From contig NZ_JAJNKA010000002.1 of assembly GCF_021533215.1 (NCBI RefSeq), forward strand, positions 423,001-487,000: 64,000 nucleotides of DNA, read 5' to 3'. Position 1 is the first letter of the stretch. Each line of letters opens with the position of its first letter. The DNA is from Portibacter lacus (GTDB lineage: Bacteria > Bacteroidota > Bacteroidia > Chitinophagales > Saprospiraceae). A program made the translations under genes and the position numbers. The notes under the pieces are model-generated. The model searched no databases, was not told the origin of the DNA, and saw nothing but the letters and a program-made list of their open reading frames with translations. This document shows, in pieces, positions 1 to 64,000 of this stretch.

Positions 1-603
1 GACAAAAAGAACCACGTAGAAGAACCGGTTTCACTTTATAGTGAGCATTACACTTATGCCGATTATCTGAATTTCGACTTCGAGGAAATGGTGGAACTAA
101 TTCGTGGAAAGATATTTAAGATGTCTCCTGCTCCTTCATCGAATCATCAGAGGATAGTAAGTAATTTACATTTTGAAGTTAGGAAATTGTTTAATAAAAA
201 GAATTGTGAGCTTTTCATTGCACCTTTTGACGTGATCCTACCTGTAGAAAATAAGAAAAAGAATCAATCTAACACAGTTGTCCAGCCTGACTTATGCATT
301 ATATGTGATGCTTCAAAGATAGAAAAGGCGGGCTGTTTCGGAGCTCCAGACCTGGTCATAGAAATCATTTCACCGTATACTTCGAAGAAAGATCTGGAAT
401 ATAAGTATTCAGTTTATGAGGAATCCGGAGTGCAGGAATATTGGATAGTAATGCCAGAAGTAGAAGCCGTGATGATCTATGTATTAGAGAACGGAAAATA
501 TCAGAAATTTAAGGCATTTGGAAAGGAAGATGAGCTTTACTCGAGCATATTTCCAGAACTGAAAGTAAAATTGCAAGATGTTTTTCCGGAGCAGGTGGAT
601 TAA
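1..603 (+). CDS. Uma2-family (DUF820) putative endonuclease, copy 1, 5'-truncated by window
   Basis: The reading frame is open from base 1 and aligns residue for residue with the two genes that follow, so the real start lies left of the window; the first internal ATG (88) is not the start. The protein has the Uma2/DUF820 layout, a PD-(D/E)xK nuclease-like fold. The visible core is PDLCIICD, then APDLVIEIISP, then a Lys-rich KKDLEYKY helix, then EYWIV. Members are mostly uncharacterised and often occur in multicopy clusters; nuclease activity is inferred from fold only. It is the first of three tandem paralogs spaced about 23 bp apart, and its 3' half is nearly identical to copy 3. Confidence 0.85.
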   Translation, partial: DKKNHVEEPVSLYSEHYTYADYLNFDFEEMVELIRGKIFKMSPAPSSNHQRIVSNLHFEVRKLFNKKNCELFIAPFDVILPVENKKKNQSNTVVQPDLCIICDASKIEKAGCFGAPDLVIEIISPYTSKKDLEYKYSVYEESGVQEYWIVMPEVEAVMIYVLENGKYQKFKAFGKEDELYSSIFPELKVKLQDVFPEQVD

Positions 604-626
604 TGTTGATTGTCAAATAAATTTAA

Positions 627-1244
627 ATGATGAAAACTGAAAACAAGAAAAATCAAGTAGAAGAGCCAGTTTCGCTCTATAGTGATAAATATACCTATGC
701 TGATTATTTGAAGTTTGAATTCGAAGAAATGGTGGAATTGATTCGGGGGAAGCTATTTAAGATGTCTCCCGCACCTTCATCGAATCATCAGAAGATAAGC
801 GGTAATTTGCATGGAGAACTATATCAGAAATTCAAGAAATCTGCGTGTGAACTTTTTAGTGCTCCCTTCGACGTCATTCTTCCCATTGAAAATAAAAAGA
901 GAAATCAGTCTAATACTGTTGTGCAGCCTGATCTCTGCATCATTTGTGATTCATCGAAAATAGAAAAAGCAGGCTGTTTTGGAGCACCAGACTTGGTCAT
1001 CGAAATCATATCACCGAATACCTTGAAAAAAGACCTAGAATATAAATATTCAATTTATGAAGAATCAGGAGTCAGGGAATATTGGACAGTACTCCCTGGT
1101 GAAGAAGCAGTTATTATCCATGTTCTAGTAGATAAAAAGTATGAGCAATTTAAGGCATTTGGAAAGGAAGATGAGCTTTATTCGAGCATTTTCCCAGAGA
1201 TGAAGATTAAGTTGGATGATGTTTTTCCGAAGCAGGAGGATTAA
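627..1244 (+). CDS. Uma2-family (DUF820) putative endonuclease, copy 2
   Basis: A 205-residue protein, normal length for Uma2/DUF820. The start is ATGATG at 627; the second ATG (630) is equally possible. The N-terminal segment (YTYADYLKFEFEEMVELIRGK) is followed by KMSPAPSSNHQ and the PD-(D/E)xK-like core: PDLCIICD near residue 110, then VIEIISP and the KKDLEYKY helix. It has no signal peptide or membrane segment, so it is cytoplasmic. It is probably co-transcribed with copies 1 and 3, since the spacer is only about 20 bp. Function is not established for the family. Confidence 0.85.
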   Translation: MMKTENKKNQVEEPVSLYSDKYTYADYLKFEFEEMVELIRGKLFKMSPAPSSNHQKISGNLHGELYQKFKKSACELFSAPFDVILPIENKKRNQSNTVVQPDLCIICDSSKIEKAGCFGAPDLVIEIISPNTLKKDLEYKYSIYEESGVREYWTVLPGEEAVIIHVLVDKKYEQFKAFGKEDELYSSIFPEMKIKLDDVFPKQED

Positions 1245-1268
1245 TGTTGATTGTTAAGTAAATTTAAA

Positions 1269-1886
1269 ATGATGAAAACTGAAGACAAGAAAAATCAAGT
1301 AGAAGAGCCAGTTTCGCTCTATAGTGATAAATATACCTATGCCGATTATCTGAAATTCGACTTCGAAGAAATGGTGGAACTGATAAGAGGAAAGATATTC
1401 AAGATGTCTCCAGCACCTTCGTCTAATCATCAAAGAATCAGTACGAATCTTACTGGAGAACTTCATAGTATATTTAAAAAATCTGAATGTAATCTTTATC
1501 ACGCACCCTTCGACGTCATTCTACCTATTGAAAATAAAAAGAGAAATCAGTCCAATACCGTTGTTCAGCCAGATCTTTGCATCATTTGTGATTCATCGAA
1601 AATAGAAAAAGCAGGCTGTTTTGGAGTACCAGACCTGGTCATAGAAATCATTTCACCGAATACTTCGAAGAAAGATCTGGAATATAAGTATTCAGTTTAT
1701 GAGGAATCTGGTGTTCGGGAGTATTGGATAGTAATGCCAGAAGTAGAAGCCGTGGTGATCTATGTATTAGAGAACGGAAAATATCAGAAATTTAAGGCAT
1801 TTGGAAAGGAAGATGAGCTTTATTCGAGCATTTTCCCAGAGATGAAGATTAAGTTGGATGATGTTTTTCCGAAGCAGGAGGATTAA
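1269..1886 (+). CDS. Uma2-family (DUF820) putative endonuclease, copy 3 (mosaic)
   Basis: A 205-residue paralog. I place the start at ATGATG (1269) because it matches copy 2 exactly; an in-frame TTG at 1251 lies in the intergenic spacer. The PD-(D/E)xK-like core is intact (PDLCIICD, VIEIISP, KKDLEYKY). At nucleotide level it is a mosaic. The leader, N-terminus and the stretch near 1510-1620 follow copy 2, about 1640-1815 follows copy 1, and the last 70 bases plus stop follow copy 2 again. This points to gene conversion or unequal recombination within the tandem array. Confidence 0.85.
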   Translation: MMKTEDKKNQVEEPVSLYSDKYTYADYLKFDFEEMVELIRGKIFKMSPAPSSNHQRISTNLTGELHSIFKKSECNLYHAPFDVILPIENKKRNQSNTVVQPDLCIICDSSKIEKAGCFGVPDLVIEIISPNTSKKDLEYKYSVYEESGVREYWIVMPEVEAVVIYVLENGKYQKFKAFGKEDELYSSIFPEMKIKLDDVFPKQED

Positions 1887-1954
1887 TGTTGATAATTAAA
1901 CTTGATCATATAAACCTGCAATTTGCGCTGATACAGCTTTTCAAAAGTAGGAAT

Positions 1955-3424
1955 TTATTGGACAAGCATTGTATTACTGACGAAGTCGAATAGACATATA
2001 GACCTAATCTTAAAGTAGGTTATAATCAAGTCAAGGTTCAAACTAACTTGATTACTAGAATCATTTATCATTTGTGAACGAGCATCATTTAAATCAGTAA
2101 GAGTTACAGCGCCTGCAAGATATTCCCGCTGAGATAATAAATAAATCTCTTCTGATTGTTTTAAGCGGTCTTCCACATAATTTAATCTGGTTTTAAGATT
2201 ATTAAAAGTGGTTACCAGAGATTCTAAATCCATTTCTACATCTTGCCTTTCTTGAGCAAAAATGATCTCTTGTTGTACATATTGTTCTTTAGCAATTTCT
2301 AGGTTAATTTTTCTTTCTTTATAACCATTTAAAGGTATCGAAAAAGAAATTCCTAAATTCTCCTGATCTTGCATTCCTATCAACAATTGATCAATATCAG
2401 TATTTGTATTATTAGCCCCGCCCGATGCAGAAATAGATAATGATATGTCTTTTGTTTGATCGATTCGATTGATTTCTGCTTCTAAATCTTTCTGAAGAGC
2501 ATAATTTTTATAATTGAAGTAAGTGTTGTTTGCAAATGCATCCTTCACTTCTATTGTGTTCATGTCACTAGGCAAATCAATGTTAGGTTTCATAAGTTGG
2601 ATTGCACGATTATCGAAGGCCTGAATTTGAATAAATTCATTCAACGCTATCATATTGATGGTTAGAGATGACTTTAATTCCTCAATATTTTCAGTTAGTA
2701 TTTTTTTCTCTAATTCTAGACGAAGAATTTCTATTTTTCCTATGGCACCGAGATCATATAATCTGCTTTGAATTTGAGTTAGCCTATCATTATTTTCTGC
2801 TGCTTCTAGGAGGATTTCAAGTTCTTGTTGTAGTTCAAAAGTCGAGCAGTATTTTTCTATAATTTCTGAAATGATCTGTTCACGGACGTGACTTTTTTCT
2901 AAGGTCAATTTTTCCGAAAGGATATTAATGCGTTCTCGCTCCCATTTCGTTTCATCAAATTGAAAGGGAGAGTATTGATAGCCAAGTTTAAAAGGTGTGA
3001 AAAAGTAATTTCTAGAATAAGGTAAAGTCTGAGTTCTTAGAATATCAAGTCTTTGAATACTGCTAACTGCTGTGAGTTTTCCAAAATTTCCAGGAAGTTC
3101 ATAATCTGCAGATATTCCAATGCTATTGTACATGGTGGATCGATTAACGAAAGCATCTCTTCCATCTGGTAATGGTCTAGATTCTATTGCTCTTGAAAGG
3201 TTAGGAAGAATTCCATCTAGGTAGAAATTGGGTTTTAAAGATTCATTAAATTTTAGCAGGTTGAGTTCACCTTCTGTGATTTTTAAATCATGGGCTTTAA
3301 TTTCTAGTGCATTTGAAAGTCCTTTATCAAGTGCCTCAACTAAAGAAATTCTTAAGGTATCTTCTTGAGAGTATAAAATAATTGAAGAAATTAAAAATAG
3401 GAAGGACGCAAGAAATGTTTTCAT
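1955..3424 (-). CDS. TolC-family outer-membrane efflux channel protein
   Basis: A 489-residue protein with a Sec signal peptide (MKTFLASFLFLISSIILYSQ) and the long helical hairpin pattern of outer membrane efflux proteins. Two repeats each start with an ALxxN-like region (EALDKGLSNALEIKAH near residue 30) followed by coiled segments (ERINILSEKLTLEKSHVREQ; LQKDLEAEINRIDQ). The expected role is the outer-membrane exit duct of a tripartite RND pump. The adaptor and two RND subunits are encoded 3.4-11 kb away on the same strand. The start codon lies 86 bases from a 10-bp repeat array (3511-3550), matching the layout upstream of the adaptor/RND operon, so shared control is likely. I cannot tell which RND protein it pairs with. 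Confidence 0.85.
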   Translation of the reverse strand: MKTFLASFLFLISSIILYSQEDTLRISLVEALDKGLSNALEIKAHDLKITEGELNLLKFNESLKPNFYLDGILPNLSRAIESRPLPDGRDAFVNRSTMYNSIGISADYELPGNFGKLTAVSSIQRLDILRTQTLPYSRNYFFTPFKLGYQYSPFQFDETKWERERINILSEKLTLEKSHVREQIISEIIEKYCSTFELQQELEILLEAAENNDRLTQIQSRLYDLGAIGKIEILRLELEKKILTENIEELKSSLTINMIALNEFIQIQAFDNRAIQLMKPNIDLPSDMNTIEVKDAFANNTYFNYKNYALQKDLEAEINRIDQTKDISLSISASGGANNTNTDIDQLLIGMQDQENLGISFSIPLNGYKERKINLEIAKEQYVQQEIIFAQERQDVEMDLESLVTTFNNLKTRLNYVEDRLKQSEEIYLLSQREYLAGAVTLTDLNDARSQMINDSSNQVSLNLDLIITYFKIRSICLFDFVSNTMLVQ

Positions 3425-3510
3425 AGTTATTAAGCTAGGTGATGAACTTAAAAATAAGAAAACTGTGTGAAAATGGAGGTGTAATTATAAAATTTTGGTC
3501 AGCTTAAAAA

Positions 3511-3550
3511 TTTAATTGAATTTAATTGAATTTAATTGAATTTAATTGAA
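3511..3550. repeat. 10-bp direct-repeat array 1 (4 x TTTAATTGAA), candidate operator
   Basis: Four perfect head-to-tail copies of TTTAATTGAA, followed by a degenerate fifth unit (3551-3560). The unit is close to palindromic (TTnAATTnAA) and its 10-bp period is one helical turn, so a bound protein would see every unit on the same DNA face. The array lies between tolC (minus, start 86 bases away) and the first small peptide gene (plus, start 127 bases away). The same unit occurs at 6794-6843 and 14386-14415, each time next to a peptide gene. Confidence 0.8.
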
Positions 3551-3677
3551 GCTAATTGTTTCAGCTCTTTAATAAATGTTTATTTGAATCTATATTTAAG
3601 TACAGCATGTAAATGGATTCCCTTTAAAACTGCTGTTAGATTTTCAATATTTTTCTTAATATTTAAACTTTGAGTCA

Positions 3678-3884
3678 ATGAAAAAATTAATAAAAGTTTT
3701 GCTTTTCACAGTGTTACCCCTATTTGCTTTCCTTATTATTAGTCCATCACCAGCAAATGCTAGAATGGGAGATGACCTTATGGTAATAGCTAAGGCCTGT
3801 CCAGGAGGTGGTACATATGATGTATGCTGGGCATATTGCGGTGGCTGTTATTGCAATCCTTCTTCTCAAACTCTTTGCAATTAA
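3678..3884 (+). CDS. Small exported Cys-rich peptide 1 (NVEALA-like)
   Basis: A 68-residue precursor. The N-terminus is a clear export signal (MKKLIKVLLFTVLPLFAFLI) with a likely cleavage after SPANA. About 40 mature residues remain, with six Cys (AKACPGGG, DVCWAYCGGCYCN, TLCN), suggesting disulfides outside the cytoplasm. The architecture (short leader, CPGG, Cys-rich tail, propeller lipoprotein next door) recalls the NVEALA peptides of Bacteroides; the match is by style, not by alignment. The stop codon overlaps an in-frame ATG of the next gene (TAATG at 3882-3886), suggesting translational coupling. A role as secreted peptide, toxin or signal is inference. Confidence 0.7.
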   Translation: MKKLIKVLLFTVLPLFAFLIISPSPANARMGDDLMVIAKACPGGGTYDVCWAYCGGCYCNPSSQTLCN

Positions 3885-3904
3885 TGCACAGAAAAAGTAT
3901 TTTT

Positions 3905-5128
3905 ATGAATAAAAGTAAAATGGTTAGCAGACTCATATCAAATTTCATATTGGTGTTTATGCTATCCATTTTATTAGTAGCCTGTAATTCGGATAAGAAT
4001 CAAAGTGAGGTTACTAATAACTTAGCTCATGCAGAAGTGGTGAATTACAATGAGCCAGAAGACTTTATAATGTCTGAACATATAGACAGCATCACCTTTG
4101 TACCTCTTAAAGCACCATATACTTTTGGATGGGTTTCTGAAAGAATAAAAATAACAGATCAGCATATTTACTTTCTTTATACACCATATCCAGATGCATG
4201 TTATCTTATCATTTGTGATCGAAAAGGAAATTTTGTTCATCAGATCGTTTCTGAGAGCAATGATCAACAAAATATTGTGACGATTAGCGATATTGAAATT
4301 CTTAATGATACACTTTATGTATTGCATGATGACAAGATTTCAGTGTATAACACGTTCGACTTTTCTAAAATAGGGGAGTCTATCTTTTTGCAAGATCGAT
4401 ATCAAGAATTCGAAAAAACAGCATTTGGCTTTTTATGTTATAATGCAGCTCAAGGGCTTCATAAATATGATAATAAAGGTATATTCTTATCCGCGGACCC
4501 TCTTCTAGATAATTATCCCTCAAATATTTTGGATCTACTGTATCATTTTAGTGATATCATAAATTCAGAAAACTTTTATTTTTATTTTGGTTATAATCCA
4601 TCTCTTTATATCGTAGAAAACAGGAGTGGAAAGTTGATTAATAAGATAACAAATGATGTAGGAAAGTATAATATTACAGAAAATGAATTAAATTCTATTA
4701 TTCAAGCTGGCCCTGACGTAGGTGCTGTGAAAAATAATATTTGCAGAACCTTACATAAAATGTGTTATATGAACAATGTTTATGATCTAAGTCAGAAAAT
4801 CATTCATGTAAGTAGGTTTAATAACCGTACCCACTTTCTGTCTTATGACAAAAAGACTAGAGAGCCTACCCTGTACGATAAAGTTATCAATGATACTGGC
4901 CTTCCTTTTCTAACAGAATATGAGTATTTCTACAATTTTGGCTCTTACAAGAATGAAATTATAGGCGTCATCGATCCCGAATATATTAATATGCAACTAG
5001 AGGATATAAGTGATCAGAAAATCCCTTCTAACTGGGATAAAGTAGCAGATCAGATTAATGAATTTTCGAATCCTGTAGTCGTCCTTTATCTCATGAAAGG
5101 ACATGATAAAGAAGTAGTTGCATTGTAA
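3905..5128 (+). CDS. Beta-propeller-like lipoprotein paired with peptide 1
   Basis: A 407-residue protein starting at ATG 3905 (MNKSKM); an in-frame ATG at 3884 overlaps the stop of the peptide gene and is an alternative start. The signal peptide ends in a lipobox (SILLVAC, Cys about residue 27), so it is a lipoprotein. The early motif VNYNEPEDFIMSEHIDSITFVPL, followed by repeated short beta-rich units (YLIICDRKGNFVHQI; TLYVLHDDKISVYNTFDFS), is typical of Bacteroidota 6-bladed-propeller lipoproteins related to the BF3164/DUF5128 types. Exact family membership is uncertain. It directly follows peptide 1, so it may bind, sense or protect against that peptide. Confidence 0.65.
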   Translation: MNKSKMVSRLISNFILVFMLSILLVACNSDKNQSEVTNNLAHAEVVNYNEPEDFIMSEHIDSITFVPLKAPYTFGWVSERIKITDQHIYFLYTPYPDACYLIICDRKGNFVHQIVSESNDQQNIVTISDIEILNDTLYVLHDDKISVYNTFDFSKIGESIFLQDRYQEFEKTAFGFLCYNAAQGLHKYDNKGIFLSADPLLDNYPSNILDLLYHFSDIINSENFYFYFGYNPSLYIVENRSGKLINKITNDVGKYNITENELNSIIQAGPDVGAVKNNICRTLHKMCYMNNVYDLSQKIIHVSRFNNRTHFLSYDKKTREPTLYDKVINDTGLPFLTEYEYFYNFGSYKNEIIGVIDPEYINMQLEDISDQKIPSNWDKVADQINEFSNPVVVLYLMKGHDKEVVAL

Positions 5129-5138
5129 AGTAATCTCC

Positions 5139-5213
5139 TGATGTTATCGCTTTTAGGGATGACATCAATCTTGTTTTGTATGATGATTTAGCACAAAGAT
5201 CTTACATCGCGAT
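5139..5213. repeat. Dispersed palindromic intergenic repeat, divergent copy
   Basis: The stretch contains CTGATGTTATCGC-ttttag-GGATGACATCAAT, an imperfect hairpin, then GATCTTACATCGC and AAGCGC. The same succession occurs at 29612-29689 downstream of the symporter gene. It lies between convergent genes, where such repeats usually sit. It could help terminate transcription in either direction. Confidence 0.5.
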
Positions 5214-5292
5214 AAGCGCAGTTGTAGATTTATAATCTTAATAAAAATAATACAAATCTAAAATAACCTAAATCCGTATATAAGACAAAAAG

Positions 5293-6423
5293 TCATTTAC
5301 TAAACCTAATGATAATCGGATTTTGTTCATTGGCTGATTCATTGCGAGGAAGATCAGGACGAGGGCCAATTTGAAAGTCGCTTAAAAAAATTAGTGCACT
5401 ATCTATATCGGTAGTGTAACCATAAATCCCGGTTGAATTGTCAGAATAAATAAAAGGCATGAAAGTTTTAACGTTATAAGGTAAATCAACTTTCGAGGAG
5501 TTTATTGACCCGCCGTTGTCTTTATGTAGATTGAATACTTGAAATTCCCCTTCATAATAAGCGACCACTATATCTTCATTTGGAAAAAAGTAGAGGATAG
5601 GATGAACAATATTGTTTTCTAAAAGAAAGTCTAAATAATACTTTGGGGATTCGCTCTGTTCTTTTGGGTAATTGGTAAGGTCGAATTGATTTATCCCAAA
5701 GTCAATATTATTCGTTTTTTTTATGGAATTTTCGTTTAGTTGATAAATATTACCGGTAGTACCATTTATAAAGTAGTTCTTTTGATTTTTCATGAAGAAT
5801 GGGTTCATAATATATCCCATTAATCTAACCCGATGCGCTGTATTAGGAAGATGTTCGGAAAGTAAACGCCCTTCTGCAAGAGAATAAAATTTCAATAGCG
5901 GATCATCTACAAAAGAATAAAATACAATCAAGTTATCATCTAAATGAAAAAATCTATGTACTGAAATGAAATCAAGGTTAACTGACGATTTATAATTACC
6001 TTCAAGATCGTATATAAACAATTTCCCTCGTGGATCTAAGATTTCTAGATTGTTATTATAGATTGCGAAATATTCGATTGAACTGTATTTTCCTGGACCT
6101 TCTCCTTGATTATTAATTTCATACCTAAAATCCCCATTGTCATCAAATGTGAATATAGAATTCTGAGACTTGTCTAGAATAAAAAAATAAGTATCATGTA
6201 TTAAAATTTGATTTATTCTCCTTATGTGAGATTTTTCCGATGTTTCTAAAGGTACGAATTCTACTTCTGGAAAAATTGTACTTGGTTTCACCTTTGGGAT
6301 ATTTTCAAGATCAATTAAAATATCTACAGAGTCTAAGTTTTCGGTTGAATTACAATTAATTAAAACTGAAAAGCACAGAATCATAAAGATAATTCTTAGA
6401 GCCTCTAAAATATTAAGTTTCAT
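5293..6423 (-). CDS. 6-bladed beta-propeller lipoprotein paired with peptide 2
   Basis: A 376-residue lipoprotein: signal peptide with lipobox FSVLINC (Cys about residue 25). The sequence has the hallmarks of the Bacteroidota 6-bladed beta-propeller family: PEVEFVPLETSEKSHI near residue 50, HDTYFFILDKSQNSIFTFDDNGDF, and the conserved GEGPGKY turn near residue 106, followed by EILDPRGKLFIYDLEG. It starts 15 bases after the stop of peptide 2 on the same strand, so the two are almost certainly one transcript. Family function is not firmly known. An extracytoplasmic binding role for the neighbouring peptide is inferred from the repeated pairing in this locus. Confidence 0.75.
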   Translation of the reverse strand: MKLNILEALRIIFMILCFSVLINCNSTENLDSVDILIDLENIPKVKPSTIFPEVEFVPLETSEKSHIRRINQILIHDTYFFILDKSQNSIFTFDDNGDFRYEINNQGEGPGKYSSIEYFAIYNNNLEILDPRGKLFIYDLEGNYKSSVNLDFISVHRFFHLDDNLIVFYSFVDDPLLKFYSLAEGRLLSEHLPNTAHRVRLMGYIMNPFFMKNQKNYFINGTTGNIYQLNENSIKKTNNIDFGINQFDLTNYPKEQSESPKYYLDFLLENNIVHPILYFFPNEDIVVAYYEGEFQVFNLHKDNGGSINSSKVDLPYNVKTFMPFIYSDNSTGIYGYTTDIDSALIFLSDFQIGPRPDLPRNESANEQNPIIIRFSK

Positions 6424-6438
6424 ACGCCCCTTTGTATT

Positions 6439-6660
6439 TTAATAACATGCGCAAAAATCTGAAGCAGACCCAGTGTATATGCAATTGTCAGGCAAAGTCC
6501 ATTGTAGGCAACAGCCACAGTTGGAACTGGCGCAATTTATTGTGGGGTTGCCGTCATTTGCAATATAAAAGCAGGGCTCTCCCAAATTATAAAATGCCAT
6601 TGAAAAAAATACTGTGACTGAAATCACAAGAGTAAATGTAAGAACTCGAAATCTTTTCAT
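6439..6660 (-). CDS. Small exported Cys-rich peptide 2
   Basis: A 73-residue precursor with a basic-hydrophobic leader (MKRFRVLTFTLVISVTVFFS) and a mature part with eight Cys (EPCF, INCASSNCGCCLQ, DNCIY, DFCACY). Its sequence is unrelated to peptide 1 beyond the architecture: leader, about 45 mature residues, dense Cys, and a propeller lipoprotein immediately downstream. A 10-bp repeat array lies 133 bases upstream of the start, at the same kind of distance as for peptides 1 and 3. An overlapping plus-strand ORF is a shadow. Function unknown. Confidence 0.65.
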   Translation of the reverse strand: MKRFRVLTFTLVISVTVFFSMAFYNLGEPCFYIANDGNPTINCASSNCGCCLQWTLPDNCIYTGSASDFCACY

Positions 6661-6793
6661 TTTTGCTGATATTGTGAATCCATTATTAAAAAAATTGAAT
6701 TCTAATCAAAAAATAAGAAACAAAGTGAATTAGCGCTAAAACATTTTGATTATCATTCGTAATGTATTTGTTTTCAATCACATACACAACACC

Positions 6794-6843
6794 CATAATT
6801 GAACATAATTGAATTTAATTGAATTTAATTGAATTTAATTGAA
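6794..6843. repeat. 10-bp direct-repeat array 2 (5 units), candidate operator
   Basis: Two CATAATTGAA units followed by three perfect TTTAATTGAA units, all in 10-bp phase. The array lies upstream of peptide 2 (minus strand, 133 bases to its start) and 22 bases past the end of the second RND gene, so here it can serve only the peptide/propeller transcript. Unit sequence and phase match arrays 1 and 3. Confidence 0.8.
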
Positions 6844-6865
6844 AATTAAAACCTTCCCATGAAGC

Positions 6866-9800
6866 CTAAGACCTCGAAAATTTCACAAATGCGGGCATAA
6901 TTAAACACACGGCAAAAACAGAAAAAAACAATCCTCCCATCGCACCAACTGCTAATGAAAACCAAAATGGCTCCTGATCACCAAACATTAAAAATGGTGT
7001 TAGTCCTAATATCGTAGAAAAAATGGTCAACAAAATCGGTGTAATCTTTCCTGAAAAAGCCTTCGTATAAATGGCTACACTTCGCCCATGTTTCACAGAT
7101 AAGCGATTATAATCACTCCATATCAGAATCATACTATTCACCGTGATTCCACTCACCAGAATAAAGGAAGTGTAACCTCCTTGGTCAAAAGTGAAATCAA
7201 ACAAGTAGAAGGTCAGAAATATGCCAATAAATGAAATAGGAATCATCAATACAATCGAAATCGCTGTGCGAAATGATTCAAAATGTACCGCACAAATCAT
7301 AAAAATCAATACAATGACCAATCCTAGTAATCCGTATTGCTTCTTAGCCTCTTCTTGAAAAAATCTGTTTTGAAGCTTTTCCAACTCATATCCTAATGGC
7401 AATGTTGGTCTGAATTTCTCGATACATTCGTCCAAGTATTTATAACCGAATCGCGCAGATCCTGTGTATTCCCATTTTAAAAGCAGTAAATATTGTTGGT
7501 TTTCTTTGTGTAGACTGCTAGGTAGTTTTAACCTTTCCACTGAGCTTATCCCACTTAATGATAATTGACTACTGTCTTTCGATATCACCTCATTGTTCAG
7601 ATTCCAAAACCCCTTTAACATGGAATTATCACTGATCATTCGGATCGGAACATTTTCACTTGAGTAACCTACAAACTCTCTTAATGGGTTTACATTCTGG
7701 ATAACACCATAAAGGTCTCCAAGTTCGAAACCCGAGGCAATCATAGCACGTTTATCATAATCAAAGTGAAAAGCATATTTTTCCCGACTGTACCAGTCTA
7801 AGTTCCCATCTGTATCCACTTCTTTAATCCTTGGATGTGACTCAAGGAGCTCCGCGAATGCACTCGAAATAGTACGAAGTTCTGGTAAATTATATCCTCT
7901 CATCTTTACACTAAACTGAGGCGGTCTGGAAAAGCTGCCATTCGAAAACCCCTTTCCCACACCGTAAATATTCCATGTTGCTCCACCCAGATTCACTGCC
8001 ATTGAAGTCAGTCTGTTTTTTAAAACGAAAGGAAAGTAATAATCATTTTGATCGACGAATGTGATACGAAAAGATGCCCGTTCGCCATTGCTGATATTTA
8101 AAATGTAGTTTTTCACCTGATGTGGTAAATATTGAGAAAGGTAGGATTCTACCATGGCACATAGTTGGTCTAATTGCTCTAATGTACTTCCATCTGGTAG
8201 TCTTACATTGGCATAGAGAATTGTCTCTTCATTGTTTCTAAAACTCCCTCGTTCATAAACGTATCGATAAAAAAATCGAAAGCTCCCACCTAGAATTTTT
8301 TCCACCCAAGGCTTTATATCTTCCTGGTAAGTCTCTGAACCAATGGTATGGTTATACCATGAAAGCCCTTCTATTTCAGAAGGGATAAGAAAAACGGGAA
8401 GCCCGAATGCCCATATGCTTGCCACGATGACCCATCGCCGATATTGCTTTATTTTGGAAAAAAGACTTTCCCAGAATGAAAATGCTTTTAAATTTTTATT
8501 CTCTACAAGAGCTTGTTGCTCCTCCCTCCTCTCCCATCGATATTGCAATGCAGGAACGAATAAAAAAGAAACCAATAATGAAATGGAAAGGTTAATCATA
8601 ATTACTCGCGCAAACTCTTCCAGATTTTCACGCCATAACTCAGGAAGAAAGAATATTACAATGAGCGAAGCAATGGTAGTTAGCGTTGCAGAAATCAAAG
8701 CTGGAAAAATCGAAAGGTTCTGGTAGTGTCTAATATGATGAAGAATAACGAGTGCATTGTCTATAAGAATTCCGAAACTTATGGTAATTGCCGCAAGCGC
8801 ATAGAGATTAATATTGACATCCATCACATTGTACGCTATTACTGCGAGACCTAGGTTTACAAGAAGACTAGTGATAATAATGATCGTATAACTTAGCTTT
8901 CTGTAAATAATAATTACAAACAAAAGTAAAAGGGATAGCGAAAGAAGACTCCTTAAGCGAATTTTTCGCAATTCTTCTCTTAGATATTCTGTCTGATCAT
9001 TTTCTAATAATAAATCGTATCCCGGAGGTAGTTTTTCTCGAGCATCTTCGATCTTGTCCTTTAATAATCCAGCTGTGACTAGATGGTTAGCATTTTTCTC
9101 AGGAATGCATTGAATTCGAACATTAGACCTCCCGTTAATTCGATATATCGATTTCCGTTCTTTAGGTTTTCGAAATACTGTTGCTACATCATCTAGGTAA
9201 TAATTAAAAATGGAATCAGATTTCACAAGCATATGAGAAAGACTAGACTGCTGTGCTTGGCCTAGTTTAAGAGAAATGATGTCTTCATTATAATTTACTT
9301 CAGAAAGAGATTCATCTAAACCATAGGTATTCACTGCTGCTCGAATATCCTCCTTTGTAATATTACTTGCTAGCATTTTATCTACGTTATACTCGATGAC
9401 CCATTCGGATTCTTCGCTTCCTTCTAGTCTTATTTCCTTCACACCTTCTACTAAAGAAAGCAGCGGAATTAACTGGTCGCTTGCATATCGAGATATCTTG
9501 TCAGCAGAAAGTGAGGAAAACAAAGAATAGGTAAGTAAGCTGGTATTGGTGTTTTCTTCCAGTCCTGAAAGTTTGATGTCAGGAAATTTAGTTGCTGGGG
9601 GAAGTGAAGGGTAGATTTCTCTAACGCGACTGGCGACTTCAAACCTTAAATAATCGAGATTTATATCCTCTGCTACATCTAGTTCGATCTCAGCTTGCCC
9701 GATATTAGAGCGGGAGTAAATACGCTCTATTCCTCCGATTCTAGAAAGTCCAGCTTCTAAGGGCGTCGTTACTTTTAACTCTACGGCTGAGGGAAGAGCA

Positions 9801-9949
9801 TTAGGATAACTAGCGGTGACAAAAATTTTCTTAGCCTTTCTTTGTGGGTTGAGCTGAAGATTTAAGCCTTCGAAAAAAAAATAACTGCATGCGGTTGCCG
9901 CAAGGAAAAAGATAATAATAGAAAAGCTATATTTTTGTATATTTTCTAT
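6866..9949 (-). CDS. RND-family inner-membrane efflux transporter (second RND of operon)
   Basis: The reading frame spans about 1027 residues, normal for RND pumps, if it begins at ATA 9949, which overlaps the TAG stop of the upstream RND gene as ATAG. It holds N-terminal TM1 (KYSFSIIIFFLAATACSYFFF), the porter domain (PQRKAKKIFVTASYPNALPSAVE), the TM2-TM6 block with GILIDNALVILHHIRH, a second periplasmic domain and a second TM block (LVSGITVNSMILIWSDYNRL). No in-frame ATG, GTG or TTG exists before TTG 9523, which would remove TM1 and most of a porter subdomain (142 residues). Initiation at a rare codon is therefore inferred. Expected role: proton-driven export with the adjacent adaptor and TolC. 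Confidence 0.8.
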   Translation of the reverse strand: MENIQKYSFSIIIFFLAATACSYFFFEGLNLQLNPQRKAKKIFVTASYPNALPSAVELKVTTPLEAGLSRIGGIERIYSRSNIGQAEIELDVAEDINLDYLRFEVASRVREIYPSLPPATKFPDIKLSGLEENTNTSLLTYSLFSSLSADKISRYASDQLIPLLSLVEGVKEIRLEGSEESEWVIEYNVDKMLASNITKEDIRAAVNTYGLDESLSEVNYNEDIISLKLGQAQQSSLSHMLVKSDSIFNYYLDDVATVFRKPKERKSIYRINGRSNVRIQCIPEKNANHLVTAGLLKDKIEDAREKLPPGYDLLLENDQTEYLREELRKIRLRSLLSLSLLLLFVIIIYRKLSYTIIIITSLLVNLGLAVIAYNVMDVNINLYALAAITISFGILIDNALVILHHIRHYQNLSIFPALISATLTTIASLIVIFFLPELWRENLEEFARVIMINLSISLLVSFLFVPALQYRWERREEQQALVENKNLKAFSFWESLFSKIKQYRRWVIVASIWAFGLPVFLIPSEIEGLSWYNHTIGSETYQEDIKPWVEKILGGSFRFFYRYVYERGSFRNNEETILYANVRLPDGSTLEQLDQLCAMVESYLSQYLPHQVKNYILNISNGERASFRITFVDQNDYYFPFVLKNRLTSMAVNLGGATWNIYGVGKGFSNGSFSRPPQFSVKMRGYNLPELRTISSAFAELLESHPRIKEVDTDGNLDWYSREKYAFHFDYDKRAMIASGFELGDLYGVIQNVNPLREFVGYSSENVPIRMISDNSMLKGFWNLNNEVISKDSSQLSLSGISSVERLKLPSSLHKENQQYLLLLKWEYTGSARFGYKYLDECIEKFRPTLPLGYELEKLQNRFFQEEAKKQYGLLGLVIVLIFMICAVHFESFRTAISIVLMIPISFIGIFLTFYLFDFTFDQGGYTSFILVSGITVNSMILIWSDYNRLSVKHGRSVAIYTKAFSGKITPILLTIFSTILGLTPFLMFGDQEPFWFSLAVGAMGGLFFSVFAVCLIMPAFVKFSRS

Positions 9950-12900
9950 GTCTTTGTGGATTTATGAAGGATGACTCTCTTCGGATTAAATATTCTATAC
10001 AATACAGGCAAGAAAATCAAGCTGCTCAGTGTTCCTACCACTAATCCTCCTATTACAGTTAGAGCCAATGGCTTCTGAATTTCCGCACCTATCCCGGATG
10101 AAAACAATACAGGAAGAAAGGCAAGAATAGTCGTGATGGAAGTCATAACGATAGGACGTAATCGGCGACCACTTGCATGAATAATGGCTTCATCTACGGA
10201 TTGTCCACTTCTCGTGTTCTTGTTAATCATATCAAGTTTTAGGATCGCATCATTCACAATGATTCCTGCAGTAATGATGAGCCCCACCATGGAAACCAAG
10301 TTGAGTGTTTCCCCTCCAATCCATAGAAACAACATTCCGCCAAATAGAGATAATGGCACATCCACAAGAACTAAAATCGGTTGCACCAGAGATTCGAACT
10401 GAGCTGCAAGAATGAGGTATAGAAGAATGAAGACAATAAGTAGTATTCGCCACAATTGGCTAATGATTTTTCTAGTTTGATAGATACTTCCACCAAAGCT
10501 TACAAAGAAGTCGCCATCCTTAGTAATCTGTTTTCGAAGATCATCTTCTAATCCTTCTCGATAATTAATCGACGGTATTTCTAGTGCTTCACCAGCTAGT
10601 GTTCCTTTAATACTTTTGTAATCTCTTCTTTTCTGGACAGAAATAAATTGACCTAAAGGGATATTATTTCCATTTTTATTCTGAATTAATGTCTTATGAA
10701 TGGCATCATAAAAGTCTTCTTTTTCCATAGAATGGCCTATTACTATAGGGATCATTCTGTCTGAGGAACGCATTTCCGTTATTGCATTAGCATTAAAAAT
10801 GGTCTTAAGTTTAGAAAGTAGGGCATCATACGAAACACCATATTCCTCTAAAATGTCTAATCGAATGGTTAGATTCAGAAATTCATCGACTGGAGGAACT
10901 TCAAATTCTGGAATAACAGTTTTGATATCATCTACAAGAGGTTGAATTTCTTCAGGATCTGGCAGTTCTGAACTTTGACTAGGATAGGCATATGAAATGA
11001 GTGGATATTCGTCCGTAGAGAAAAGATAATCAAAGGTATTTTTTTTACGAAATGATTTAGAATCTGCTTTGGGGAATTGTTGTGAAAGATAAGCTGTAAT
11101 TGATTCTACAAGCGAAAGTGCTTCTTCACTACTTTTAGACTTAATTAATAATTGGGATTCATTAATACTACTTTCCTCTGCTGTTAATATAAATTGTTTT
11201 TCACCGATAATGGCACTTAACCAAAGGATGTCATCTGATAAATATGCTCTCAGTTGATTAACCCTTATGATACTTTCTTCTATGCCAATGTTTTCATTCC
11301 AGTCTATACTAACTTCTAATTCGTCTGTACTTAATTCAGGGAATGCTGTTCTATTAATCTGACTGATTAGGAAAATTCCCAGTGCACTCAGAATGAGAAA
11401 AATAACCAAAAGTAAAAACCTATTTTTTAGAAAAAACACGACTGCTTTGTGGTGCCCTTTGTCCCAGATTCCTTTTTTCTCAGATGGGTTTTTGTCTTTC
11501 ATCAGTATTCGTGCAAGAACGGGCAGTACAACTGCTGATACTAATAGCGAAGCAATTAATGTTATGCTAATGGAAATAGCCTGATCGTAAAAGAGTGCGC
11601 CTGCAATTCCACTTATTAATATTAAGGGTAGAAATACAGAACATGTCGTCATCGCAGAGCTCAATAAGGGTTTTAATACATCTTTAGTTCCTACGGTGAT
11701 TGCTTCATTTAATGCTAGTTTGTTTTGTTCTTGACGAATATTGTCAATAATAATAATTGCATTGTCGATCATAAGTCCTACACCTAGAATCAAGCCTGAA
11801 ATAGAAATGATATTAATGGATAGTCCTAATAAATAAAAACCTCCAAGGGCTAGAAGCAAGCCTAAGGGAACCGTAATGATAATTAATAAAGGCAGTCTCC
11901 ATTCTCGAAAGAAAAAGAAAAGAATAATACTACTGAATAAGATGCCATAAAGTAGAGAGGTTCTTAGATTCTGATAACTAATTTCCAGAACCTCGGACTG
12001 ATCATTGATAACTTTAAAATTTAAATCTGGATAGCTTAGCTTAAAATCTGCAAGCAGGGTGTCCATCTTTGTTTTAAGAGAAAAGTTATTCGCATCGTCT
12101 TTTTTACGCACACTCATTATAATGCCTTCTTTTCCTTCGAATGTATATGCGCTTCTTTTGTCTTTCGGTCGAACAACGATATTAGCTAGTTGTTTGAGTT
12201 GGTAAATTTGATTCTGAATGGAAACATATACATTTTTTAAATCATCAATTTTTTCGATTTTATTGCTAAGTTCTACATTGTATTGATACTGTCCATCTCT
12301 TATAATTACATTTCCTACATCTATGTTGCTGTTCGAAATGGCACTGGCTAATTCTTCCTCATTAATACCTAGAGACTGGAGTAAGTTCTGATTCGGAAAA
12401 ACGATAACCTCGGGATATTCAAGCCCATGCAGATCTGCAAAAGCGATTTCCTCTTCTTGTTCTAATCGACGTTTAATCACTTTTTCTGTAAATTCTGAGA
12501 GCTGCCTTAAATCCTCATTTGCCTCATTTTTAGGTAGGATTGCGAGATAGAATACAGGAATATCAGAGATATTGGATTTAATTACTCTGGGCCTATCGAT
12601 GTTTCTAGGTAAGAAAGACATTGCCTGATCTACCTTTTCATTGGCTTCTATAAATGAAAGGTCTGTATCGGTTCCATGCCTCAATGTTAGGTCGATGTAT
12701 GCTGATCCATTTCTGCTACTAGAATGCAGATCTTCTAAATGGTGCAATTGTAATAACTGGTTTCTAAGAGGGCGAGTTATGGTGTTTTCTATAACCCTAG
12801 CTGTTTTTTCAGAAGCAGATACTTGAATACTAATCTTAGGAATCGGAATGTCAGGAAGTAGGGAAATAGGTACTTCTCGGCCGAAAAATAATGAGAGTAC

Positions 12901-12972
12901 CACAAGACCTAAGGTAATGGTCAGTACAGCAATAGGTCGATATATTAAGTATTTTACGATATCCCTAACAAT
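9946..12972 (-). CDS. RND-family inner-membrane efflux transporter (first RND of operon)
   Basis: About 1008 residues, full RND length, if started at ATT 12972, 16 bases after the adaptor stop. From there the frame reads IVRDIVKYLIYRPIAVLTI, the canonical RND N-terminus. The first GTG (12903) would start inside TM1. Features include the porter segment PDIPIPKISIQVSASEKTARVIEN, the TM4 motif GVGLMIDNAIIIIDNIRQEQ (proton-relay Asp region) and a C-terminal repeat with SMVGLIITAGIIVNDAILKLD. It acts in the inner membrane. The operon carries two complete RND proteins, so a heteromeric pump of the MdtBC type is possible; homology alone does not prove it. Confidence 0.85.
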   Translation of the reverse strand: MVRDIVKYLIYRPIAVLTITLGLVVLSLFFGREVPISLLPDIPIPKISIQVSASEKTARVIENTITRPLRNQLLQLHHLEDLHSSSRNGSAYIDLTLRHGTDTDLSFIEANEKVDQAMSFLPRNIDRPRVIKSNISDIPVFYLAILPKNEANEDLRQLSEFTEKVIKRRLEQEEEIAFADLHGLEYPEVIVFPNQNLLQSLGINEEELASAISNSNIDVGNVIIRDGQYQYNVELSNKIEKIDDLKNVYVSIQNQIYQLKQLANIVVRPKDKRSAYTFEGKEGIIMSVRKKDDANNFSLKTKMDTLLADFKLSYPDLNFKVINDQSEVLEISYQNLRTSLLYGILFSSIILFFFFREWRLPLLIIITVPLGLLLALGGFYLLGLSINIISISGLILGVGLMIDNAIIIIDNIRQEQNKLALNEAITVGTKDVLKPLLSSAMTTCSVFLPLILISGIAGALFYDQAISISITLIASLLVSAVVLPVLARILMKDKNPSEKKGIWDKGHHKAVVFFLKNRFLLLVIFLILSALGIFLISQINRTAFPELSTDELEVSIDWNENIGIEESIIRVNQLRAYLSDDILWLSAIIGEKQFILTAEESSINESQLLIKSKSSEEALSLVESITAYLSQQFPKADSKSFRKKNTFDYLFSTDEYPLISYAYPSQSSELPDPEEIQPLVDDIKTVIPEFEVPPVDEFLNLTIRLDILEEYGVSYDALLSKLKTIFNANAITEMRSSDRMIPIVIGHSMEKEDFYDAIHKTLIQNKNGNNIPLGQFISVQKRRDYKSIKGTLAGEALEIPSINYREGLEDDLRKQITKDGDFFVSFGGSIYQTRKIISQLWRILLIVFILLYLILAAQFESLVQPILVLVDVPLSLFGGMLFLWIGGETLNLVSMVGLIITAGIIVNDAILKLDMINKNTRSGQSVDEAIIHASGRRLRPIVMTSITTILAFLPVLFSSGIGAEIQKPLALTVIGGLVVGTLSSLIFLPVLYRIFNPKRVILHKSTKT

Positions 12973-12988
12973 TAAATGAACGTGATAT

Positions 12989-14083
12989 TTATTTCTCTAA
13001 ACTTTCAGCAAGCTCAACTTTCGCATCATGATCAAGATTGAGGTTACCTTCAGCGATAACTAGATCCCCTTCCGCAAGACCATCTATTATTGCAAGAGCA
13101 TCTTTGTTTTCATAACCAACAGTAACATATTTCCACTTAGCTAATCCGCTCGCTTCATCATAGACAAAGATCACATCTCGATCTGACCTGGACACTAATG
13201 CAGACTTAGGAACAATTAATTGATTTTTCTTATGGCTTTCTACTTCTACTCTGACATTCATTCCTTCGAAAAGGTGCTGACCACTGCCTATTATTTTTGC
13301 GTAAATGGTAACAAGTCCATTTTTGTCAACAACTGGATTAATTTTCGATATGTTTGCTTTTATTTCTTGATCTGGAGAAAGTAGAGGATATGCAGTGATC
13401 GATGTTCCAATTTTTGTGGAAAGGGCATCAGATTCTAACATCATAATTTTAATTTCAAATGAGGAAGGGTCTATAATGGTGCAGATTTCTTCTCCAGCAT
13501 TAATGTATTCTTTATCATTGATTTTTATGTCGCTTATCCACCCAGATATCGGGGAGAGTGTTCTTTTTTCTTCAAGTCTATACTGAATTTCTTTTAGCGC
13601 AGATTGTGCCTTATTTAATCCTGAAAGAATATTGATGTATTCTAGTTTTTGCGGACTAACACTTGAGTCTTGGTCGGCAAATCCACCATCTCTGATGATT
13701 CTTTCATTTTTAGACATTATGGCATCATCATATTCATTTTTTCTCTGTTCTAGCTGTAATTGCAATTCCTGAGCATCCTGTTCGATGAGTACTTCACCTG
13801 TTTTAATATACTTACCTTCTAATAGGTTATAATTTATGATTTGTCCATCTGATGTTGATTTGATATTGACTTTACGATCTGCTTCGATTCGTCCGCTCAG
13901 AATTTTCTGAATGGTAAAAGTTTCTAATGTAGCTTTTACAACGCGGACTTTTGTTTTCTGATCTATTAAGCTTGCCTCTTCTTTCGCCTTAGCCGTGACG
14001 GTTTCTAAGTCTGGTTTTTTAGCATTGCAGGAAGGCAGAAAGATGATCAATATTAATATTGAAAGCATTCTAGTGTGGAGCAT
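12989..14083 (-). CDS. RND periplasmic adaptor (membrane fusion protein) lipoprotein
   Basis: A 364-residue HlyD/AcrA-type adaptor. A signal with lipobox (IIFLPSCNAKK, Cys about residue 19) anchors it in a membrane. A barrel-sandwich half (ILSGRIEADRKVNIKSTSDGQIINYNLLEGKYIKTGEVLIEQDA) is followed by a helical hairpin (LQLQLEQRKNEYDDAIMSKNERI) and the second lipoyl half (KRTLSPISGWISDIKINDKEYINAGEEICTI), then beta-barrel and membrane-proximal domains. The order matches the AcrA family. The gene lies between the 71-residue gene (4-base gap) and the first RND gene (16-base gap), so this is one operon. It should bridge the RND proteins to TolC. Confidence 0.9.
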   Translation of the reverse strand: MLHTRMLSILILIIFLPSCNAKKPDLETVTAKAKEEASLIDQKTKVRVVKATLETFTIQKILSGRIEADRKVNIKSTSDGQIINYNLLEGKYIKTGEVLIEQDAQELQLQLEQRKNEYDDAIMSKNERIIRDGGFADQDSSVSPQKLEYINILSGLNKAQSALKEIQYRLEEKRTLSPISGWISDIKINDKEYINAGEEICTIIDPSSFEIKIMMLESDALSTKIGTSITAYPLLSPDQEIKANISKINPVVDKNGLVTIYAKIIGSGQHLFEGMNVRVEVESHKKNQLIVPKSALVSRSDRDVIFVYDEASGLAKWKYVTVGYENKDALAIIDGLAEGDLVIAEGNLNLDHDAKVELAESLEK

Positions 14084-14087
14084 AGAA

Positions 14088-14303
14088 CTATAAGTTTTCG
14101 TAGGGTGTGTTTTTAATGATATGCTTACCTACGATACAGAGATATATTGCTCGCTGTTGCTTGATATCTAATTGTTTTCGAGGAGGAACTGTTATTCCTT
14201 TTTCTGAAAGCTTTTGTTTTAAGAAATGAGGCGTGACTTTTAGCTCTTTTGCTAAGCGAGTTCTAGTCTTGAAAGGACTGAAAGTGATTTCATGGTTCGT
14301 CAT
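14088..14303 (-). CDS. Small 71-residue protein, possible helix-turn-helix regulator, first gene of pump operon
   Basis: A short basic protein without signal peptide. The segment TRTRLAKELKVTPHFLKQKL (residues about 13-32) has the spacing of a helix-turn-helix: LAKEL, turn at KVTP, second helix FLKQKLSEKG. It is the promoter-proximal gene of the adaptor/RND operon, with a 4-base gap to the adaptor. Array 3 lies 82 bases upstream, so it is a reasonable candidate for a local regulator binding the repeats. I do not recognise a named family; the DNA-binding role is inference from pattern only. Confidence 0.55.
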   Translation of the reverse strand: MTNHEITFSPFKTRTRLAKELKVTPHFLKQKLSEKGITVPPRKQLDIKQQRAIYLCIVGKHIIKNTPYENL

Positions 14304-14385
14304 ATGTAGAGTTGTTCATGTACAATGGGGTGCTTAAATATATAAAAATATTGGGTGGTTTTGGCAATTTGAAAATGTTAAAATT

Positions 14386-14415
14386 TTCAATTAAATTCAA
14401 TTAAATTCAATTAGG
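14386..14415. repeat. 10-bp direct-repeat array 3 (3 units), candidate operator
   Basis: On the plus strand two perfect TTCAATTAAA units plus TTCAATTAGG (8 of 10); on the minus strand this reads as TTTAATTGAA units, identical to arrays 1 and 2. It sits between the pump operon (minus, 82 bases to the first start) and peptide 3 (plus, 152 bases). This mirrors array 1, which sits between tolC and peptide 1. Confidence 0.75.
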
Positions 14416-14567
14416 AGGGTTGTGTAATATATTGAATGACAGTATATTGCCGAGGTGTTAATTGTTTAACATTCTTGAGTGTTATAAAGTAATTATAGAC
14501 TCAAAAATGTCTAACTTATTTCGGTTAATCCTAAGCCAAATTTTAAATTAGGAAAAATTTAATTGTT

Positions 14568-14762
14568 ATGAATATTTTAAAAGGTGTATTTGTATTAATT
14601 GTTATGTTTATTTTTTATCTACCAGTTTCTGCAAATGTGGGTGTATGTGCAGAGGGTTTAAGTCAAGGTAAAGGAACAATTCATTGGGATCCTATTAATG
14701 GTGAAGCAGAATTTTGCCCTCATGATGATGCTTTAGTATGGTGTTGTTATGATCCATGCTAA
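14568..14762 (+). CDS. Small exported Cys-rich peptide 3
   Basis: A 64-residue precursor: hydrophobic leader (MNILKGVFVLIVMFIFYLPV) with likely cleavage after VSA, then about 41 residues with five Cys (GVCAEG, EFCPHDD, VWCCYDPC). The odd Cys count allows an intermolecular bond or a modified Cys. The C-terminal WCCYDPC-stop is repeated almost base for base in a relic at 18389-18412. A hairpin follows 50 bases downstream, then two paralogous lipoproteins. The A-rich leader before ATG 14568 fits Bacteroidota initiation. Function unknown; grouped with peptides 1 and 2 by architecture and context. Confidence 0.7.
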   Translation: MNILKGVFVLIVMFIFYLPVSANVGVCAEGLSQGKGTIHWDPINGEAEFCPHDDALVWCCYDPC

Positions 14763-14781
14763 GAATAAAGCCATATTAATC

Positions 14782-15942
14782 ATGAAATTCAATATGATAA
14801 TTATTTTGATTTTATTGCGTGAGACTATTTTTAACTACTCACGCAATTTAATTTTAACATCTTGTCTTAGCATTTTATTTATTTTAATGATATCATGCAA
14901 TGAGGATGGAAGAATTGGCAAGTCTGATTTTCATTTCGAAGTGGTCGATTCACTGTATGTTCAAAATGTATTTGATTTGGAGTATCTCGATAAAGATATG
15001 GGAAATGAATCATTTTTATTTTACAGTTTAAAAAATAAAATGATTTACCTAATAGATAGAAATACAAAAAAGACAATTGAAATTCCATTTCCTGGACAGG
15101 CAACATCAGCGTCAGGATATGGGCTTAAATCTGGATGTTTTGTTACTTTTAATTCTGAAGAATCAATAGTTTTATGGACAAATAAGGGGTATCATTTCTA
15201 TGACTTAACAGGTAGTTTATATCGTAATGTTGATTACAAAACAAACTATTCACATCCTATATCAGCTTGGTTCAATACTGTTGAGCAGGGTGATCAATTG
15301 CTTGCTTATCAAACACGAGCTATAGATCTTAATGATGATGGAAGTTTTTCATTCGAGGATTCACGGCTCGTAGAGCGATTCAGTTTTGATTCTAAGATCT
15401 CTAATTTATATAAAGGCTTTCTAGATGAGGACCCCAGATTATTAATCGGAGAATTTAAAAGAAAAGTAGTTTTTGAAGGAGATGATTATCTTCATATATT
15501 ATTTAGCCCTGATAACACGATCAGTACCTATTCTTTAAAAGATAGTTTTGATTTTGTTAGACAAGAAAAGATTGAAATACCTAATTATGAACCTCCTTCA
15601 ATTCCTCGTTTTTCCTACGAGGAATTATTAATTAACCCAGACATATATTGGTTTTTTGGAGATGCTAAGCACTTTTACTTGATTTACAAACTAGGCATAG
15701 ATCCCAAAGAAGTTAATTTTAATAATTCAGGCATATTGGACGACGCGTCTTTAAATCAAGTGGTCATATATATGTATATCCATGATCGCACTACTGGTCA
15801 TGGTTATTCAGTGGAACTTCCGAAATTATTACCTGGTTTCAAGGCAAAATTGGAGGACAATTTATTTTTAGGTCAACCATCTTCTATTCTAAGAGAACAT
15901 GAAATGGGAAATGTCTTCTATATCGTAGCGTTAGAAAATTGA
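14782..15942 (+). CDS. Lipoprotein of propeller-like type, paralog a (follows peptide 3)
   Basis: A lipoprotein of about 386 residues; lipobox FILMISCNED. Starting at ATG 14782 gives an unusually long, two-part leader. An in-frame TTG at 14815 gives a normal one (RETIFNYSRNLILTSCLSIL) but lies inside a hairpin stem (14814-14847), so the start is uncertain. The body begins FHFEVVDSLYVQNVFDLEYLDKD and has beta-rich repeats (FLFYSLKNKMIYLIDRNTKK; ESIVLWTNKGYHFYDLTG). It resembles the DUF4221-type lipoproteins of Bacteroidota, but I am not sure of the family. The next gene is a clear paralog. An extracytoplasmic partner for peptide 3 is inferred from position. Confidence 0.65.
   Translation: MKFNMIIILILLRETIFNYSRNLILTSCLSILFILMISCNEDGRIGKSDFHFEVVDSLYVQNVFDLEYLDKDMGNESFLFYSLKNKMIYLIDRNTKKTIEIPFPGQATSASGYGLKSGCFVTFNSEESIVLWTNKGYHFYDLTGSLYRNVDYKTNYSHPISAWFNTVEQGDQLLAYQTRAIDLNDDGSFSFEDSRLVERFSFDSKISNLYKGFLDEDPRLLIGEFKRKVVFEGDDYLHILFSPDNTISTYSLKDSFDFVRQEKIEIPNYEPPSIPRFSYEELLINPDIYWFFGDAKHFYLIYKLGIDPKEVNFNNSGILDDASLNQVVIYMYIHDRTTGHGYSVELPKLLPGFKAKLEDNLFLGQPSSILREHEMGNVFYIVALEN
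14814..14847 (+). promoter_or_regulatory. Perfect 10-bp hairpin between peptide 3 and lipoprotein
   Basis: ATTGCGTGAG pairs perfectly with CTCACGCAAT across a 14-base AT-rich loop, followed by a T-rich stretch (TTTAATTTT). It lies 51 bases after the peptide 3 stop and contains the TTG that would give the lipoprotein its best signal peptide. It could attenuate transcription after the peptide, protect the short peptide mRNA, or mask translation of the lipoprotein. Confidence 0.6.
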
Positions 15943-16065
15943 TTATTTTTAAAATGCATATTAATTTTTGTTTAATTATTAACACGTGGAATAAAATCTA
16001 AAATTTTCATTTTGTTTAAGAACGTTGTGTTTTAGTGCATTATAAAAATTTGATTTCTTTAGAAA

Positions 16066-17208
16066 ATGAAGAACCTTATGAATAAAAATAAGAGTGGATT
16101 TAGACTTAAATTTTCACTCTATATTCTTGCAGTATTGACTTCAATAATTGCATTCATTTCTTGCGAAGATCGCAGTGATAGCGTATTCGATGATTTATCT
16201 TTTAATATTGTCGATTCTATGTATGTCGACGGTGTCTATGACTTGGAGTATCTGGACAAAGATGGGGATAATGCGAAATTCTTATTTTACAGTTTGAAGC
16301 AGAAATTGATTTTTCTCTTGGATCGAAAAACTAAAGAGGCCATAAAGATTCCCTTTCCTGGTCAGGCAACATCTATCTCAGGATATTCCTTTAAGTCTGC
16401 TTGCTACTTTAACACGGATGATAAAGAATCAATAGTCATATGGACAGACAAAGGATATCATTTTTATGATGGTGAGGGTAACTTACTCCGAAATGTGGAT
16501 TTTAAAACTTCCAATTCTCATCCAACTTCAGTTTTCTTTAAAGTAACGTATATTAATAATGAATTGATAGCCATTCAAAGACACGGAAGGGAGTATTTAA
16601 AGGATGGAACTTTGTCTAAAGAAAAATCAAAATTCATACAAACCTATAATTTTGAAAATGATGAGACGAATTTGTATAAGGGATTCAAAGATGATAATCC
16701 TACCTTAGCATCTGCTGATTTTTTGCTAAAGGCATCCTTTGAAGAAAATAAGTTTATACATATTTTACTTAGTCCAGATAACACGATAAGTACATATTCC
16801 ATTCAGGATAGGTTTGAATTGGTGAAGAGTACAAAGATGGATATTCCTGATTATTCACCGTCATACCAACTTAGAGCTAATATTGAAGAACAAGTTATCC
16901 AGCCTAATATTTATAAGCTCTTATCTGATGCCCAATTTTTCTACATTATTTACAAACCGTTTATTGATCCTGGAAGTACCGGTATTAAATTTAACAATGG
17001 AATGATAGATCCTAAATCATACGATTTAGTAGATTTATATTTGTACAAATATGATAGATTATCAGGTGAAAGCAATTCGATTAAGTTACCAAAATTATTA
17101 TTGGGATTTACTGCGAAAATGGAAGTTGATTTATTTCTAGTTAAGCCCTCCTCTTATATACATGAAAGTGAAAAAGGAAATGTTTTCTATATCGTAGACT
17201 TAGAATAA
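16066..17208 (+). CDS. Lipoprotein of propeller-like type, paralog b
   Basis: A 380-residue lipoprotein: basic N-region (MKNLMNKNKSGFRLKF), hydrophobic core and lipobox IIAFISCED. It is a paralog of the preceding gene along its full length. Shared landmarks include VVDSLYV/IVDSMYV, DLEYLDKD, KIPFPGQATS.SGY, a DKGYHFYD turn, LSPDNTISTYS and the C-terminal GNVFYIVDLE. The 123-bp spacer contains no small peptide gene, so the duplicate lacks its own peptide partner. No function is assigned. Confidence 0.7.
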   Translation: MKNLMNKNKSGFRLKFSLYILAVLTSIIAFISCEDRSDSVFDDLSFNIVDSMYVDGVYDLEYLDKDGDNAKFLFYSLKQKLIFLLDRKTKEAIKIPFPGQATSISGYSFKSACYFNTDDKESIVIWTDKGYHFYDGEGNLLRNVDFKTSNSHPTSVFFKVTYINNELIAIQRHGREYLKDGTLSKEKSKFIQTYNFENDETNLYKGFKDDNPTLASADFLLKASFEENKFIHILLSPDNTISTYSIQDRFELVKSTKMDIPDYSPSYQLRANIEEQVIQPNIYKLLSDAQFFYIIYKPFIDPGSTGIKFNNGMIDPKSYDLVDLYLYKYDRLSGESNSIKLPKLLLGFTAKMEVDLFLVKPSSYIHESEKGNVFYIVDLE

Positions 17209-17295
17209 AGCAAGAAGTGAAAAATAATAAAACAGAATTTATATAGTAATTTAATGATTCACGTTATCATTAATCAGATAGCATTAATTTTTACA

Positions 17296-18303
17296 ATGAA
17301 ATTCTCGTATTTAAATATTTATTTTCTTGCATTACTTTTCATTGGCTGCAATGAAAAACAAGAAAGTGTTACAGAGACTTTTATAGAGAAAAATATAACG
17401 GCAGAAGTAATTCATATTAATGAATTTATTTACCGACCATCTGATATGATCATTTCAGATAACTATTTGGTTATTCATGATAAATATGATGAAAGCTTGT
17501 TTAAAATATTTGATTTGGATGATCTTAAAAATTCAAAATCTTGGGGTGAGCTAGGCGATGGTCCCGATAAAATAAAATATGTTTCTTATAATTCCCTATC
17601 CAGAATTAATAATGGATTTGGATTTGTAGATAAATATACATTTAGACAATTCCAGATTAAGAACAACCTTGATGTGATTGAAGCCCCGTCTATAAACTTA
17701 AGTAAAAATCTTGGGATAATTAATGGCTTCTGTAGATTAAATGATAATTTATTTATCGCTAACTCAATAAGTGAAGGTGATTTATATGAACATGTTTTTC
17801 TTAAAGGAAATGAAATAATCGAATCAGAATTTGGGTCTTATCCTGAAGAGGATATACCTCAACGAGAAATCATAGATAAGCAAAGGTATTATAGCAAATT
17901 TGGTCTGTCGAATGAGAAAAAAAGTAGATTATTTACTTTTTATTACAAGCAAAACATCGTAAAAATGTATGATTTTGATGGTAAATTAATAGGAGAAACT
18001 AACCTTGAATTTGATGAAATCATTAAAAAGGATCAAAAAGCATTAGCTTTTATGTCTGGCACATCTAATGAAGATTATATCTTTTTAATTAACCCGAATA
18101 AAATACAAAAAGATGTAAAAAATGATCCAGAAAACTATCATCCGAATTTGATAGTTATGAATTGGGAAGGCAAATTAATTGCGAAGTTGAAAATTCAAGA
18201 ACCGATAGGATTAATATCAGTAGATTCAAATAATAAAGTTTATGGTATGACAAGTGATTTAGGTGATAGAATATTTAAATACGATTTAAGTTCAATATTA
18301 TGA
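17296..18303 (+). CDS. BF3164-like (TolB-like propeller) lipoprotein
   Basis: A 335-residue lipoprotein. The start at ATG 17296 (MKFSYLN) gives a standard leader with lipobox ALLFIGCNEK; an in-frame ATG at 17254 adds 14 residues. The sequence follows the BF3164-like pattern: IHINEFIYRPSDMIISDNYLVIHD, then a Gly-rich turn (GELGDGPDKIKY near residue 90), FGFVDKYTFRQFQIKN, and late blades ending NKVYGMTSDLGDRIFKYD. In Bacteroides such lipoproteins commonly neighbour NVEALA peptides. Here the next sequence downstream is the relic of a small peptide gene. Confidence 0.7.
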   Translation: MKFSYLNIYFLALLFIGCNEKQESVTETFIEKNITAEVIHINEFIYRPSDMIISDNYLVIHDKYDESLFKIFDLDDLKNSKSWGELGDGPDKIKYVSYNSLSRINNGFGFVDKYTFRQFQIKNNLDVIEAPSINLSKNLGIINGFCRLNDNLFIANSISEGDLYEHVFLKGNEIIESEFGSYPEEDIPQREIIDKQRYYSKFGLSNEKKSRLFTFYYKQNIVKMYDFDGKLIGETNLEFDEIIKKDQKALAFMSGTSNEDYIFLINPNKIQKDVKNDPENYHPNLIVMNWEGKLIAKLKIQEPIGLISVDSNNKVYGMTSDLGDRIFKYDLSSIL

Positions 18304-18343
18304 TTCAGCCCCCTAATGACCAGATAATAATATAAGTTAATAA

Positions 18344-18412
18344 ATGTGGTTTAATAACCGATACCTTTGCAATTTCAGCATCGACAGATGGTGCTGTTAT
18401 GATCCATGTTAA
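18344..18412 (+). pseudogene. Relic of a fourth small Cys-rich peptide gene
   Basis: The frame ends DRWCCYDPC-stop. At DNA level 24 of 26 bases match the 3' end of the peptide 3 gene (14738-14763). Only 22 codons are open and no export leader precedes it, so this is a decayed or truncated duplicate. A TACCTTTG promoter-like element (18362-18369) lies inside it. The rest of the intergenic stretch 18304-18745 shows only an unconvincing 24-codon ORF (18448-18522) and a promoter-like element near 18718. Confidence 0.6.
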
Positions 18413-18717
18413 GCACAATTAAAAGTCAAACACTTATGAAAATGGGATGAATTTGCTACGACCTCCTTATCACACAGATTATGTAGAAGGCAATTTAACT
18501 TTCGATGCATTTATCCCTTAAGTTATAGGAGCTAGAGGAGCTCTATTAGTTTATAGCTTGATTGATTTTGTAATCTATATCGTATTTCGATTTCAAAAAA
18601 CAATTCATTCTATGAAATACCTTTTTCACTTATTAACCTGATAATGCCTCACTTGTACTAGTTCTTAGAAATAACAAATCCACAACAATTTCATCTCACC
18701 GCCCATTTAATTTTTAA

Positions 18718-18725
18718 TACTTTTG
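18718..18725 (+). promoter_or_regulatory. Bacteroidota -7 promoter element (TACTTTTG)
   Basis: It matches the TAnnTTTG consensus and ends 20 bases before the ATG of the next gene, giving a short leader. I see no good TTTG element at the usual -33 distance, so support is partial. Confidence 0.4.
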
Positions 18726-18745
18726 TAGAATAAATAAGAAAGAGA

Positions 18746-20155
18746 ATGGATCATTTGATATTAAAGAATGAACAAAAGGCACTTGAAATAAATCTTGATC
18801 AACAGATTTATGGAACCTTTGCTGAAATCGGGGCTGGACAAGAGGTGGCAAGAATATTTTTTCAAGTGGGTGCTGCTGCTGGAACCATTGCTAAAACCAT
18901 GTCCGCATACGATAAAATTTACTCTGATCGGATATACGGAAAAGAACCTTCCGGAAGATACGTTTGTGAATCTAGAGTCTACAAAATGTTAGATCATGAG
19001 TATGACTTAATGGTGGAGAGATTACAAACAGAACTTCCTAATTCCACATTTTTTGTATTCGCAGATACGGTTTCTGCCATCAATTATTCAAAGACGATAA
19101 AAGGTGACGGATGGCTAGGAGTTCGGTTTCAATTGACACCTAACGGAAAACCAAATGATCTTGTCCTTCACGTTAAAATGAAGGATACCAATAACAAATT
19201 ACAGCAAGAGGCGGTAGGTAAGTTAGGAGTGAATATGATCTATTCTTGTTATTTTTATAAGAACGACATTAAAGCATTCGTTGCTTCCTTATTAGATGGA
19301 CTGCACGAGCGGGTAGAGGTCGACATGATTAGGCTTACAGGCCCAGATTTCGACCATGTAGATAATCGATTACTAGGTCTCTATTTGCTAGAATATGGAC
19401 TAACCGAAGTCACAATGATCGGTCCAGATGGCCAGTCTGTACATGCTTCTGAATTCTTGTACAAACGTTCATTAATGGTGGTTCGAGGTCACTTCCGACC
19501 TCCGACAAAAGTAACAATTGATGTTATAAAATCTTCTTTCGATCAATTTAAAAACGAACAGGATGTAGACCCTGATAAATCATTTGTGGTCTGTGAATTA
19601 ACCTTGGAGAACTTAGTGAAAGATGGAAAAATAGATCACGAAGATTTTCTAGCAAGGGCTGATTTACTGGGAGCTTTAGGACAGACTTTTATTATTTCTA
19701 ATTGCCATAACCACCAGCGACTCATTAATTACCTTGCGGATTATAAGATAAAGAAATTGGGATTAGTAATCGGTGTCCATGAATTATTGGATATTATCAA
19801 TAACAAGTACGAATCCAATAGAGATGGACGTTTGCTCGTTGCTTTTGGAGAACTTTTCACTCGTAACATATTGATTTACGCTTATCCTGCGTTGAAAGAA
19901 GAAGGAAGTACTGAGATTATGGAAGCGAATAACTTGCCTGTCCCAGAAGGGATTCGATTTTTGTATAGGCACTTAGTAGATAGCCAGCAGATTGTTCCAG
20001 TAGATAATTATAATAGAGAGAATTTGCATATCTTTCCTTATTTAGTATTTAATTCAATTCTTGCGGATGATGGAAAATGGGAGGATATGGTTCCTGCCAA
20101 ATTAGTCCCTATAATTAAGAATAGAAAATTATTTCAAAACCATGTGGAAGTTTAG
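18746..20155 (+). CDS. Conserved Bacteroidota cytoplasmic protein of unknown function
   Basis: A 469-residue protein without signal peptide. It belongs to a highly conserved Bacteroidota family recognisable from its opening: IYGTFAEIGAGQEVARIFFQVGAA, GTIAKTMSAYD, DRIYG and RYVCESRVYKMLDHEYDL. As I recall, databases often label it nicotinate-nucleotide adenylyltransferase, but I see no HxGH nucleotidyltransferase motif, so I leave it as unknown. The 3' end overlaps the next gene by 14 bases. Confidence 0.75.
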   Translation: MDHLILKNEQKALEINLDQQIYGTFAEIGAGQEVARIFFQVGAAAGTIAKTMSAYDKIYSDRIYGKEPSGRYVCESRVYKMLDHEYDLMVERLQTELPNSTFFVFADTVSAINYSKTIKGDGWLGVRFQLTPNGKPNDLVLHVKMKDTNNKLQQEAVGKLGVNMIYSCYFYKNDIKAFVASLLDGLHERVEVDMIRLTGPDFDHVDNRLLGLYLLEYGLTEVTMIGPDGQSVHASEFLYKRSLMVVRGHFRPPTKVTIDVIKSSFDQFKNEQDVDPDKSFVVCELTLENLVKDGKIDHEDFLARADLLGALGQTFIISNCHNHQRLINYLADYKIKKLGLVIGVHELLDIINNKYESNRDGRLLVAFGELFTRNILIYAYPALKEEGSTEIMEANNLPVPEGIRFLYRHLVDSQQIVPVDNYNRENLHIFPYLVFNSILADDGKWEDMVPAKLVPIIKNRKLFQNHVEV

Positions 20156-20945
20156 TATTGTATTATTTGCCCTCGTTACTTGCGCTCCAAAACAAGGTGA
20201 AGGGAATACTCAAGAAAATACTGATCCTATAAAGGTCAATGTTGCTTCAGAGCCCCTTAGTGAAACCATCGTTGCGAATCCAGCTGATACGACCTACCAT
20301 AGTTATGGTTTTAATATGCTGATGGGACATTTCGATCCAGCTAAGCATAAGGATTACGTTGTCGTCGAGGCTAAGTATGCGGATCGTTCAGGAATGTACA
20401 TTCACAAGGATACCTATAATGCGTTTCTGCTTATGCGAGAAGCAGCAAGATTAGATTCGGTAAATTTGGTAATCCGATCTGCTACAAGAAATTTTGATTA
20501 TCAAAAAGGAATCTGGGAAAGAAAGTGGGAGAAAGAAAGTGCCATAAAAGACCCTGTCACAAGAGCACTGAAAATATTAGAATATAGTTCTATGCCTGGA
20601 ACATCTCGGCATCATTGGGGATCTGACATTGACCTAAATAATTTCAATAACTCATGGTTCGAAAAAGGAGAAGGCTTAAGAATGTGGAATTGGCTAGAAG
20701 AACATGCAGCTGAATTTGGTTTTTGCAGACCTTATACCGCAAAGGATGAATTAAGACCTAATGGGTATCAAGAAGAAAGATGGCATTGGTCTTACATGCC
20801 CTTATCTAAGTATTTTATGTCAATGGCCAAAGAGAAGCATAGTGATTCTGAAATCAATGGTTTCAAGGGAGCTGAAGTGGCGGATGAGATTAATGTCGTA
20901 GAGAATTATGTTATGGGAGTAAATAAACAGTGCATCGATAATTAA
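20142..20945 (+). CDS. M15-family D-alanyl-D-alanine carboxypeptidase (VanY-like) lipoprotein
   Basis: A 267-residue protein with a short leader ending LVTCAPK, which looks like a lipobox. The M15B zinc-peptidase signature is complete: SRHHWGSDIDLN (first His and Asp ligands, near residue 155) and EERWHWSYMP (catalytic Glu/His region near residue 210). VIRSATRNFDYQKGIWERKW before it is the usual substrate-pocket segment. The expected role is trimming of peptidoglycan stem peptides in the periplasm. Its start lies inside the end of the preceding gene, so translation may be coupled. Confidence 0.85.
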   Translation: MWKFSIVLFALVTCAPKQGEGNTQENTDPIKVNVASEPLSETIVANPADTTYHSYGFNMLMGHFDPAKHKDYVVVEAKYADRSGMYIHKDTYNAFLLMREAARLDSVNLVIRSATRNFDYQKGIWERKWEKESAIKDPVTRALKILEYSSMPGTSRHHWGSDIDLNNFNNSWFEKGEGLRMWNWLEEHAAEFGFCRPYTAKDELRPNGYQEERWHWSYMPLSKYFMSMAKEKHSDSEINGFKGAEVADEINVVENYVMGVNKQCIDN

Positions 20946-21112
20946 TGAACCGATCTGACAGCTAAATACTGAAAGATCACTGAGCCCGAGGTACGAAGGG
21001 ATCATTGAGCTTAATCGACATTAATCATCGCTGATGCAGTCCATTTTTTACTTACTATTCCGAGAGACTAACTTTTCAACTTCCACATCAAACACTTTTC
21101 TCAACAAACTGT

Positions 21113-21120
21113 TATCTTTG
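21113..21120 (+). promoter_or_regulatory. Bacteroidota -7 promoter element (TATCTTTG)
   Basis: It matches TAnnTTTG, 62 bases before the redoxin/scpA start at 21183. A T-rich stretch (CTTTTC near 21095) lies upstream, but a clean -33 TTTG is missing. Confidence 0.5.
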
Positions 21121-21182
21121 CGAATCAATTACAATTTCTGGGTTTAACATTGACATAAGCCCAATTAAATTTTAAATAAAAT

Positions 21183-21737
21183 ATGAGTTACGTAGAATCA
21201 ATAATGATCGACTTAGGAACGAAAGCTCCAGATTTTAAACTTCCAGATACGGTTTCGGGCAAAGAACTTACTTATGCAGACGTGCAAGGTGAAAATGGAA
21301 CGGTTGTTATGTTTATCTGTAATCACTGTCCTTATGTTATCCATGTCAATGAGGAATTAATAAATCTTGCTAATGATTACAAAGCGAAAGGAATCGGATT
21401 TGTAGCTATTTCTTCTAATGATGCTATAAATTATCCTCAGGATGGACCAGCATTAATGAAGAAACATGCGGAGGAAGTCGGTTATAATTTTCCATATTTA
21501 TATGATGAGTCTCAAGAAGTAGCAAAAGCTTACGAAGCGGCTTGTACCCCTGACATGTATGTCTTCGATCACAATCAAGAGTTATACTATCGAGGTAGAA
21601 TAGATGATGCGAGACCTAACACAGATAGAGAAATTACAGGAATAGACATAAGAAATGCTATGGACGATATGTTAGCTGGAAAAGCAGCTCCAGAAAAGCA
21701 ATATCCAAGTGGTGGCTGTAATATTAAGTGGAAGTAA
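21183..21737 (+). CDS. Thioredoxin-fold peroxiredoxin-like (AhpC/TSA) protein
   Basis: A 184-residue cytoplasmic protein. DLGTKAPDFKLPDT at the N-terminus is typical of AhpC/TSA redoxins. The active-site region is FICNHCPYVIHVNEEL (residues about 45-60), a CNHCPY motif seen in a redoxin subfamily. VAISSNDAINYP and CTPDMYVFDHNQELYYRGRIDD follow as in the thioredoxin fold. The likely role is thiol-dependent peroxide or disulfide chemistry. The stop codon abuts the ATG of scpA (TAA-ATG), so the two form one operon. Confidence 0.85.
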   Translation: MSYVESIMIDLGTKAPDFKLPDTVSGKELTYADVQGENGTVVMFICNHCPYVIHVNEELINLANDYKAKGIGFVAISSNDAINYPQDGPALMKKHAEEVGYNFPYLYDESQEVAKAYEAACTPDMYVFDHNQELYYRGRIDDARPNTDREITGIDIRNAMDDMLAGKAAPEKQYPSGGCNIKWK

Positions 21738-22472
21738 ATGAGCTATACGGTTCATCTCCAGCAATTCGAAGGTCCATTTGACCTGCTCCTATTTTTCATT
21801 GAGAGAGATGAATTAGATATTAATGATATACCTATTTCTAAGTTGACCAAGGACTTCTTAGACTACATTCAGGATCTAGAACAGCTGGATATCGAAGTGG
21901 CGAGTGAATTCATATTAGTAGCTGCTACTTTAATGCGGATTAAAGCGAAAATGCTCATTCCTAGAAAAGCGCTAGATGAGGAAGGAAATGAAATAGATCC
22001 TAGAACAGAGCTAGTTCAGAAACTTCTGGAGTATAAACAATTTAAAGCCTTAATTCCAGAACTGGAACGACTGGAAAAACTAAGATCCCTGAAAAGCTAC
22101 CGAGGGAATATTGCGAAAGATCTGAAGATCATTGCTGAAAAAGCTCTGGTGGATGAAGAGCTAGAAAATCTAACGCTCTTTAATTTAATGAAGGCATTTC
22201 AGAAAGTGCTAGATCAATTAGAAGATAAGAAAACAAGGGCTGTTCATCACATTGTTGATTATAGTTACAATGTCGAAGATCAACAAGATTATATCTCTAG
22301 CAAATTTCTTAAAGGGGAAAAACTCGAGTTTAAAGAGGTTTTTAAAGGGTTAGAAAACAGAGTTCATGCGATCGTAACATTCTTAGCATTGCTGGAAATG
22401 TTGAATTTGCAAATGCTAGAAATCATACAAGGAGAGGGTGTTAACAACTTTTGGCTAAAGGAATTAAAATAA
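21738..22472 (+). CDS. scpA: Segregation and condensation protein A
   Basis: A 244-residue kleisin subunit of the SMC-ScpAB condensin. The N-terminus VHLQQFEGPFDLLLFFIERDELDINDIPISKLT is diagnostic, as are YIQDLEQLDIEVASEFILVAATLMRIKAKMLIPRK and the C-terminal winged-helix region (VTFLALLEMLNLQMLEIIQ). It bridges SMC heads during chromosome compaction and segregation. It starts immediately after the redoxin stop. Confidence 0.95.
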   Translation: MSYTVHLQQFEGPFDLLLFFIERDELDINDIPISKLTKDFLDYIQDLEQLDIEVASEFILVAATLMRIKAKMLIPRKALDEEGNEIDPRTELVQKLLEYKQFKALIPELERLEKLRSLKSYRGNIAKDLKIIAEKALVDEELENLTLFNLMKAFQKVLDQLEDKKTRAVHHIVDYSYNVEDQQDYISSKFLKGEKLEFKEVFKGLENRVHAIVTFLALLEMLNLQMLEIIQGEGVNNFWLKELK

Positions 22473-22474
22473 AA

Positions 22475-22506
22475 TTTGGAAGAACTAAATTAAAAATGTA
22501 TATTTG
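22475..22506 (+). promoter_or_regulatory. Bacteroidota promoter for rpsU (TTTG-N20-TATATTTG)
   Basis: TTTG at 22475-22478 and TATATTTG at 22499-22506 with a 20-base spacer match the Bacteroidota primary-sigma consensus (TTTG, 19-21 bases, TAnnTTTG). It begins right after the scpA stop and lies 52 bases before the rpsU start, so rpsU has its own promoter. It is the clearest promoter in the window. Confidence 0.75.
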
Positions 22507-22558
22507 CGCCTCCAAAGTAGGAAAATTTAAAAATACAAAACTTCAATTATTTTATAAC

Positions 22559-22744
22559 ATGTTGATAATTAACGTTAAAGAAGAAGAATCAATAGACAGA
22601 GCTCTTAAAAGATACAAAAGAAAATTAAGAGATACTAAGATCATTAAAGAACTTAGAGCACGTAAGAATTACGAAAAGCCATCTGTTAGAAGAAGAAATG
22701 AGATTCTTGGAGCTAGATACAGATTAGAAAAATTCGGAGCTTAA
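22559..22744 (+). CDS. rpsU: 30S ribosomal protein bS21
   Basis: A 61-residue protein beginning MLIINVKEEESIDRALKRYK, with the basic body KLRDTKIIKELRARKNYEKPSVRRR, the standard bS21 sequence of Bacteroidota. The ATG at 22559 fits the family length; upstream in-frame codons overlap scpA and the promoter. In Bacteroidota bS21 is linked to the hidden anti-Shine-Dalgarno state of the ribosome. A strong terminator follows. Confidence 0.95.
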   Translation: MLIINVKEEESIDRALKRYKRKLRDTKIIKELRARKNYEKPSVRRRNEILGARYRLEKFGA

Positions 22745-22772
22745 TTTTATATTAAGTTTCTGCTTAAGATAT

Positions 22773-22806
22773 AAAAGCCTTGCATTCATTTGTAGGGCTT
22801 TTTTAG
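22773..22806 (+). terminator. Rho-independent terminator after rpsU
   Basis: AAAAGCC (22773-22779) pairs with GGCTTTT (22796-22802), followed by further T residues, 29 bases after the rpsU stop. Confidence 0.75.
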
Positions 22807-23278
22807 TTTCTGTTAAGTTACCGCATTTCACTTTAACAATACTTCATCCAGTTTCCGTTTCATTATCACATTATTTATATTTTCTTCTTCCTCGAATGCT
22901 GAAAGCAAATCCTAAATAGTCCTTTCAAAGCGGTATTGCCTCCACAAATTTTCTATCTCCCAGCTATATATCAAGTGTTTAGAAAAGCCATCCTTTTCAA
23001 CTAGGAAACCATTGCTCTTACATCACATAAAAACTTTAAATAAAGGCAATTGTTGGATTGTCCATATTTAGCATCATATTATCTATTACCAACCAATATT
23101 ATTTTCTCTAGTTTTGATATCAAACAAATATAGTTTGGGAAATTAAGATTTTAAACAAAGTAAAAACAAAGATTTTATCTAAATCCAAGTTGATAACAAG
23201 ATGTAAGATTATCCATCTCTTTATCCAATATCACAACCAAAAAAGATAATAATCCTAAATTAGAACTTAAAAAAATAA
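22807..23278. other. Intergenic stretch, nothing recognised
   Basis: About 470 AT-rich bases between the rpsU terminator and the sulfatase gene. No convincing ORF, repeat, RNA or hairpin is visible. It presumably holds the sulfatase promoter and may include decayed sequence, given the broken genes downstream. Confidence 0.5.
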
Positions 23279-24859
23279 ATGATGTATAGAATTTTCTTAT
23301 TTATTTGCCTTGCTCTTTTAATAAGTTGCAACAGCCAGAAAAGCACCGACGTTTCGGATAGCAAATCTCAACCCAATTTTGTTTTTATCCTTGCGGATGA
23401 TTTCGGACTATACGACCTTAGCTTTATGGGAAGCGATTTTTACGAAACGCCAAACATCGATAAGATTGCTAAAAATGCTATCGTTTTCGACCAAGGATAT
23501 TCAGCAAGTAGAGTATGCAGTCCCTCTCGAGCTAGCATCATGTCAGGACAGTTCACCGCACGTCACCAAATCACAGATTGGATAGGCGCTAGAAGCGGTG
23601 AAGACTGGAGAAAACTAAATAGAAATGATCGATATCTTCCAGCAGCTTATAATCATAAACTTCCGTTAGAAATGACGACACTACCTGAAGCACTTCGCGA
23701 CGGTGGATACAGTACATTTTTTACTGGGAAATGGCATGTAGGCGATGTGGGTTCACATCCAGAAGATCACGGATTCCAAATCAACAAAGGTGGCTGGGAA
23801 GTAGGAAGCCCTAAAGGTGGATACTTTTCGCCATGGGAAAACCCTTCCTTACCGAATAAAGAAGCCGGAGAAAACCTTTCTATGAGATTAGCTAAAGAGA
23901 CTGTTGATTTCATAAAACAAGAAAAAAGCAAACCTTTCCTGGCCTACCTTTCCTTCTATGCTGTTCACGGACCGATCCAAACAACTGAAGAAAAGTGGAG
24001 AAAATATAGAGAAAAAGCAGAAAAAAATGGGATAGCAGATCATGGTTTCGAAATGGAAAGATTGCTTCCTATCAGAGTTACACAAGACAATCCTGTGTAT
24101 GCAGGACTAGTAGAACAAATGGATGATGCCGTAGGATTAGTCCTCGATGAACTAGAAAGTTCCGGACTCATCGATAACACCATTATCATTTTCACTTCTG
24201 ACAACGGTGGAGTTGCTTCAGGAGATGCATATTCTACAAGCAACTATCCATTAAGAGGTGGAAAAGGTTATCAATGGGAAGGTGGCATAAGAGAACCTTA
24301 TTTCATATGGGTTCCTTCAGAAAAGGCTAAGAGCGTGGACTATCCAGTAAGTGGAATCGATTTTTATCCTACTATTATTGATTACGCAGGAATTTCCAAA
24401 CCTGATAATCAAGTACTCGATGGTGTAAGCTTGAAACCAATCATAGAAGGCAAATCACTGGAGGAAAGACCTCTATTTTGGCACTATCCACACTACGGAA
24501 ACCAAGGAGGAGAGCCATCGTCTATAATGCGCCTCGGAGACTGGAAGATCATCAATTATCTAGAAGATGGTAGACTAGAATTATATAATCTTGCTAAAGA
24601 CCCAATGGAACAAAACAACCTCGCTGAATCTAACCAAGAGAAAGCAAGTCAAATGAATGATCAGTTGATGTCTTGGTTGAAAAGTGTGAATGCAAATTTC
24701 GGAGAGAAAGATGATCAGTTTAGTGCTGAATTAGCTGTAGAAAAAATGAAGCAAAAGAAAGAAGTACTTATGCCTCGTTTAGAAGCTCAGCGAAAGAAAT
24801 TTTTAGATAAAGACTTTGACCCTAAGAACAATTGGTGGGGAAGTAAAACAATAGATTAA
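23279..24859 (+). CDS. Sulfatase, formylglycine type, exported lipoprotein
   Basis: A 526-residue sulfatase. The leader has lipobox ALLISCNSQ. NFVFILADDFG supplies the metal-binding Asp pair. The active-site motif is CSPSRASIMSG with Cys80, the residue converted to formylglycine in Cys-type sulfatases. FFTGKWHVGD and FTSDNGG follow as expected. It removes sulfate esters from an extracellular or periplasmic substrate, most likely a polysaccharide. The following genes are broken remnants of a sugar transporter and a hydrolase, so this looks like the survivor of a deleted sugar-use cluster. Maturation would require a formylglycine-generating or anaerobic sulfatase-maturing enzyme; none is in the window. 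Confidence 0.9.
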   Translation: MMYRIFLFICLALLISCNSQKSTDVSDSKSQPNFVFILADDFGLYDLSFMGSDFYETPNIDKIAKNAIVFDQGYSASRVCSPSRASIMSGQFTARHQITDWIGARSGEDWRKLNRNDRYLPAAYNHKLPLEMTTLPEALRDGGYSTFFTGKWHVGDVGSHPEDHGFQINKGGWEVGSPKGGYFSPWENPSLPNKEAGENLSMRLAKETVDFIKQEKSKPFLAYLSFYAVHGPIQTTEEKWRKYREKAEKNGIADHGFEMERLLPIRVTQDNPVYAGLVEQMDDAVGLVLDELESSGLIDNTIIIFTSDNGGVASGDAYSTSNYPLRGGKGYQWEGGIREPYFIWVPSEKAKSVDYPVSGIDFYPTIIDYAGISKPDNQVLDGVSLKPIIEGKSLEERPLFWHYPHYGNQGGEPSSIMRLGDWKIINYLEDGRLELYNLAKDPMEQNNLAESNQEKASQMNDQLMSWLKSVNANFGEKDDQFSAELAVEKMKQKKEVLMPRLEAQRKKFLDKDFDPKNNWWGSKTID

Positions 24860-24864
24860 TCGAG

Positions 24865-25182
24865 ATGGAAGAAAAATTCAATTATAAGTACGTCCTTTTT
24901 CTAGCCTGTGTTTCCGCATTAGGAGGGTTTTTATTTATTGCAATGCGTTTCGTAGACACACTAGGAAGAAGAAAACTAATGATATTTGGTGCGCTTGGTC
25001 TTTCTATTGTGTACGCTTTAATAAGTAGTGCATATTATTTCGAATTCAAAGGGCTTCAAATTTTATTCTTAGTGGTCGTCTCAATAGGAATCTATTCCAT
25101 GTCACTAGCACCAATAACTTGGGTAGTATTATCTGAAATTTTCCCAAATCGAGTACGTGGACTACGATTTCGTGACAAATAG
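24865..25182 (+). pseudogene. MFS sugar porter, internally deleted remnant
   Basis: The first ~24 codons (NYKYVLFLACVSALGGFLF) are the standard start of a Bacteroidota sugar/H+ symporter. The expected GYD continuation and TM2 to about TM7 are missing; the sequence jumps in frame to a later segment (MRFVDTLGRRKLMIFGALG, then APITWVVLSEIFPNRVRG). After the conserved PNRVRG it runs into unrelated sequence and stops. About 105 residues remain of the usual ~450-500, so it cannot be a working transporter. The gene starts 5 bases after the sulfatase stop. Confidence 0.7.
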
Positions 25183-25384
25183 AAAGCTAGCAACTGTTTT
25201 CGAAGCGAAAGTTGGAAGTGGCCAACTCATTTATACTTCTATTGATTTAGAAACAAACTTGAATGAACGGATAGTTGCAAGGCAATTAAAAACTAGTTTG
25301 ATTAACTATATGAATTCTGCTGAATTTGCACCGACAACCTCATTGAATATTAATGCATTAGATTTTACAAATATCAAATCTTAG
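25157..25384 (+). pseudogene. C-terminal fragment of a GH2-like glycoside hydrolase
   Basis: The recognisable part, FEAKVGSGQLIYTSIDLETNLNERIVARQLKTSLINYMNS, resembles the tail of Bacteroidota GH2-type enzymes (xEAKVGxGKLxxxxIDL). No catalytic domain precedes it; it is joined directly to the MFS fragment in another frame. A deletion therefore removed the end of the transporter gene and nearly all of the hydrolase gene. The start at 25157 (GTG) is nominal. Family assignment is from the tail motif only. Confidence 0.5.
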
Positions 25385-25415
25385 GATTAAATAGTCATAA
25401 CTTTTTAAGTACAAG

Positions 25416-25449
25416 GCATCAACACAATTTATCGTGGTGGTGCTTTTTT
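25416..25449 (+). terminator. Rho-independent terminator after sulfatase remnants
   Basis: GCATCAACAC (25416-25425) pairs with GTGGTGGTGC (25434-25443), with two G-U pairs, followed by six T. It probably terminated the original sugar-use operon. Confidence 0.7.
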
Positions 25450-25496
25450 GTTTTTACTATGTCCGAAATTTACAATTCCAGAAAGGAGATAGCGCT

Positions 25497-25504
25497 TACA
25501 TTTG
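25497..25504 (+). promoter_or_regulatory. Bacteroidota -7 promoter element (TACATTTG)
   Basis: It matches TAnnTTTG but ends only 11 bases before ATG 25516, implying a leader of a few bases, or a start further in (ATG 25588). No clear -33 element is seen. Confidence 0.4.
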
Positions 25505-25515
25505 AATAAAAAATA

Positions 25516-25965
25516 ATGAAAAATCTAATCGTATTTTTATTCATCACAATAGCAACGAATACATATAGCCAAAACTTAAAGAACATGAAATTAAACGCTG
25601 GATTTATTACTGAAAAACTAGAAGAAACGAAGAAATTTTATGTGGAAACATTGAAATTCGGTGTAAGTTTCGAGAATGAATTCTACCTTCTGCTGCATAC
25701 GCCGAACAAAGAAGCTGAAATAAGTTTCTTACTTCCGAATCACCCCAGCCAAAAACCAATATTCCAGAATGCATTCGACGGGAAGGGCGCTTTTCTCACT
25801 ATTGAAGTGGAAGATGTAGATGCGATCTATAATGCTATGAAGTCCCAGGGTGTTAAGATAGAAATTGAAATAAGAGATGAACCATGGGGCGACCGACATT
25901 TTGCAATTGTAGATCCGAATGGTATCGGAATTGACCTGGTTAAATATACAGCACCTGAGGAATAG
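25516..25965 (+). CDS. VOC-family (glyoxalase/bleomycin-resistance fold) protein with export signal
   Basis: A 149-residue protein. Residues 1-19 (MKNLIVFLFITIATNTYSQ) look like a Sec signal, unusual for VOC proteins. The domain starts at NAGFITEKLEETKKFYVETLKFG and ends DRHFAIVDPNGIGIDLVKY, the usual paired betaalphabeta modules. A cytoplasmic form from ATG 25588 (MKLNAGF) is conceivable. VOC proteins handle small molecules or metals; the substrate cannot be told. Confidence 0.8.
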   Translation: MKNLIVFLFITIATNTYSQNLKNMKLNAGFITEKLEETKKFYVETLKFGVSFENEFYLLLHTPNKEAEISFLLPNHPSQKPIFQNAFDGKGAFLTIEVEDVDAIYNAMKSQGVKIEIEIRDEPWGDRHFAIVDPNGIGIDLVKYTAPEE

Positions 25966-26049
25966 AGGTCATCTAGAATTAGCCGCCCTTATTCTTACTG
26001 TAATCAGAAGATAAAGAATATTTTATATATTTAGGCTAACAATTATATT

Positions 26050-26295
26050 ATGCGTCAAACGAATACTTGTCCTAAATGCCAATGCACTGAAATATATGTT
26101 GCCAAAGGACGAAAACATAGCCAGAACGGCAATAAAATAATGATTTCTAACTTTAAAGTAATACCACTAGATCACTTTACATGTGTCCAATGTGGTTATA
26201 CAGAAGAGTGGGTCACAGATGCAAAAAGCCTGGAAGTCATGAGAAAAAAAATAAGTCAACAGAAACCACGTCAGAACTACTCAGATTTTGTATAA
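26050..26295 (+). CDS. Small zinc-ribbon protein
   Basis: An 81-residue protein with two CxxC knuckles: CPKCQC (residues 8-13) and CVQCGYTEEW (about residues 49-58). It matches the short zinc-ribbon nucleic-acid-binding-type proteins common in Bacteroidota. It has no signal peptide. Its partners are unknown. Confidence 0.7.
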   Translation: MRQTNTCPKCQCTEIYVAKGRKHSQNGNKIMISNFKVIPLDHFTCVQCGYTEEWVTDAKSLEVMRKKISQQKPRQNYSDFV

Positions 26296-26321
26296 CTTTG
26301 CAATCCAAAATTTACACACAA

Positions 26322-27659
26322 TTGAATAGGTTTTTGGTTCTTCTTTTAATGTTTGTTGTATTTGCAAAAGCGAATGCGCAGACAAGTAATATCGACGCGG
26401 TTAATTCTTACATTGACTTTAACAACGAGTGTACCCATGGCATGCTCATTGTACATCGCCTACTCGAAAACTTTAATCAGGACGTAAATAAATTCGTTGA
26501 TCTCGAAAGTCATCAGATAAATTTTTATTCTAATAAGGATCTCCCTCGAAATATTTTCGAAGATACAGATCATTGGTTCTATGAAAAGACACCGTATGAA
26601 TGGTACGCTGAACTTGCTTCGTTGGATCTGTCTGCAGAATGGAAGCAACCGCTTAATACTACCGCTTCGAAAATGCGACAAGATATTACGGCTATCAACC
26701 AAATTCGATTCGAAGCTGAGCAATTCATCACAGAAAATGATCTTAGCGATAGAAAGAGCCAAGAAGAAATTTATAAGATATTAGAAAAGGGTGTTACCTT
26801 ATTTGAAAATTTCTATAAAAATCAAAAGGTTTTAAAGAGCCAGATTGAGACATTTGCACAGCGTCAGAAAGCTGAACGAAACGATTTTGAAAATGTACAT
26901 GAGCAAGCTTATCAAATGCTTGAAAGTCTAAGGTACAAGAATGATGATAATTGGGCAGATGGAATTCAGGTGCTAGAAGGCGCCATTTCTTCTGGAGATC
27001 TAAAAGGAGAAATGAAAGACAAGCTTAATAAATTCTTACTCGGTGCAAAGGAATTTATTCAGACAGCCACTGTGGACGCGGAGTACAAACTTTATGGTAA
27101 ATATTATTTCTACCACAATTCTAAGTTGCTGAATTATGTAAACAGATACGGTAATGGATATGCGAACGCTTATAATGAATCCATCGATCGAAAAAAGCAA
27201 TTTAAGTTATTAGAAATACCTCACTTTTACCAAGTGATTTATCCTGTAAAGTGGATGGAAAATGTTCCATTAGCAAGTATGGACCCAATGATTCAAGAAA
27301 TTCCAGATCAATTAAAGGAACGGAAGATAAACTTAAGTAAGAATATTATTTATGTTGAATCAGATGTTGTAGAACTTGAAATTTTTGATCACCAGATGAT
27401 TGATGGTGATATTGTTTCTGTCAATTTTAATGGGGACTGGATACTTGAAGATTTTCCCATCAAAGGGAAGCCTTATCCGCTGAAAGTAAAGCTGAATGCT
27501 AATGGCAAGAATTTCCTTTTACTCCATGCGATCAACTTAGGAAAAAAACCGCCAAATACTATGGCGGTTCGTTATGTTTATAAAGGTCAGAAACAAACTG
27601 TCGTTTTAAGTTCCGACCTAGATGAAAGTGAAGTGATCGAGTTAAAAATTGTTAAGTAG
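26322..27659 (+). CDS. Exported protein of unknown function
   Basis: About 445 residues, starting best at TTG 26322, which gives a clean signal peptide (NRFLVLLLMFVVFAKANAQ); no ATG fits the leader. After the signal comes an alpha-helical region with several Glu/Lys-rich helices (residues about 30-260), then a beta-rich C-terminus (ENIIYVESDVVELEIFDHQ-like pattern; VKLNANGKNFLLLHAINLGK) resembling a small all-beta domain. I do not recognise a family. It lies 26 bases after the zinc-ribbon gene, so co-transcription is possible. Confidence 0.6.
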   Translation: MNRFLVLLLMFVVFAKANAQTSNIDAVNSYIDFNNECTHGMLIVHRLLENFNQDVNKFVDLESHQINFYSNKDLPRNIFEDTDHWFYEKTPYEWYAELASLDLSAEWKQPLNTTASKMRQDITAINQIRFEAEQFITENDLSDRKSQEEIYKILEKGVTLFENFYKNQKVLKSQIETFAQRQKAERNDFENVHEQAYQMLESLRYKNDDNWADGIQVLEGAISSGDLKGEMKDKLNKFLLGAKEFIQTATVDAEYKLYGKYYFYHNSKLLNYVNRYGNGYANAYNESIDRKKQFKLLEIPHFYQVIYPVKWMENVPLASMDPMIQEIPDQLKERKINLSKNIIYVESDVVELEIFDHQMIDGDIVSVNFNGDWILEDFPIKGKPYPLKVKLNANGKNFLLLHAINLGKKPPNTMAVRYVYKGQKQTVVLSSDLDESEVIELKIVK

Positions 27660-27928
27660 CTAGGGAGAAGTTTCAAGGCAGTTTCCGTCAAATAGTATTT
27701 CGATTCTATAATTATCTTGACACCAAGATTTTTTATTTCAATCCTCCTTGCACTTCAGAATTATTCACTAGACTTCCTACTTGTTTTATTTCGATTAATA
27801 GCATTATTCTACCATAAAACATTGTTGTTTCATCCCGCTCCTAAAATTTCTTTTTTCAACATTAAAATTTAGCAAATTATCTATGGAGTATTTTGCGATT
27901 TATCACCATTAATGCTTTAATTTATGGT

Positions 27929-29527
27929 ATGACTTTATTCACCTTTTTACTGTTTACAGGATTCGTTGCTGCTTTTGCAAGTTATAAATTACGAAAAGAC
28001 AAACTCAACACTTCAGATGGCTACTTCCTCGGTGGAAGATCGCTTACTGGAATTGTGATTGCAGGTTCTTTATTATTGACCAATATCTCTACGGAACATC
28101 TCGTCGGAATGAATGGCTCCTCTTATAGAAACGGAGCAATCATCGTAGCTTGGGAGGTTACTTCCTCTTTGGCTTTAGTTATTGCGGCATTATATTTTGC
28201 CCCTAAGTATCTTAAAATGGGGCTAACCACCATTCCCGAATTTCTCGAAAAAAGATTTGATGGGATGACTCGGACCATTGTGGCACTCCTATTGATAATT
28301 TCATTCGTAGCAACCTTACTTCCGATAGTTCTTTATACTGGAGCACTGAATATAGAAGCGATTTTCGAAATCTCAGACTTGCTGAACGTTTCGAAATCTC
28401 AAGGAATATGGATAACCATTCTAATCGTGGGAACGATAGGAGCAGCCTATGCCATATTTGGTGGTCTGAAAATGGTTGCCTATACAGATACGATAAACGG
28501 ATTTGGGCTATTGGTCGCAGGCTTAATGGTGCCTATTATTGCCTTAATCAGTATCGGAGATGGAAATATGTTTAGTGGTCTTACAGAAGTATTTAATAAT
28601 GCGCCGGATAAGTTTAATGTGATCAGTAGGGAATCCGGTATAGGTGAAGGTGCTAGAGATGCCATTCTTCCCTTCGAAGTCCTGTTTACAGGCTTGATGA
28701 TTAATCAAATTTACTTCTGGACCATGCACCAGTCTATCATACAAAGAGTCTTTGGTGCGGTCAATTTAAAAGAAGCACAGAAAGGACTTCTGATTACCGG
28801 AATGCTTAAGATATTGATTCCGATAGTTATTGTATTACCAGGGCTAATCGCCTTTTACTACTTCGGAGATCAATATTACAATGATCCAGATTCTATCTAT
28901 CCAAGGTTAGTAAAAATGGTATTGCCTACATGGCTGACAGGATTTTTCGTAGCGGTTATGATGGGTGCGATTTTAACGACATTTAATAGTACGTTGAACA
29001 GTGCAGCAACAGTTTTTAGTCTTGGAATATATAAGCGATATATTGTAAAAAAAGCTAGTGAACTTTCATTAGTTAGAATTGGGAAGTGGACTTCCTTTAT
29101 ACTGGCTGCATTTGCTATAATAATCGCTCCATTTGTGGCGAATGCACCTAGTGGTCTTTATCAATTGCTTCAGGAATTAAATGGGATCTTCTTTATACCG
29201 ATTGCGAGTGTGATCCTTGCTGGATTCTTATTTCCTAAGGTCTCTGCAACAGGTGCAAAAGCTGGACTTTTGTTTGGGTTTGCGTTTTACATTGTATGCA
29301 ATTTCGTACTGAAACTGAACCTACACTTTGTACATATCTGGGGAATGGAATTTGTATTGAACATCATTGTTATGCACTTGGTGTCGATAGCGTATCCTAT
29401 GCAGGAACGATTTGTTATGAAGGATGCTGGAGTTGTCAATTTAGAACCGTGGAAGCTGGCAAAAGGTGTAAGTATTATCCTTGTCGTCATTACGGTATTG
29501 ATTTACTTTTTCCTTGGTAGAGTCTAA
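27929..29527 (+). CDS. Sodium/solute symporter (SSS/SLC5 family, SGLT-like)
   Basis: About 532 residues with 13-14 hydrophobic segments. The SSS signature is clear: SDGYFLGGRSLTGIVIAGSLLLTNISTEHLVGMNG, then the transport core and a C-terminal helix (IILVVITVLIYFFLGRV). It resembles the sugar-type SSS proteins of Bacteroidota. I prefer ATG 27929 (MTLFTFLLFTGFVAAF), which matches family N-termini; an in-frame TTG at 27893 adds 12 residues. The role is Na+-coupled uptake of an organic solute across the inner membrane. No catabolic neighbour identifies the substrate. Confidence 0.85.
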   Translation: MTLFTFLLFTGFVAAFASYKLRKDKLNTSDGYFLGGRSLTGIVIAGSLLLTNISTEHLVGMNGSSYRNGAIIVAWEVTSSLALVIAALYFAPKYLKMGLTTIPEFLEKRFDGMTRTIVALLLIISFVATLLPIVLYTGALNIEAIFEISDLLNVSKSQGIWITILIVGTIGAAYAIFGGLKMVAYTDTINGFGLLVAGLMVPIIALISIGDGNMFSGLTEVFNNAPDKFNVISRESGIGEGARDAILPFEVLFTGLMINQIYFWTMHQSIIQRVFGAVNLKEAQKGLLITGMLKILIPIVIVLPGLIAFYYFGDQYYNDPDSIYPRLVKMVLPTWLTGFFVAVMMGAILTTFNSTLNSAATVFSLGIYKRYIVKKASELSLVRIGKWTSFILAAFAIIIAPFVANAPSGLYQLLQELNGIFFIPIASVILAGFLFPKVSATGAKAGLLFGFAFYIVCNFVLKLNLHFVHIWGMEFVLNIIVMHLVSIAYPMQERFVMKDAGVVNLEPWKLAKGVSIILVVITVLIYFFLGRV

Positions 29528-29530
29528 CTC

Positions 29531-29710
29531 CTGATGTTATTAGAACAGATCTTACATCGCTGGAAGCGCTGTCAGATCGAATAGGCACTTTCAGGTCGAA
29601 AGATAAGTTGTTCTGATGTTATCGCTTTCCGCGATGACATCAATGTTGCTAGAACAGATCTTACATCGCTGGAAGCGCTGTCAGATCGATATTGCGCTTT
29701 CGGATCGCTT
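29531..29710. repeat. Intergenic palindromic repeats, including a perfect 40-bp duplication
   Basis: The 40 bases at 29541-29580 recur exactly at 29650-29689, 109 bases on. Each copy can fold: GATCTTACATCGC against GCGCTGTCAGATC, imperfectly. Between them lies GATGTTATCGC-tttcc-GCGATGACATC, a near-perfect hairpin (29616-29642). A divergent copy is at 5139-5213. These are probably non-coding REP-like repeats placed between convergent genes. Confidence 0.7.
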
Positions 29711-29759
29711 AATCCATAATTGCTCAAGCTATCTATCTAAGCTACTCTTCCTTTTTACT

Positions 29760-29794
29760 AAAAACAAAAATGGCCCTCGAAAACGAAGGCCATT
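29760..29794 (-). terminator. Terminator for the minus-strand SusC/D operon
   Basis: On the minus strand AATGGCCTTCG pairs with CGAGGGCCATT around a TTTT loop (29769-29794), then comes a T-rich run. It lies 27 bases past the LRR gene stop. The stem is symmetric enough to act on the plus strand too. Confidence 0.75.
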
Positions 29795-29820
29795 CAATGA
29801 TTTGTATGTTTAGAAAAGTA

Positions 29821-32800
29821 TTATTTCTTAACAAATTTTATCGTCTGATATTTAGCATCATTTGCAATCAGAATAATGTATAAGCCTGCATTAAGACCTG
29901 TAACATTAACGTCTACATTCTGTGCATTCACATCGAATTTCATCACCATCTTACCGTTCACATCATAAACGAAAAGATCGCTTATGTTTTCATCAGATGT
30001 AAGAATGATTCTTTCATTTACAGGGTTACCATAAACTTTTAATCCTTCAAAATCAATTTCTTCTGTTCCTGACGGAGGAGTAACCGTTACTGTAAACTTA
30101 TTGCTAAAGATATCCAATCCAGGCACCAGTGTGTTTTGAACAAACGCACCATACTCACCAGAATCTTCCACAGCAACACTATCAATCTGTAAGTTTGACT
30201 CCGTAGCGCCAGCAATCACATCATCTTCTCCTTTGAACCATGTGTAAGTATTCGCTGTTCCTCCAACATTAACTGCTAGTCTTAATGTATCTCCAGAATT
30301 TAATTCTAATACTTCTGGTAAACCAACATTTGCTTGAGGAGAATAGTTAAATTCTGCAACTAGTGTATCTTGAGTTAATACCATATTAGATTCTAGATCT
30401 TCGAAAGTTAAGTTGTTCTCTTGAACTCTTACTTTTGCACCATCTGCCCATACAATACCAGACATATCTGGAAGTTCTTTTAATTGATTCCCGTTAAGAT
30501 AAAGTCTATCTAAACCTGAAGCAGTAGCAAGTTCTGCTGGTAAGTCATCCAGGTTGTTATCATGCATGTATACTTTAACCATTGAAGGCAAAGTAAAGAT
30601 CTTACCTGGAGCCATTCCTCCTATCGGACTTCCTTCCGTGTTAAACTCAGTAAGATTTACCATATTTTCCATGCCGTCAGTATTGACACTTGTGAACCCA
30701 GTAAATTTAAATTGAATACGATCAACTTTCACCCAATTCCAAAGGAATGATGGAATTTCACCAACTAATAAAGAATCGTCTCTGAATTCAACTTTTCCAC
30801 TTAACTCATCTAAATCACCAAGAGTTGCTGGTAATGTACCTGTTAAGTTCATATTTTTAAAATCTATACCTACCACTCTTCTTCTTACACTATCTATTGT
30901 AATTGCCTCCCAAGTATTAATCGGACCATTTAACCAATTGCCGAAACCAGACCATTCTGATCCTCCACAATCATTGTAAAGGTCAACTAATGCTAGTGAA
31001 TCTAACATTGGCTCATTACCTAATAAATAAGTATTCGCAGTCTGAATATCTAATCCTGGTACCAATGTGTTCTGAACAAGTGCATAATATGTACCTGAAT
31101 TCAATTCTAAATCATATGCTTCGATTGTAAAAGTATCCGATTCACCTACTTGCTCCTCTCCTTTTACCCAAACATAAGAGTTAGCTGTTCCTCCTACTTC
31201 AGCAACTAATTGAACATTGCTTCCTGCTGCTGGTGATAAAACTGTTTCTTCACCAACTAATCCTTGAGGAGAATAGTTAAATTCTGCAACTAGCGTATCT
31301 TCTGTTAAAACAACATTCGATTCTAAATCTTCAAATGTCAAACTGTTATTCTGTACTCTTACTTTCGCGCCATCTTTCCATATGATACTAGACATATCTG
31401 GAAGTTCTGTTAAATTATTTCCGTTCAAGTAAAGTCGATCTAACCCAGAAACAGAAGCGAATTCAGCAGGCAATGCATCATACTCACTATCGTGTAGATA
31501 TAATTTTTCCATTGCTGGAAGGTTAAATAAAATTCCTGGTACCATACCTGCTATAGGAGTTCCTTCTGAATTAAATTCAGTAAGATTCACCATATTTTCC
31601 ATGCCTGTTACATCCATAGATGTAAATCCACATTTCTTAACTTGGAAACGATCTACATCAACCCAGTTCCATACGAAGGCTGGTAATTCTCCAGTTAATC
31701 CTGGTTGATCATTCAATTGAATCTTTCCACTCATTTTGTCCAAGTTTCCTAAACTTGCTGGCAATGTACCTGTTAAAGTCATTCTGCTGAACTCTACATG
31801 TGTAACTCGCTGAGTTGCGCTGTCCACAGTTACATCCTGCCAAGTGCTAATCGGTCCACTTAACCATGTATCAAATCCCCAATCAGCTCCACCACAATCG
31901 TTGTATAAATCAACAAGTGCTAATGAATCTATTGCTAAAGGTGACTCAAAAAGTCCTACTGGAGCTGTTGTGATATCTAATCCAGGAACTAATGAACTCT
32001 GAACTAAAGCGTAGTAATTTCCTGAATTTAAACTAGCATCAAATCCTGCTATTGTCAATGTATCAGAATCTCCTACAACATCGTCTTCACCTTTTACCCA
32101 AGTGTAAGTGTTCGCTGAACCTCCTACTCCTGCAACTAATTCAACATCACTTCCTAAAGCTGGAAACATATTCACAGCCTCACCTACAACTGCCTGTGGA
32201 GAATAGTTAAATTCTGCAACTAGCGTGTCTTCTGTTAAAACCACATTAGATTCTAAATCTTCAAAAGTCAGGTTATTATCCTGAAATCTTACTTTTGCAC
32301 CATCTTTCCAAACGATACCAGACATATCTGGAAGTTCAGTCAGATTATTTCCATTCAAATAAAGTCTATCTAGTCCAGCAACAGAAGCAAATTCTGCAGG
32401 TAGTGCATCTATTTCATTATTATGCATGTAAACTTTAACCATTGATGGCAATGTAAAAACCTTAGCTGGAGCCATTCCAGAAATTGGCGTTCCTTCTGTA
32501 TTAAACTCAGTAAGATTGACCATGTTTTCCATACCATCTGTATTCACACTAGTATAGCCGGCAAATTTCATCTGGAAACGTTCTACATTTACCCATTTCC
32601 AAAACAATGATGGCATTTCTCCAGATAATACATCATCTCTGAATTCAATCTTTCCTCCCATCTGGTCTAAATTCCCTAAACTAGCTGGAAGTGTTCCCAC
32701 AAGAGCCATGTCTTTGAATTCCACATGAGTTACTCGTTGAGTGGCACTATCCACCGTCACTTTTTCCCATGTACTAATCGGACCATTTAACCAAGAATCA

Positions 32801-32949
32801 AATCCTGACCAATCCGTTCCTCCACATTCGTTGTAGAGATCCACAAGTGCAAGCGAATCCGCTTCCGCTGTCTGCGCACTAGTGTAATTTACATTTCCTA
32901 AAATCATAAGGAAAAGTAATAATGTTGATAATTTGTAAACTTTATTCAT
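29821..32949 (-). CDS. Secreted LRR/Ig-like repeat protein with T9SS sorting domain
   Basis: A 1042-residue protein. After a Sec signal (ending NYTSAQ) it has three tandem copies of a ~310-residue module. Each opens DSLALVDLYNxCGG, has plant-type leucine-rich repeats (GTLPASLGNL; LDRLYLNGNNLTELPDMS) and closes with an Ig-like segment (YTWVKGEDDVVGDSDTLTI). The C-terminus (residues about 965-1042; VYGNPVNERIILTS, LNAGLYIILI) is a type A T9SS sorting domain, so the product should be secreted or surface-anchored. It is the last gene of the SusC/SusD operon. LRRs suggest binding to protein or glycan; no catalytic domain is evident. Confidence 0.8.
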   Translation of the reverse strand: MNKVYKLSTLLLFLMILGNVNYTSAQTAEADSLALVDLYNECGGTDWSGFDSWLNGPISTWEKVTVDSATQRVTHVEFKDMALVGTLPASLGNLDQMGGKIEFRDDVLSGEMPSLFWKWVNVERFQMKFAGYTSVNTDGMENMVNLTEFNTEGTPISGMAPAKVFTLPSMVKVYMHNNEIDALPAEFASVAGLDRLYLNGNNLTELPDMSGIVWKDGAKVRFQDNNLTFEDLESNVVLTEDTLVAEFNYSPQAVVGEAVNMFPALGSDVELVAGVGGSANTYTWVKGEDDVVGDSDTLTIAGFDASLNSGNYYALVQSSLVPGLDITTAPVGLFESPLAIDSLALVDLYNDCGGADWGFDTWLSGPISTWQDVTVDSATQRVTHVEFSRMTLTGTLPASLGNLDKMSGKIQLNDQPGLTGELPAFVWNWVDVDRFQVKKCGFTSMDVTGMENMVNLTEFNSEGTPIAGMVPGILFNLPAMEKLYLHDSEYDALPAEFASVSGLDRLYLNGNNLTELPDMSSIIWKDGAKVRVQNNSLTFEDLESNVVLTEDTLVAEFNYSPQGLVGEETVLSPAAGSNVQLVAEVGGTANSYVWVKGEEQVGESDTFTIEAYDLELNSGTYYALVQNTLVPGLDIQTANTYLLGNEPMLDSLALVDLYNDCGGSEWSGFGNWLNGPINTWEAITIDSVRRRVVGIDFKNMNLTGTLPATLGDLDELSGKVEFRDDSLLVGEIPSFLWNWVKVDRIQFKFTGFTSVNTDGMENMVNLTEFNTEGSPIGGMAPGKIFTLPSMVKVYMHDNNLDDLPAELATASGLDRLYLNGNQLKELPDMSGIVWADGAKVRVQENNLTFEDLESNMVLTQDTLVAEFNYSPQANVGLPEVLELNSGDTLRLAVNVGGTANTYTWFKGEDDVIAGATESNLQIDSVAVEDSGEYGAFVQNTLVPGLDIFSNKFTVTVTPPSGTEEIDFEGLKVYGNPVNERIILTSDENISDLFVYDVNGKMVMKFDVNAQNVDVNVTGLNAGLYIILIANDAKYQTIKFVKK

Positions 32950-32972
32950 ATAATTAGATTTTTTGATAATGC

Positions 32973-35555
32973 TTAATTCAATATTAATTTAAAGGTGACT
33001 ATTTTTTCTATATCAAGATTCTCGGCTGTTAAATAATAAACACCGCTTTGAAAAGGTGACAAGTCCAAATTCAAGTTTGACTTATGCTCTATGGATATTT
33101 GCTTGACCGACTGACCAAGGCCATTATATATCTTCAGTGTTTTAAATCCTTCGAATCCCTCTAAGGTAAATTTTTTGTCTAGTGATGGGTTAGGGAAAAC
33201 TTTTAAATTGGCAATTTCGTCTTCCTCAACATTTGAAAAAATACCAAATTCATCATTGATGACATTTTCTCCATTTTTAACCGTATAAGTTCTCGTATCT
33301 GGGGTTTCATTTTCCCAGCTTTCTCCTTTCCTGTAGTTATAATTTAGAAAATCACCAGCGGTAAGTTTTGGAAGGGTATAAGTATAAACGTTATCACCCA
33401 AGGCTTCCATTAAAAATCCATCATTCCAGTCATCGTTAATGCCCATCAAGTAGACATCATCTCCCCCAGCATCTAACTTGACATTAAAGATTACGTCCCT
33501 ATTGTATATACCATAAACCGTATCTCCAGTTACCACATCATCACCAACTGAAAATTCAAGAATGAAATTTCCGTTCAGCAATGAATCAGCGTTAGATGTT
33601 TTTGGTATAAGTGTAAGCGTAACATTTCCCAGCGTATCGACAGATGTAATCGTATCGAAAGAACTAATGATTTCTCTGCTGTAAACATCCCATTTATAAT
33701 CATCATCCGCTAGGCCTGTTTCAAGGGTCCATATGTTATCAGCTGCTACCGCATCACCATTCGTTCCGTCATCGTAAAGTTGAACAGCAGTTGCCTTCCA
33801 TGAGCCCTTGATCACTACATTTTCTAATGCATCACTTCCATCTTCAAAGGATATAACTACCGTCGTTCTATCCACCGTAACATTGTTATCGACCGGAATT
33901 AAATCCGATTCTTCTAATGACCCACCATATAATCCATTGATTCCACCTTCCATATATTGGACAGTAATGACTTCAGCGCTGTCTGAAATACTTTCTGATA
34001 ATGTTAGCAAAATCGTCTTAGAGATATCTTTATCAACATCTCCATCGATAAGACTTACATTCTCAACGCTATAAGATGTGTTTCCTTCTACATTAAAACT
34101 TGCTGAACCCAAAGATGCTGGATCGATAAAATAGTCAAACGAAACCCTGATTCCACTTCCATCCAATGTTGTTTCTGCTTCAAGAATAGAAGGTGCAAAT
34201 CGAGTTCTATTTTCTATTTCCATATCTGCGATAGATAATAAGACACCTCCATTTTTATCCTTAATAACTTCACTATCATATGAAAGTGTAACCATCTCTC
34301 CTTCCTTAACGGCTTCTTCTAAAAACAACCGAACTTGTCTGTCTATCCTTCCATGAACAAGACCGCTTTCTACGGCAATTTCTCTTCCTTCAGCAGAAAC
34401 TTTCATTTCCGTAAACCCAGTTGCATCTGTCATCGTCTTAGAAAAATATAGGTCAATGTATTGGCCATTGTTCGCGACGAAAGACTTAGTAATCGTAGGT
34501 GTAGCTGGTTCAGCAACTAAATGGATTCCTTTTGTAAATACTTCTCCATAGTTGCCATTCCCATCGTAAGACTTAACATATTCATTTTCAATCCGAGTTG
34601 TATAATGTCCATAATCTGATTCCTTCACACTTGCCAAAGAATAGGTCTTATCTTTCTTTCCGAATTTACTTAAGCCATCCTTGAACCACTGATAAGTAAT
34701 AAATTCTTCTTTTACTCCTGCATCATTACAAACCATTTCCACGCTCGATCCCACCGGTGCAACAATTTCTATTTCATCTCCCACATCAAACATGTCTCTC
34801 GCTTCGAATCCAAATTCCATTGGATTAGGAGAAATTGTATAGAAAAAGTCAACAATTCTTTCCATATAGAAATAGGATAATCTGGAATTGTAAAACCATT
34901 GTGAGCCTTCGAAATTTCTTGCACCCTCTTCTCCTACGAAGTCAAGATTCGGCATAAAGTCATAGAAATTATACCTAATATTTATTTTTCTAATATCTGT
35001 ACAATTTCGGAACTCATCTGAAAGCCCACCTGCAAACCAACACGATTCTGTATCGAAGTATCTTAACGTTGGTTGGTATAATTCATCTGGAATTAATTCA
35101 TCTGTGAATCCATCATTACCATTTAACCTGATTTGCTCAAGTGCCGTAAGCAAGCCCACTTCCGTAGGTACATAACCATTTAGTAAATTTTGACCATCCG
35201 TTCTCCTTCCGATAACTGGCCATAACCAAGTTACTCTGTAGATAGAATCCACACTGTTCACAATGGGTCTCTTCTCTACTTTTACCCCGAACCAATCTTT
35301 GACAGGACCATCAAACCAATTATTAAACTGACCATCATAAGTATCTTGCCATTCTGTGGAAAGGTCTGACATACTAAAACCTGCTTGATTCGAAGTCCAG
35401 TTCGGACCATCCGTTGCCCAATAAAAAGCAACTAAAGCTAACGAATCCTGTTCTGCAAGTTTATAATCAGACTGCGATGTGCCGATCACATTCGCTGTGA
35501 TAAGCAGTAAAAAAATAGTAATAGATTTTATTATATCGTTTTTCATAAATTTCAT
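32973..35555 (-). CDS. Secreted LRR-like/Ig/CBM-like multidomain protein with T9SS sorting domain
   Basis: An 860-residue protein. The chosen start, ATG 35555, overlaps the upstream TGA as ATGA; ATG 35546 is the alternative. The signal peptide is NDIIKSITIFLLLITANVIG. The N-terminal third is LRR-like (DSLALVAFYWATDGPNW; VPTEVGLLTALEQIRLNGND), followed by an Ig-like unit. Next comes a SwmB-type repeat (DLYFSKTMTDATGF). Two beta-sandwich modules resembling starch-binding or E-set domains follow (VVIKGSWKATAVQLYDDG; VYLMGINDDWNDGF), then the T9SS domain (LKVFPNPS...FQSGVYYLTA). It is probably a surface binding protein of the SusC/D system. Confidence 0.75.
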   Translation of the reverse strand: MKFMKNDIIKSITIFLLLITANVIGTSQSDYKLAEQDSLALVAFYWATDGPNWTSNQAGFSMSDLSTEWQDTYDGQFNNWFDGPVKDWFGVKVEKRPIVNSVDSIYRVTWLWPVIGRRTDGQNLLNGYVPTEVGLLTALEQIRLNGNDGFTDELIPDELYQPTLRYFDTESCWFAGGLSDEFRNCTDIRKINIRYNFYDFMPNLDFVGEEGARNFEGSQWFYNSRLSYFYMERIVDFFYTISPNPMEFGFEARDMFDVGDEIEIVAPVGSSVEMVCNDAGVKEEFITYQWFKDGLSKFGKKDKTYSLASVKESDYGHYTTRIENEYVKSYDGNGNYGEVFTKGIHLVAEPATPTITKSFVANNGQYIDLYFSKTMTDATGFTEMKVSAEGREIAVESGLVHGRIDRQVRLFLEEAVKEGEMVTLSYDSEVIKDKNGGVLLSIADMEIENRTRFAPSILEAETTLDGSGIRVSFDYFIDPASLGSASFNVEGNTSYSVENVSLIDGDVDKDISKTILLTLSESISDSAEVITVQYMEGGINGLYGGSLEESDLIPVDNNVTVDRTTVVISFEDGSDALENVVIKGSWKATAVQLYDDGTNGDAVAADNIWTLETGLADDDYKWDVYSREIISSFDTITSVDTLGNVTLTLIPKTSNADSLLNGNFILEFSVGDDVVTGDTVYGIYNRDVIFNVKLDAGGDDVYLMGINDDWNDGFLMEALGDNVYTYTLPKLTAGDFLNYNYRKGESWENETPDTRTYTVKNGENVINDEFGIFSNVEEDEIANLKVFPNPSLDKKFTLEGFEGFKTLKIYNGLGQSVKQISIEHKSNLNLDLSPFQSGVYYLTAENLDIEKIVTFKLILN

Positions 35556-36529
35556 ATTTGGGTAATCACTGAGCACTCAAGTACATAGGAAGTGCCTTCA
35601 TATCTAGGGACTGATGCTGGGTGCAGTCCTTCCACTTGTAATATTCCAGCTTTTAACGAATTCACCGCATTTACATCTGCTTGAAATAATATCACATCTC
35701 CCACTTTCACATTGGAAATAGAACCTCTTCCATCTGCAACCATATTTACACTCTCTAAAATGGAAGAAAGATCTGAAGGAGTTATTTCACTAAGTAACTT
35801 TCCTTCTTCAAGGCTAATTTTTTTAAACAGTGCACTATTCTCAAAGCTTAGTTCCGTATCAAGATTACCTGAAGCAAGTGACGTTATGTAAGCTGATTTA
35901 TTACCAGTATTAAAATAAAATACGATATCAATTTTCTTCTGAATAGCTACATTTTCTTCTGATAATGTACTAGAATTAGTCTTGATATCTGGATAAACAA
36001 CTCCTTCACTAGATGAAAGTGCATCGAAAAAAGTAGCATCTTTCGCGTATAGACTTATGTCATCATGGAACTGAACCTGAGGAACAACTCTAAGTGTTTT
36101 CTCAACTTCTACTTTTCCAGACTCATCGACAATCAGAACAGATATTATTGACTTATTAATTTCCTCTGGAATAATGTAGTCATATCTTACTTTAAATGAT
36201 TGTATCCCTGGCCGAACTGTTCCAAATCCATGATCAGCAAAAGGATCATCAAAACTTTCATCCGTAACATTGAAGCCAGATCCATTCTTTCCTTCATTAG
36301 ACGTCTGAATAATACAAGACTTAATATCAAAGTCAGAGTCCACACTAATTGAGAAACTGATCACTTCGCCTTCAGCTCCATTTTCAGGTCCTATACTTTC
36401 TACTACTAAAACTGCATCGGAATCTCCATACTCAGTTTCCAGACCTTCATCAACGAAGTCCAAACATGAGGAAAGGCTAACTATAAAAGCCGACATCAGT
36501 ATTGTAGATATTATAAAATTCAATTTCAT
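35552..36529 (-). CDS. SusE/SGBP-like surface lipoprotein of the SusC/D operon
   Basis: A 325-residue lipoprotein; lipobox FIVSLSSCLDF, Cys about residue 22, followed by acidic residues (LDFVDEGLETEYGDSD) suited to surface export of lipoproteins. The beta-rich body with Ig-like strands (ISFSISVDSDFDIKSCIIQTS) sits where SusE/SusF-type binding proteins are found, directly after susD (26-base gap) and overlapping the next gene by 4 bases. No specific family recognised; the role in ligand capture is inferred from position. Confidence 0.6.
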   Translation of the reverse strand: MKLNFIISTILMSAFIVSLSSCLDFVDEGLETEYGDSDAVLVVESIGPENGAEGEVISFSISVDSDFDIKSCIIQTSNEGKNGSGFNVTDESFDDPFADHGFGTVRPGIQSFKVRYDYIIPEEINKSIISVLIVDESGKVEVEKTLRVVPQVQFHDDISLYAKDATFFDALSSSEGVVYPDIKTNSSTLSEENVAIQKKIDIVFYFNTGNKSAYITSLASGNLDTELSFENSALFKKISLEEGKLLSEITPSDLSSILESVNMVADGRGSISNVKVGDVILFQADVNAVNSLKAGILQVEGLHPASVPRYEGTSYVLECSVITQI

Positions 36530-36555
36530 TTCTTATTAAGCTTTATCACTTTTTG

Positions 36556-38358
36556 TTATCGTTCGAACCAAAACATCGTGCTATAATGATCATTATACCA
36601 AGATTTAAAATTTACTCCTGAACCATTTATCGACTCTATTAATGGATAATCGGTGCTATATACTGGTTCTTGAAACAGCTCCATTTGTAAATCATTATTC
36701 TGGATGATCCACATTTTCGCCTCGTTTCTACTCTCATCACTGATAATAGGAACATCGAATCCATTAGCTCTCGCCTCTGCAACATTACCTGGATTATTAG
36801 CTATTTCAGAATCTGAATAGGCTGCTCTACTTGGAAATTTCGATCCACTTCCATTCGGTCCAAAGTTCTCCGCTCCAGAAGAAGCTCTTAATGGAGGAAG
36901 CATTGTTCTTCTATGGTCAAAATATGGTTCTATACCCAAGAAAAATGAGGCTAACCATTTCTGCTCAGCTATTAGTAGTAATTTATCACGACCACCTTGG
37001 TAGTCTACATCTGGCTGACTAATATATTCGCTAAAATCACTAACTCCTTCCGAACCAAATGCACCCTTATATCCATCTCCTGCATAATCCACACTATAAA
37101 AATCAAATGATGCCTGAATCGCTGCTTCATAATGCGATTGCGCATCTCCAGCAACAAATCCTCTTTCTATCGCTTCAGCAATAAAAAATTCTTGTTCTGA
37201 ATACAATGCGATCAATGTAGGAGTAGATGCTGATTCTATTAATGGCTGTCCAGTTACATCTTCTTTTCTAAAGAAATCTCCGAGTGCCGAAGCAAATGGA
37301 AATCCTCCATTCCAAAGTGTAGCATGAGCATTATCCGTTGTTATTCCATACATGTGACCCGCGTATTTTACCGGTCCAGGATTACTCGGAAGTATATGTG
37401 TTTCTGGATTGCTATGCACTTTTCTTACTGGCTTAGCAATAACAGGCAATCTTGGATCCTTTAGCGTAATTAATCTTTCTATAAACACATTGCTAAATGG
37501 TGCTTCTTCGATCTTCGCTTTACTGATCGTATATAAAACAGAAGGCCTTTCTACTGCATCATTTTTAAAAGTAGCGTTATCATCATTAGACTGCATGATC
37601 GGATAAGTTTCCTGATCATTTAATATTTCTTGGATGATCGCTTGTGCTTCTGCTGGAGCAGCATCTGCCATATACATCGCTAATCGTAATCTTAGTGTAT
37701 TAGAAAACTTCTTCCATTTCAACATGTCTCCCCTGAATACTAAGTCACTCTCAGCATTAATTGGTGCATCCTGACGCGTAATAATTTCTCCTGCATCTTT
37801 CAATTTTGCAAGAATTGCTGGATAGATATCAGCTTGTGAATCGTACTTGCTCAATAATGGTGGATCATCAGAAATGGGATCAAAATATGGAACATCACCA
37901 TATAAGTTCGTCACCATTGAAAAAGTATAAGACTCCCATATATCAGCAATTGCTTCATACCTAGTGTCTTGCGCTTTAATCGCAGCATTTCTGAGATTTT
38001 TCACTACTCTAATCGAGCTGTACATGGGTTGCCAGAATCCTGAATCATCAAAGGCATGCCACGACTTATGTCGATTACCTTGACTTAAACTTTTCGTCTT
38101 TCCATGATATTCACATACGGCTGGAATTACATTCCAAGCCAAATAATCATATCCGTCAACCGTGGACCAAAGCATTGGCACCATAAAAACGGAAGGATCG
38201 ATATCACTATCATTTCCAGACTCTAATAAACCATTCGGTGTATTAGGGTTTATATTAATATCCGGATCCCAAATATCACATGAGGTAAAACAAAAGAATA
38301 CCCCAAGTGCTAATAATTTCCAGTTTAATAATCCTCTATATATTGTATTTGATTTCAT
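36556..38358 (-). CDS. SusD/RagB-family outer-membrane nutrient-binding lipoprotein
   Basis: A 600-residue lipoprotein with lipobox CFTSCDIWDPDININPNTP; the D(I)N.NPN.P start is typical of the SusD-like 2 subgroup. TPR-like helices follow (LRNAAIKAQDTRYEAIADIWESYTF; VTNLYGDVPYFDPI), and the late QKWLASFFLGIEPYFDHRRT region is the family hallmark. It forms a lid on the SusC barrel. Its ATG shares one base with the SusC stop (TAATG), so the pair is translationally coupled. Confidence 0.9.
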   Translation of the reverse strand: MKSNTIYRGLLNWKLLALGVFFCFTSCDIWDPDININPNTPNGLLESGNDSDIDPSVFMVPMLWSTVDGYDYLAWNVIPAVCEYHGKTKSLSQGNRHKSWHAFDDSGFWQPMYSSIRVVKNLRNAAIKAQDTRYEAIADIWESYTFSMVTNLYGDVPYFDPISDDPPLLSKYDSQADIYPAILAKLKDAGEIITRQDAPINAESDLVFRGDMLKWKKFSNTLRLRLAMYMADAAPAEAQAIIQEILNDQETYPIMQSNDDNATFKNDAVERPSVLYTISKAKIEEAPFSNVFIERLITLKDPRLPVIAKPVRKVHSNPETHILPSNPGPVKYAGHMYGITTDNAHATLWNGGFPFASALGDFFRKEDVTGQPLIESASTPTLIALYSEQEFFIAEAIERGFVAGDAQSHYEAAIQASFDFYSVDYAGDGYKGAFGSEGVSDFSEYISQPDVDYQGGRDKLLLIAEQKWLASFFLGIEPYFDHRRTMLPPLRASSGAENFGPNGSGSKFPSRAAYSDSEIANNPGNVAEARANGFDVPIISDESRNEAKMWIIQNNDLQMELFQEPVYSTDYPLIESINGSGVNFKSWYNDHYSTMFWFER

Positions 38359-41300
38359 TAAAATTTCAAACTTAAATTAAACGAAATATTTCTAACAGAA
38401 GGAATTCCTCCTGAATCCAATCCTGGTATATTACCAGCCTGGTCAGATTTACTAAAGGTCTCTGCATCTACATTTGGCACCTTCGACCATAACGCCAAAT
38501 TTCTTACAACAACTCCCGCATTCACACCACTCAACTTCCATCTTTTAGTCATTTCTTGTGGAAATGAATACGAAAAGTTTAACTCTCTAATCTTTATATA
38601 ACTCGCATCGTAGATTACAGCTTCAGGTATTTCTGCATCCATCACATTCTCCCAATATTGCTGACCTGTTAATCCTCCAGAACTTAACCCAGAAGCGATT
38701 AATACTTCTCTCGTAAGCTTTTTATAACTCCCGTCATCATCTAGGTACATTCCATCAGGAACAATGTAATCTCTAGGAACTAAATTTCCGTTAGGGTCCA
38801 AGCCACCTAATAAGGTCGCTTCTGATAAACCTCTTATGTTCAAGTTGTAATTGGTTTCAGAATAGAATACACCTCCATATCTTACATCGACTAAGAATGA
38901 CAATCCAAAATTACCGTATTGGAAATCATTAATAATAGAACCCATCCAATCCGGATTGTAATTACCTATATATGCTTTTTCTCCTCTTTGTGTATCACCT
39001 GACTTGGTAAATAAAATCTCACCATTCGGAGCTCGCTGAAAAGACTTCCCATACATCGCTCCTCTTCTTTCCCCTAATTTATCCTCTACAAATAAATGCG
39101 TTGTTACACTTCTTGATAAGAATGCATCTGGATTCTCTGGATCGTATTCTTCCACTACCGATCGGTCCATAGACCAGTTCAAAGTAGCACTCCATGAAAA
39201 TTTCTTTTTTTCTATGATTCTACCATTCACCATTAATTCTACCCCTTGGCTTCTAATCTTTCCTGCATTTTTTAGAAAGTAATCATAACCTGTAGTAGGA
39301 GAAACTTCCACTCTTAAAATCTGATTCGAAGTCAATGAATTATAGTAAGTCGCATCTAACTGAATTCTGTTATTCCAGAATCTAATATCTGTTCCTACTT
39401 CCCAAGCGCTTGTAATTTCTGGTTTTAGATCTGGATTTGCTTTTGTACTACTTTGCTCAATCGATGCCACTCCGCCTTCTCCAGTTTTCCAGCTATAACC
39501 GTCTTGCAAAGCATAAGGCCCTGTATCATTACCTACTCTCGCAATTCCTCCTCTTAATTTCCAGAAACTGATGACTTTGGGTAGCGCAACCACTTCATGA
39601 ACCAGTCCACTCAAAGTAAAGGATGGATAGAAATAAGAATTATTGTCTATAGGCAGTGTACTTGACCAGTCATTTCTAGCAGTAACATCTAAGTATAGAA
39701 AATTCTTATAAGCGAAGTTGGCAAAACCATACAAGGAATTTAATTGCTTTTCTGAAAAGCCATTTCCAGTTGTTGGATAAACTCGTCTATTACCTAAATT
39801 ATAAATATCCGGTATCAGTAATTGATTTACATTACTCGAAATATTAGAACCATCTGTTCTTAAATGATTTCCACCAAAAGAAACAATTGCATTAAGGTCC
39901 TTGAAAATATTCATTTGGTATCGCGCAAGGAAGTCTGCATTCAACTCTCTACTTTTCCCTTGACTTGCCGAGAAAGAGCCAAATCTATTGTTTGTACCTA
40001 CGCTGCTAAATGCTTCTCTGTTATAATTCTCTGAATAACTTCTGTTTTGGCCGATTCTGCCCATAATAGATAACCTATCCGTAATCTGATAATTCACAGT
40101 AACATTCCCTAGTAACCTCAGATTATCATTGCTGTTTCTATTTTCATATTGCTCGAAGTAAGGATTATTATCGCTTGCTCTCCATTTTAATTGTTGTACC
40201 CCTTCTAATCCTGGAACCCAGTAATTTTTAAGTGCATCTATGTCTATATTTCTTGGATACAATCTAGGATCTTCGGATCTATTATTATCACTACGAGATT
40301 CTATATATTTTATATTCGCTCGTACGGTTATCTTATCAGTTAAGTTAAGACTAGAACCGAAATCTATCCGATCAGTTCCAATCCCTGTATTAGGAATAAT
40401 TCCCTTTTGTCTGATATTCGTATAGGATAATCTAAAGTCCCCTTTATCATTGGAACCATATACGGCAACATTGTTATTAAGAATTAAACCTGTCTGATAG
40501 AAATCTCTGACGTTATTTGGATATGCAACCCAAGGCTTGTAACCATTAAACTGTGGCCTATCTACTCCATCGAATTTAGGTCCCCAGTTGAGTCGAGAAT
40601 CATCATTAGAAATAGTTCCATCAGGCCAAGTTCCGTTATTTCCATCGAAGTATTTATACTGACCACCTGAACCTTGACCAAATTCATTTTGGTATGAAGG
40701 AAGTATAAATGGATTCTGAAAAGATGCATTCATATTCACTTCGAATCCTATTCTATCTTTTCCTCCGCCAGCACCTGACTTTGTCGTAATTAAGATAACT
40801 CCTGCTGCTGCTCTAGAACCATAAAGTGCCGCTGCTGCAGGACCTTTTAGCACAGAAACAGAGGCAACATCATCTGAAGCCACATCATTAGAACCACCAG
40901 GCACACCATCTATTACGAAAAGTGGTCCATTATTTCCCGCCAATGAGGTCTCACCTCTAATTACGATTCTAGCTCCTCCTCCTCCGAGACCACCGCCGCC
41001 TTGTGTAATATTTACACCTGCCACTTTTCCTGAAAGAGAATTAACCATATTCAGTTCTCTACTTTCACTTATAGATTCTCCATCTACTTCTTGTGTCGCA
41101 TAACCCAGTGATTTCTTTTCACGCTTCATCCCTAATGCGGTAATAACAACCTCATCCAACTCTAGAGATTCAGCCGTCATGACTACATCAATAATGGATT
41201 GCGTTCCTACCACTCTTTTTTCTTCGATATATCCTAGAAAATTATAAACAAGCGTATCGCCAATTGCACACTTAATTTCATAACTACCGTCAAAATCGGT

Positions 41301-41459
41301 TGCCGTTCCATTTCCCATCTTACCTACAGGATAAACGGTAACACCGATTAGCCCATCAGAATTCCCAGGCTCAGTTACGATTCCTTGTATTACCGTGTTT
41401 TGTCCATAAGAACATAAAACTCCAAGAAAAATAATCAAGGATGTGTATAAACTTTTCAT
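38358..41459 (-). CDS. SusC/RagA-family TonB-linked outer-membrane receptor
   Basis: About 1033 residues starting at ATG 41459 (MKSLYTSLIIFLGVLCSYGQ is the signal); the in-frame codons upstream do not add a better leader. A carboxypeptidase-like regulatory domain (VIQGIVTEPGNSDGLIGVTVYP) is followed by the SusC motif EVVITALGMKREKKSLGYA, the plug (NMVNSLSGKVAGVNITQGGG, RGETSLAGNNGPLFVIDGVP) and a ~700-residue beta-barrel ending NISFNLSLKF. It is the first gene of a five-gene operon: susC, susD, lipoprotein, two T9SS proteins. Confidence 0.95.
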   Translation of the reverse strand: MKSLYTSLIIFLGVLCSYGQNTVIQGIVTEPGNSDGLIGVTVYPVGKMGNGTATDFDGSYEIKCAIGDTLVYNFLGYIEEKRVVGTQSIIDVVMTAESLELDEVVITALGMKREKKSLGYATQEVDGESISESRELNMVNSLSGKVAGVNITQGGGGLGGGGARIVIRGETSLAGNNGPLFVIDGVPGGSNDVASDDVASVSVLKGPAAAALYGSRAAAGVILITTKSGAGGGKDRIGFEVNMNASFQNPFILPSYQNEFGQGSGGQYKYFDGNNGTWPDGTISNDDSRLNWGPKFDGVDRPQFNGYKPWVAYPNNVRDFYQTGLILNNNVAVYGSNDKGDFRLSYTNIRQKGIIPNTGIGTDRIDFGSSLNLTDKITVRANIKYIESRSDNNRSEDPRLYPRNIDIDALKNYWVPGLEGVQQLKWRASDNNPYFEQYENRNSNDNLRLLGNVTVNYQITDRLSIMGRIGQNRSYSENYNREAFSSVGTNNRFGSFSASQGKSRELNADFLARYQMNIFKDLNAIVSFGGNHLRTDGSNISSNVNQLLIPDIYNLGNRRVYPTTGNGFSEKQLNSLYGFANFAYKNFLYLDVTARNDWSSTLPIDNNSYFYPSFTLSGLVHEVVALPKVISFWKLRGGIARVGNDTGPYALQDGYSWKTGEGGVASIEQSSTKANPDLKPEITSAWEVGTDIRFWNNRIQLDATYYNSLTSNQILRVEVSPTTGYDYFLKNAGKIRSQGVELMVNGRIIEKKKFSWSATLNWSMDRSVVEEYDPENPDAFLSRSVTTHLFVEDKLGERRGAMYGKSFQRAPNGEILFTKSGDTQRGEKAYIGNYNPDWMGSIINDFQYGNFGLSFLVDVRYGGVFYSETNYNLNIRGLSEATLLGGLDPNGNLVPRDYIVPDGMYLDDDGSYKKLTREVLIASGLSSGGLTGQQYWENVMDAEIPEAVIYDASYIKIRELNFSYSFPQEMTKRWKLSGVNAGVVVRNLALWSKVPNVDAETFSKSDQAGNIPGLDSGGIPSVRNISFNLSLKF

Positions 41460-41810
41460 AAAAGTACAGTCATTAAATACTAAAATCACAAATTCAAAAT
41501 CTCAACAATATTAGTGCTATTCATTTAATAAGTCATATTCATTTTAATCCGCCATAAAACTGCAAAATTGAGATTTATACCCAATTCAGCAATAAAAATA
41601 TAATACGGTCTGATATTATTAATTTAGAATTAAAAAAGAACTAACTTAGAATTAACAAACTCTAATTTTGATAATCACAAATTAAAAAATGTAAATGTAA
41701 TGAGAATTATTGAATAAATATTATATTGCACCTAGTAATTATGTAGTACATATATACTTATTAATTTGCTGTGATATTGAATTAGCAGGTTATAGAACAA
41801 TAAATTTATT
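41460..41810. promoter_or_regulatory. Divergent promoter region between susC and TonB-receptor operons
   Basis: 351 AT-rich bases between two divergent outer-membrane operons. It contains the composite motif at 41723-41754 listed separately. No clear TAnnTTTG element and no small ORF were seen. Confidence 0.5.
41723..41754. promoter_or_regulatory. Composite motif shared with the GntR/GH28 intergenic region
   Basis: ATATTGCA, then 12 bases, then GTAGTACATA. At 57968-57999 the same two boxes recur with identical spacing (ATATTGCA-N12-GTAGGACATA), and 23 of 32 positions agree without gaps. Here ATGTAGTACAT (41741-41751) is a near-perfect palindrome. The site lies 57 bases before the TonB-receptor gene. 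It is a candidate GntR operator. Confidence 0.45.
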
Positions 41811-44800
41811 ATGGAAAAATTTCGAAACATGACTACAGTTGTCTCTCAATTGTTTAAATCAATCGCTCCTGTTTTTTGTCTAACATTCACAATACTTTTC
41901 TTAGGAGTAAACTCAACAATAGCGCAAAGCTCTGGTAATATTTCAGGAAAAGTTATAGATAAATCTTCTGGCGATGAACTTCCATTTGCAAATGTTTATT
42001 TGGAAGGAACAAGTTTTGGAGCAGCAACAGATGCCGAGGGGAAATACATTCTTTATCAAATTCCAGCTGGAGATTATAATTTAATCACCGCATATATTGG
42101 ATACAAAGAAATTTCCATGCCTGTTTCTGTTACTGCAGGTGGCGATGTCACCTTAAATATCGAACTAGATTATGCTGGAGTGGAAGGAGATGTGGTCGTA
42201 GTAACGGCTCAAGCTTCTGGGCAAATGGGTGCTATTAACCAGCAGTTAAATTCTAATACCATTAAGAATGTGGTTTCAGCAGATAAAATAAAAGATGTCC
42301 CTGATGGGAATGCTGCAGAATCCGTATCTAGATTACCAGGGATGTCGCTTGTAAGAAGTGGAGGAGAAGGACAGAAAGTCGCAGTTCGTGGTATTTCGCC
42401 AAAGTATAATGTGATGATGGTTAATGGCGTGAGAATGCAATCCACAGACCGAAATGATCGTAGTGTGGACCTAAATATGATTGCACCAAACATCCTAAGC
42501 GGAATAGAAGTTACTAAAGCTTTAACAGCTGATATGGATGCAGATGCAGTAGGTGGTACTGTAAATCTTAAAATCGGAAAGGCTGCTGAAGGACTTCAAG
42601 GCAACTTTTCCATGCAGAACGGCTATGGATCTTTAGCTGATACTTATGGGAATTATAGAGCAACTGGATTTCTTAGTAATCGTTTTTTCAATAATAAATT
42701 TGGAGTTCAAGTTTCTGGATTTTTAGACAATTTTAATAGAAATTCAGATGTACTAAGCGTCGGATATGCTTTAAATGAAGAAGCAGTATTAGAAGGAGGA
42801 TTTATTCCAGTCGATCTGGCACGTGTAAGCATAAGTGATAGAGTTACACAAAGACAGAGATTAGGTGGTAGTTTGGTTTTCGACTACCAATTTAAGAATG
42901 GATCCATCATAATGAATAACTTCGTCAGTAATCTTGCTCAACAACAGACCGTACAACAAAATTCTCTAGCCCTTGTCGGTAACCAATGGTCTGCATATGC
43001 ATCCGTCGGAGAGCAGAACAATACAGTAATAAGTAATGCTATTCAAGGCCAATTCGACTTTTCAATTTTCAGCTTAGACTTCTCTGTTTCTAATTCGATA
43101 TCAAATCAAAATGTTCCTGGAGACCTACAAATGAATGTCGGAATTGCACAAGCCGAATCAGGCTTCACAACTCCATCGCTGGAAGATCCGACAAAGGCAA
43201 CACCAAGTGAGTTGTTAAATGCTGCTGTAATCATAGAAGGACCGAATGCAAAAAGGATTCAAAGATTTACCACTTTACAAAGGGATGTTTCTGAACAAGC
43301 ACAAGAGGCCATGCTTAATTTAAATGTTCCTTTTAGCTTCTCGAAAACCATTTCAGGAAAGCTAAAATTCGGTGGTAAATATGTACGTAACTTTAGAGAC
43401 AATGATGAAACACTAAACTTTAGTCAACCTGACAGAAACTTTGTAGGGGAACAATTCGTGGTCGCCTTGAAAGATTCTTTATGGACAGATCTTGGCTTAG
43501 ATAACGTTGATAGGAATCTTGGAATAAGAGCTTCCTTGTTCGAACAACCTGATTACGACATCGGGGACTTTCTTTCTGGTGATGAAGGAATTAACAGCTT
43601 CTTCTATAAAGCTGATATCGGAAAGATGCAACGTTATGAAGAACTAGCAAAAAATAATGCTTCCTATGAAGAAGATATAAAAGGGTCTACTCAGTATGAT
43701 TATGACTACGAAAGAGGTTTATTTGCATTTTATACTATGGCAGAAGTGAACATTGGAAAATATGTAACGCTATTCCCTGGTATTAGATATGAAAACTTCA
43801 ACTTCAATTATAATTCAGCATTTACAGAAAGATTCGGTCCTAATCCTGTAGATTTCAGAAATGAACCATTGAGTGATGATAAAATTAAAGGAGCTAACTG
43901 GTTCCCACAATTACACCTAAGAGTAAAACCTACTGATTGGTTAGATATTCGATTCGCAAGCACTAAAAGTATAATATATCCTGATTATAGAGCAATTTCA
44001 CCTTATATGTATTACGATTCATATAGTGGTCCGAGTTTGGATTTAGGAAATACCTCCCTACAACCAGCAATTGCACAAAATTATGATATTTATGCTTCGA
44101 TTTTTCAGAACAAACTTGGATTAATCACAGCTGGATATTTCTATAAGGAGATCGATAACTTAATTGTTTCTTCGACTTTTAGAACCAAAGATCCAGAAAC
44201 GATTAATAATAGATTCGACTTAATACAAACACAACAAACAACAGTTAACACATGGATTAATTTAGATGCTACGTCTACCGTAAGTGGAGTAGAACTAGAC
44301 TGGCAAACCAATTTTTGGTATCTGCCATCATTCTTGAAAGGAATCGTAGTGAGTATTAATTATACAAAAATCACCTCTTCGACAAGCTATCCATTTCAGA
44401 CATCCGTTAAGCAAGGCACTGGTCCATTCGCGAAAACTGTATTTGTAGATTCCACCCGAACAGGTAGAATGCCTAATCAGCCGGATGATATATTCAACTT
44501 TACATTGGGTTATGATATAGGAGGTTTTTCAGCTCGATTATCTTATGTATATACTGACAATGTTCTCGTCGAAGTCAACAGAACTTACGATGAGCTAGAT
44601 TCCTATACAGCAGCTTATAAACGTTGGGATTTTACAGCTTACCAGAAACTACCTTGGCTTAATGGACAACTTCAGTTGTATCTGAATGTCAACAATATAA
44701 CGAACACAGCTGATCGCTCATTCACCAGTACATTGCAAAAACTTTCGTCATTGGAATATTATGGCAGAACAATGGATTTAGGACTTCGATATAAGTTTGC

Positions 44801-44816
44801 AAAAACTAAGGAGTAA
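41811..44816 (+). CDS. TonB-dependent outer-membrane receptor, copy A
   Basis: A 1001-residue receptor. A signal (ending NSTIAQ) is followed by a carboxypeptidase-like domain (NISGKVIDKSSGDELPFANVYLEG), then a plug of the TonB type found in Xanthomonas/Caulobacter-like receptors (NVVSADKIKDVPDGNAAESVSRLPGMSL; VDLNMIAPNILSGIEVTKALTADMDADAVGG), then a ~750-residue barrel. It lacks the SusC hallmark and has no SusD partner. It should import a ligand too large for porins, energised by TonB. A close paralog lies at 52173, and each is followed by a beta-helix T9SS protein. Confidence 0.9.
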   Translation: MEKFRNMTTVVSQLFKSIAPVFCLTFTILFLGVNSTIAQSSGNISGKVIDKSSGDELPFANVYLEGTSFGAATDAEGKYILYQIPAGDYNLITAYIGYKEISMPVSVTAGGDVTLNIELDYAGVEGDVVVVTAQASGQMGAINQQLNSNTIKNVVSADKIKDVPDGNAAESVSRLPGMSLVRSGGEGQKVAVRGISPKYNVMMVNGVRMQSTDRNDRSVDLNMIAPNILSGIEVTKALTADMDADAVGGTVNLKIGKAAEGLQGNFSMQNGYGSLADTYGNYRATGFLSNRFFNNKFGVQVSGFLDNFNRNSDVLSVGYALNEEAVLEGGFIPVDLARVSISDRVTQRQRLGGSLVFDYQFKNGSIIMNNFVSNLAQQQTVQQNSLALVGNQWSAYASVGEQNNTVISNAIQGQFDFSIFSLDFSVSNSISNQNVPGDLQMNVGIAQAESGFTTPSLEDPTKATPSELLNAAVIIEGPNAKRIQRFTTLQRDVSEQAQEAMLNLNVPFSFSKTISGKLKFGGKYVRNFRDNDETLNFSQPDRNFVGEQFVVALKDSLWTDLGLDNVDRNLGIRASLFEQPDYDIGDFLSGDEGINSFFYKADIGKMQRYEELAKNNASYEEDIKGSTQYDYDYERGLFAFYTMAEVNIGKYVTLFPGIRYENFNFNYNSAFTERFGPNPVDFRNEPLSDDKIKGANWFPQLHLRVKPTDWLDIRFASTKSIIYPDYRAISPYMYYDSYSGPSLDLGNTSLQPAIAQNYDIYASIFQNKLGLITAGYFYKEIDNLIVSSTFRTKDPETINNRFDLIQTQQTTVNTWINLDATSTVSGVELDWQTNFWYLPSFLKGIVVSINYTKITSSTSYPFQTSVKQGTGPFAKTVFVDSTRTGRMPNQPDDIFNFTLGYDIGGFSARLSYVYTDNVLVEVNRTYDELDSYTAAYKRWDFTAYQKLPWLNGQLQLYLNVNNITNTADRSFTSTLQKLSSLEYYGRTMDLGLRYKFAKTKE

Positions 44817-44890
44817 TAAGAATAGTTGGATTCGAGCACAAAACTCACGTCCATCGAATAAAAATATTTAACAATAAAAAACGAGTAATT

Positions 44891-46585
44891 ATGAAGAAAA
44901 CATTTACAGTATTATTAATGGTGCTTATACTCAGACTGTGCTCAGTCTTGAATGCACAAACAGCACTTGATCCAAATCAGTTTGTAAACACTCAGATAAC
45001 AGCTGCAGGAGTTTACACGGCAGAAGCTGGTCAATCATATGCTTTTGACGGTCGAATTGACTTGCCTTTTGATGTGACAATCCAAGGTCCTGATAACGGA
45101 TGGATAATGGATGTTACTAACCCACCAGTTTTTGTAAACACTCCAGCAGCGGATGCGTCAGCTAGAGATTTTTTCGAACTTAAAGAAGGTGGCTCACTTA
45201 CACTCAAAAATGTTCTTTTTAGTGGTACACACAGTAATGATGAAATATCAGCCGTATTCGTAGCGAATACGGGTGGTAGTAAAATGATTGTAGATAACTG
45301 TGCATTTTCTGATTGGCAGGATTTTGCACTTAGAAACCAAAACAAAGGAGATAGCATAAGTGTCACTAACTCTGTATTTATCAATGGAGTACGATTACGT
45401 TATTCTCAGTGGGGAGGTTTCCCAATGCGAATGGACGTAGCATGTGATAATGTAATTTGGGAGAACAACACAGTTGTTAACTCTGGACGTTTATTAGCAA
45501 ATAGTGGACCTTTCCAGAATGCTAATATTTCTCAGATGCATAATACTTATGTCAACCAAGGTGTAGCTGGTGAGGAACAACGTGCTAACGAGTTTATTAC
45601 AGCAAATAACATATTTCACAATTTCCACTTTTTAGGACGTACGACAGATAATCATTCAAGTCCAGAAAACACCTATGGTGCATACTTTACAACTTGGAAT
45701 TATTTTGCGGACTCGAAAGATCACTTAGACAGTATTTCATTGTATTTAGGTCAAAATTTATTTTATCGTGAGCCTTTATTGGTAGAATGGTTTGATGAAT
45801 TTGGTGGAGATTCTCTTGCAACTAGCCTTCTATGGGAACACCCAGATGTGGATTCATTTATTGTAATGGATGACAATTATACCATTGGTACAAATTACTC
45901 AGAAATAGACCCAGGATTTACAGTTCCTCCCGGAAATACTCAAGCAATCGTTGACCATGTTAGCACATACCGTTTGAATCCAACTGGAGAATGGGTGGAT
46001 TGGAGAGTTCCATCACCGGTATCATACGGTGGTGACGGACTTCCTGTTTTAAGTTGGCCTCCAGCTTTTGATTTGAGTTACTCTAATACTTATTTACAGA
46101 CAGCTGGAACAGACGGCTTACCACTTGGTGACTTGAACTGGTATCCTGATAAAAAAGCAGAGTTTTTATCTAATAGAGATGGTATTATAGCATCTATTAG
46201 AGATTCAATGGTAAACGCTCAAGCAGTATACGATCCAGAAACAATGGATAATACTCCTATGATTACGGAAGCAACTTCTTCTGTTTTCAGTCAAAAGGTT
46301 CCAGACGATTTCTATCTTGCTGGCAACTATCCAAATCCATTTGATCAAAGTACAACCATCAAATTTGGTTTACATGACAGATCAGATGTTACACTAAGTG
46401 TATTCAATATTTTTGGTCAGAAAGTATATGAATCTAACGAAATGAGATTATCATCAGGTCCTAACGAAATTAATTTTGACGCTTCTAATCTAAGCAGTGG
46501 TATTTATTTATATAAAATCAGTGCTCAAGAAATTAACGGTCAAAGTTACATCCTTGCTAAGGAAATGATATTGACTAAACAATAA
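44891..46585 (+). CDS. Secreted right-handed beta-helix protein with T9SS sorting domain, copy A
   Basis: A 564-residue protein. A Sec signal (ending VLNAQ) is followed by a region of short repeating strands typical of polysaccharide-lyase-like beta-helices (GGSLTLKNVLFSGTHSNDE; MIVDNCAFSDWQDFALRNQN; VIWENNTVVNSGRLL). The tail (NYPNPFDQSTTIKFGL to SSGIYLYKISA) is a T9SS type A sorting domain. The fold suggests a surface lyase or glycan-binding protein, perhaps PL6-like; I cannot identify catalytic residues. It follows TonB receptor copy A by 74 bases, and the pair is duplicated at 52173-56951. Confidence 0.75.
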   Translation: MKKTFTVLLMVLILRLCSVLNAQTALDPNQFVNTQITAAGVYTAEAGQSYAFDGRIDLPFDVTIQGPDNGWIMDVTNPPVFVNTPAADASARDFFELKEGGSLTLKNVLFSGTHSNDEISAVFVANTGGSKMIVDNCAFSDWQDFALRNQNKGDSISVTNSVFINGVRLRYSQWGGFPMRMDVACDNVIWENNTVVNSGRLLANSGPFQNANISQMHNTYVNQGVAGEEQRANEFITANNIFHNFHFLGRTTDNHSSPENTYGAYFTTWNYFADSKDHLDSISLYLGQNLFYREPLLVEWFDEFGGDSLATSLLWEHPDVDSFIVMDDNYTIGTNYSEIDPGFTVPPGNTQAIVDHVSTYRLNPTGEWVDWRVPSPVSYGGDGLPVLSWPPAFDLSYSNTYLQTAGTDGLPLGDLNWYPDKKAEFLSNRDGIIASIRDSMVNAQAVYDPETMDNTPMITEATSSVFSQKVPDDFYLAGNYPNPFDQSTTIKFGLHDRSDVTLSVFNIFGQKVYESNEMRLSSGPNEINFDASNLSSGIYLYKISAQEINGQSYILAKEMILTKQ

Positions 46586-46605
46586 GATTAAGTTAAGTAC
46601 TTTAT

Positions 46606-46637
46606 AAGTTTACCCATAATAGAATATGGGTGAACTT
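46606..46637 (+). terminator. Hairpin 20 bases after beta-helix gene A
   Basis: AAGTTTACCCATA pairs with TATGGGTGAACTT (13 bp, one G-U) around a 6-base loop. It has no long T run, so it may be an mRNA 3' stabilising stem rather than an efficient terminator. Confidence 0.55.
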
Positions 46638-46895
46638 GTAAGGTATATTTGATATAATGCTTTTAGTGACAATTCATTATACAATGTTTAAACATTTTTC
46701 TAAAGCATTGTCAAATTGAATTCAGATAGATCTTAATTGAGTCCTAGGTGTTCATAAAATACAAAGCATGTTTCCTCGGATCAGTAGATTTTATCAAAAA
46801 ATAGGGACCAATCTTGTCACAATTTTCAGTGGTAATATGGACTCAAAATCAAAAAATTAAAAAGTTTCATATCGTAAATATTTATTCATATTTAG

Positions 46896-46924
46896 AGGCT
46901 CAAGCAAAACTTGAGCCTTTTTTA
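46896..46924 (+). terminator. Rho-independent terminator just upstream of GH115-like gene
   Basis: AGGCTCAAG pairs perfectly with CTTGAGCCT around a 5-base loop, with T6 overlapping the stem end. It ends 39 bases before the next ATG (46963) and 310 bases after the previous gene. The 258 bases between the two hairpins (46638-46895) show no ORF and could hold a small RNA or a leader subject to attenuation. Confidence 0.75.
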
Positions 46925-46962
46925 TAGTCAACTTTAATACATCGATTTACCTTAACTTGAAA

Positions 46963-48984
46963 ATGAAATTATTTTTCCATTATACTATTATTCTCTTTCT
47001 GCCTATTCTAGGGTTTATTTCTTGCAGCACTGCAAACAATATTCAAATTGTAACTTCTGAGCATGCAAGCAAAGCAGAGCTCATGACTGCCGAAGATCTA
47101 AAAGAAGATCTCCTAAAAGTTTATAGCTCCGAAGTTGAAATTGTAAAAGAATCTAACGCCAATCTAAAAGCAAAAAAAATCATTATCGGCACGTTCGACA
47201 ATAATGAAACACTAAAGAATATATTAAAAGATTCAGGGCAAGAATTTTTCGCTGAAAATCCCGGATATCGAGGTGGTATTTGGCAAAAAGTAGATTCTGA
47301 AACCATCATTCTGGCCGGAAGCGATATTCAGGGTATGCAATATGCCATTTACGACTATTCTAAAATTGTCTTAAACATAGACCCTCTAATTTACTGGAGC
47401 GGTCATAGCGTTTCACAAATTGACGATTCGGCTATTTTCAACATAGACAATAAAATTATTGAGCCACCTACCGTCCCCCTTTTGGTTTACTTTGAAAATG
47501 ATGTCGATGAGTTGATGAATCTAAAAGAACCATTACTCGAGTATGATTGGGAATCCTATACAGAAATGATCGACGCTTTGATTCGAATGAGATATAATGG
47601 TATCCAACTGTTTGATCTTTTAGGAAGGGCAGAATTTTATCTTCGAGAAGAGTATATGCAGATGGTACCCGACTATGACATTGACATAGATTATATAGAA
47701 GAAATGATAGATTATGCTCAGGATAAAGGAATGTATGTTCAGATCGACTTGTCTTTAGGCTATAAAATCAGATCATTAGAAAGTAAATATGCAGATTGCT
47801 GGAGCCAACACAAGGCTAAGTGGTTAGAAGTATGGAAGTATTATCTGGAGGAAACGCCCCTGGGCAAAGCAGATATATTCTCACTAAGACCAAGAAATCA
47901 GGTGTGGGACTGGGAATACAAGAGCACCTGCGGTGAAGATAAAATTGAAGTTTTCAATGAGGTCTATGAAGTACTCGATTCCTTAATAGAAAGCCATAAT
48001 TCAGACGCCACGAAAGTACTGATTTGCTACGCTGATGGCATGACGATGTATAACGAAGGGTTCAGACCTCCAGATGACTGGATCGTAGCGTGGTCTGACC
48101 ACGGATATGCAGATTTCGAAATATATCCCAATACTACAGATGGCTATCAGTTCGGGACATATATGCATGCGGGTTTTTGGAAAAACCACACCGTCGCTCA
48201 TCCATATCCAAGAACTATAGACACGATCATGCATAAAATGTTCGACGAATATGATGCCACTGCTTATTGTCAAGTAAATGGTCAGCAGTTTAGACCATTT
48301 CTCTTAAACTTGGAGGCATTTAGCGAAGTCTGCAGAAATCCAGATGAATACACAGGCTCGAGCTTCTACAAGATGTGGGCACAGAGGTATTTCTCAGAGC
48401 ATCTTCAACTTCAAGTTATTGAACTGATGGATGAATGGGATGAAGCTTCATTCGGACATGCAGGATACGTCCAAAATTTATGGGAAATAAAAGAAGTGAT
48501 TGCTTATCTAGCAGAACTTCCTATTCAATCACCAGGAAAATCCGCTAAGCCATTTACAGCGGAACGTGTTCATGGCGATATCGAAAACGCCCGTATTCGA
48601 AATCAAATGATCCAGTCGTGTTTTCAAAAAAGCACTTCATTGATTCCTGAAACAAACCCAGCTTCAGCATATTATTATGATCAAATCCACTTCCCCCTGG
48701 AATCATATGCTGATTTATTGAGTTTTGAAGTAGTGCTTCATCAAATTTTTGATACGAAATTAAAATATGAAAAAGCATCGAATGAAAATCTAAAGACCCA
48801 AGCTAAAATGCTCCTTAGAAAAGCAAAAGTTCATCTAGAAGATATCATCGAAAAAACAATGAAGCCAGCAAAAGATCCAAAATGGAACGGCTGGTATGAT
48901 ATTAGCAAAAGGAGACCTAATAATGGTTTCCCAACAATGGAAATGTTAAATGAAATAGATCAAGCCATTGAAGAAAAGTGGTAA
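46963..48984 (+). CDS. GH115-like glycoside hydrolase (alpha-glucuronidase family), lipoprotein
   Basis: 673 residues from ATG 46963 (a TTG lies two codons upstream). Lipobox LGFISCSTANN. The N-terminal domain (TAEDLKEDLLKVYSSEVEIV; KKIIIGTFDNNETL; ETIILAGSDIQGMQYAIYDYSK) and the switch into the barrel (EPPTVPLLVYFENDVDEL) follow the GH115 pattern. It is shorter than typical GH115 enzymes (800-1000 residues), lacking some C-terminal domains. GH115 enzymes release alpha-1,2-linked (4-O-methyl)glucuronic acid. Catalytic residues cannot be assigned with certainty, so a related uncharacterised family is possible. It is co-transcribed with the GH92 gene (24-base gap). Confidence 0.65.
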   Translation: MKLFFHYTIILFLPILGFISCSTANNIQIVTSEHASKAELMTAEDLKEDLLKVYSSEVEIVKESNANLKAKKIIIGTFDNNETLKNILKDSGQEFFAENPGYRGGIWQKVDSETIILAGSDIQGMQYAIYDYSKIVLNIDPLIYWSGHSVSQIDDSAIFNIDNKIIEPPTVPLLVYFENDVDELMNLKEPLLEYDWESYTEMIDALIRMRYNGIQLFDLLGRAEFYLREEYMQMVPDYDIDIDYIEEMIDYAQDKGMYVQIDLSLGYKIRSLESKYADCWSQHKAKWLEVWKYYLEETPLGKADIFSLRPRNQVWDWEYKSTCGEDKIEVFNEVYEVLDSLIESHNSDATKVLICYADGMTMYNEGFRPPDDWIVAWSDHGYADFEIYPNTTDGYQFGTYMHAGFWKNHTVAHPYPRTIDTIMHKMFDEYDATAYCQVNGQQFRPFLLNLEAFSEVCRNPDEYTGSSFYKMWAQRYFSEHLQLQVIELMDEWDEASFGHAGYVQNLWEIKEVIAYLAELPIQSPGKSAKPFTAERVHGDIENARIRNQMIQSCFQKSTSLIPETNPASAYYYDQIHFPLESYADLLSFEVVLHQIFDTKLKYEKASNENLKTQAKMLLRKAKVHLEDIIEKTMKPAKDPKWNGWYDISKRRPNNGFPTMEMLNEIDQAIEEKW

Positions 48985-49008
48985 TGCTAAAATAATAATA
49001 GAAGATAA

Positions 49009-51273
49009 ATGAAACCTTACATTTTATGCTTGCTAGCGGTATTAAGCTGCTTAGCTTGCACTAGTCAAAACGTTGATAAAGCTGTTGAATCTGAAACAGA
49101 TCCCGTAGAGCAAGTCTACCCCTTATTAGACGCTGCTAATTCCCGTTGGTTTTTCTTTGCGTCTGCATGTCGTCCATTCGGAATGGTTACTCTAAACCCT
49201 GATACTCAAAATGAAGGAGCATGGGGGAGTGGTTACAAGTACAATACCGATACAATCAAAGGTTTTAGTCATATTCATGGCTGGCAAATTTCTGGCGTTT
49301 CGGTGTTACCAGTAAGCTATGCTTCGTATGATGAAGGAATTCTGGATGACTATTTTTCTAGCTTTAGTCATGACAAAGAAGATGCGCAGGTTGGATACCA
49401 TAAGGTAGAATTAGATCGATATAATATCAAAGCTGAATTAACAAGTTCTACACGAGTAGGCTTTCACCGATATACTTTCGGAAATCAAAATGAAAAAGGA
49501 ATAGTATTCAAACTTAGTGGTGCGCTCGGACCTTCGGATATTAAAGATGGTTCGCTTACGTTAATCGATGAATATACATTACATGGCCAGATGACCAATG
49601 AACCTACTCGAAGAAGACCGAAAGACTTTGTCGTTTACTTCAATGTAAAATTTGACCAACCGATAAAAAGTATCGAAAAAGGAAGTAGCGACAACCAAAT
49701 CGTCACTTTTGAAAAAGATGTAGACCAATTACAAATGAAAGTTGCCATTTCATACACTTCTAATGAAAATGCGGCATTGAATCTCGAGACTGAAATTCCA
49801 GATTGGGATTTCGACCAAATAGTAGCAGATTCAAAATCTGAGTGGAATCAGATGCTAGGAAGAATCAAAATAACAGATGAAGATGAAACACAGAAGCGAA
49901 GATTCTACACCGACTTATGGCATGGCCTTCAAGGCCGAAGAATCATTAGCGATGTTAACGGAGCTTATCCTGATTATACGGGAGAGGAACCTAGAATAGG
50001 CAAGCTACCTTTAGATGAAAACGGCAAACCAAAATTCAACCACTATAATTCAGATTCATTCTGGGGTGCTCAGTGGACCATTAACACCCTATGGGGACTT
50101 CTTTATCCAGATATCTATAATGAATTTGTTAATTCACTATTAGTATATTATAAAGATGGAGGAATTATTCCTAGAGGACCATCAGGCGGGAACTATACCT
50201 ATGTGATGACTGGTTCTTCAGCAACGCCCTTTCTAGTCAGTGCATACCAAAAAGGAATTCGGGACTACGATGTAGAAACACTTTATGAAGGCCTAAAGAA
50301 AAATCATCTTTCGAAAGGCATTATGTCAAAAGCTGGTTATGAACATAAAACTTCTCTGGGAGGTGGTCTGGATCACTATATCGAAAATGGATATGTCCCC
50401 TACCCTATCCCTGAAGGAAATTTCGGTTATCATCAAGATGGAGCTAGCTTGACATTAGAATACGCTTACCAAGACTGGACATTAGCACAGCTAGCAAAAG
50501 CATTGGGCAAAACGGAAGATTACAATATTTTCTCTGAAAGAGCACAAAATTATGCGAATGTCTACGATGCTGAGTCAGGATGGATGCGCCCTAAAAGCAT
50601 AGATGGTGTCTGGAAAGAACCATTCGATCCCTATCAATATGAAAATGGTTTCAACGAATCAAATGGTGCTCAGTCTACTTGGTTCGTAGGTCATGATATT
50701 CCAGGATTAGCTAAGCTTATGGGTGGAAATGAAGTCGCTGTCAAAAAATTAAATGCACAATTCGAAGAAGCCGCTAAATTAGATTTCACACCAGGAAATT
50801 CACATGAAAGAGGAGAAGATCCTACTAGAGCTAGAATTCCAATCAACTATGGAAACCAACCATCCATACAGACTGCTTTTATTTTCAATCAACTAGGCCG
50901 TCCAGACTTAACTCAATTATGGACAAGTAAAATTACCAAACAAACTTTCGGTGGCCTCTCTCCTGAAACAGGCTATAGTGGCGATGAAGATCAAGGACTC
51001 ATGGGGTCACTTGCTGTTATCATCAAGCTTGGAATTTTTCAAATGAACGGTGGAACAGAAGCTAATCCTATTTATGAATTTGGAAGTCCATTATTTTCAA
51101 ATGTAGAAATGGCTTTGCAAAATGGGAAAACGCTGACCTTCGAAAAAAAGGGAAATGGAATCTACATAGATCATGTCAGTTTCAATGGCAAGAAGCTGGA
51201 TAATTTACACATTTCTCATGATGAATTAAATCAGGGTGGAGTACTTATTTTCAATATGAAAGAAACTCCTTAG
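49009..51273 (+). CDS. GH92-family alpha-mannosidase, lipoprotein
   Basis: A 754-residue protein; lipobox LSCLACTSQ. GH92 landmarks occur in order: PFGMVTLNPDT near residue 57, IKGFSHIHGWQISGVSVLP, RRFYTDLWHGLQGRRIISDVNGAY (the usual FYTALYHT/P region), GNYTYVMTGSSATPFLVSAYQKG, GNQPSIQTAFIFNQLG and GYSGDEDQGLMGSLAVIIKLGIF. GH92 enzymes are Ca2+-dependent inverting exo-alpha-mannosidases, acting here in the periplasm or at the surface. Together with the GH115-like gene it suggests a substrate with alpha-mannose and glucuronic acid. Confidence 0.9.
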   Translation: MKPYILCLLAVLSCLACTSQNVDKAVESETDPVEQVYPLLDAANSRWFFFASACRPFGMVTLNPDTQNEGAWGSGYKYNTDTIKGFSHIHGWQISGVSVLPVSYASYDEGILDDYFSSFSHDKEDAQVGYHKVELDRYNIKAELTSSTRVGFHRYTFGNQNEKGIVFKLSGALGPSDIKDGSLTLIDEYTLHGQMTNEPTRRRPKDFVVYFNVKFDQPIKSIEKGSSDNQIVTFEKDVDQLQMKVAISYTSNENAALNLETEIPDWDFDQIVADSKSEWNQMLGRIKITDEDETQKRRFYTDLWHGLQGRRIISDVNGAYPDYTGEEPRIGKLPLDENGKPKFNHYNSDSFWGAQWTINTLWGLLYPDIYNEFVNSLLVYYKDGGIIPRGPSGGNYTYVMTGSSATPFLVSAYQKGIRDYDVETLYEGLKKNHLSKGIMSKAGYEHKTSLGGGLDHYIENGYVPYPIPEGNFGYHQDGASLTLEYAYQDWTLAQLAKALGKTEDYNIFSERAQNYANVYDAESGWMRPKSIDGVWKEPFDPYQYENGFNESNGAQSTWFVGHDIPGLAKLMGGNEVAVKKLNAQFEEAAKLDFTPGNSHERGEDPTRARIPINYGNQPSIQTAFIFNQLGRPDLTQLWTSKITKQTFGGLSPETGYSGDEDQGLMGSLAVIIKLGIFQMNGGTEANPIYEFGSPLFSNVEMALQNGKTLTFEKKGNGIYIDHVSFNGKKLDNLHISHDELNQGGVLIFNMKETP

Positions 51274-51760
51274 TACTTATTAGGATATCGCTTTACTATA
51301 TTTGTTAATCACTAAACTAGCTTTGGTAGAACTTTGATATCGCATCTATTATTTTACTAATTTCCAATTTCGCCATAAAATCAGGTAGTTATTTTAGAAT
51401 ATTTACATTGACAATATCAAGTAGTAAGTAAAGAATGGCAAATGCAAATTTCCAGATTAAGAAGAGTTATAATTCAAGTCTTCATACTTTTAAAATTTCC
51501 AATAAATAATCTATTTCAAATTCTAGGAACACCTATGCATATTCATGCTAAATCTCACATTTATGCTCTAAATAAATTGTTTTAAATCTACACACCAATT
51601 AGAAATTATATTCCCGAATTTACGCCCATTTTAAAATTTAAGTACGCAAAAACCCCATTCCCACATACTTAATTAAAGAAATTCCATATTTCTGAATGAT
51701 ATGTCCATATCACGCCTTGCTTAATATCCTAAATTGTTTTCTGAAATAAGAGGTAAGTAA
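51274..51760. other. Intergenic stretch, no gene seen
   Basis: 487 AT-rich bases with several short open frames but nothing convincing. A perfect 6-bp inverted repeat (GATATG-tc-CATATC, 51698-51711) lies 50 bases before the next small gene. The region marks the boundary of the second duplicate block. Confidence 0.45.
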
Positions 51761-52114
51761 ATGATGGAAAAATATTGGCTACTACTGATCAATTTTGTCG
51801 CTGGTTTCAGAGGCATTTCTCATGTCCGGACGCTCTCAAAAGACGCCTTAATGGAATCGCAATTTGATCTACTGTGTGAGGCAACTTTCGAAAATGAAGG
51901 TATAGAAAGCAGCTACATGCTGAAAAGGAGTAATTCTATTAACGGTGTTCTTATTGCACCATCTTTCCGATTAACTGAACAAGCAAGAATCGCATTATCG
52001 AAAAACAAGAACGTGGATGGCTTAACGAGAGAGCTTTCCACAATTGCAACCAAGATTTTAGGAAATCATTTCAACAAAGTAAGTAAGGAATTTGGAAATC
52101 TTAGACTTAGCTAG
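51761..52114 (+). CDS. Hypothetical 117-residue protein
   Basis: It starts MMEKYWLLLINFVAGFRGISHVRTLSKD, with a weakly hydrophobic N-terminus; the body is soluble and mixed (LTEQARIALSKNKNVDGLTRELSTIATKIL). It is encoded 58 bases before TonB receptor copy B. No counterpart exists before copy A and no family is recognised. Codon use looks ordinary, and the long frame in AT-rich DNA favours a real gene. Confidence 0.4.
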   Translation: MMEKYWLLLINFVAGFRGISHVRTLSKDALMESQFDLLCEATFENEGIESSYMLKRSNSINGVLIAPSFRLTEQARIALSKNKNVDGLTRELSTIATKILGNHFNKVSKEFGNLRLS

Positions 52115-52172
52115 TCTAAGATCAAATAAAATAACAGCAGACAATTAACACTATATAGTAATCACTCTAAGT

Positions 52173-55169
52173 ATGGAAAAAAACATTTATCACTTTAATA
52201 ATAAGATATCAAAATCATATATTTCTATATGTTGCTTTGTATTAATAGCATTCTTTATAGGAACTCAACCTATCTATGCACAAGGATCTGGTAATATTAC
52301 TGGAAAAGTTATAGATAAATCTTCAGGTGACGAGCTTCCTTTTGCGAATGTTTACTTGGAAGGAACCAGTTTCGGCTCAGCAACAGATGAAGAAGGGAAA
52401 TACATACTTCACCAAATTCCAGCTGGAAATTATAATCTCATCACAGCATATATCGGTTATAAGGAGCAATCTATTCCTGTTATTGTTGTTGCAGGTAGTG
52501 ATATAGAGCTGGATATTAAATTAGATTATGCTGGAGTGGAGGGTGATGTGATTACCGTTACTGCTCAAGCCTCAGGTCAAATGGGAGCAATCAATCAACA
52601 ACTCAATTCGAATACCATTACAAATGTGGTTTCAGCAGATAGAATTAAAGATGTCCCAGATGGAAATGCCGCCGAATCCGTATCTAGATTACCAGGAATG
52701 TCTCTAGTTAGAAGCGGTGGAGAAGGACAGAAAGTTGCAGTCCGTGGTATATCCCCTAAATATAATGTGATGCAGGTTAATGGTGTTAGAATGCAATCTA
52801 CAGATCGTAATGATAGAAGTGTGGATTTGAATATGATAGCGCCTAACATCCTTAGCGGTATAGAAGTAACTAAAGCATTAACAGCGGATATGGATGCCGA
52901 TGCAGTGGGAGGAACGGTTAACTTAAAAATAGGAAAAGCTTCTGAAGGATTAAGAGGAAATTTTTCTTTACAAGGAGGATATTCTTCTTTATCTAACACC
53001 TATGAAAACTATAGAGCAACAGGCTTTCTTAGCAATCGGTTTTTCAATAATAAGTTTGGTGTTCAAGTTTCGGGTTTTGCAGATCATTTTAATAGAAGTT
53101 CTGATGTATTGAGTGCAGGATATGCTATAAATGAAATTTCTGTTACAGAAAACGGAAATATTCCGCTTGACTTGAATAGCGTGAATATTAATGATAGAGA
53201 TACAGAGCGAGAGCGATTAGGTGGTTCTTTGGTTTTTGACTACCAATTCAAGAATGGCTCACTCATTATGAATAATTTCATTAGTAAGCTTGCAGGGCAA
53301 AACGTATCGCAGTCGAATAATTTACGAATATCAGGGTTTGAATGGACAGCGGGTGCAAGTTCAAGTGAGTCTAGCAATACTGTAGTAAGTAATGCACTAC
53401 AGGGTGAGTTCGATTTTCCTTTTTTTAGCATGGACTTCTCCTTTTCTAATTCGATTTCAGGGCAACTATCTGAAAACACTAGTATGAATATCGGTATTGC
53501 GCAGAGTGCATCAGGATTCACAACACCATCTTTAACAGATCCAAGTCAAGTAACACCTGCTGAGTTATTAGCTGCTGCTGTAGTTGTCAATGGAGAAAAT
53601 GATAAAAGAGCGACAAGATTTCAAACCTTAAATAGAGATGTCACCGAACAAGCTCAAGAGGCAGCCTTAAACTTCAATGTTCCCTTTAGCCTTTCTAAAA
53701 ATATTTCAGGTAAGGTAAAACTTGGCGGTAAGTATGTTCGCAACTTTAGAGATAATGATGAAACACAGCGGCAAACAGACCCAGACAGAGATGTTCAGGG
53801 AGAAGCATTTATCATTCTGGTGCAGGATTCCTTATGGCCAGAACTAGGTATAGAAAACATAGATAGAGGTCTTGGTATTAGAGCTTTCTTATTTGAAGAA
53901 CCATCTTATGAAATAGGTGACTTCCTTTCTGGTGATTCTGGAATTGATAATTTCTTTTACAGAGCGGACATCTCTAAAATGATAAGATATACAGAAGTAG
54001 CAAAACAAGCAGATTACTATGTACTTGATATAAAAGAATCTACTCAGTATGATTATGATTACGGAAGAAATCTATTTGCATTTTATGCTTCCGCTGAGGT
54101 AAATTTCGGCAAGTATGTAACGCTCTTCCCAGGAATAAGATATGAAAATTTTAATTTCAATTATAATGCTTTCGATACTGAAAAATTCGGTCCATTACTG
54201 GAAAACTTTTCATCAGAAGCAATACGTGATGATAATATTAAAGGCACAAACTGGTTTCCGCAATTACAACTTCGTGTAAAACCCAATGACTGGTTTGATA
54301 TACGATTTGCCAAGACTAAAAGCATAATATATCCAGATTACCGATCTATATCACCTTACAGGTTCTATGATTCGAACGGTTCTCCTACCATGAGTTTGGG
54401 AAATCCTAGCTTGCAACCAGCATTATCAGACAACTATGATATATATGCTTCGATCTTTCAGAACAAACTTGGCTTGATTACTATTGGTGCTTTTTACAAA
54501 GAGATAGATAATCTAATTGTTTCTACAAGTTTTAGAACAAAAGATGCAGGAACAATTGATAATAGGTTCGAACTATCTCCAACACAACAAACGGTTATTA
54601 ATACTTGGTTGAATTTAGATGCTACCTCGACTGTAAGAGGAATAGAATTGGACTGGCAACATAATACATGGTATCTTCCTTCATTTCTTAAGGGTATTGT
54701 CTTAAACGTTAATTACACGAAGATTCAATCCCAGACAGCCTATCCATTACAAACATCAAGAAGAGATGGAACTGGACCATTCGCACCAATAATATTTATC
54801 GACACCATTAGAACTGGTAGAATGCCAGATCAGCCAAACGACATTTTCAATTTTACAATAGGTTACGATATCGGTGGTTTTTCAACCCGATTATCATATG
54901 TATACACAGACAATGTTTTGGACGGTGTTAATAGAACTTATGATGAATTAGATTCTTATACTGCTGCTTATAAAAGATGGGACTTTACAGCATATCAAAA
55001 ACTACCATGGTTAGAAGGAAGACTTCAGGTATATCTGAATGTTAACAACTTAACCAACACACCAGATCGATCATTCACAAGCGTATTAGAGAAGCTTTCC
55101 TCTTTAGAATATTATGGGAGAACTGTGGACCTAGGTGTGCGCTATTCATTTCACAAATTACCGGAATAA
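52173..55169 (+). CDS. TonB-dependent outer-membrane receptor, copy B
   Basis: A 998-residue paralog of the receptor at 41811, near-identical through the carboxypeptidase-like domain and plug (KVIDKSSGDELPFANVYLEG; VPDGNAAESVSRLPGMSLVR; SVDLNMIAPNILSGIEVTKA). Divergence is concentrated in surface-loop regions of the barrel (for example residues ~310-460), the pattern expected when duplicates change ligand specificity. The signal peptide ends TQPIYAQ. It is followed at 82 bases by beta-helix copy B. Confidence 0.9.
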   Translation: MEKNIYHFNNKISKSYISICCFVLIAFFIGTQPIYAQGSGNITGKVIDKSSGDELPFANVYLEGTSFGSATDEEGKYILHQIPAGNYNLITAYIGYKEQSIPVIVVAGSDIELDIKLDYAGVEGDVITVTAQASGQMGAINQQLNSNTITNVVSADRIKDVPDGNAAESVSRLPGMSLVRSGGEGQKVAVRGISPKYNVMQVNGVRMQSTDRNDRSVDLNMIAPNILSGIEVTKALTADMDADAVGGTVNLKIGKASEGLRGNFSLQGGYSSLSNTYENYRATGFLSNRFFNNKFGVQVSGFADHFNRSSDVLSAGYAINEISVTENGNIPLDLNSVNINDRDTERERLGGSLVFDYQFKNGSLIMNNFISKLAGQNVSQSNNLRISGFEWTAGASSSESSNTVVSNALQGEFDFPFFSMDFSFSNSISGQLSENTSMNIGIAQSASGFTTPSLTDPSQVTPAELLAAAVVVNGENDKRATRFQTLNRDVTEQAQEAALNFNVPFSLSKNISGKVKLGGKYVRNFRDNDETQRQTDPDRDVQGEAFIILVQDSLWPELGIENIDRGLGIRAFLFEEPSYEIGDFLSGDSGIDNFFYRADISKMIRYTEVAKQADYYVLDIKESTQYDYDYGRNLFAFYASAEVNFGKYVTLFPGIRYENFNFNYNAFDTEKFGPLLENFSSEAIRDDNIKGTNWFPQLQLRVKPNDWFDIRFAKTKSIIYPDYRSISPYRFYDSNGSPTMSLGNPSLQPALSDNYDIYASIFQNKLGLITIGAFYKEIDNLIVSTSFRTKDAGTIDNRFELSPTQQTVINTWLNLDATSTVRGIELDWQHNTWYLPSFLKGIVLNVNYTKIQSQTAYPLQTSRRDGTGPFAPIIFIDTIRTGRMPDQPNDIFNFTIGYDIGGFSTRLSYVYTDNVLDGVNRTYDELDSYTAAYKRWDFTAYQKLPWLEGRLQVYLNVNNLTNTPDRSFTSVLEKLSSLEYYGRTVDLGVRYSFHKLPE

Positions 55170-55250
55170 ATAAAATAAACACTGGAAGTAAGCTGAATTC
55201 TTAATTCCATCAAACATTGAAATAAATTAAAACAACAAAAAATAGAGATT

Positions 55251-56951
55251 ATGAAAAAAACATTTACTTTTTTATTAATGGTGCTTATTCTAGGGCTATG
55301 CACCGCTTTAAAAGCTCAGACAGCACTTGATCCAAATCAATTTGTAAACACTCAAATTACTGCTGATGGTGTTTATACTATGGAAGCTGGCGGATTTTAT
55401 GCATTTGACGGCCGTTTAGATTTAGTACATGATGTTACGATCCAAGGTCCAAGTGAAGACTGGATTAGAGACCAGGCTAACCCACCTGTCATATTACAAA
55501 CTCCAGGAGCTGACGGTTCACAAAGACAATTCATGCAAATTAATGAAGGTGGAAAATTGACACTTGAGAATGTTATTTTAAGTGGAACACATAGTAATGA
55601 TGAAGTTTGTAGAGTTATGATAAACAATACTGGTGGCAGCGGATTTGTTGTAGATAACTGCGTGATTACAGACTGGACAGATTTTGCACTTAGAAATCAG
55701 AACTCTGAAGCAGAAAGTATCTCCGTAACGAATACTGTTTTCATAAATGGTGTAAGGGTAAGTTATTCTCAGTGGGGTGGTTTCCCGATACGTATGGATA
55801 GTGCACCTGATGAAGTAATCTGGGAGAACAATACCATAGTGAACTGTGGACGTTTACTTGCAAATGCTGGTCCTTTCGAAGAAGCGACTATTCATCAGAC
55901 GCATAACACCGTGGTTAATCAAATCGTAGCTGGTGAAGAGCATCGTGGAAATGAAATCATTCAAGCAAATAACATTTTCTACAATTACCACTTTATTGGA
56001 TATGCAACTGAAAATCATTCCGCACCTAGTGATAACTATGCAACATATTGGACTGGATTAAACGTATTTTCTCCATTAGCAAATGCTTTAGATCATATAT
56101 CATTGTATGTAGGACAGAATCTATTTTATCGTCCACAGGAAGTTGTAGACTGGTTCGAAACAAAATCTGGTGATTCTATAGCATTGAGTAAATTATGGGA
56201 ATTTGCAGAAGTAGATTCTTTCATATTGGCGGATGACAACTATAGAATTGGTGCAAATTACGCAGATATTGATCCTGGATTCGCTTCTGTTCCAGATAAT
56301 ATCGGAACAATTGTAGAAAACATTAACCTTCACTATAATAGAACACCAGATGATAATTGGATCGATTGGAGAATTCCATCACCGGTTACCTTCGATGCTA
56401 ATAGTGCTCCTTCACTTAGTAACTGGCCGCCAGCATTTGATTTGAGTTACTCTAATTCAGGTTTGCAAACAGCAGGAACAGACGGACTACCTCTTGGAGA
56501 TTTAAACTGGTTCCCTGAGAAAAAAGCAGAATATTTAGCTAACAGAGATGCTTTTATAGCAGACATCAGAGACTCAATGCTTAATGCTCAACTTTTCTAC
56601 GATCCAGAAACGATGGATAATACTCCATTGATTACTGAATTGTCAAGTTCTGTTAAAGAATTAAGAGATCCAAGTCAATTAAATTCTGCTGGAAACTTTC
56701 CAAATCCATTTACTGATATTACAACAATCAAATTCGGAATTAAACAACAATCTGATGTAACACTAAGTGTTTATGACCTTGTTGGAAAGAAAATTTATGA
56801 GTCTAGTCAAGATGGATTAGCTCCAGGTTCTTATGTCTTTAATTTTAACGGCGCTAACCTAAGCAGTGGTACTTATTTTTATAAGATCAATGCAGTTGGT
56901 AAGAACGGTCAAAATTATGTGGCTTCTAAGAAAATGATTTTATCTAAATAA
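55251..56951 (+). CDS. Secreted right-handed beta-helix protein with T9SS sorting domain, copy B
   Basis: A 566-residue paralog of the 44891 product: same signal (ending ALKAQ), same repeat landmarks (LTLENVILSGTHSNDE; FALRNQN; YSQWGGFPIRMD; VIWENNTIVNCGRLLAN) and the same T9SS tail (NFPNPFTDITTIKFGI, LSSGTYFYKINA). The central insert between residues ~255 and 380 is the most divergent part. Probably a surface glycan-active or glycan-binding protein paired with receptor B. Confidence 0.75.
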   Translation: MKKTFTFLLMVLILGLCTALKAQTALDPNQFVNTQITADGVYTMEAGGFYAFDGRLDLVHDVTIQGPSEDWIRDQANPPVILQTPGADGSQRQFMQINEGGKLTLENVILSGTHSNDEVCRVMINNTGGSGFVVDNCVITDWTDFALRNQNSEAESISVTNTVFINGVRVSYSQWGGFPIRMDSAPDEVIWENNTIVNCGRLLANAGPFEEATIHQTHNTVVNQIVAGEEHRGNEIIQANNIFYNYHFIGYATENHSAPSDNYATYWTGLNVFSPLANALDHISLYVGQNLFYRPQEVVDWFETKSGDSIALSKLWEFAEVDSFILADDNYRIGANYADIDPGFASVPDNIGTIVENINLHYNRTPDDNWIDWRIPSPVTFDANSAPSLSNWPPAFDLSYSNSGLQTAGTDGLPLGDLNWFPEKKAEYLANRDAFIADIRDSMLNAQLFYDPETMDNTPLITELSSSVKELRDPSQLNSAGNFPNPFTDITTIKFGIKQQSDVTLSVYDLVGKKIYESSQDGLAPGSYVFNFNGANLSSGTYFYKINAVGKNGQNYVASKKMILSK

Positions 56952-56965
56952 ATAATGGTTATAAG

Positions 56966-57003
56966 ATTTGCTCGTAATGTACATAACGGGCAAATTTTAT
57001 TTT
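56966..57003 (+). terminator. Rho-independent terminator after beta-helix gene B
   Basis: ATTTGCTCG pairs with CGGGCAAAT (one G-U) around a 12-base loop, followed by a T-rich tail, 15 bases past the stop. It separates this block from the convergent GntR gene. Confidence 0.65.
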
Positions 57004-57056
57004 ATTGATATACCCAGCTGAAAATGTAAATGTATATTTTCTAATGAAAGAGTTGC

Positions 57057-57770
57057 TTATTTAAACCTAGCATAATGAGGTGTTAAATGCTCCCTCATTT
57101 TGTTTCTAAATTCTTCAGCAGTACCATGTTCTATTGCATCGATTAGGTCGAAATGATTGATTTTTCCTCTCGGTGGCTCTTCTTCTAATTTTGCTTCAAC
57201 AACCATCATGTAATTAAAAATAGGAAGCAGCATTTTCTGGAATCTTGTTAATGTAGAATTTCCTGTCATAGAATACAGCTTACCATGAAATTCTATTTCA
57301 TACTTAGACCTAACTTTTTGAGACGTTTTACACTTTGGATCTTTCGCTTCACGCTCTGCAATATTTCTTAATCTTAAAATATCTTTTTCCGTTTTTCTTA
57401 TGAATAAAAGGTCTGACATTCCCACTTCTAGAACGAGACGCAATTCGAATACATCTTGCATGGTTTCCTCACTTAATAGTGCTGGGTCCATCAGTCTAGT
57501 CATGCTACTAAGAATATCCGGCTCAGTAATGATCATGCCTTTTCTTTTTTTAGATTCGACCATTCCCAACATTTTCAGTCGACTTAGACCTTCTCTAACC
57601 ACATTTCTACTTACTCCTAATGCTTCGGCTAATTCCATCTCTTTAGGCAAGGAGTCACCCGCATTAAAATTATTAGATTTCAGATACTCCATTAACTTTT
57701 TTTCAACAAGGTCTGCAAGTGAAGCATTCTTAATTGGAACTATATTTATATCAAGATCATTATTTTCCAT
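57057..57770 (-). CDS. GntR/FadR-subfamily transcriptional regulator
   Basis: A 237-residue regulator. Its GntR winged helix (residues about 15-80) shows NFNAGDSLPKEMELAEALGV and SRNVVREGLSRLKMLGMVESKKRKGMII. The C-terminal all-helical FCD domain has ELRLVLEVGMSDLL, FHGKLYSMTGN and HFDLIDAIEHGTAEEFRNKMREHL. FCD domains usually bind small organic acids such as uronates. It is divergent from the GH28/symporter/MIOX operon across a palindrome-rich spacer, so it probably controls that operon and perhaps the TonB-receptor block through a shared motif. Confidence 0.9.
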   Translation of the reverse strand: MENNDLDINIVPIKNASLADLVEKKLMEYLKSNNFNAGDSLPKEMELAEALGVSRNVVREGLSRLKMLGMVESKKRKGMIITEPDILSSMTRLMDPALLSEETMQDVFELRLVLEVGMSDLLFIRKTEKDILRLRNIAEREAKDPKCKTSQKVRSKYEIEFHGKLYSMTGNSTLTRFQKMLLPIFNYMMVVEAKLEEEPPRGKINHFDLIDAIEHGTAEEFRNKMREHLTPHYARFK

Positions 57771-57850
57771 AAATTCATTTTATACGTTTCTCTTTCATTC
57801 AAAAATCAGAGATCGAAACTCCTACTAATCTATTTGAAATTTAAAAATAG

Positions 57851-57870
57851 TAGTAATATTCAAATTACTA
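57851..57870. promoter_or_regulatory. Palindrome in GntR/GH28 intergenic region
   Basis: TAGTAAT and ATTACTA are a perfect 7-bp inverted repeat around ATTCAA. It lies about 80 bases before the GntR gene and suits a dimeric regulator. A second inverted repeat (GCAATAC at 57877 and GTATTGC near 57905) overlaps the same region. Confidence 0.5.
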
Positions 57871-57967
57871 TAGACGGCAATACTGCATTTCTAATTTTTC
57901 CAATGTATTGCTATTTTTTAACATCAAAAAATGCCTCCAATAGCCTGATTTTAAAGATATAAATAAT

Positions 57968-57999
57968 ATATTGCAATATGTAGTAATGTAGGACATAAC
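57968..57999. promoter_or_regulatory. Composite motif immediately upstream of GH28 gene
   Basis: ATATTGCAATAT (57968-57979, perfect 12-bp palindrome), TAGTAAT and GTAGGACATA. The outer boxes match 41723-41754 at identical spacing. It touches the GH28 start at 58002, so a bound repressor would block transcription or translation start. Confidence 0.5.
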
Positions 58000-58001
58000 A
58001 T

Positions 58002-59399
58002 ATGAATGAATACAACATACTAAATTTTGGTGCAATAGGCAATGGGATTAATGATGATTCTGAATCAATTCAGAAAACCATTAAAACTTGTTCGGAAAAC
58101 GGAGGAGGCAGAGTGCTTATTCCAGGGGGATTCACTTTTCTTAGCGGCCCCTTTGACCTAGCGTCCAATATTGAATTTCATGTTCAAACCGGAGCAATTC
58201 TACAAGCGATTGCTGATGAAAGCGTATACCACAAAAGTGCGTTCAAGGAAAATAAAGGTGAAGGTAGCATCTGGATCGGAGGCGAAGACCTGAACAATGT
58301 TGTTATAACAGGAGGTGGAATCATCGATGGAAATGGAATGGCCTTTATGGGTCGTGAAAGTCATGGTGCATATGAACTGAAACCATTTGACATTATCGAT
58401 CCTAGGCCTCATATCTTAACCCTTGTCGGAGGTCATAATATAAAAGTTCACAACATCACTTTTAAAGATGCTGCTTACTGGGGGCTCCATTTTGTTGGGT
58501 GCAAAGATGTCTTGATCAGTAACATTTCTATCTATAATAATTTAAAAATCCGTAATGGTGACGGCATTGACCTTGATCATTGTCAAAATGTAAATATCAG
58601 TAATTGTCATATAGAATCTGGCGATGATTGCATTTGCTTTAAAAATAGACGTGAATATTCTGAATATGGCCCATGCACTGACATCACTGTTAATGGATGC
58701 ACACTTGTTTCCACATCTTGTGCGATAAAATTTGGCTCTGAAAATGTAGACGCCATCGAAAATGTCATCATTAGCAATTGCATCATTAAAAATAGCAATA
58801 GAGGAATAGGCATACAAAATAGAGATGAAGGCACAATTTCGAATATTCTCATTTCGAATATTATAATGAATTGCCGACTTTTTTCTGATGTTTGGTGGGG
58901 AAAAGCGGAGCCCGTTTACATTACTGCTTTCCCTAGAGCCACTACCAATGATAAGGATAGCGGAATCAGATTGCCGAATGGCGCCTCTAAAGGATTCGTT
59001 GGTGAAGTTAAAGACATTACCATTACTAATATAAAATGTAGTAGCGAAAATGGTATATTCGTAGGAGCCGAAGAACAAAATAAAATTAGAAACATTAAAT
59101 TTAACAACATCGATCTTAAGATAAATAAAACCACTGCATATCGTGGCGGCATCTATGATTGCCGTCCGTGTGAAGGTCCGCCTTTAGTGGAAGAAGGGAC
59201 ATCTGGTTTCTATCTGATGAATGTGAAAGATGTTTCTATTCACAATTCGGAAGTGAAATGGGGCAAAACTCGGCCATCATATTTTAAGGAAGGTATCACA
59301 AAAGTTAATTGTAAGAGCATTCTGGTAAGCAACTCAATATTCCCGAATGAAGAGCATCTTACAAATCTCACCATTCCAAAAATAAAAAAAATCAAGTAA
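58002..59399 (+). CDS. GH28-family (polygalacturonase-like) glycoside hydrolase without signal peptide
   Basis: A 465-residue protein. YNILNFGAIGNGINDDSESIQ is the usual GH28 opening, followed by a beta-helix with NGDGIDLDHC (185-194) and SGDDCICFK (206-214), which carry the conserved Asp residues. The third canonical motif (GHG) is replaced by KFGSEN, as in several non-pectinase subgroups. No signal peptide or lipobox is visible, so it should act in the cytoplasm on an imported oligosaccharide. The stop abuts the symporter ATG (TAA-ATG), so uptake and hydrolysis are directly coupled. A galacturonide or glucuronide substrate is plausible but unproven. Confidence 0.8.
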   Translation: MNEYNILNFGAIGNGINDDSESIQKTIKTCSENGGGRVLIPGGFTFLSGPFDLASNIEFHVQTGAILQAIADESVYHKSAFKENKGEGSIWIGGEDLNNVVITGGGIIDGNGMAFMGRESHGAYELKPFDIIDPRPHILTLVGGHNIKVHNITFKDAAYWGLHFVGCKDVLISNISIYNNLKIRNGDGIDLDHCQNVNISNCHIESGDDCICFKNRREYSEYGPCTDITVNGCTLVSTSCAIKFGSENVDAIENVIISNCIIKNSNRGIGIQNRDEGTISNILISNIIMNCRLFSDVWWGKAEPVYITAFPRATTNDKDSGIRLPNGASKGFVGEVKDITITNIKCSSENGIFVGAEEQNKIRNIKFNNIDLKINKTTAYRGGIYDCRPCEGPPLVEEGTSGFYLMNVKDVSIHNSEVKWGKTRPSYFKEGITKVNCKSILVSNSIFPNEEHLTNLTIPKIKKIK

Positions 59400-61589
59400 A
59401 TGATTCTGGGGCTTTCATATGTGGATTTAGGTATAATGCTTATATACTTCGGGATCATTATCTACATAGGCATAAGAGCAAGTTTCAATATTAAATCTCA
59501 AGAAGATTATTTACTAGGAGGAAGAAAGTTCGGAAAACTGACGAGCACATTCGCTTCATTTGGTCAAGCTACATCCGCTGATGGACCCGCAGGAGTTGCG
59601 ACTACAACTTTTAATAATGGTGCCTCAGGAATATGGAGTTCCTTATTGATGCTTTTCGTTACGCCATTGTTCTGGATTACAGCACCTTGGTTACGACGAC
59701 TAAGAATGCTAACCATGGGAGACTTCTATCTCGAAAGATATGGATCTAAAAAAATGGCTGCAACTTATGCCATCATCGCTTCCATAGGAATGATGGGGCT
59801 TCTCTCTGTTGGATACATGGCAGTATCGAAAACTGCCCAAGCCATGACGCCTAAAAGTATAGAAAGTTTATCTCAAGATGAAGTTTCAGAAAGAGAACGA
59901 GCCTTAGAGCTGAAAGTCTTGGAAAGCAAAGATTTATTAAGCTTGTCACAAACAGAAAAAGCACAATTAGATAGGCTAAGGATAGAAAAACCAAGGTCCC
60001 TTTTCTCCCATTTAAATTCAGGCTATTTAATATGGGGGATTTGCTTATTAGTGATCCTATACACCGTGTTAGGAGGACTAGAAGCAGCTATATATACCGA
60101 TCTGCTTCAAGGTGTTTTCATCGTTTTTCTTTCGATCATTTTACTGCCTTTTGCTTGGTCTTCTATTAACGACCGTTATGGAGGAGAAGGCGTACTAAAT
60201 GCCCTTGAAAATCTACATCAAAATTTGCCTGAACACTTTTTTGAAATATTCGGGTCGCCCCAAACCATAGATTTTACTTGGTATTTTATTTTGACAGCTG
60301 CCTTAGTATCGGGGATAACAGTTGTTACGCAACCGAATCAATTGGTAACTGCTGGAGCAGCAAAAGATGAGATGTCAGCCAGAGTAGGATTTGTGACAGG
60401 GACCTTTATGAAAAGAGTCATTACAGTATTATGGGGAATGTTAGGTTTAGCTGCCATACTATTATACAGTGGTGAAATCACCAATTCTGACTTGGTGTGG
60501 GGGCATGCTACAAGAGAATTACTTGGTTCTTTGAACATCGGCTTAGTTGGATTAATGCTAGCCAGCATGATGGCTGCATTGATGTCTACAGCTGATTGTT
60601 TAATGCTCACCGTTTCAGGATTAATAGTAAGTAACTTATATAAACCATTCTTCCCGAATGCTTCAGAGTCAAGACTTATTTTCGTCGGCCGAATCGCTGG
60701 AGCTTCATTCCTAATCGGAGGGGCGATAATAACTACTCAATTTGATGACATTCTCCAGATCTTAAAATTCATCTGGGAATTCTTTGTAATTTTTGCTGCT
60801 GCATTTTGGCTGGGGCTAAAGTGGAGAAAAGCAAATGCGACAGGAGCATGGTTAAGTATCGGAGCATCATTTGCAATCTTTTATTTAATCCCGATTTTAC
60901 TACCATTACTTTTTCCTCAATTGAAAACTTCACCAACTTTGCTTAAGCAAACAGCACCTCCGCCAATAGAGCGCCAATATGCTGTGAAAAGTATGGATAT
61001 CGACCTGAGAAACAAAGAAATTAAAGAATGGGAAGCTAACAGTGTTGTTATTGCTAGTACTCCGAGGCCAACAGAACTTGTACTTGGTGAACCTTACACT
61101 AAATCATTTCAACTACCTAAAAAGTCTATTTTTTGGTCAAAAAAAGTTAAAACAAATGATAGTGGAGTCCTAGAAGGCTCTGGTTATATATATTTAGAAT
61201 TGGTTTTGATCAATGCCTTAGGTTTTGATCTGAGTAAAAATCCTTTCGCATTAAATGAATCCATTCGAATGCTAATTCGATTGATTTTTCCGTTTATCTT
61301 ATTGATCTTAGGATCATTATTATGGAAGCGGGACGAAGATCAATTATTGATCGATTTTTATTCGAAAATGAGAACCCCAGTAAGTGAAGAAAGTAAATCC
61401 CGTGATAGAGAGATCGTACAAGAAGCAAGGGAAAATTTCACTTCGACTGAAAGCATACTAGTGTTTCCCAAATCAGATTGGGAGTTTTATAAATGGAAAA
61501 AATTAGACTGGACTGGCTTTATCTTAGCATGGGTAATGGTCGTTCTGGTGCTTATGATGTTATATTTTGCAGTAACTGTTGGAAATTAA
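59400..61589 (+). CDS. Sodium/solute symporter (SSS family), long form
   Basis: A 729-residue membrane protein. The SSS signature is clear (SQEDYLLGGRKFGKLTSTFASFGQATSADGPAG; LGGLEAAIYTDLLQGVFIVF; LASMMAALMSTADCLMLTVSG). It carries an extra soluble stretch after an early TM segment (residues about 153-203, ESLSQDEVSERERALELKVL) and a large loop plus extra TM segments at the C-terminus. It lies between GH28 and MIOX in one operon, which suggests uptake of an inositol-, uronate- or oligosaccharide-type solute. Confidence 0.85.
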   Translation: MILGLSYVDLGIMLIYFGIIIYIGIRASFNIKSQEDYLLGGRKFGKLTSTFASFGQATSADGPAGVATTTFNNGASGIWSSLLMLFVTPLFWITAPWLRRLRMLTMGDFYLERYGSKKMAATYAIIASIGMMGLLSVGYMAVSKTAQAMTPKSIESLSQDEVSERERALELKVLESKDLLSLSQTEKAQLDRLRIEKPRSLFSHLNSGYLIWGICLLVILYTVLGGLEAAIYTDLLQGVFIVFLSIILLPFAWSSINDRYGGEGVLNALENLHQNLPEHFFEIFGSPQTIDFTWYFILTAALVSGITVVTQPNQLVTAGAAKDEMSARVGFVTGTFMKRVITVLWGMLGLAAILLYSGEITNSDLVWGHATRELLGSLNIGLVGLMLASMMAALMSTADCLMLTVSGLIVSNLYKPFFPNASESRLIFVGRIAGASFLIGGAIITTQFDDILQILKFIWEFFVIFAAAFWLGLKWRKANATGAWLSIGASFAIFYLIPILLPLLFPQLKTSPTLLKQTAPPPIERQYAVKSMDIDLRNKEIKEWEANSVVIASTPRPTELVLGEPYTKSFQLPKKSIFWSKKVKTNDSGVLEGSGYIYLELVLINALGFDLSKNPFALNESIRMLIRLIFPFILLILGSLLWKRDEDQLLIDFYSKMRTPVSEESKSRDREIVQEARENFTSTESILVFPKSDWEFYKWKKLDWTGFILAWVMVVLVLMMLYFAVTVGN

Positions 61590-61597
61590 AAAAAAAA

Positions 61598-62470
61598 ATG
61601 AAAAAAGAATTAACAAAAGAACAGAAAAAGGAAGCATATGATGTTATGGAAATGTGGGAAGATGATGTTTTACAAAGGTATCCTGAAAATCAGGAAAAAG
61701 CCAAAGAAGAATTTCGGAACTACGATGCACCCGGAATAGATACCGTTAAACAATTCTACAAAACCAATCACGAGTTTCAAACTTACGACTTCGTTCTTGG
61801 GAAAGAGAAGCAATATCTTTCATTGAATATGAGAGAAATGAAGCTTTGGGATGCTGTAGAATTTCTGAACACTTTAGTCGATGATAGCGATCCAGATACA
61901 GACCTGGACCAAACGCAACATTTGCTTCAAACTTCTGAGGCGATTCGTGCAGATGGTCATCCAGATTGGTTCGTACTAACAGGATTTCTTCATGATTTAG
62001 GAAAAGTGCTATGTCTTTTCGGTGAACCACAATGGGCTGTAGTAGGAGATACTTTCCCTGTAGGTTGTAAGTTCTCGGACAAGATTGTCTATCCAGAGTT
62101 TTTCAGCTTGAATCCAGATAGCACAAATAAAGATTACAACACCAAATACGGTGTCTATGAAGAACATTGTGGACTAGACAACGTTCATATGTCTTGGGGT
62201 CATGATGAGTACATCTATCACATTATGAAAGATTACCTACCTGAAGAAGGTCTAGCGATGCTTAGATATCACAGCTTCTACTCTCAGCACAGAGAGAATG
62301 CGTATGATCACTTGATGGTGAAACATGACCATGAAATGTTCAAGTGGGTAGATACCTTTAATAAATATGATCTGTATTCTAAAGCTGCAGTACCGCCGAA
62401 TGTAAAAGAATTAAGACCTTATTACGAAGACTTAGCTGCTAAGTTTCTTCCAGATACATTAAAGTTCTAG
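61598..62470 (+). CDS. Myo-inositol oxygenase (MIOX)
   Basis: 290 residues from ATG 61598, preceded by an A9 run; an in-frame ATG at 61493 lies within the symporter gene and is unlikely. The di-iron ligand set of MIOX is complete: GHPDWF (His), FLHDLGKV (His-Asp), SWGHDEY (His), RYHSFY (His) and NKYDLYSK (Asp). The enzyme cleaves myo-inositol with O2 to D-glucuronate, so the host uses oxygen. Its place behind the symporter and GH28 genes suggests inositol or inositol glycosides as the imported substrate. Downstream glucuronate enzymes are not in the window. Confidence 0.9.
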   Translation: MKKELTKEQKKEAYDVMEMWEDDVLQRYPENQEKAKEEFRNYDAPGIDTVKQFYKTNHEFQTYDFVLGKEKQYLSLNMREMKLWDAVEFLNTLVDDSDPDTDLDQTQHLLQTSEAIRADGHPDWFVLTGFLHDLGKVLCLFGEPQWAVVGDTFPVGCKFSDKIVYPEFFSLNPDSTNKDYNTKYGVYEEHCGLDNVHMSWGHDEYIYHIMKDYLPEEGLAMLRYHSFYSQHRENAYDHLMVKHDHEMFKWVDTFNKYDLYSKAAVPPNVKELRPYYEDLAAKFLPDTLKF

Positions 62471-62490
62471 GATCACATCTGATCAATAAA

Positions 62491-62554
62491 GTTTGGGTTA
62501 CAACCTAGATATGCCAAAAGATAACAATTGGAATATTCAGATGATAACCCAAAC
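62491..62554. terminator. Inverted repeat between MIOX and convergent gene, possible terminator
   Basis: GTTTGGGTTA (62491-62500) and TAACCCAAAC (62545-62554) are a perfect 10-bp inverted repeat with a 44-base loop. It is followed by a T-rich stretch (TTCCTTTTA) on the plus strand and sits 20 bases past the MIOX stop. The long loop makes termination uncertain. Confidence 0.45.
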
Positions 62555-62560
62555 TTCCTT

Positions 62561-63934
62561 TTATCCAATGACGCCTCCATTCGGATTGTATCCTAAATAG
62601 GGCACTTCTTTTTCCTTGAAATGTATTCCATAACCTTTTAACTCATTCAAAATTGGTTCGTAAACCTCTTTGGATATAGGTAACTGAACGCCGGGAGTTG
62701 TAATTTCCTTATTTAAAATTTTAAGCGCTGCAATAGCGACTGGTAGCCCAACAGTGGCTGCCATAGCAGTATAGGTTTGATCTTCACCTATAAGGACCAT
62801 ATTACTATCGATCTGATATTTTTCATCTTGAAGAACATATCCAAATTTGTGATACATCACGATCATGTCTTTTTCATCTTGTCGTAAAGTCCATTTATCC
62901 ATCAGAATCTTCTGGAGTGCTTGTGCAGGTGTTGCATTTTCTATGCCGATCTTCTTTTCAGCGTTAAATATATCCAACTCCAGAAGTTTGTACCACATTA
63001 AATCATCTTGCTCAATCTTTAATGCATACCTCATTTTTAGTTCAACAGAATCTGTAGGAGAGTAAGCGAGAAATAAATTGATAAAATCTCTATAGCTCAT
63101 TTTAGCTGAGTCTGGAATCACATAACTATCATCCGTCATCCCTAGCTGAACAAACATATTCCATGCTTTGCTAAAACCAACTCTACGCATAGTTCCTCTA
63201 AATAATGTCCCAATATCATCCAACCCATAAATCTTTCGATATTTCAGTGAATTACGATTAGCATAACCTTCGAACCTTCCATATCCATCTATATCAAGAA
63301 ACTCAGTTCTTCTAAACAACCTGTGATAAGGAATATACTTATACGAACCTTCTTGGATGAACTCAGCCGCTCCACCCTGTCCTGCCAAAACTACATTCCT
63401 AGGATTCCAAGTAAATTTATAATGCCATAGATTATTATCTGACTCTGGTGCTACTAGTCCTCCCGTGAATGATTCGAACATAATCATCTTGCCTCCTTGG
63501 TCACGTATTCTATCGATCACTTGCATTGCGCTCATATGATCGATGCCCGGATCTACGCCTATTTCGTTCATGAATACCAATCCTTTGGCTTTTGCTTCTT
63601 CATCCAGAGCTTGCATTTCATCGCTTATATAGGAGGCCGTAACTAAATTCTTATTGTAGTTAATACAATCTTTTGCGACTTCGATATGAAATCGAGCAGG
63701 TAGCATTGAAATAATAAGATCAGCAGCTTGGATTGCAGCCCGACGCTTATCTATTTCAAAAATATCAAGCTGCATGCCTTTAGCATTAGCATGTCCTTGA
63801 GTATATTTCTTAGCAGTTTCTTCAGAAATATCTCCAATAGTAATAAAGATATTCTCCTCTTCGGATTTGTCTAATAGATACTTAATTAGACGAGTACAGG
63901 ATCGTCCTGCACCTATGATTAATATGTTTCGCAT
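62561..63934 (-). CDS. Saccharopine dehydrogenase-family oxidoreductase
   Basis: A 457-residue protein. The N-terminal Rossmann fold reads ILIIGAGRSCTRLIKYLL, then GDISEE, IISMLPARFHIEVAKDCI and VTASYISDEM, as in saccharopine dehydrogenase (Lys9-type). The conserved EIGVDPGIDHMSAM follows near residue 125, then the C-terminal domain (FESFTGGLVAPESDNNLWHYKFTWNPRNVVLAGQGG). The family couples saccharopine to lysine or related amino acids with NAD(P)H. In Bacteroidota it acts in lysine breakdown or related steps; the direction is not visible here. It faces the MIOX operon convergently and looks unrelated to it. Confidence 0.85.
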   Translation of the reverse strand: MRNILIIGAGRSCTRLIKYLLDKSEEENIFITIGDISEETAKKYTQGHANAKGMQLDIFEIDKRRAAIQAADLIISMLPARFHIEVAKDCINYNKNLVTASYISDEMQALDEEAKAKGLVFMNEIGVDPGIDHMSAMQVIDRIRDQGGKMIMFESFTGGLVAPESDNNLWHYKFTWNPRNVVLAGQGGAAEFIQEGSYKYIPYHRLFRRTEFLDIDGYGRFEGYANRNSLKYRKIYGLDDIGTLFRGTMRRVGFSKAWNMFVQLGMTDDSYVIPDSAKMSYRDFINLFLAYSPTDSVELKMRYALKIEQDDLMWYKLLELDIFNAEKKIGIENATPAQALQKILMDKWTLRQDEKDMIVMYHKFGYVLQDEKYQIDSNMVLIGEDQTYTAMAATVGLPVAIAALKILNKEITTPGVQLPISKEVYEPILNELKGYGIHFKEKEVPYLGYNPNGGVIG

Positions 63935-64000
63935 TGTGGCTTTACGAATTTGGTTGGAACGAATGTACTAAAGTGTAATGGAAACTTATATAAATCCCTC

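What the first reader, a model, noticed from the sequence alone, without database searches (positions are those of the whole stretch)
1955..18412. Candidate undescribed system: Cys-rich peptides, propeller lipoproteins and an RND pump under one repeat operator
Seen: three small exported Cys-rich peptide genes, each followed by one or more propeller-like lipoproteins, interleaved with tolC, an adaptor, two complete RND pumps and a 71-residue possible regulator. Three arrays of the same 10-bp repeat lie at 82-86 bases from tolC and from the pump operon, and 127-152 bases from the peptide starts. Known: NVEALA peptides neighbour BF3164-like propellers in Bacteroides, and TolC/adaptor/RND form export machines. 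Inference: the peptides and the pump form one regulon for peptide release, sensing or self-protection.
Basis: partly seen in the sequence, partly recalled or inferred. Interest (0 to 1): 0.85.

Follow-up and report, generated by a model that had tools for sequence, protein, structure and literature searches.

The report
Secreted Cys-peptide regulon with RND pump
Small secreted cysteine-rich peptides, partner lipoproteins and a two-part efflux pump are repeatedly found together across the phylum Bacteroidota, and in several genomes they share a genome-specific ten-base repeat just upstream of the peptide genes, which points to an undescribed peptide-release system.

Summary
The window has three secreted Cys-rich peptide genes, each followed by lipoproteins, plus tolC, one adaptor, two RND permeases and a 71-aa HTH gene. 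Three arrays of one 10-bp repeat flank all five presumed transcription units and occur nowhere else in the 6.3-Mb genome. Loci of the same adaptor in Bacteroidota carry propeller lipoproteins in 47 of 66 and a >=4-Cys secreted peptide in 23 of 66, against 0 of 39 for other RND adaptors, mostly of the same genomes. Other genomes of the family carry 10-bp arrays of a different sequence at the same place; in three genomes, nine of nine array sites not known beforehand precede a small secreted ORF. The 71-aa protein belongs to a family of tiny HTH proteins often encoded beside such arrays. One peptide pair is 174/185 identical up to the signal-peptide end and unrelated after it. Best explanation: a regulon that makes diversifying disulfide peptides, exports them through a two-RND/TolC pump and pairs each with a propeller lipoprotein. 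Linkage and regulon are shown by comparison; binding, export and function are inferred. No description was found in the papers searched.

The parts
1955..3424 (-). TolC-like outer-membrane protein (489 aa)
   Evidence: outer_NodT E=8.6e-8, below its cut-off
3509..3558 (.). array 1, 5 copies of the 10-bp repeat (AATTGAATTT register), between tolC and peptide 1
3678..3884 (+). peptide 1 precursor, 68 aa, 6 Cys
3905..5128 (+). lipoprotein 1 (prop1), fold not assigned; the mechanical ORF starts at 3824
5293..6423 (-). lipoprotein 2 (prop2), DUF5128 6-bladed propeller
6439..6660 (-). peptide 2 precursor, 73 aa, 8 Cys
6796..6843 (.). array 2, 4.8 copies, upstream of peptide 2
6866..9949 (-). RND2 permease; start most likely ATA overlapping the RND1 stop (ATAG)
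9946..12960 (-). RND1 permease (1004 aa); relatives' start aligns with ATC
12989..14083 (-). periplasmic adaptor (MFP), lipoprotein-like
   Evidence: TIGR01730 161.5 bits, cut-off 94.9
14088..14303 (-). reg71, 71-aa HTH protein, first gene of the pump operon
14386..14413 (.). array 3, 2.8 copies, between the reg71 operon and peptide 3
14568..14762 (+). peptide 3 precursor, 64 aa, 5 Cys
14749..15942 (+). lipoprotein 3 (prop3), remote DUF4221; real start probably downstream of 14749
16066..17208 (+). lipoprotein 4 (prop4), remote DUF4221, 48-49% identical to prop3
17254..18303 (+). lipoprotein 5 (prop5), TolB_like propeller

Best explanation
A peptide-release regulon. A tiny HTH protein (reg71 family) binds head-to-tail, one monomer per helical turn, on an array of 10-bp direct repeats next to the promoters and switches peptide, lipoprotein, tolC and pump genes together. 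Each precursor leaves through Sec, loses its signal peptide and folds with disulfides in the periplasm. The two-RND/adaptor/TolC assembly takes it from the periplasm to the outside. The propeller lipoprotein encoded next to it is its cognate partner (immunity or receptor). The mature peptides diversify fast behind a fixed array/leader/signal-peptide cassette, as expected of agents of conflict or recognition between cells; I lean to antagonism plus immunity. Shown by comparison: gene set, linkage, array position and shared array across units, regulator family beside arrays, cassette breakpoint. Inferred: binding by reg71, export by the RND pump, disulfides, role of the propellers, biological purpose.
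For: Adaptor-ortholog loci: propellers in 21/28 (window's family) and 26/38 (named Bacteroidota), >=4-Cys secreted peptide in 11/28 and 12/38, S26 signal peptidase in 3/28 and 10/38; control adaptors 0/39 for all three. Limited to 6 kb, in the named set that did not train the HMMs: 25/38 and 11/38 against 0/36 and 0/36. Next same-strand gene after a >=4-Cys peptide: a DUF5128, DUF4221, TolB_like or prop3/4-type gene in 25 of 45, 26 with prop1. Exact period-10 runs (>=10) within 40-200 nt upstream of 8/38 peptides, 6/657 other genes of the loci, 5/511 control genes; periods 7-9 and 11-15: 0/38 peptides. Nine of nine array sites not known beforehand (G024 2, G058 1, G116 6) precede a small secreted ORF, seven with >=4 Cys. 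Regulator: of 12 loci with it, period-10 runs in 7, other periods 7-14 in 0-2; around 30 family genes period-10 arrays in 7, periods 9, 11, 12 and 14 in 0, period 8 in 2, 13 in 1, 15 in 2 (five of the 30 are pump loci already counted, two of them with arrays). PDB profile match to the RacA DNA-binding domain E=7.3e-5. BldC, 68 aa, head-tail on 9-bp repeats, is a working precedent (PMC5859096, passages). Cassette breakpoint 174/185 nt. RND export of a peptide has a precedent in SwrC/surfactin (PMC12096827, passages).
Against: No expression, binding or export data. 43 of 66 Bacteroidota adaptor loci show no >=4-Cys peptide and 19 no propeller by my filter, though the filter misses real ones (G024 peptide; L048 peptide) and many contigs are cut. 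Arrays of more than about two copies were seen only in the window's family; the phylum-wide claim is for gene linkage, not arrays. G249 has array, regulator and peptide without an adaptor match. In G116 several cassettes are not beside a pump gene. Neither same-genus genome examined has the adaptor at E<=1e-30. Two G116 array sites precede peptides with only 2 mature Cys; one known G024 site precedes a DUF4221 gene directly. Reg71-family genes also sit beside a radical-SAM gene (L189) and a matrixin gene (L212), and one lies in a control locus (L174). No significant Foldseek match for reg71. Lipoprotein surface-signal test inconclusive.
Confidence: 0.55

Rival explanations
1. Same anatomy, but the peptides are signals (pheromones) and the propeller lipoproteins their surface or periplasmic receptors; no killing is involved.
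For: Many peptide/partner pairs per genome (G116), one shared array sequence per genome, acidic rather than cationic peptides (34 of 48 net negative).
Against: No sensor kinase was recognised among the proteins I gave to Pfam from these loci (20 proteins; one stand-alone LytTR domain in L066), but I made no systematic search for one. Each peptide having its own lipoprotein suits immunity as well.
Confidence: 0.25
2. An envelope-stress or efflux regulon: the RND pump expels harmful compounds, and the peptides and lipoproteins are stress-induced envelope proteins that merely share the regulator.
For: The permeases score best to multidrug-type RND profiles (NF033617 E=5e-137 for RND1, below the subfamily cut-off).
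Against: Other RND loci of the same genomes do not carry these genes (0 of 39); hypervariable mature peptides behind a fixed signal peptide are odd for stress proteins.
Confidence: 0.12
3. Thiol or metal handling: the Cys-rich peptides bind metal and the RND pump exports the complex.
For: Mostly 4-8 Cys per peptide; RND1 also matches the CusA/CzcA profile (E=8e-88, below cut-off).
Against: Better scores to multidrug RND profiles than to CusA; even Cys numbers (35 of 48) and signal peptides fit disulfides; sequence diversity between copies is not expected of a metal ligand.
Confidence: 0.06
4. The 10-bp arrays are not operators but contingency (slipped-strand) repeats or bends that tune promoters, and reg71 has another role.
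For: Copy number differs between near-identical cassettes (about 6.6 in L054, 2-3 in L180).
Against: Copy-number change and operator role are compatible; the same unit recurs at several promoters of one genome while the unit differs between genomes, as expected of a protein-recognised site; such arrays accompany the HTH family away from the pump too (5 of 25 loci without a labelled pump gene).
Confidence: 0.12

Closest known systems
BldC (Streptomyces), MerR-like 68-aa regulator
   Same: Tiny single-domain HTH of about 70 aa; BldC oligomerises head-to-tail on direct repeats of varying number, consensus AATTXXXX(C) (PMC5859096, passages); the window unit also contains AATT.
   Different: BldC repeats are 9 bp, here 10 bp; BldC profile cut-off not reached (L085 E=0.027, none for reg71); in PDB sequences RacA is the best match (7.3e-5), BldC 0.93. 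Here the unit changes from genome to genome.
MdtABC/MuxABC two-RND pumps (Proteobacteria)
   Same: One adaptor with two different RND permeases plus TolC.
   Different: MdtB and MdtC are about 50% alike by PMC7015380 (abstract and passages); RND1 and RND2 here are 22% identical, and MdtB/MdtC cut-offs are far from met.
SwrC, RND exporter of surfactin (Bacillus)
   Same: An RND protein that exports a peptide product (PMC12096827, passages).
   Different: Surfactin is a non-ribosomal lipopeptide and Bacillus has no outer membrane (recalled); here precursors are ribosomal with Sec-type signals and a tolC is present.
Class II microcins with ABC exporter, adaptor and TolC (recalled)
   Same: Small secreted peptide, partner or immunity gene, export to the outside through TolC.
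   Different: Microcins leave from the cytosol with a double-glycine leader through an ABC peptidase-transporter (recalled); here signal peptides and RND permeases.
DUF4221, DUF5128, TolB_like and NVEALA proteins of Bacteroidota
   Same: The lipoproteins are DUF5128, TolB_like and remote DUF4221.
   Different: No function is stated in the Pfam descriptions returned; the window peptides are not NVEALA by Pfam; linkage to an RND pump and 10-bp arrays was not found described.

Membership tests
RND tripartite export pump | adaptor of the RND MFP family | tested here: met
   TIGR01730 161.5 bits, cut-off 94.9
RND tripartite export pump | RND permeases | tested here: met
   RND1 E=5e-137 and RND2 E=5e-78 to NF033617; superfamily clear, but below every subfamily cut-off
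RND tripartite export pump | outer-membrane factor in the same locus | tested here: inconclusive
   TolC-like gene 1955-3424, outer_NodT E=8.6e-8 but below its cut-off; similar genes near the pump in 27 of 66 loci
MdtABC two-RND pump | scores over the MdtB/MdtC cut-offs; MdtB and MdtC about 50% alike | tested here: not met
   RND1 MdtC 317.6 of 1774 bits, MdtB 273 of 1584; RND1/RND2 22%
BldC-type regulator | about 70-aa single MerR-like wHTH domain without dimerisation domain | tested here: inconclusive
   64-83 aa members, one cut by a contig end; RacA domain E=7.3e-5 over positions 12-42; model pLDDT 74 with three helices and no clear wing; no significant fold match
BldC-type regulator | sequence match to the BldC family | tested here: not met
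   HTH_BldC 14.3 bits of 77 for L085, none for reg71; BldC chain E=0.93; Foldseek E=3.2
BldC-type regulator | direct repeats of about one helical turn in variable number near the regulator's targets | tested here: met
   10-bp arrays of about 2-7 copies beside family genes; spacing 10, not BldC's 9
BldC-type regulator | cooperative head-to-tail DNA binding | not testable with these tools
   needs protein
NVEALA peptides | match to the Pfam NVEALA family | tested here: not met
   0 Pfam families for the three window peptides
DUF5128 propeller | over Pfam gathering score | tested here: met
   prop2 122.1 bits, cut-off 22.9
TolB_like propeller | over Pfam gathering score | tested here: met
   prop5 43.2 bits, cut-off 29.2
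DUF4221 propeller | over Pfam gathering score (prop3, prop4) | tested here: not met
   no Pfam hit; remote relation by hhalign 92.8%, E=3.9e-7 and by fold, 3s9j E=8.3e-10
Heavy-metal (CusA/CzcA) RND | over TIGR00914 cut-off | tested here: not met
   RND1 295.3 of 701 bits, RND2 114.3 of 701

The most novel reading that the evidence does not exclude
A Bacteroidota-wide system for releasing ribosomal, Sec-exported, disulfide-rich, hypervariable peptides through a dedicated two-RND/TolC pump, each peptide paired with a propeller lipoprotein as immunity or receptor. At least in the window's family it is run by tiny HTH proteins whose 10-bp iterated operators are rewritten from genome to genome, so that each lineage has a private regulon whose cassettes can be dispersed over the chromosome.
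Probability: 0.5. Interest if true: 0.95.

Novelty: categorically new. Interest (0 to 1): 0.86.

Why it matters
It would give a context to several lipoprotein families without a stated function (DUF4221, DUF5128, TolB_like), name a substrate class for a branch of RND pumps usually labelled multidrug efflux, and add a peptide-release route in Bacteroidota. The 10-bp array works as a search tag: in three genomes all nine further copies of the local array lay upstream of a small secreted ORF. The regulator family, with operators that differ in sequence but keep the same spacing, would let one study how DNA recognition changes while architecture stays fixed. Named isolates carry pump, propeller and peptide genes (for example L086, Arsenicibacter rosenii SM-1).

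Tried and rejected
Rejected or weakened: 'two complete pumps' (one adaptor, two unlike permeases). NVEALA membership. Heavy-metal RND. LytTR, whose repeat spacing as I recall it is about 21 bp. Surface-export signal of the lipoproteins: mean 0.91 acidic residues at +2 to +6 in 69 of 100 propellers with a lipobox against 0.58 in 43 of 64 adaptors, p=0.04, inconclusive. Bacteroidota -7 box (consensus recalled): present after the arrays of L043 and L047 and after both L098 repeats, not found at the five window promoters, L054, L060. Rfam: nothing credible in window 1-20000. A leader motif by pattern gave 4 hits in ortholog loci and 1 in controls; 3 of the 4 coincide with RF02914 matches. Reg71 as a single sequence found only itself in 298 genomes. 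The fold match of reg71 was not significant. Prop1 not assigned.

Counts and what was dropped: one search gave 28 of 298 genomes, the window's own included; the other 27 gave 28 loci (G058 twice). One search returned 70 loci: 16 dropped as duplicates of loci already held, 54 kept, 38 Bacteroidota by title and 16 others; 28 + 38 = 66. Control loci: chosen by a rule (best-scoring non-orthologous adaptors with start above 9,500, at most two per genome): 39 loci from 22 of 26 genomes searched; four genomes had none that met the rule. One search left out 1 of 28 and 3 of 39 loci without an adaptor over the HMM threshold. One control locus (L174) holds a reg71-family gene. The propeller HMMs were trained on L040-L067, so that set of 28 is not an independent test for propellers; the 38 named loci are. 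Controls are from the window's family, the named loci from the whole phylum. The genomes used for the array test were chosen because an array had been seen there, so only the nine new sites count as a test; G249 and the window genome gave no new site. Of the 30 regulator loci, five are pump loci already counted (L184, L186, L187, L188, L202), two of them with arrays. The 48 peptides are unfiltered mechanical calls; a few (e.g. L083 20629, L107 1, L050 6053) look unrelated.

Next-gene tally: of 45 peptides, DUF5128 11, DUF4221 7, TolB_like 6, prop3/4-type 1, prop1 1, unlabelled 300-500 aa 7, another Cys peptide 4, small 3, other 3, none 2. Loci L177-L182 had no labels in that script, so some of the unlabelled 7 are propellers.

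Paper searches, all seen as listings: NVEALA/6-bladed, DUF4221/NVEALA/DUF5128/BF3164 (1 paper, BF3164 only), Bacteroidota/RND/peptide export/TolC (35), BldC (60), DUF805 (80), BldC-like/Bacteroidetes (95), Bacteroidetes/cysteine-rich peptides/RND/lipoprotein/operon (96: none), MdtABC (99), SwrC (100). Read further: PMC5859096 passages, PMC12096827 passages, PMC7015380 abstract and passages. Only open-licence papers are held, so 'not described' is limited to these.


Full report
What is in the window. Between 1955 and 18303 lie tolC(-), a first peptide gene with a lipoprotein gene(+), a second peptide with lipoprotein(-), an operon reg71-adaptor-RND1-RND2(-), and a third peptide with three lipoproteins(+). 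The three peptides are 64-73 aa with a signal-like N-terminus and 5-8 Cys and have no Pfam or NCBIfam family. Lipoprotein 2 is DUF5128 and lipoprotein 5 TolB_like. Lipoproteins 3 and 4 are remote DUF4221: hhalign 92.8%, E=3.9e-7, and an AlphaFold model of lipoprotein 4 (mean pLDDT 71.6) has as best PDB match 3s9j, a DUF4221 protein (E=8.3e-10). Lipoprotein 1 stays unassigned.

The arrays. Three arrays of one 10-bp unit (AATTGAATTT in one register) stand at 3509-3558, 6796-6843 and 14386-14413. Together they flank all five presumed transcription units: 84 nt from tolC, 82 from reg71, and 119, 135 and 154 from the three peptide starts. In the whole 6.3-Mb genome the pattern occurs only here (25-mer up to 3 mismatches, all 7 hits in the locus; 20-mer up to 1 mismatch, 5 hits, all in the locus; reversed controls 0).

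Is the linkage more than a local accident? I searched the adaptor in 298 genomes of the family (28 with a match at E<=1e-30, own included; neither of two same-genus genomes) and in the named collection of 84,980 species (70 loci). After removing 16 duplicates there are 66 Bacteroidota loci besides the window and 16 from other phyla. One pipeline (own HMMs for the lipoprotein families; ATG ORFs of 45-115 aa with a signal-like start and >=4 Cys after it) gave, for the 28 family loci and the 38 named ones: propellers in 21 and 26, peptides in 11 and 12, both in 10 and 11, at least two RND genes in 16 and 24, an S26-type signal peptidase in 3 and 10, TolC in 8 and 19. The 16 others gave propellers in 4, peptides in 4, both in 3. 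As control I took 39 loci of other RND adaptors from 22 of these genomes, the window's included: propellers 0, peptides 0, S26 0 in 738 kb; TolC 13. Within 6 kb of the adaptor the named set, which did not train the HMMs, gives 25/38 and 11/38 against 0/36 and 0/36. Pfam calls DUF4221 in 7 of 10 lipoproteins sampled, TolB_like in 1, none in 2.

Arrays elsewhere. Among the ortholog loci of the window's family, arrays of 10-bp period but of another unit stand at the same place: CATTTTGACG in L043, GAAGTTTGGG in L054, TTCCAGTTAT in L060, TTTTGGGCGA (2.6 copies) in L047; about two-copy repeats in L048, L098 and L121. Arrays of more than about two copies were not seen in the named loci outside that family, so the phylum-wide claim is for gene linkage only. 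Within 40-200 nt upstream an exact period-10 run of 10 or more is found for 8 of 38 peptides (three of them in the window), 6 of 657 other genes of these loci and 5 of 511 control genes; for periods 7-9 and 11-15 it is 0 of 38 peptides. A unit recurring at two or more distant intergenic sites occurs in 3 of 83 loci at period 10 and in none at 9 or 11-13; controls 0 of 39 at those periods; at period 8 it is 3 of 83 and 1 of 39.

The array as a tag. I searched three of these genomes for their own unit (up to 2 mismatches). G024: four sites, all on one contig; G058: two; G116: seven on five contigs; reversed controls 0. Nine of these thirteen sites were not known beforehand (G024 2, G058 1, G116 6), and all nine precede a small ORF with a signal-like start, at 89-121 nt for the eight measured; seven have >=4 Cys and two have 2 mature Cys. 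Six of the nine are followed by a DUF4221, DUF5128 or TolB_like gene next; one (L182) has an unlabelled 423-aa ORF and then DUF4221, one (L181) an unlabelled lipoprotein-like ORF cut by the contig end, one (L180, 10385) none of these. In L178 an array is followed on one strand by peptide, DUF4221 lipoprotein and RND1; in L181 the array lies between a peptide and a divergent RND2 gene, and in L180 a divergent RND2 gene follows too. One site known beforehand in G024 precedes a DUF4221 gene directly. Pump and peptide genes thus share an array in independent genomes.

The regulator. Reg71 alone finds only itself in 298 genomes. Against the raw ORFs of the loci it finds weak neighbours (E 0.02-1.3) that prove to be a family: 11 members in these loci after iteration, 64-83 aa apart from one cut by a contig end, with a KTR-x-x-x-A-x-x-L/Y-G-I-like core, plus one in a control locus. 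A profile of the family finds many more in the 298 genomes, including one beside the L043 array; the tally of 220 genomes at E<=1e-3 is inflated by weak hits inside frames of about 430 codons, and I did not recount it. Of 12 loci with the regulator, 7 hold period-10 runs; other periods 7-14 occur in 0-2. Around 30 family genes period-10 arrays occur in 7, periods 9, 11, 12 and 14 in none, 8, 13 and 15 in 2, 1 and 2 (same trend for exact runs); 25 of the 30 have no labelled pump gene within 1.5 kb, and five of those 25 hold an array. By sequence the closest solved structure is the RacA DNA-binding domain, MerR-like (E=7.3e-5); BldC 0.93. The model (pLDDT 74) has no significant Foldseek match; below significance come Par of pSK1, IF2, excisionases, Rex, RacA and BldC. 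BldC binds 9-bp direct repeats head-to-tail in variable number (PMC5859096, passages). That reg71 binds the arrays this way is inference from size, fold class and neighbourhood.

Peptides diversify behind a fixed cassette. In G116 the L054 and L180 cassettes match at 174 of 185 nt from the array end to the end of the signal peptide, then the mature parts are unrelated; the array has about 6.6 copies in one and 2-3 in the other. In L098 two unlike peptides share a nearly identical leader. Among 48 mechanically called peptides with >=3 Cys, 35 have 4, 6 or 8 Cys; 34 are net negative, 11 positive, unlike typical cationic antimicrobial peptides.

The pump. The adaptor is over the TIGR01730 cut-off; RND1 and RND2 match RND permease profiles below subfamily cut-offs, better to multidrug than to heavy-metal models, and are 22% identical. 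RND pumps can take substrates from the periplasm (established knowledge), which suits a Sec-exported peptide; RND export of a peptide is known for SwrC and surfactin (PMC12096827, passages). Export of these peptides is not shown.

Gain or loss. In same-genus genome G170 mnmG and the 469-aa gene that flanks the window locus are neighbours with 170 bp between; in the window genome about 19.6 kb lie between them, holding four related ~205-aa genes and the whole system. G080 has two other genes there.

Verdict. A real, conserved peptide-lipoprotein-pump gene set with a shared array in several genomes, not found described within the searches. The linkage and shared regulation I hold at about 0.95; the full mechanism at 0.55. 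'Categorically new' refers to the system as a whole; its parts are of known fold families.

Noticed in passing
window 12958-12960(-) and 9947-9949(-): RND1 and RND2 both lack ATG/GTG/TTG starts where relatives begin: the relatives' start Met aligns with ATC in RND1, and RND2 most likely starts at ATA overlapping the RND1 stop (ATAG). May throttle permease translation.
   Followed up: partly
L048 6722-6756(-), L181 9836-9871(+), L043 13683-13717(-), L047 5979-6013(+): Rfam RF02914 (DUF805b cis-regulatory RNA) lies in the leader after the array in other genomes (42.4, 39.4, 34.6, 34.6 bits; gathering 35.6). In the first three a peptide frame follows; none was called after the L047 site. Not in window 1-20000.
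   Followed up: partly
13 of 66 Bacteroidota adaptor loci, e.g. L061 18654-19718, L115, L121: An S26-type signal peptidase gene is linked to the pump (0 of 39 controls; Pfam checked for the L061 gene); it may mature the peptides.
   Followed up: partly
L064 2923-4074, L055 16053-16817: FGE/sulfatase-modifying-factor-like gene (PF03781 for L064; L055 by similarity) near the pump or peptides.
   Followed up: no
L189 1929-3162, L212 1824-3153: Other reg71-family genes sit beside a radical-SAM gene and a matrixin-type peptidase, so the family may run other secreted-product clusters.
   Followed up: no
L120, L128, L136 (named Stygiobacter, Ignavibacteriae, Melioribacteraceae): Cys-rich small secreted ORFs with weak DUF5128-like genes near the adaptor outside Bacteroidota.
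   Followed up: no
window 1-1886 and L183 9347-11886: Four tandem, very similar genes of about 205 aa directly before tolC; probably Uma2-like (recalled, not searched).
   Followed up: no
L217 3559-3730, L216 9222-13628: Same-genus genomes lack the locus at this place; in G170 the two flanking genes are neighbours, an empty site.
   Followed up: yes
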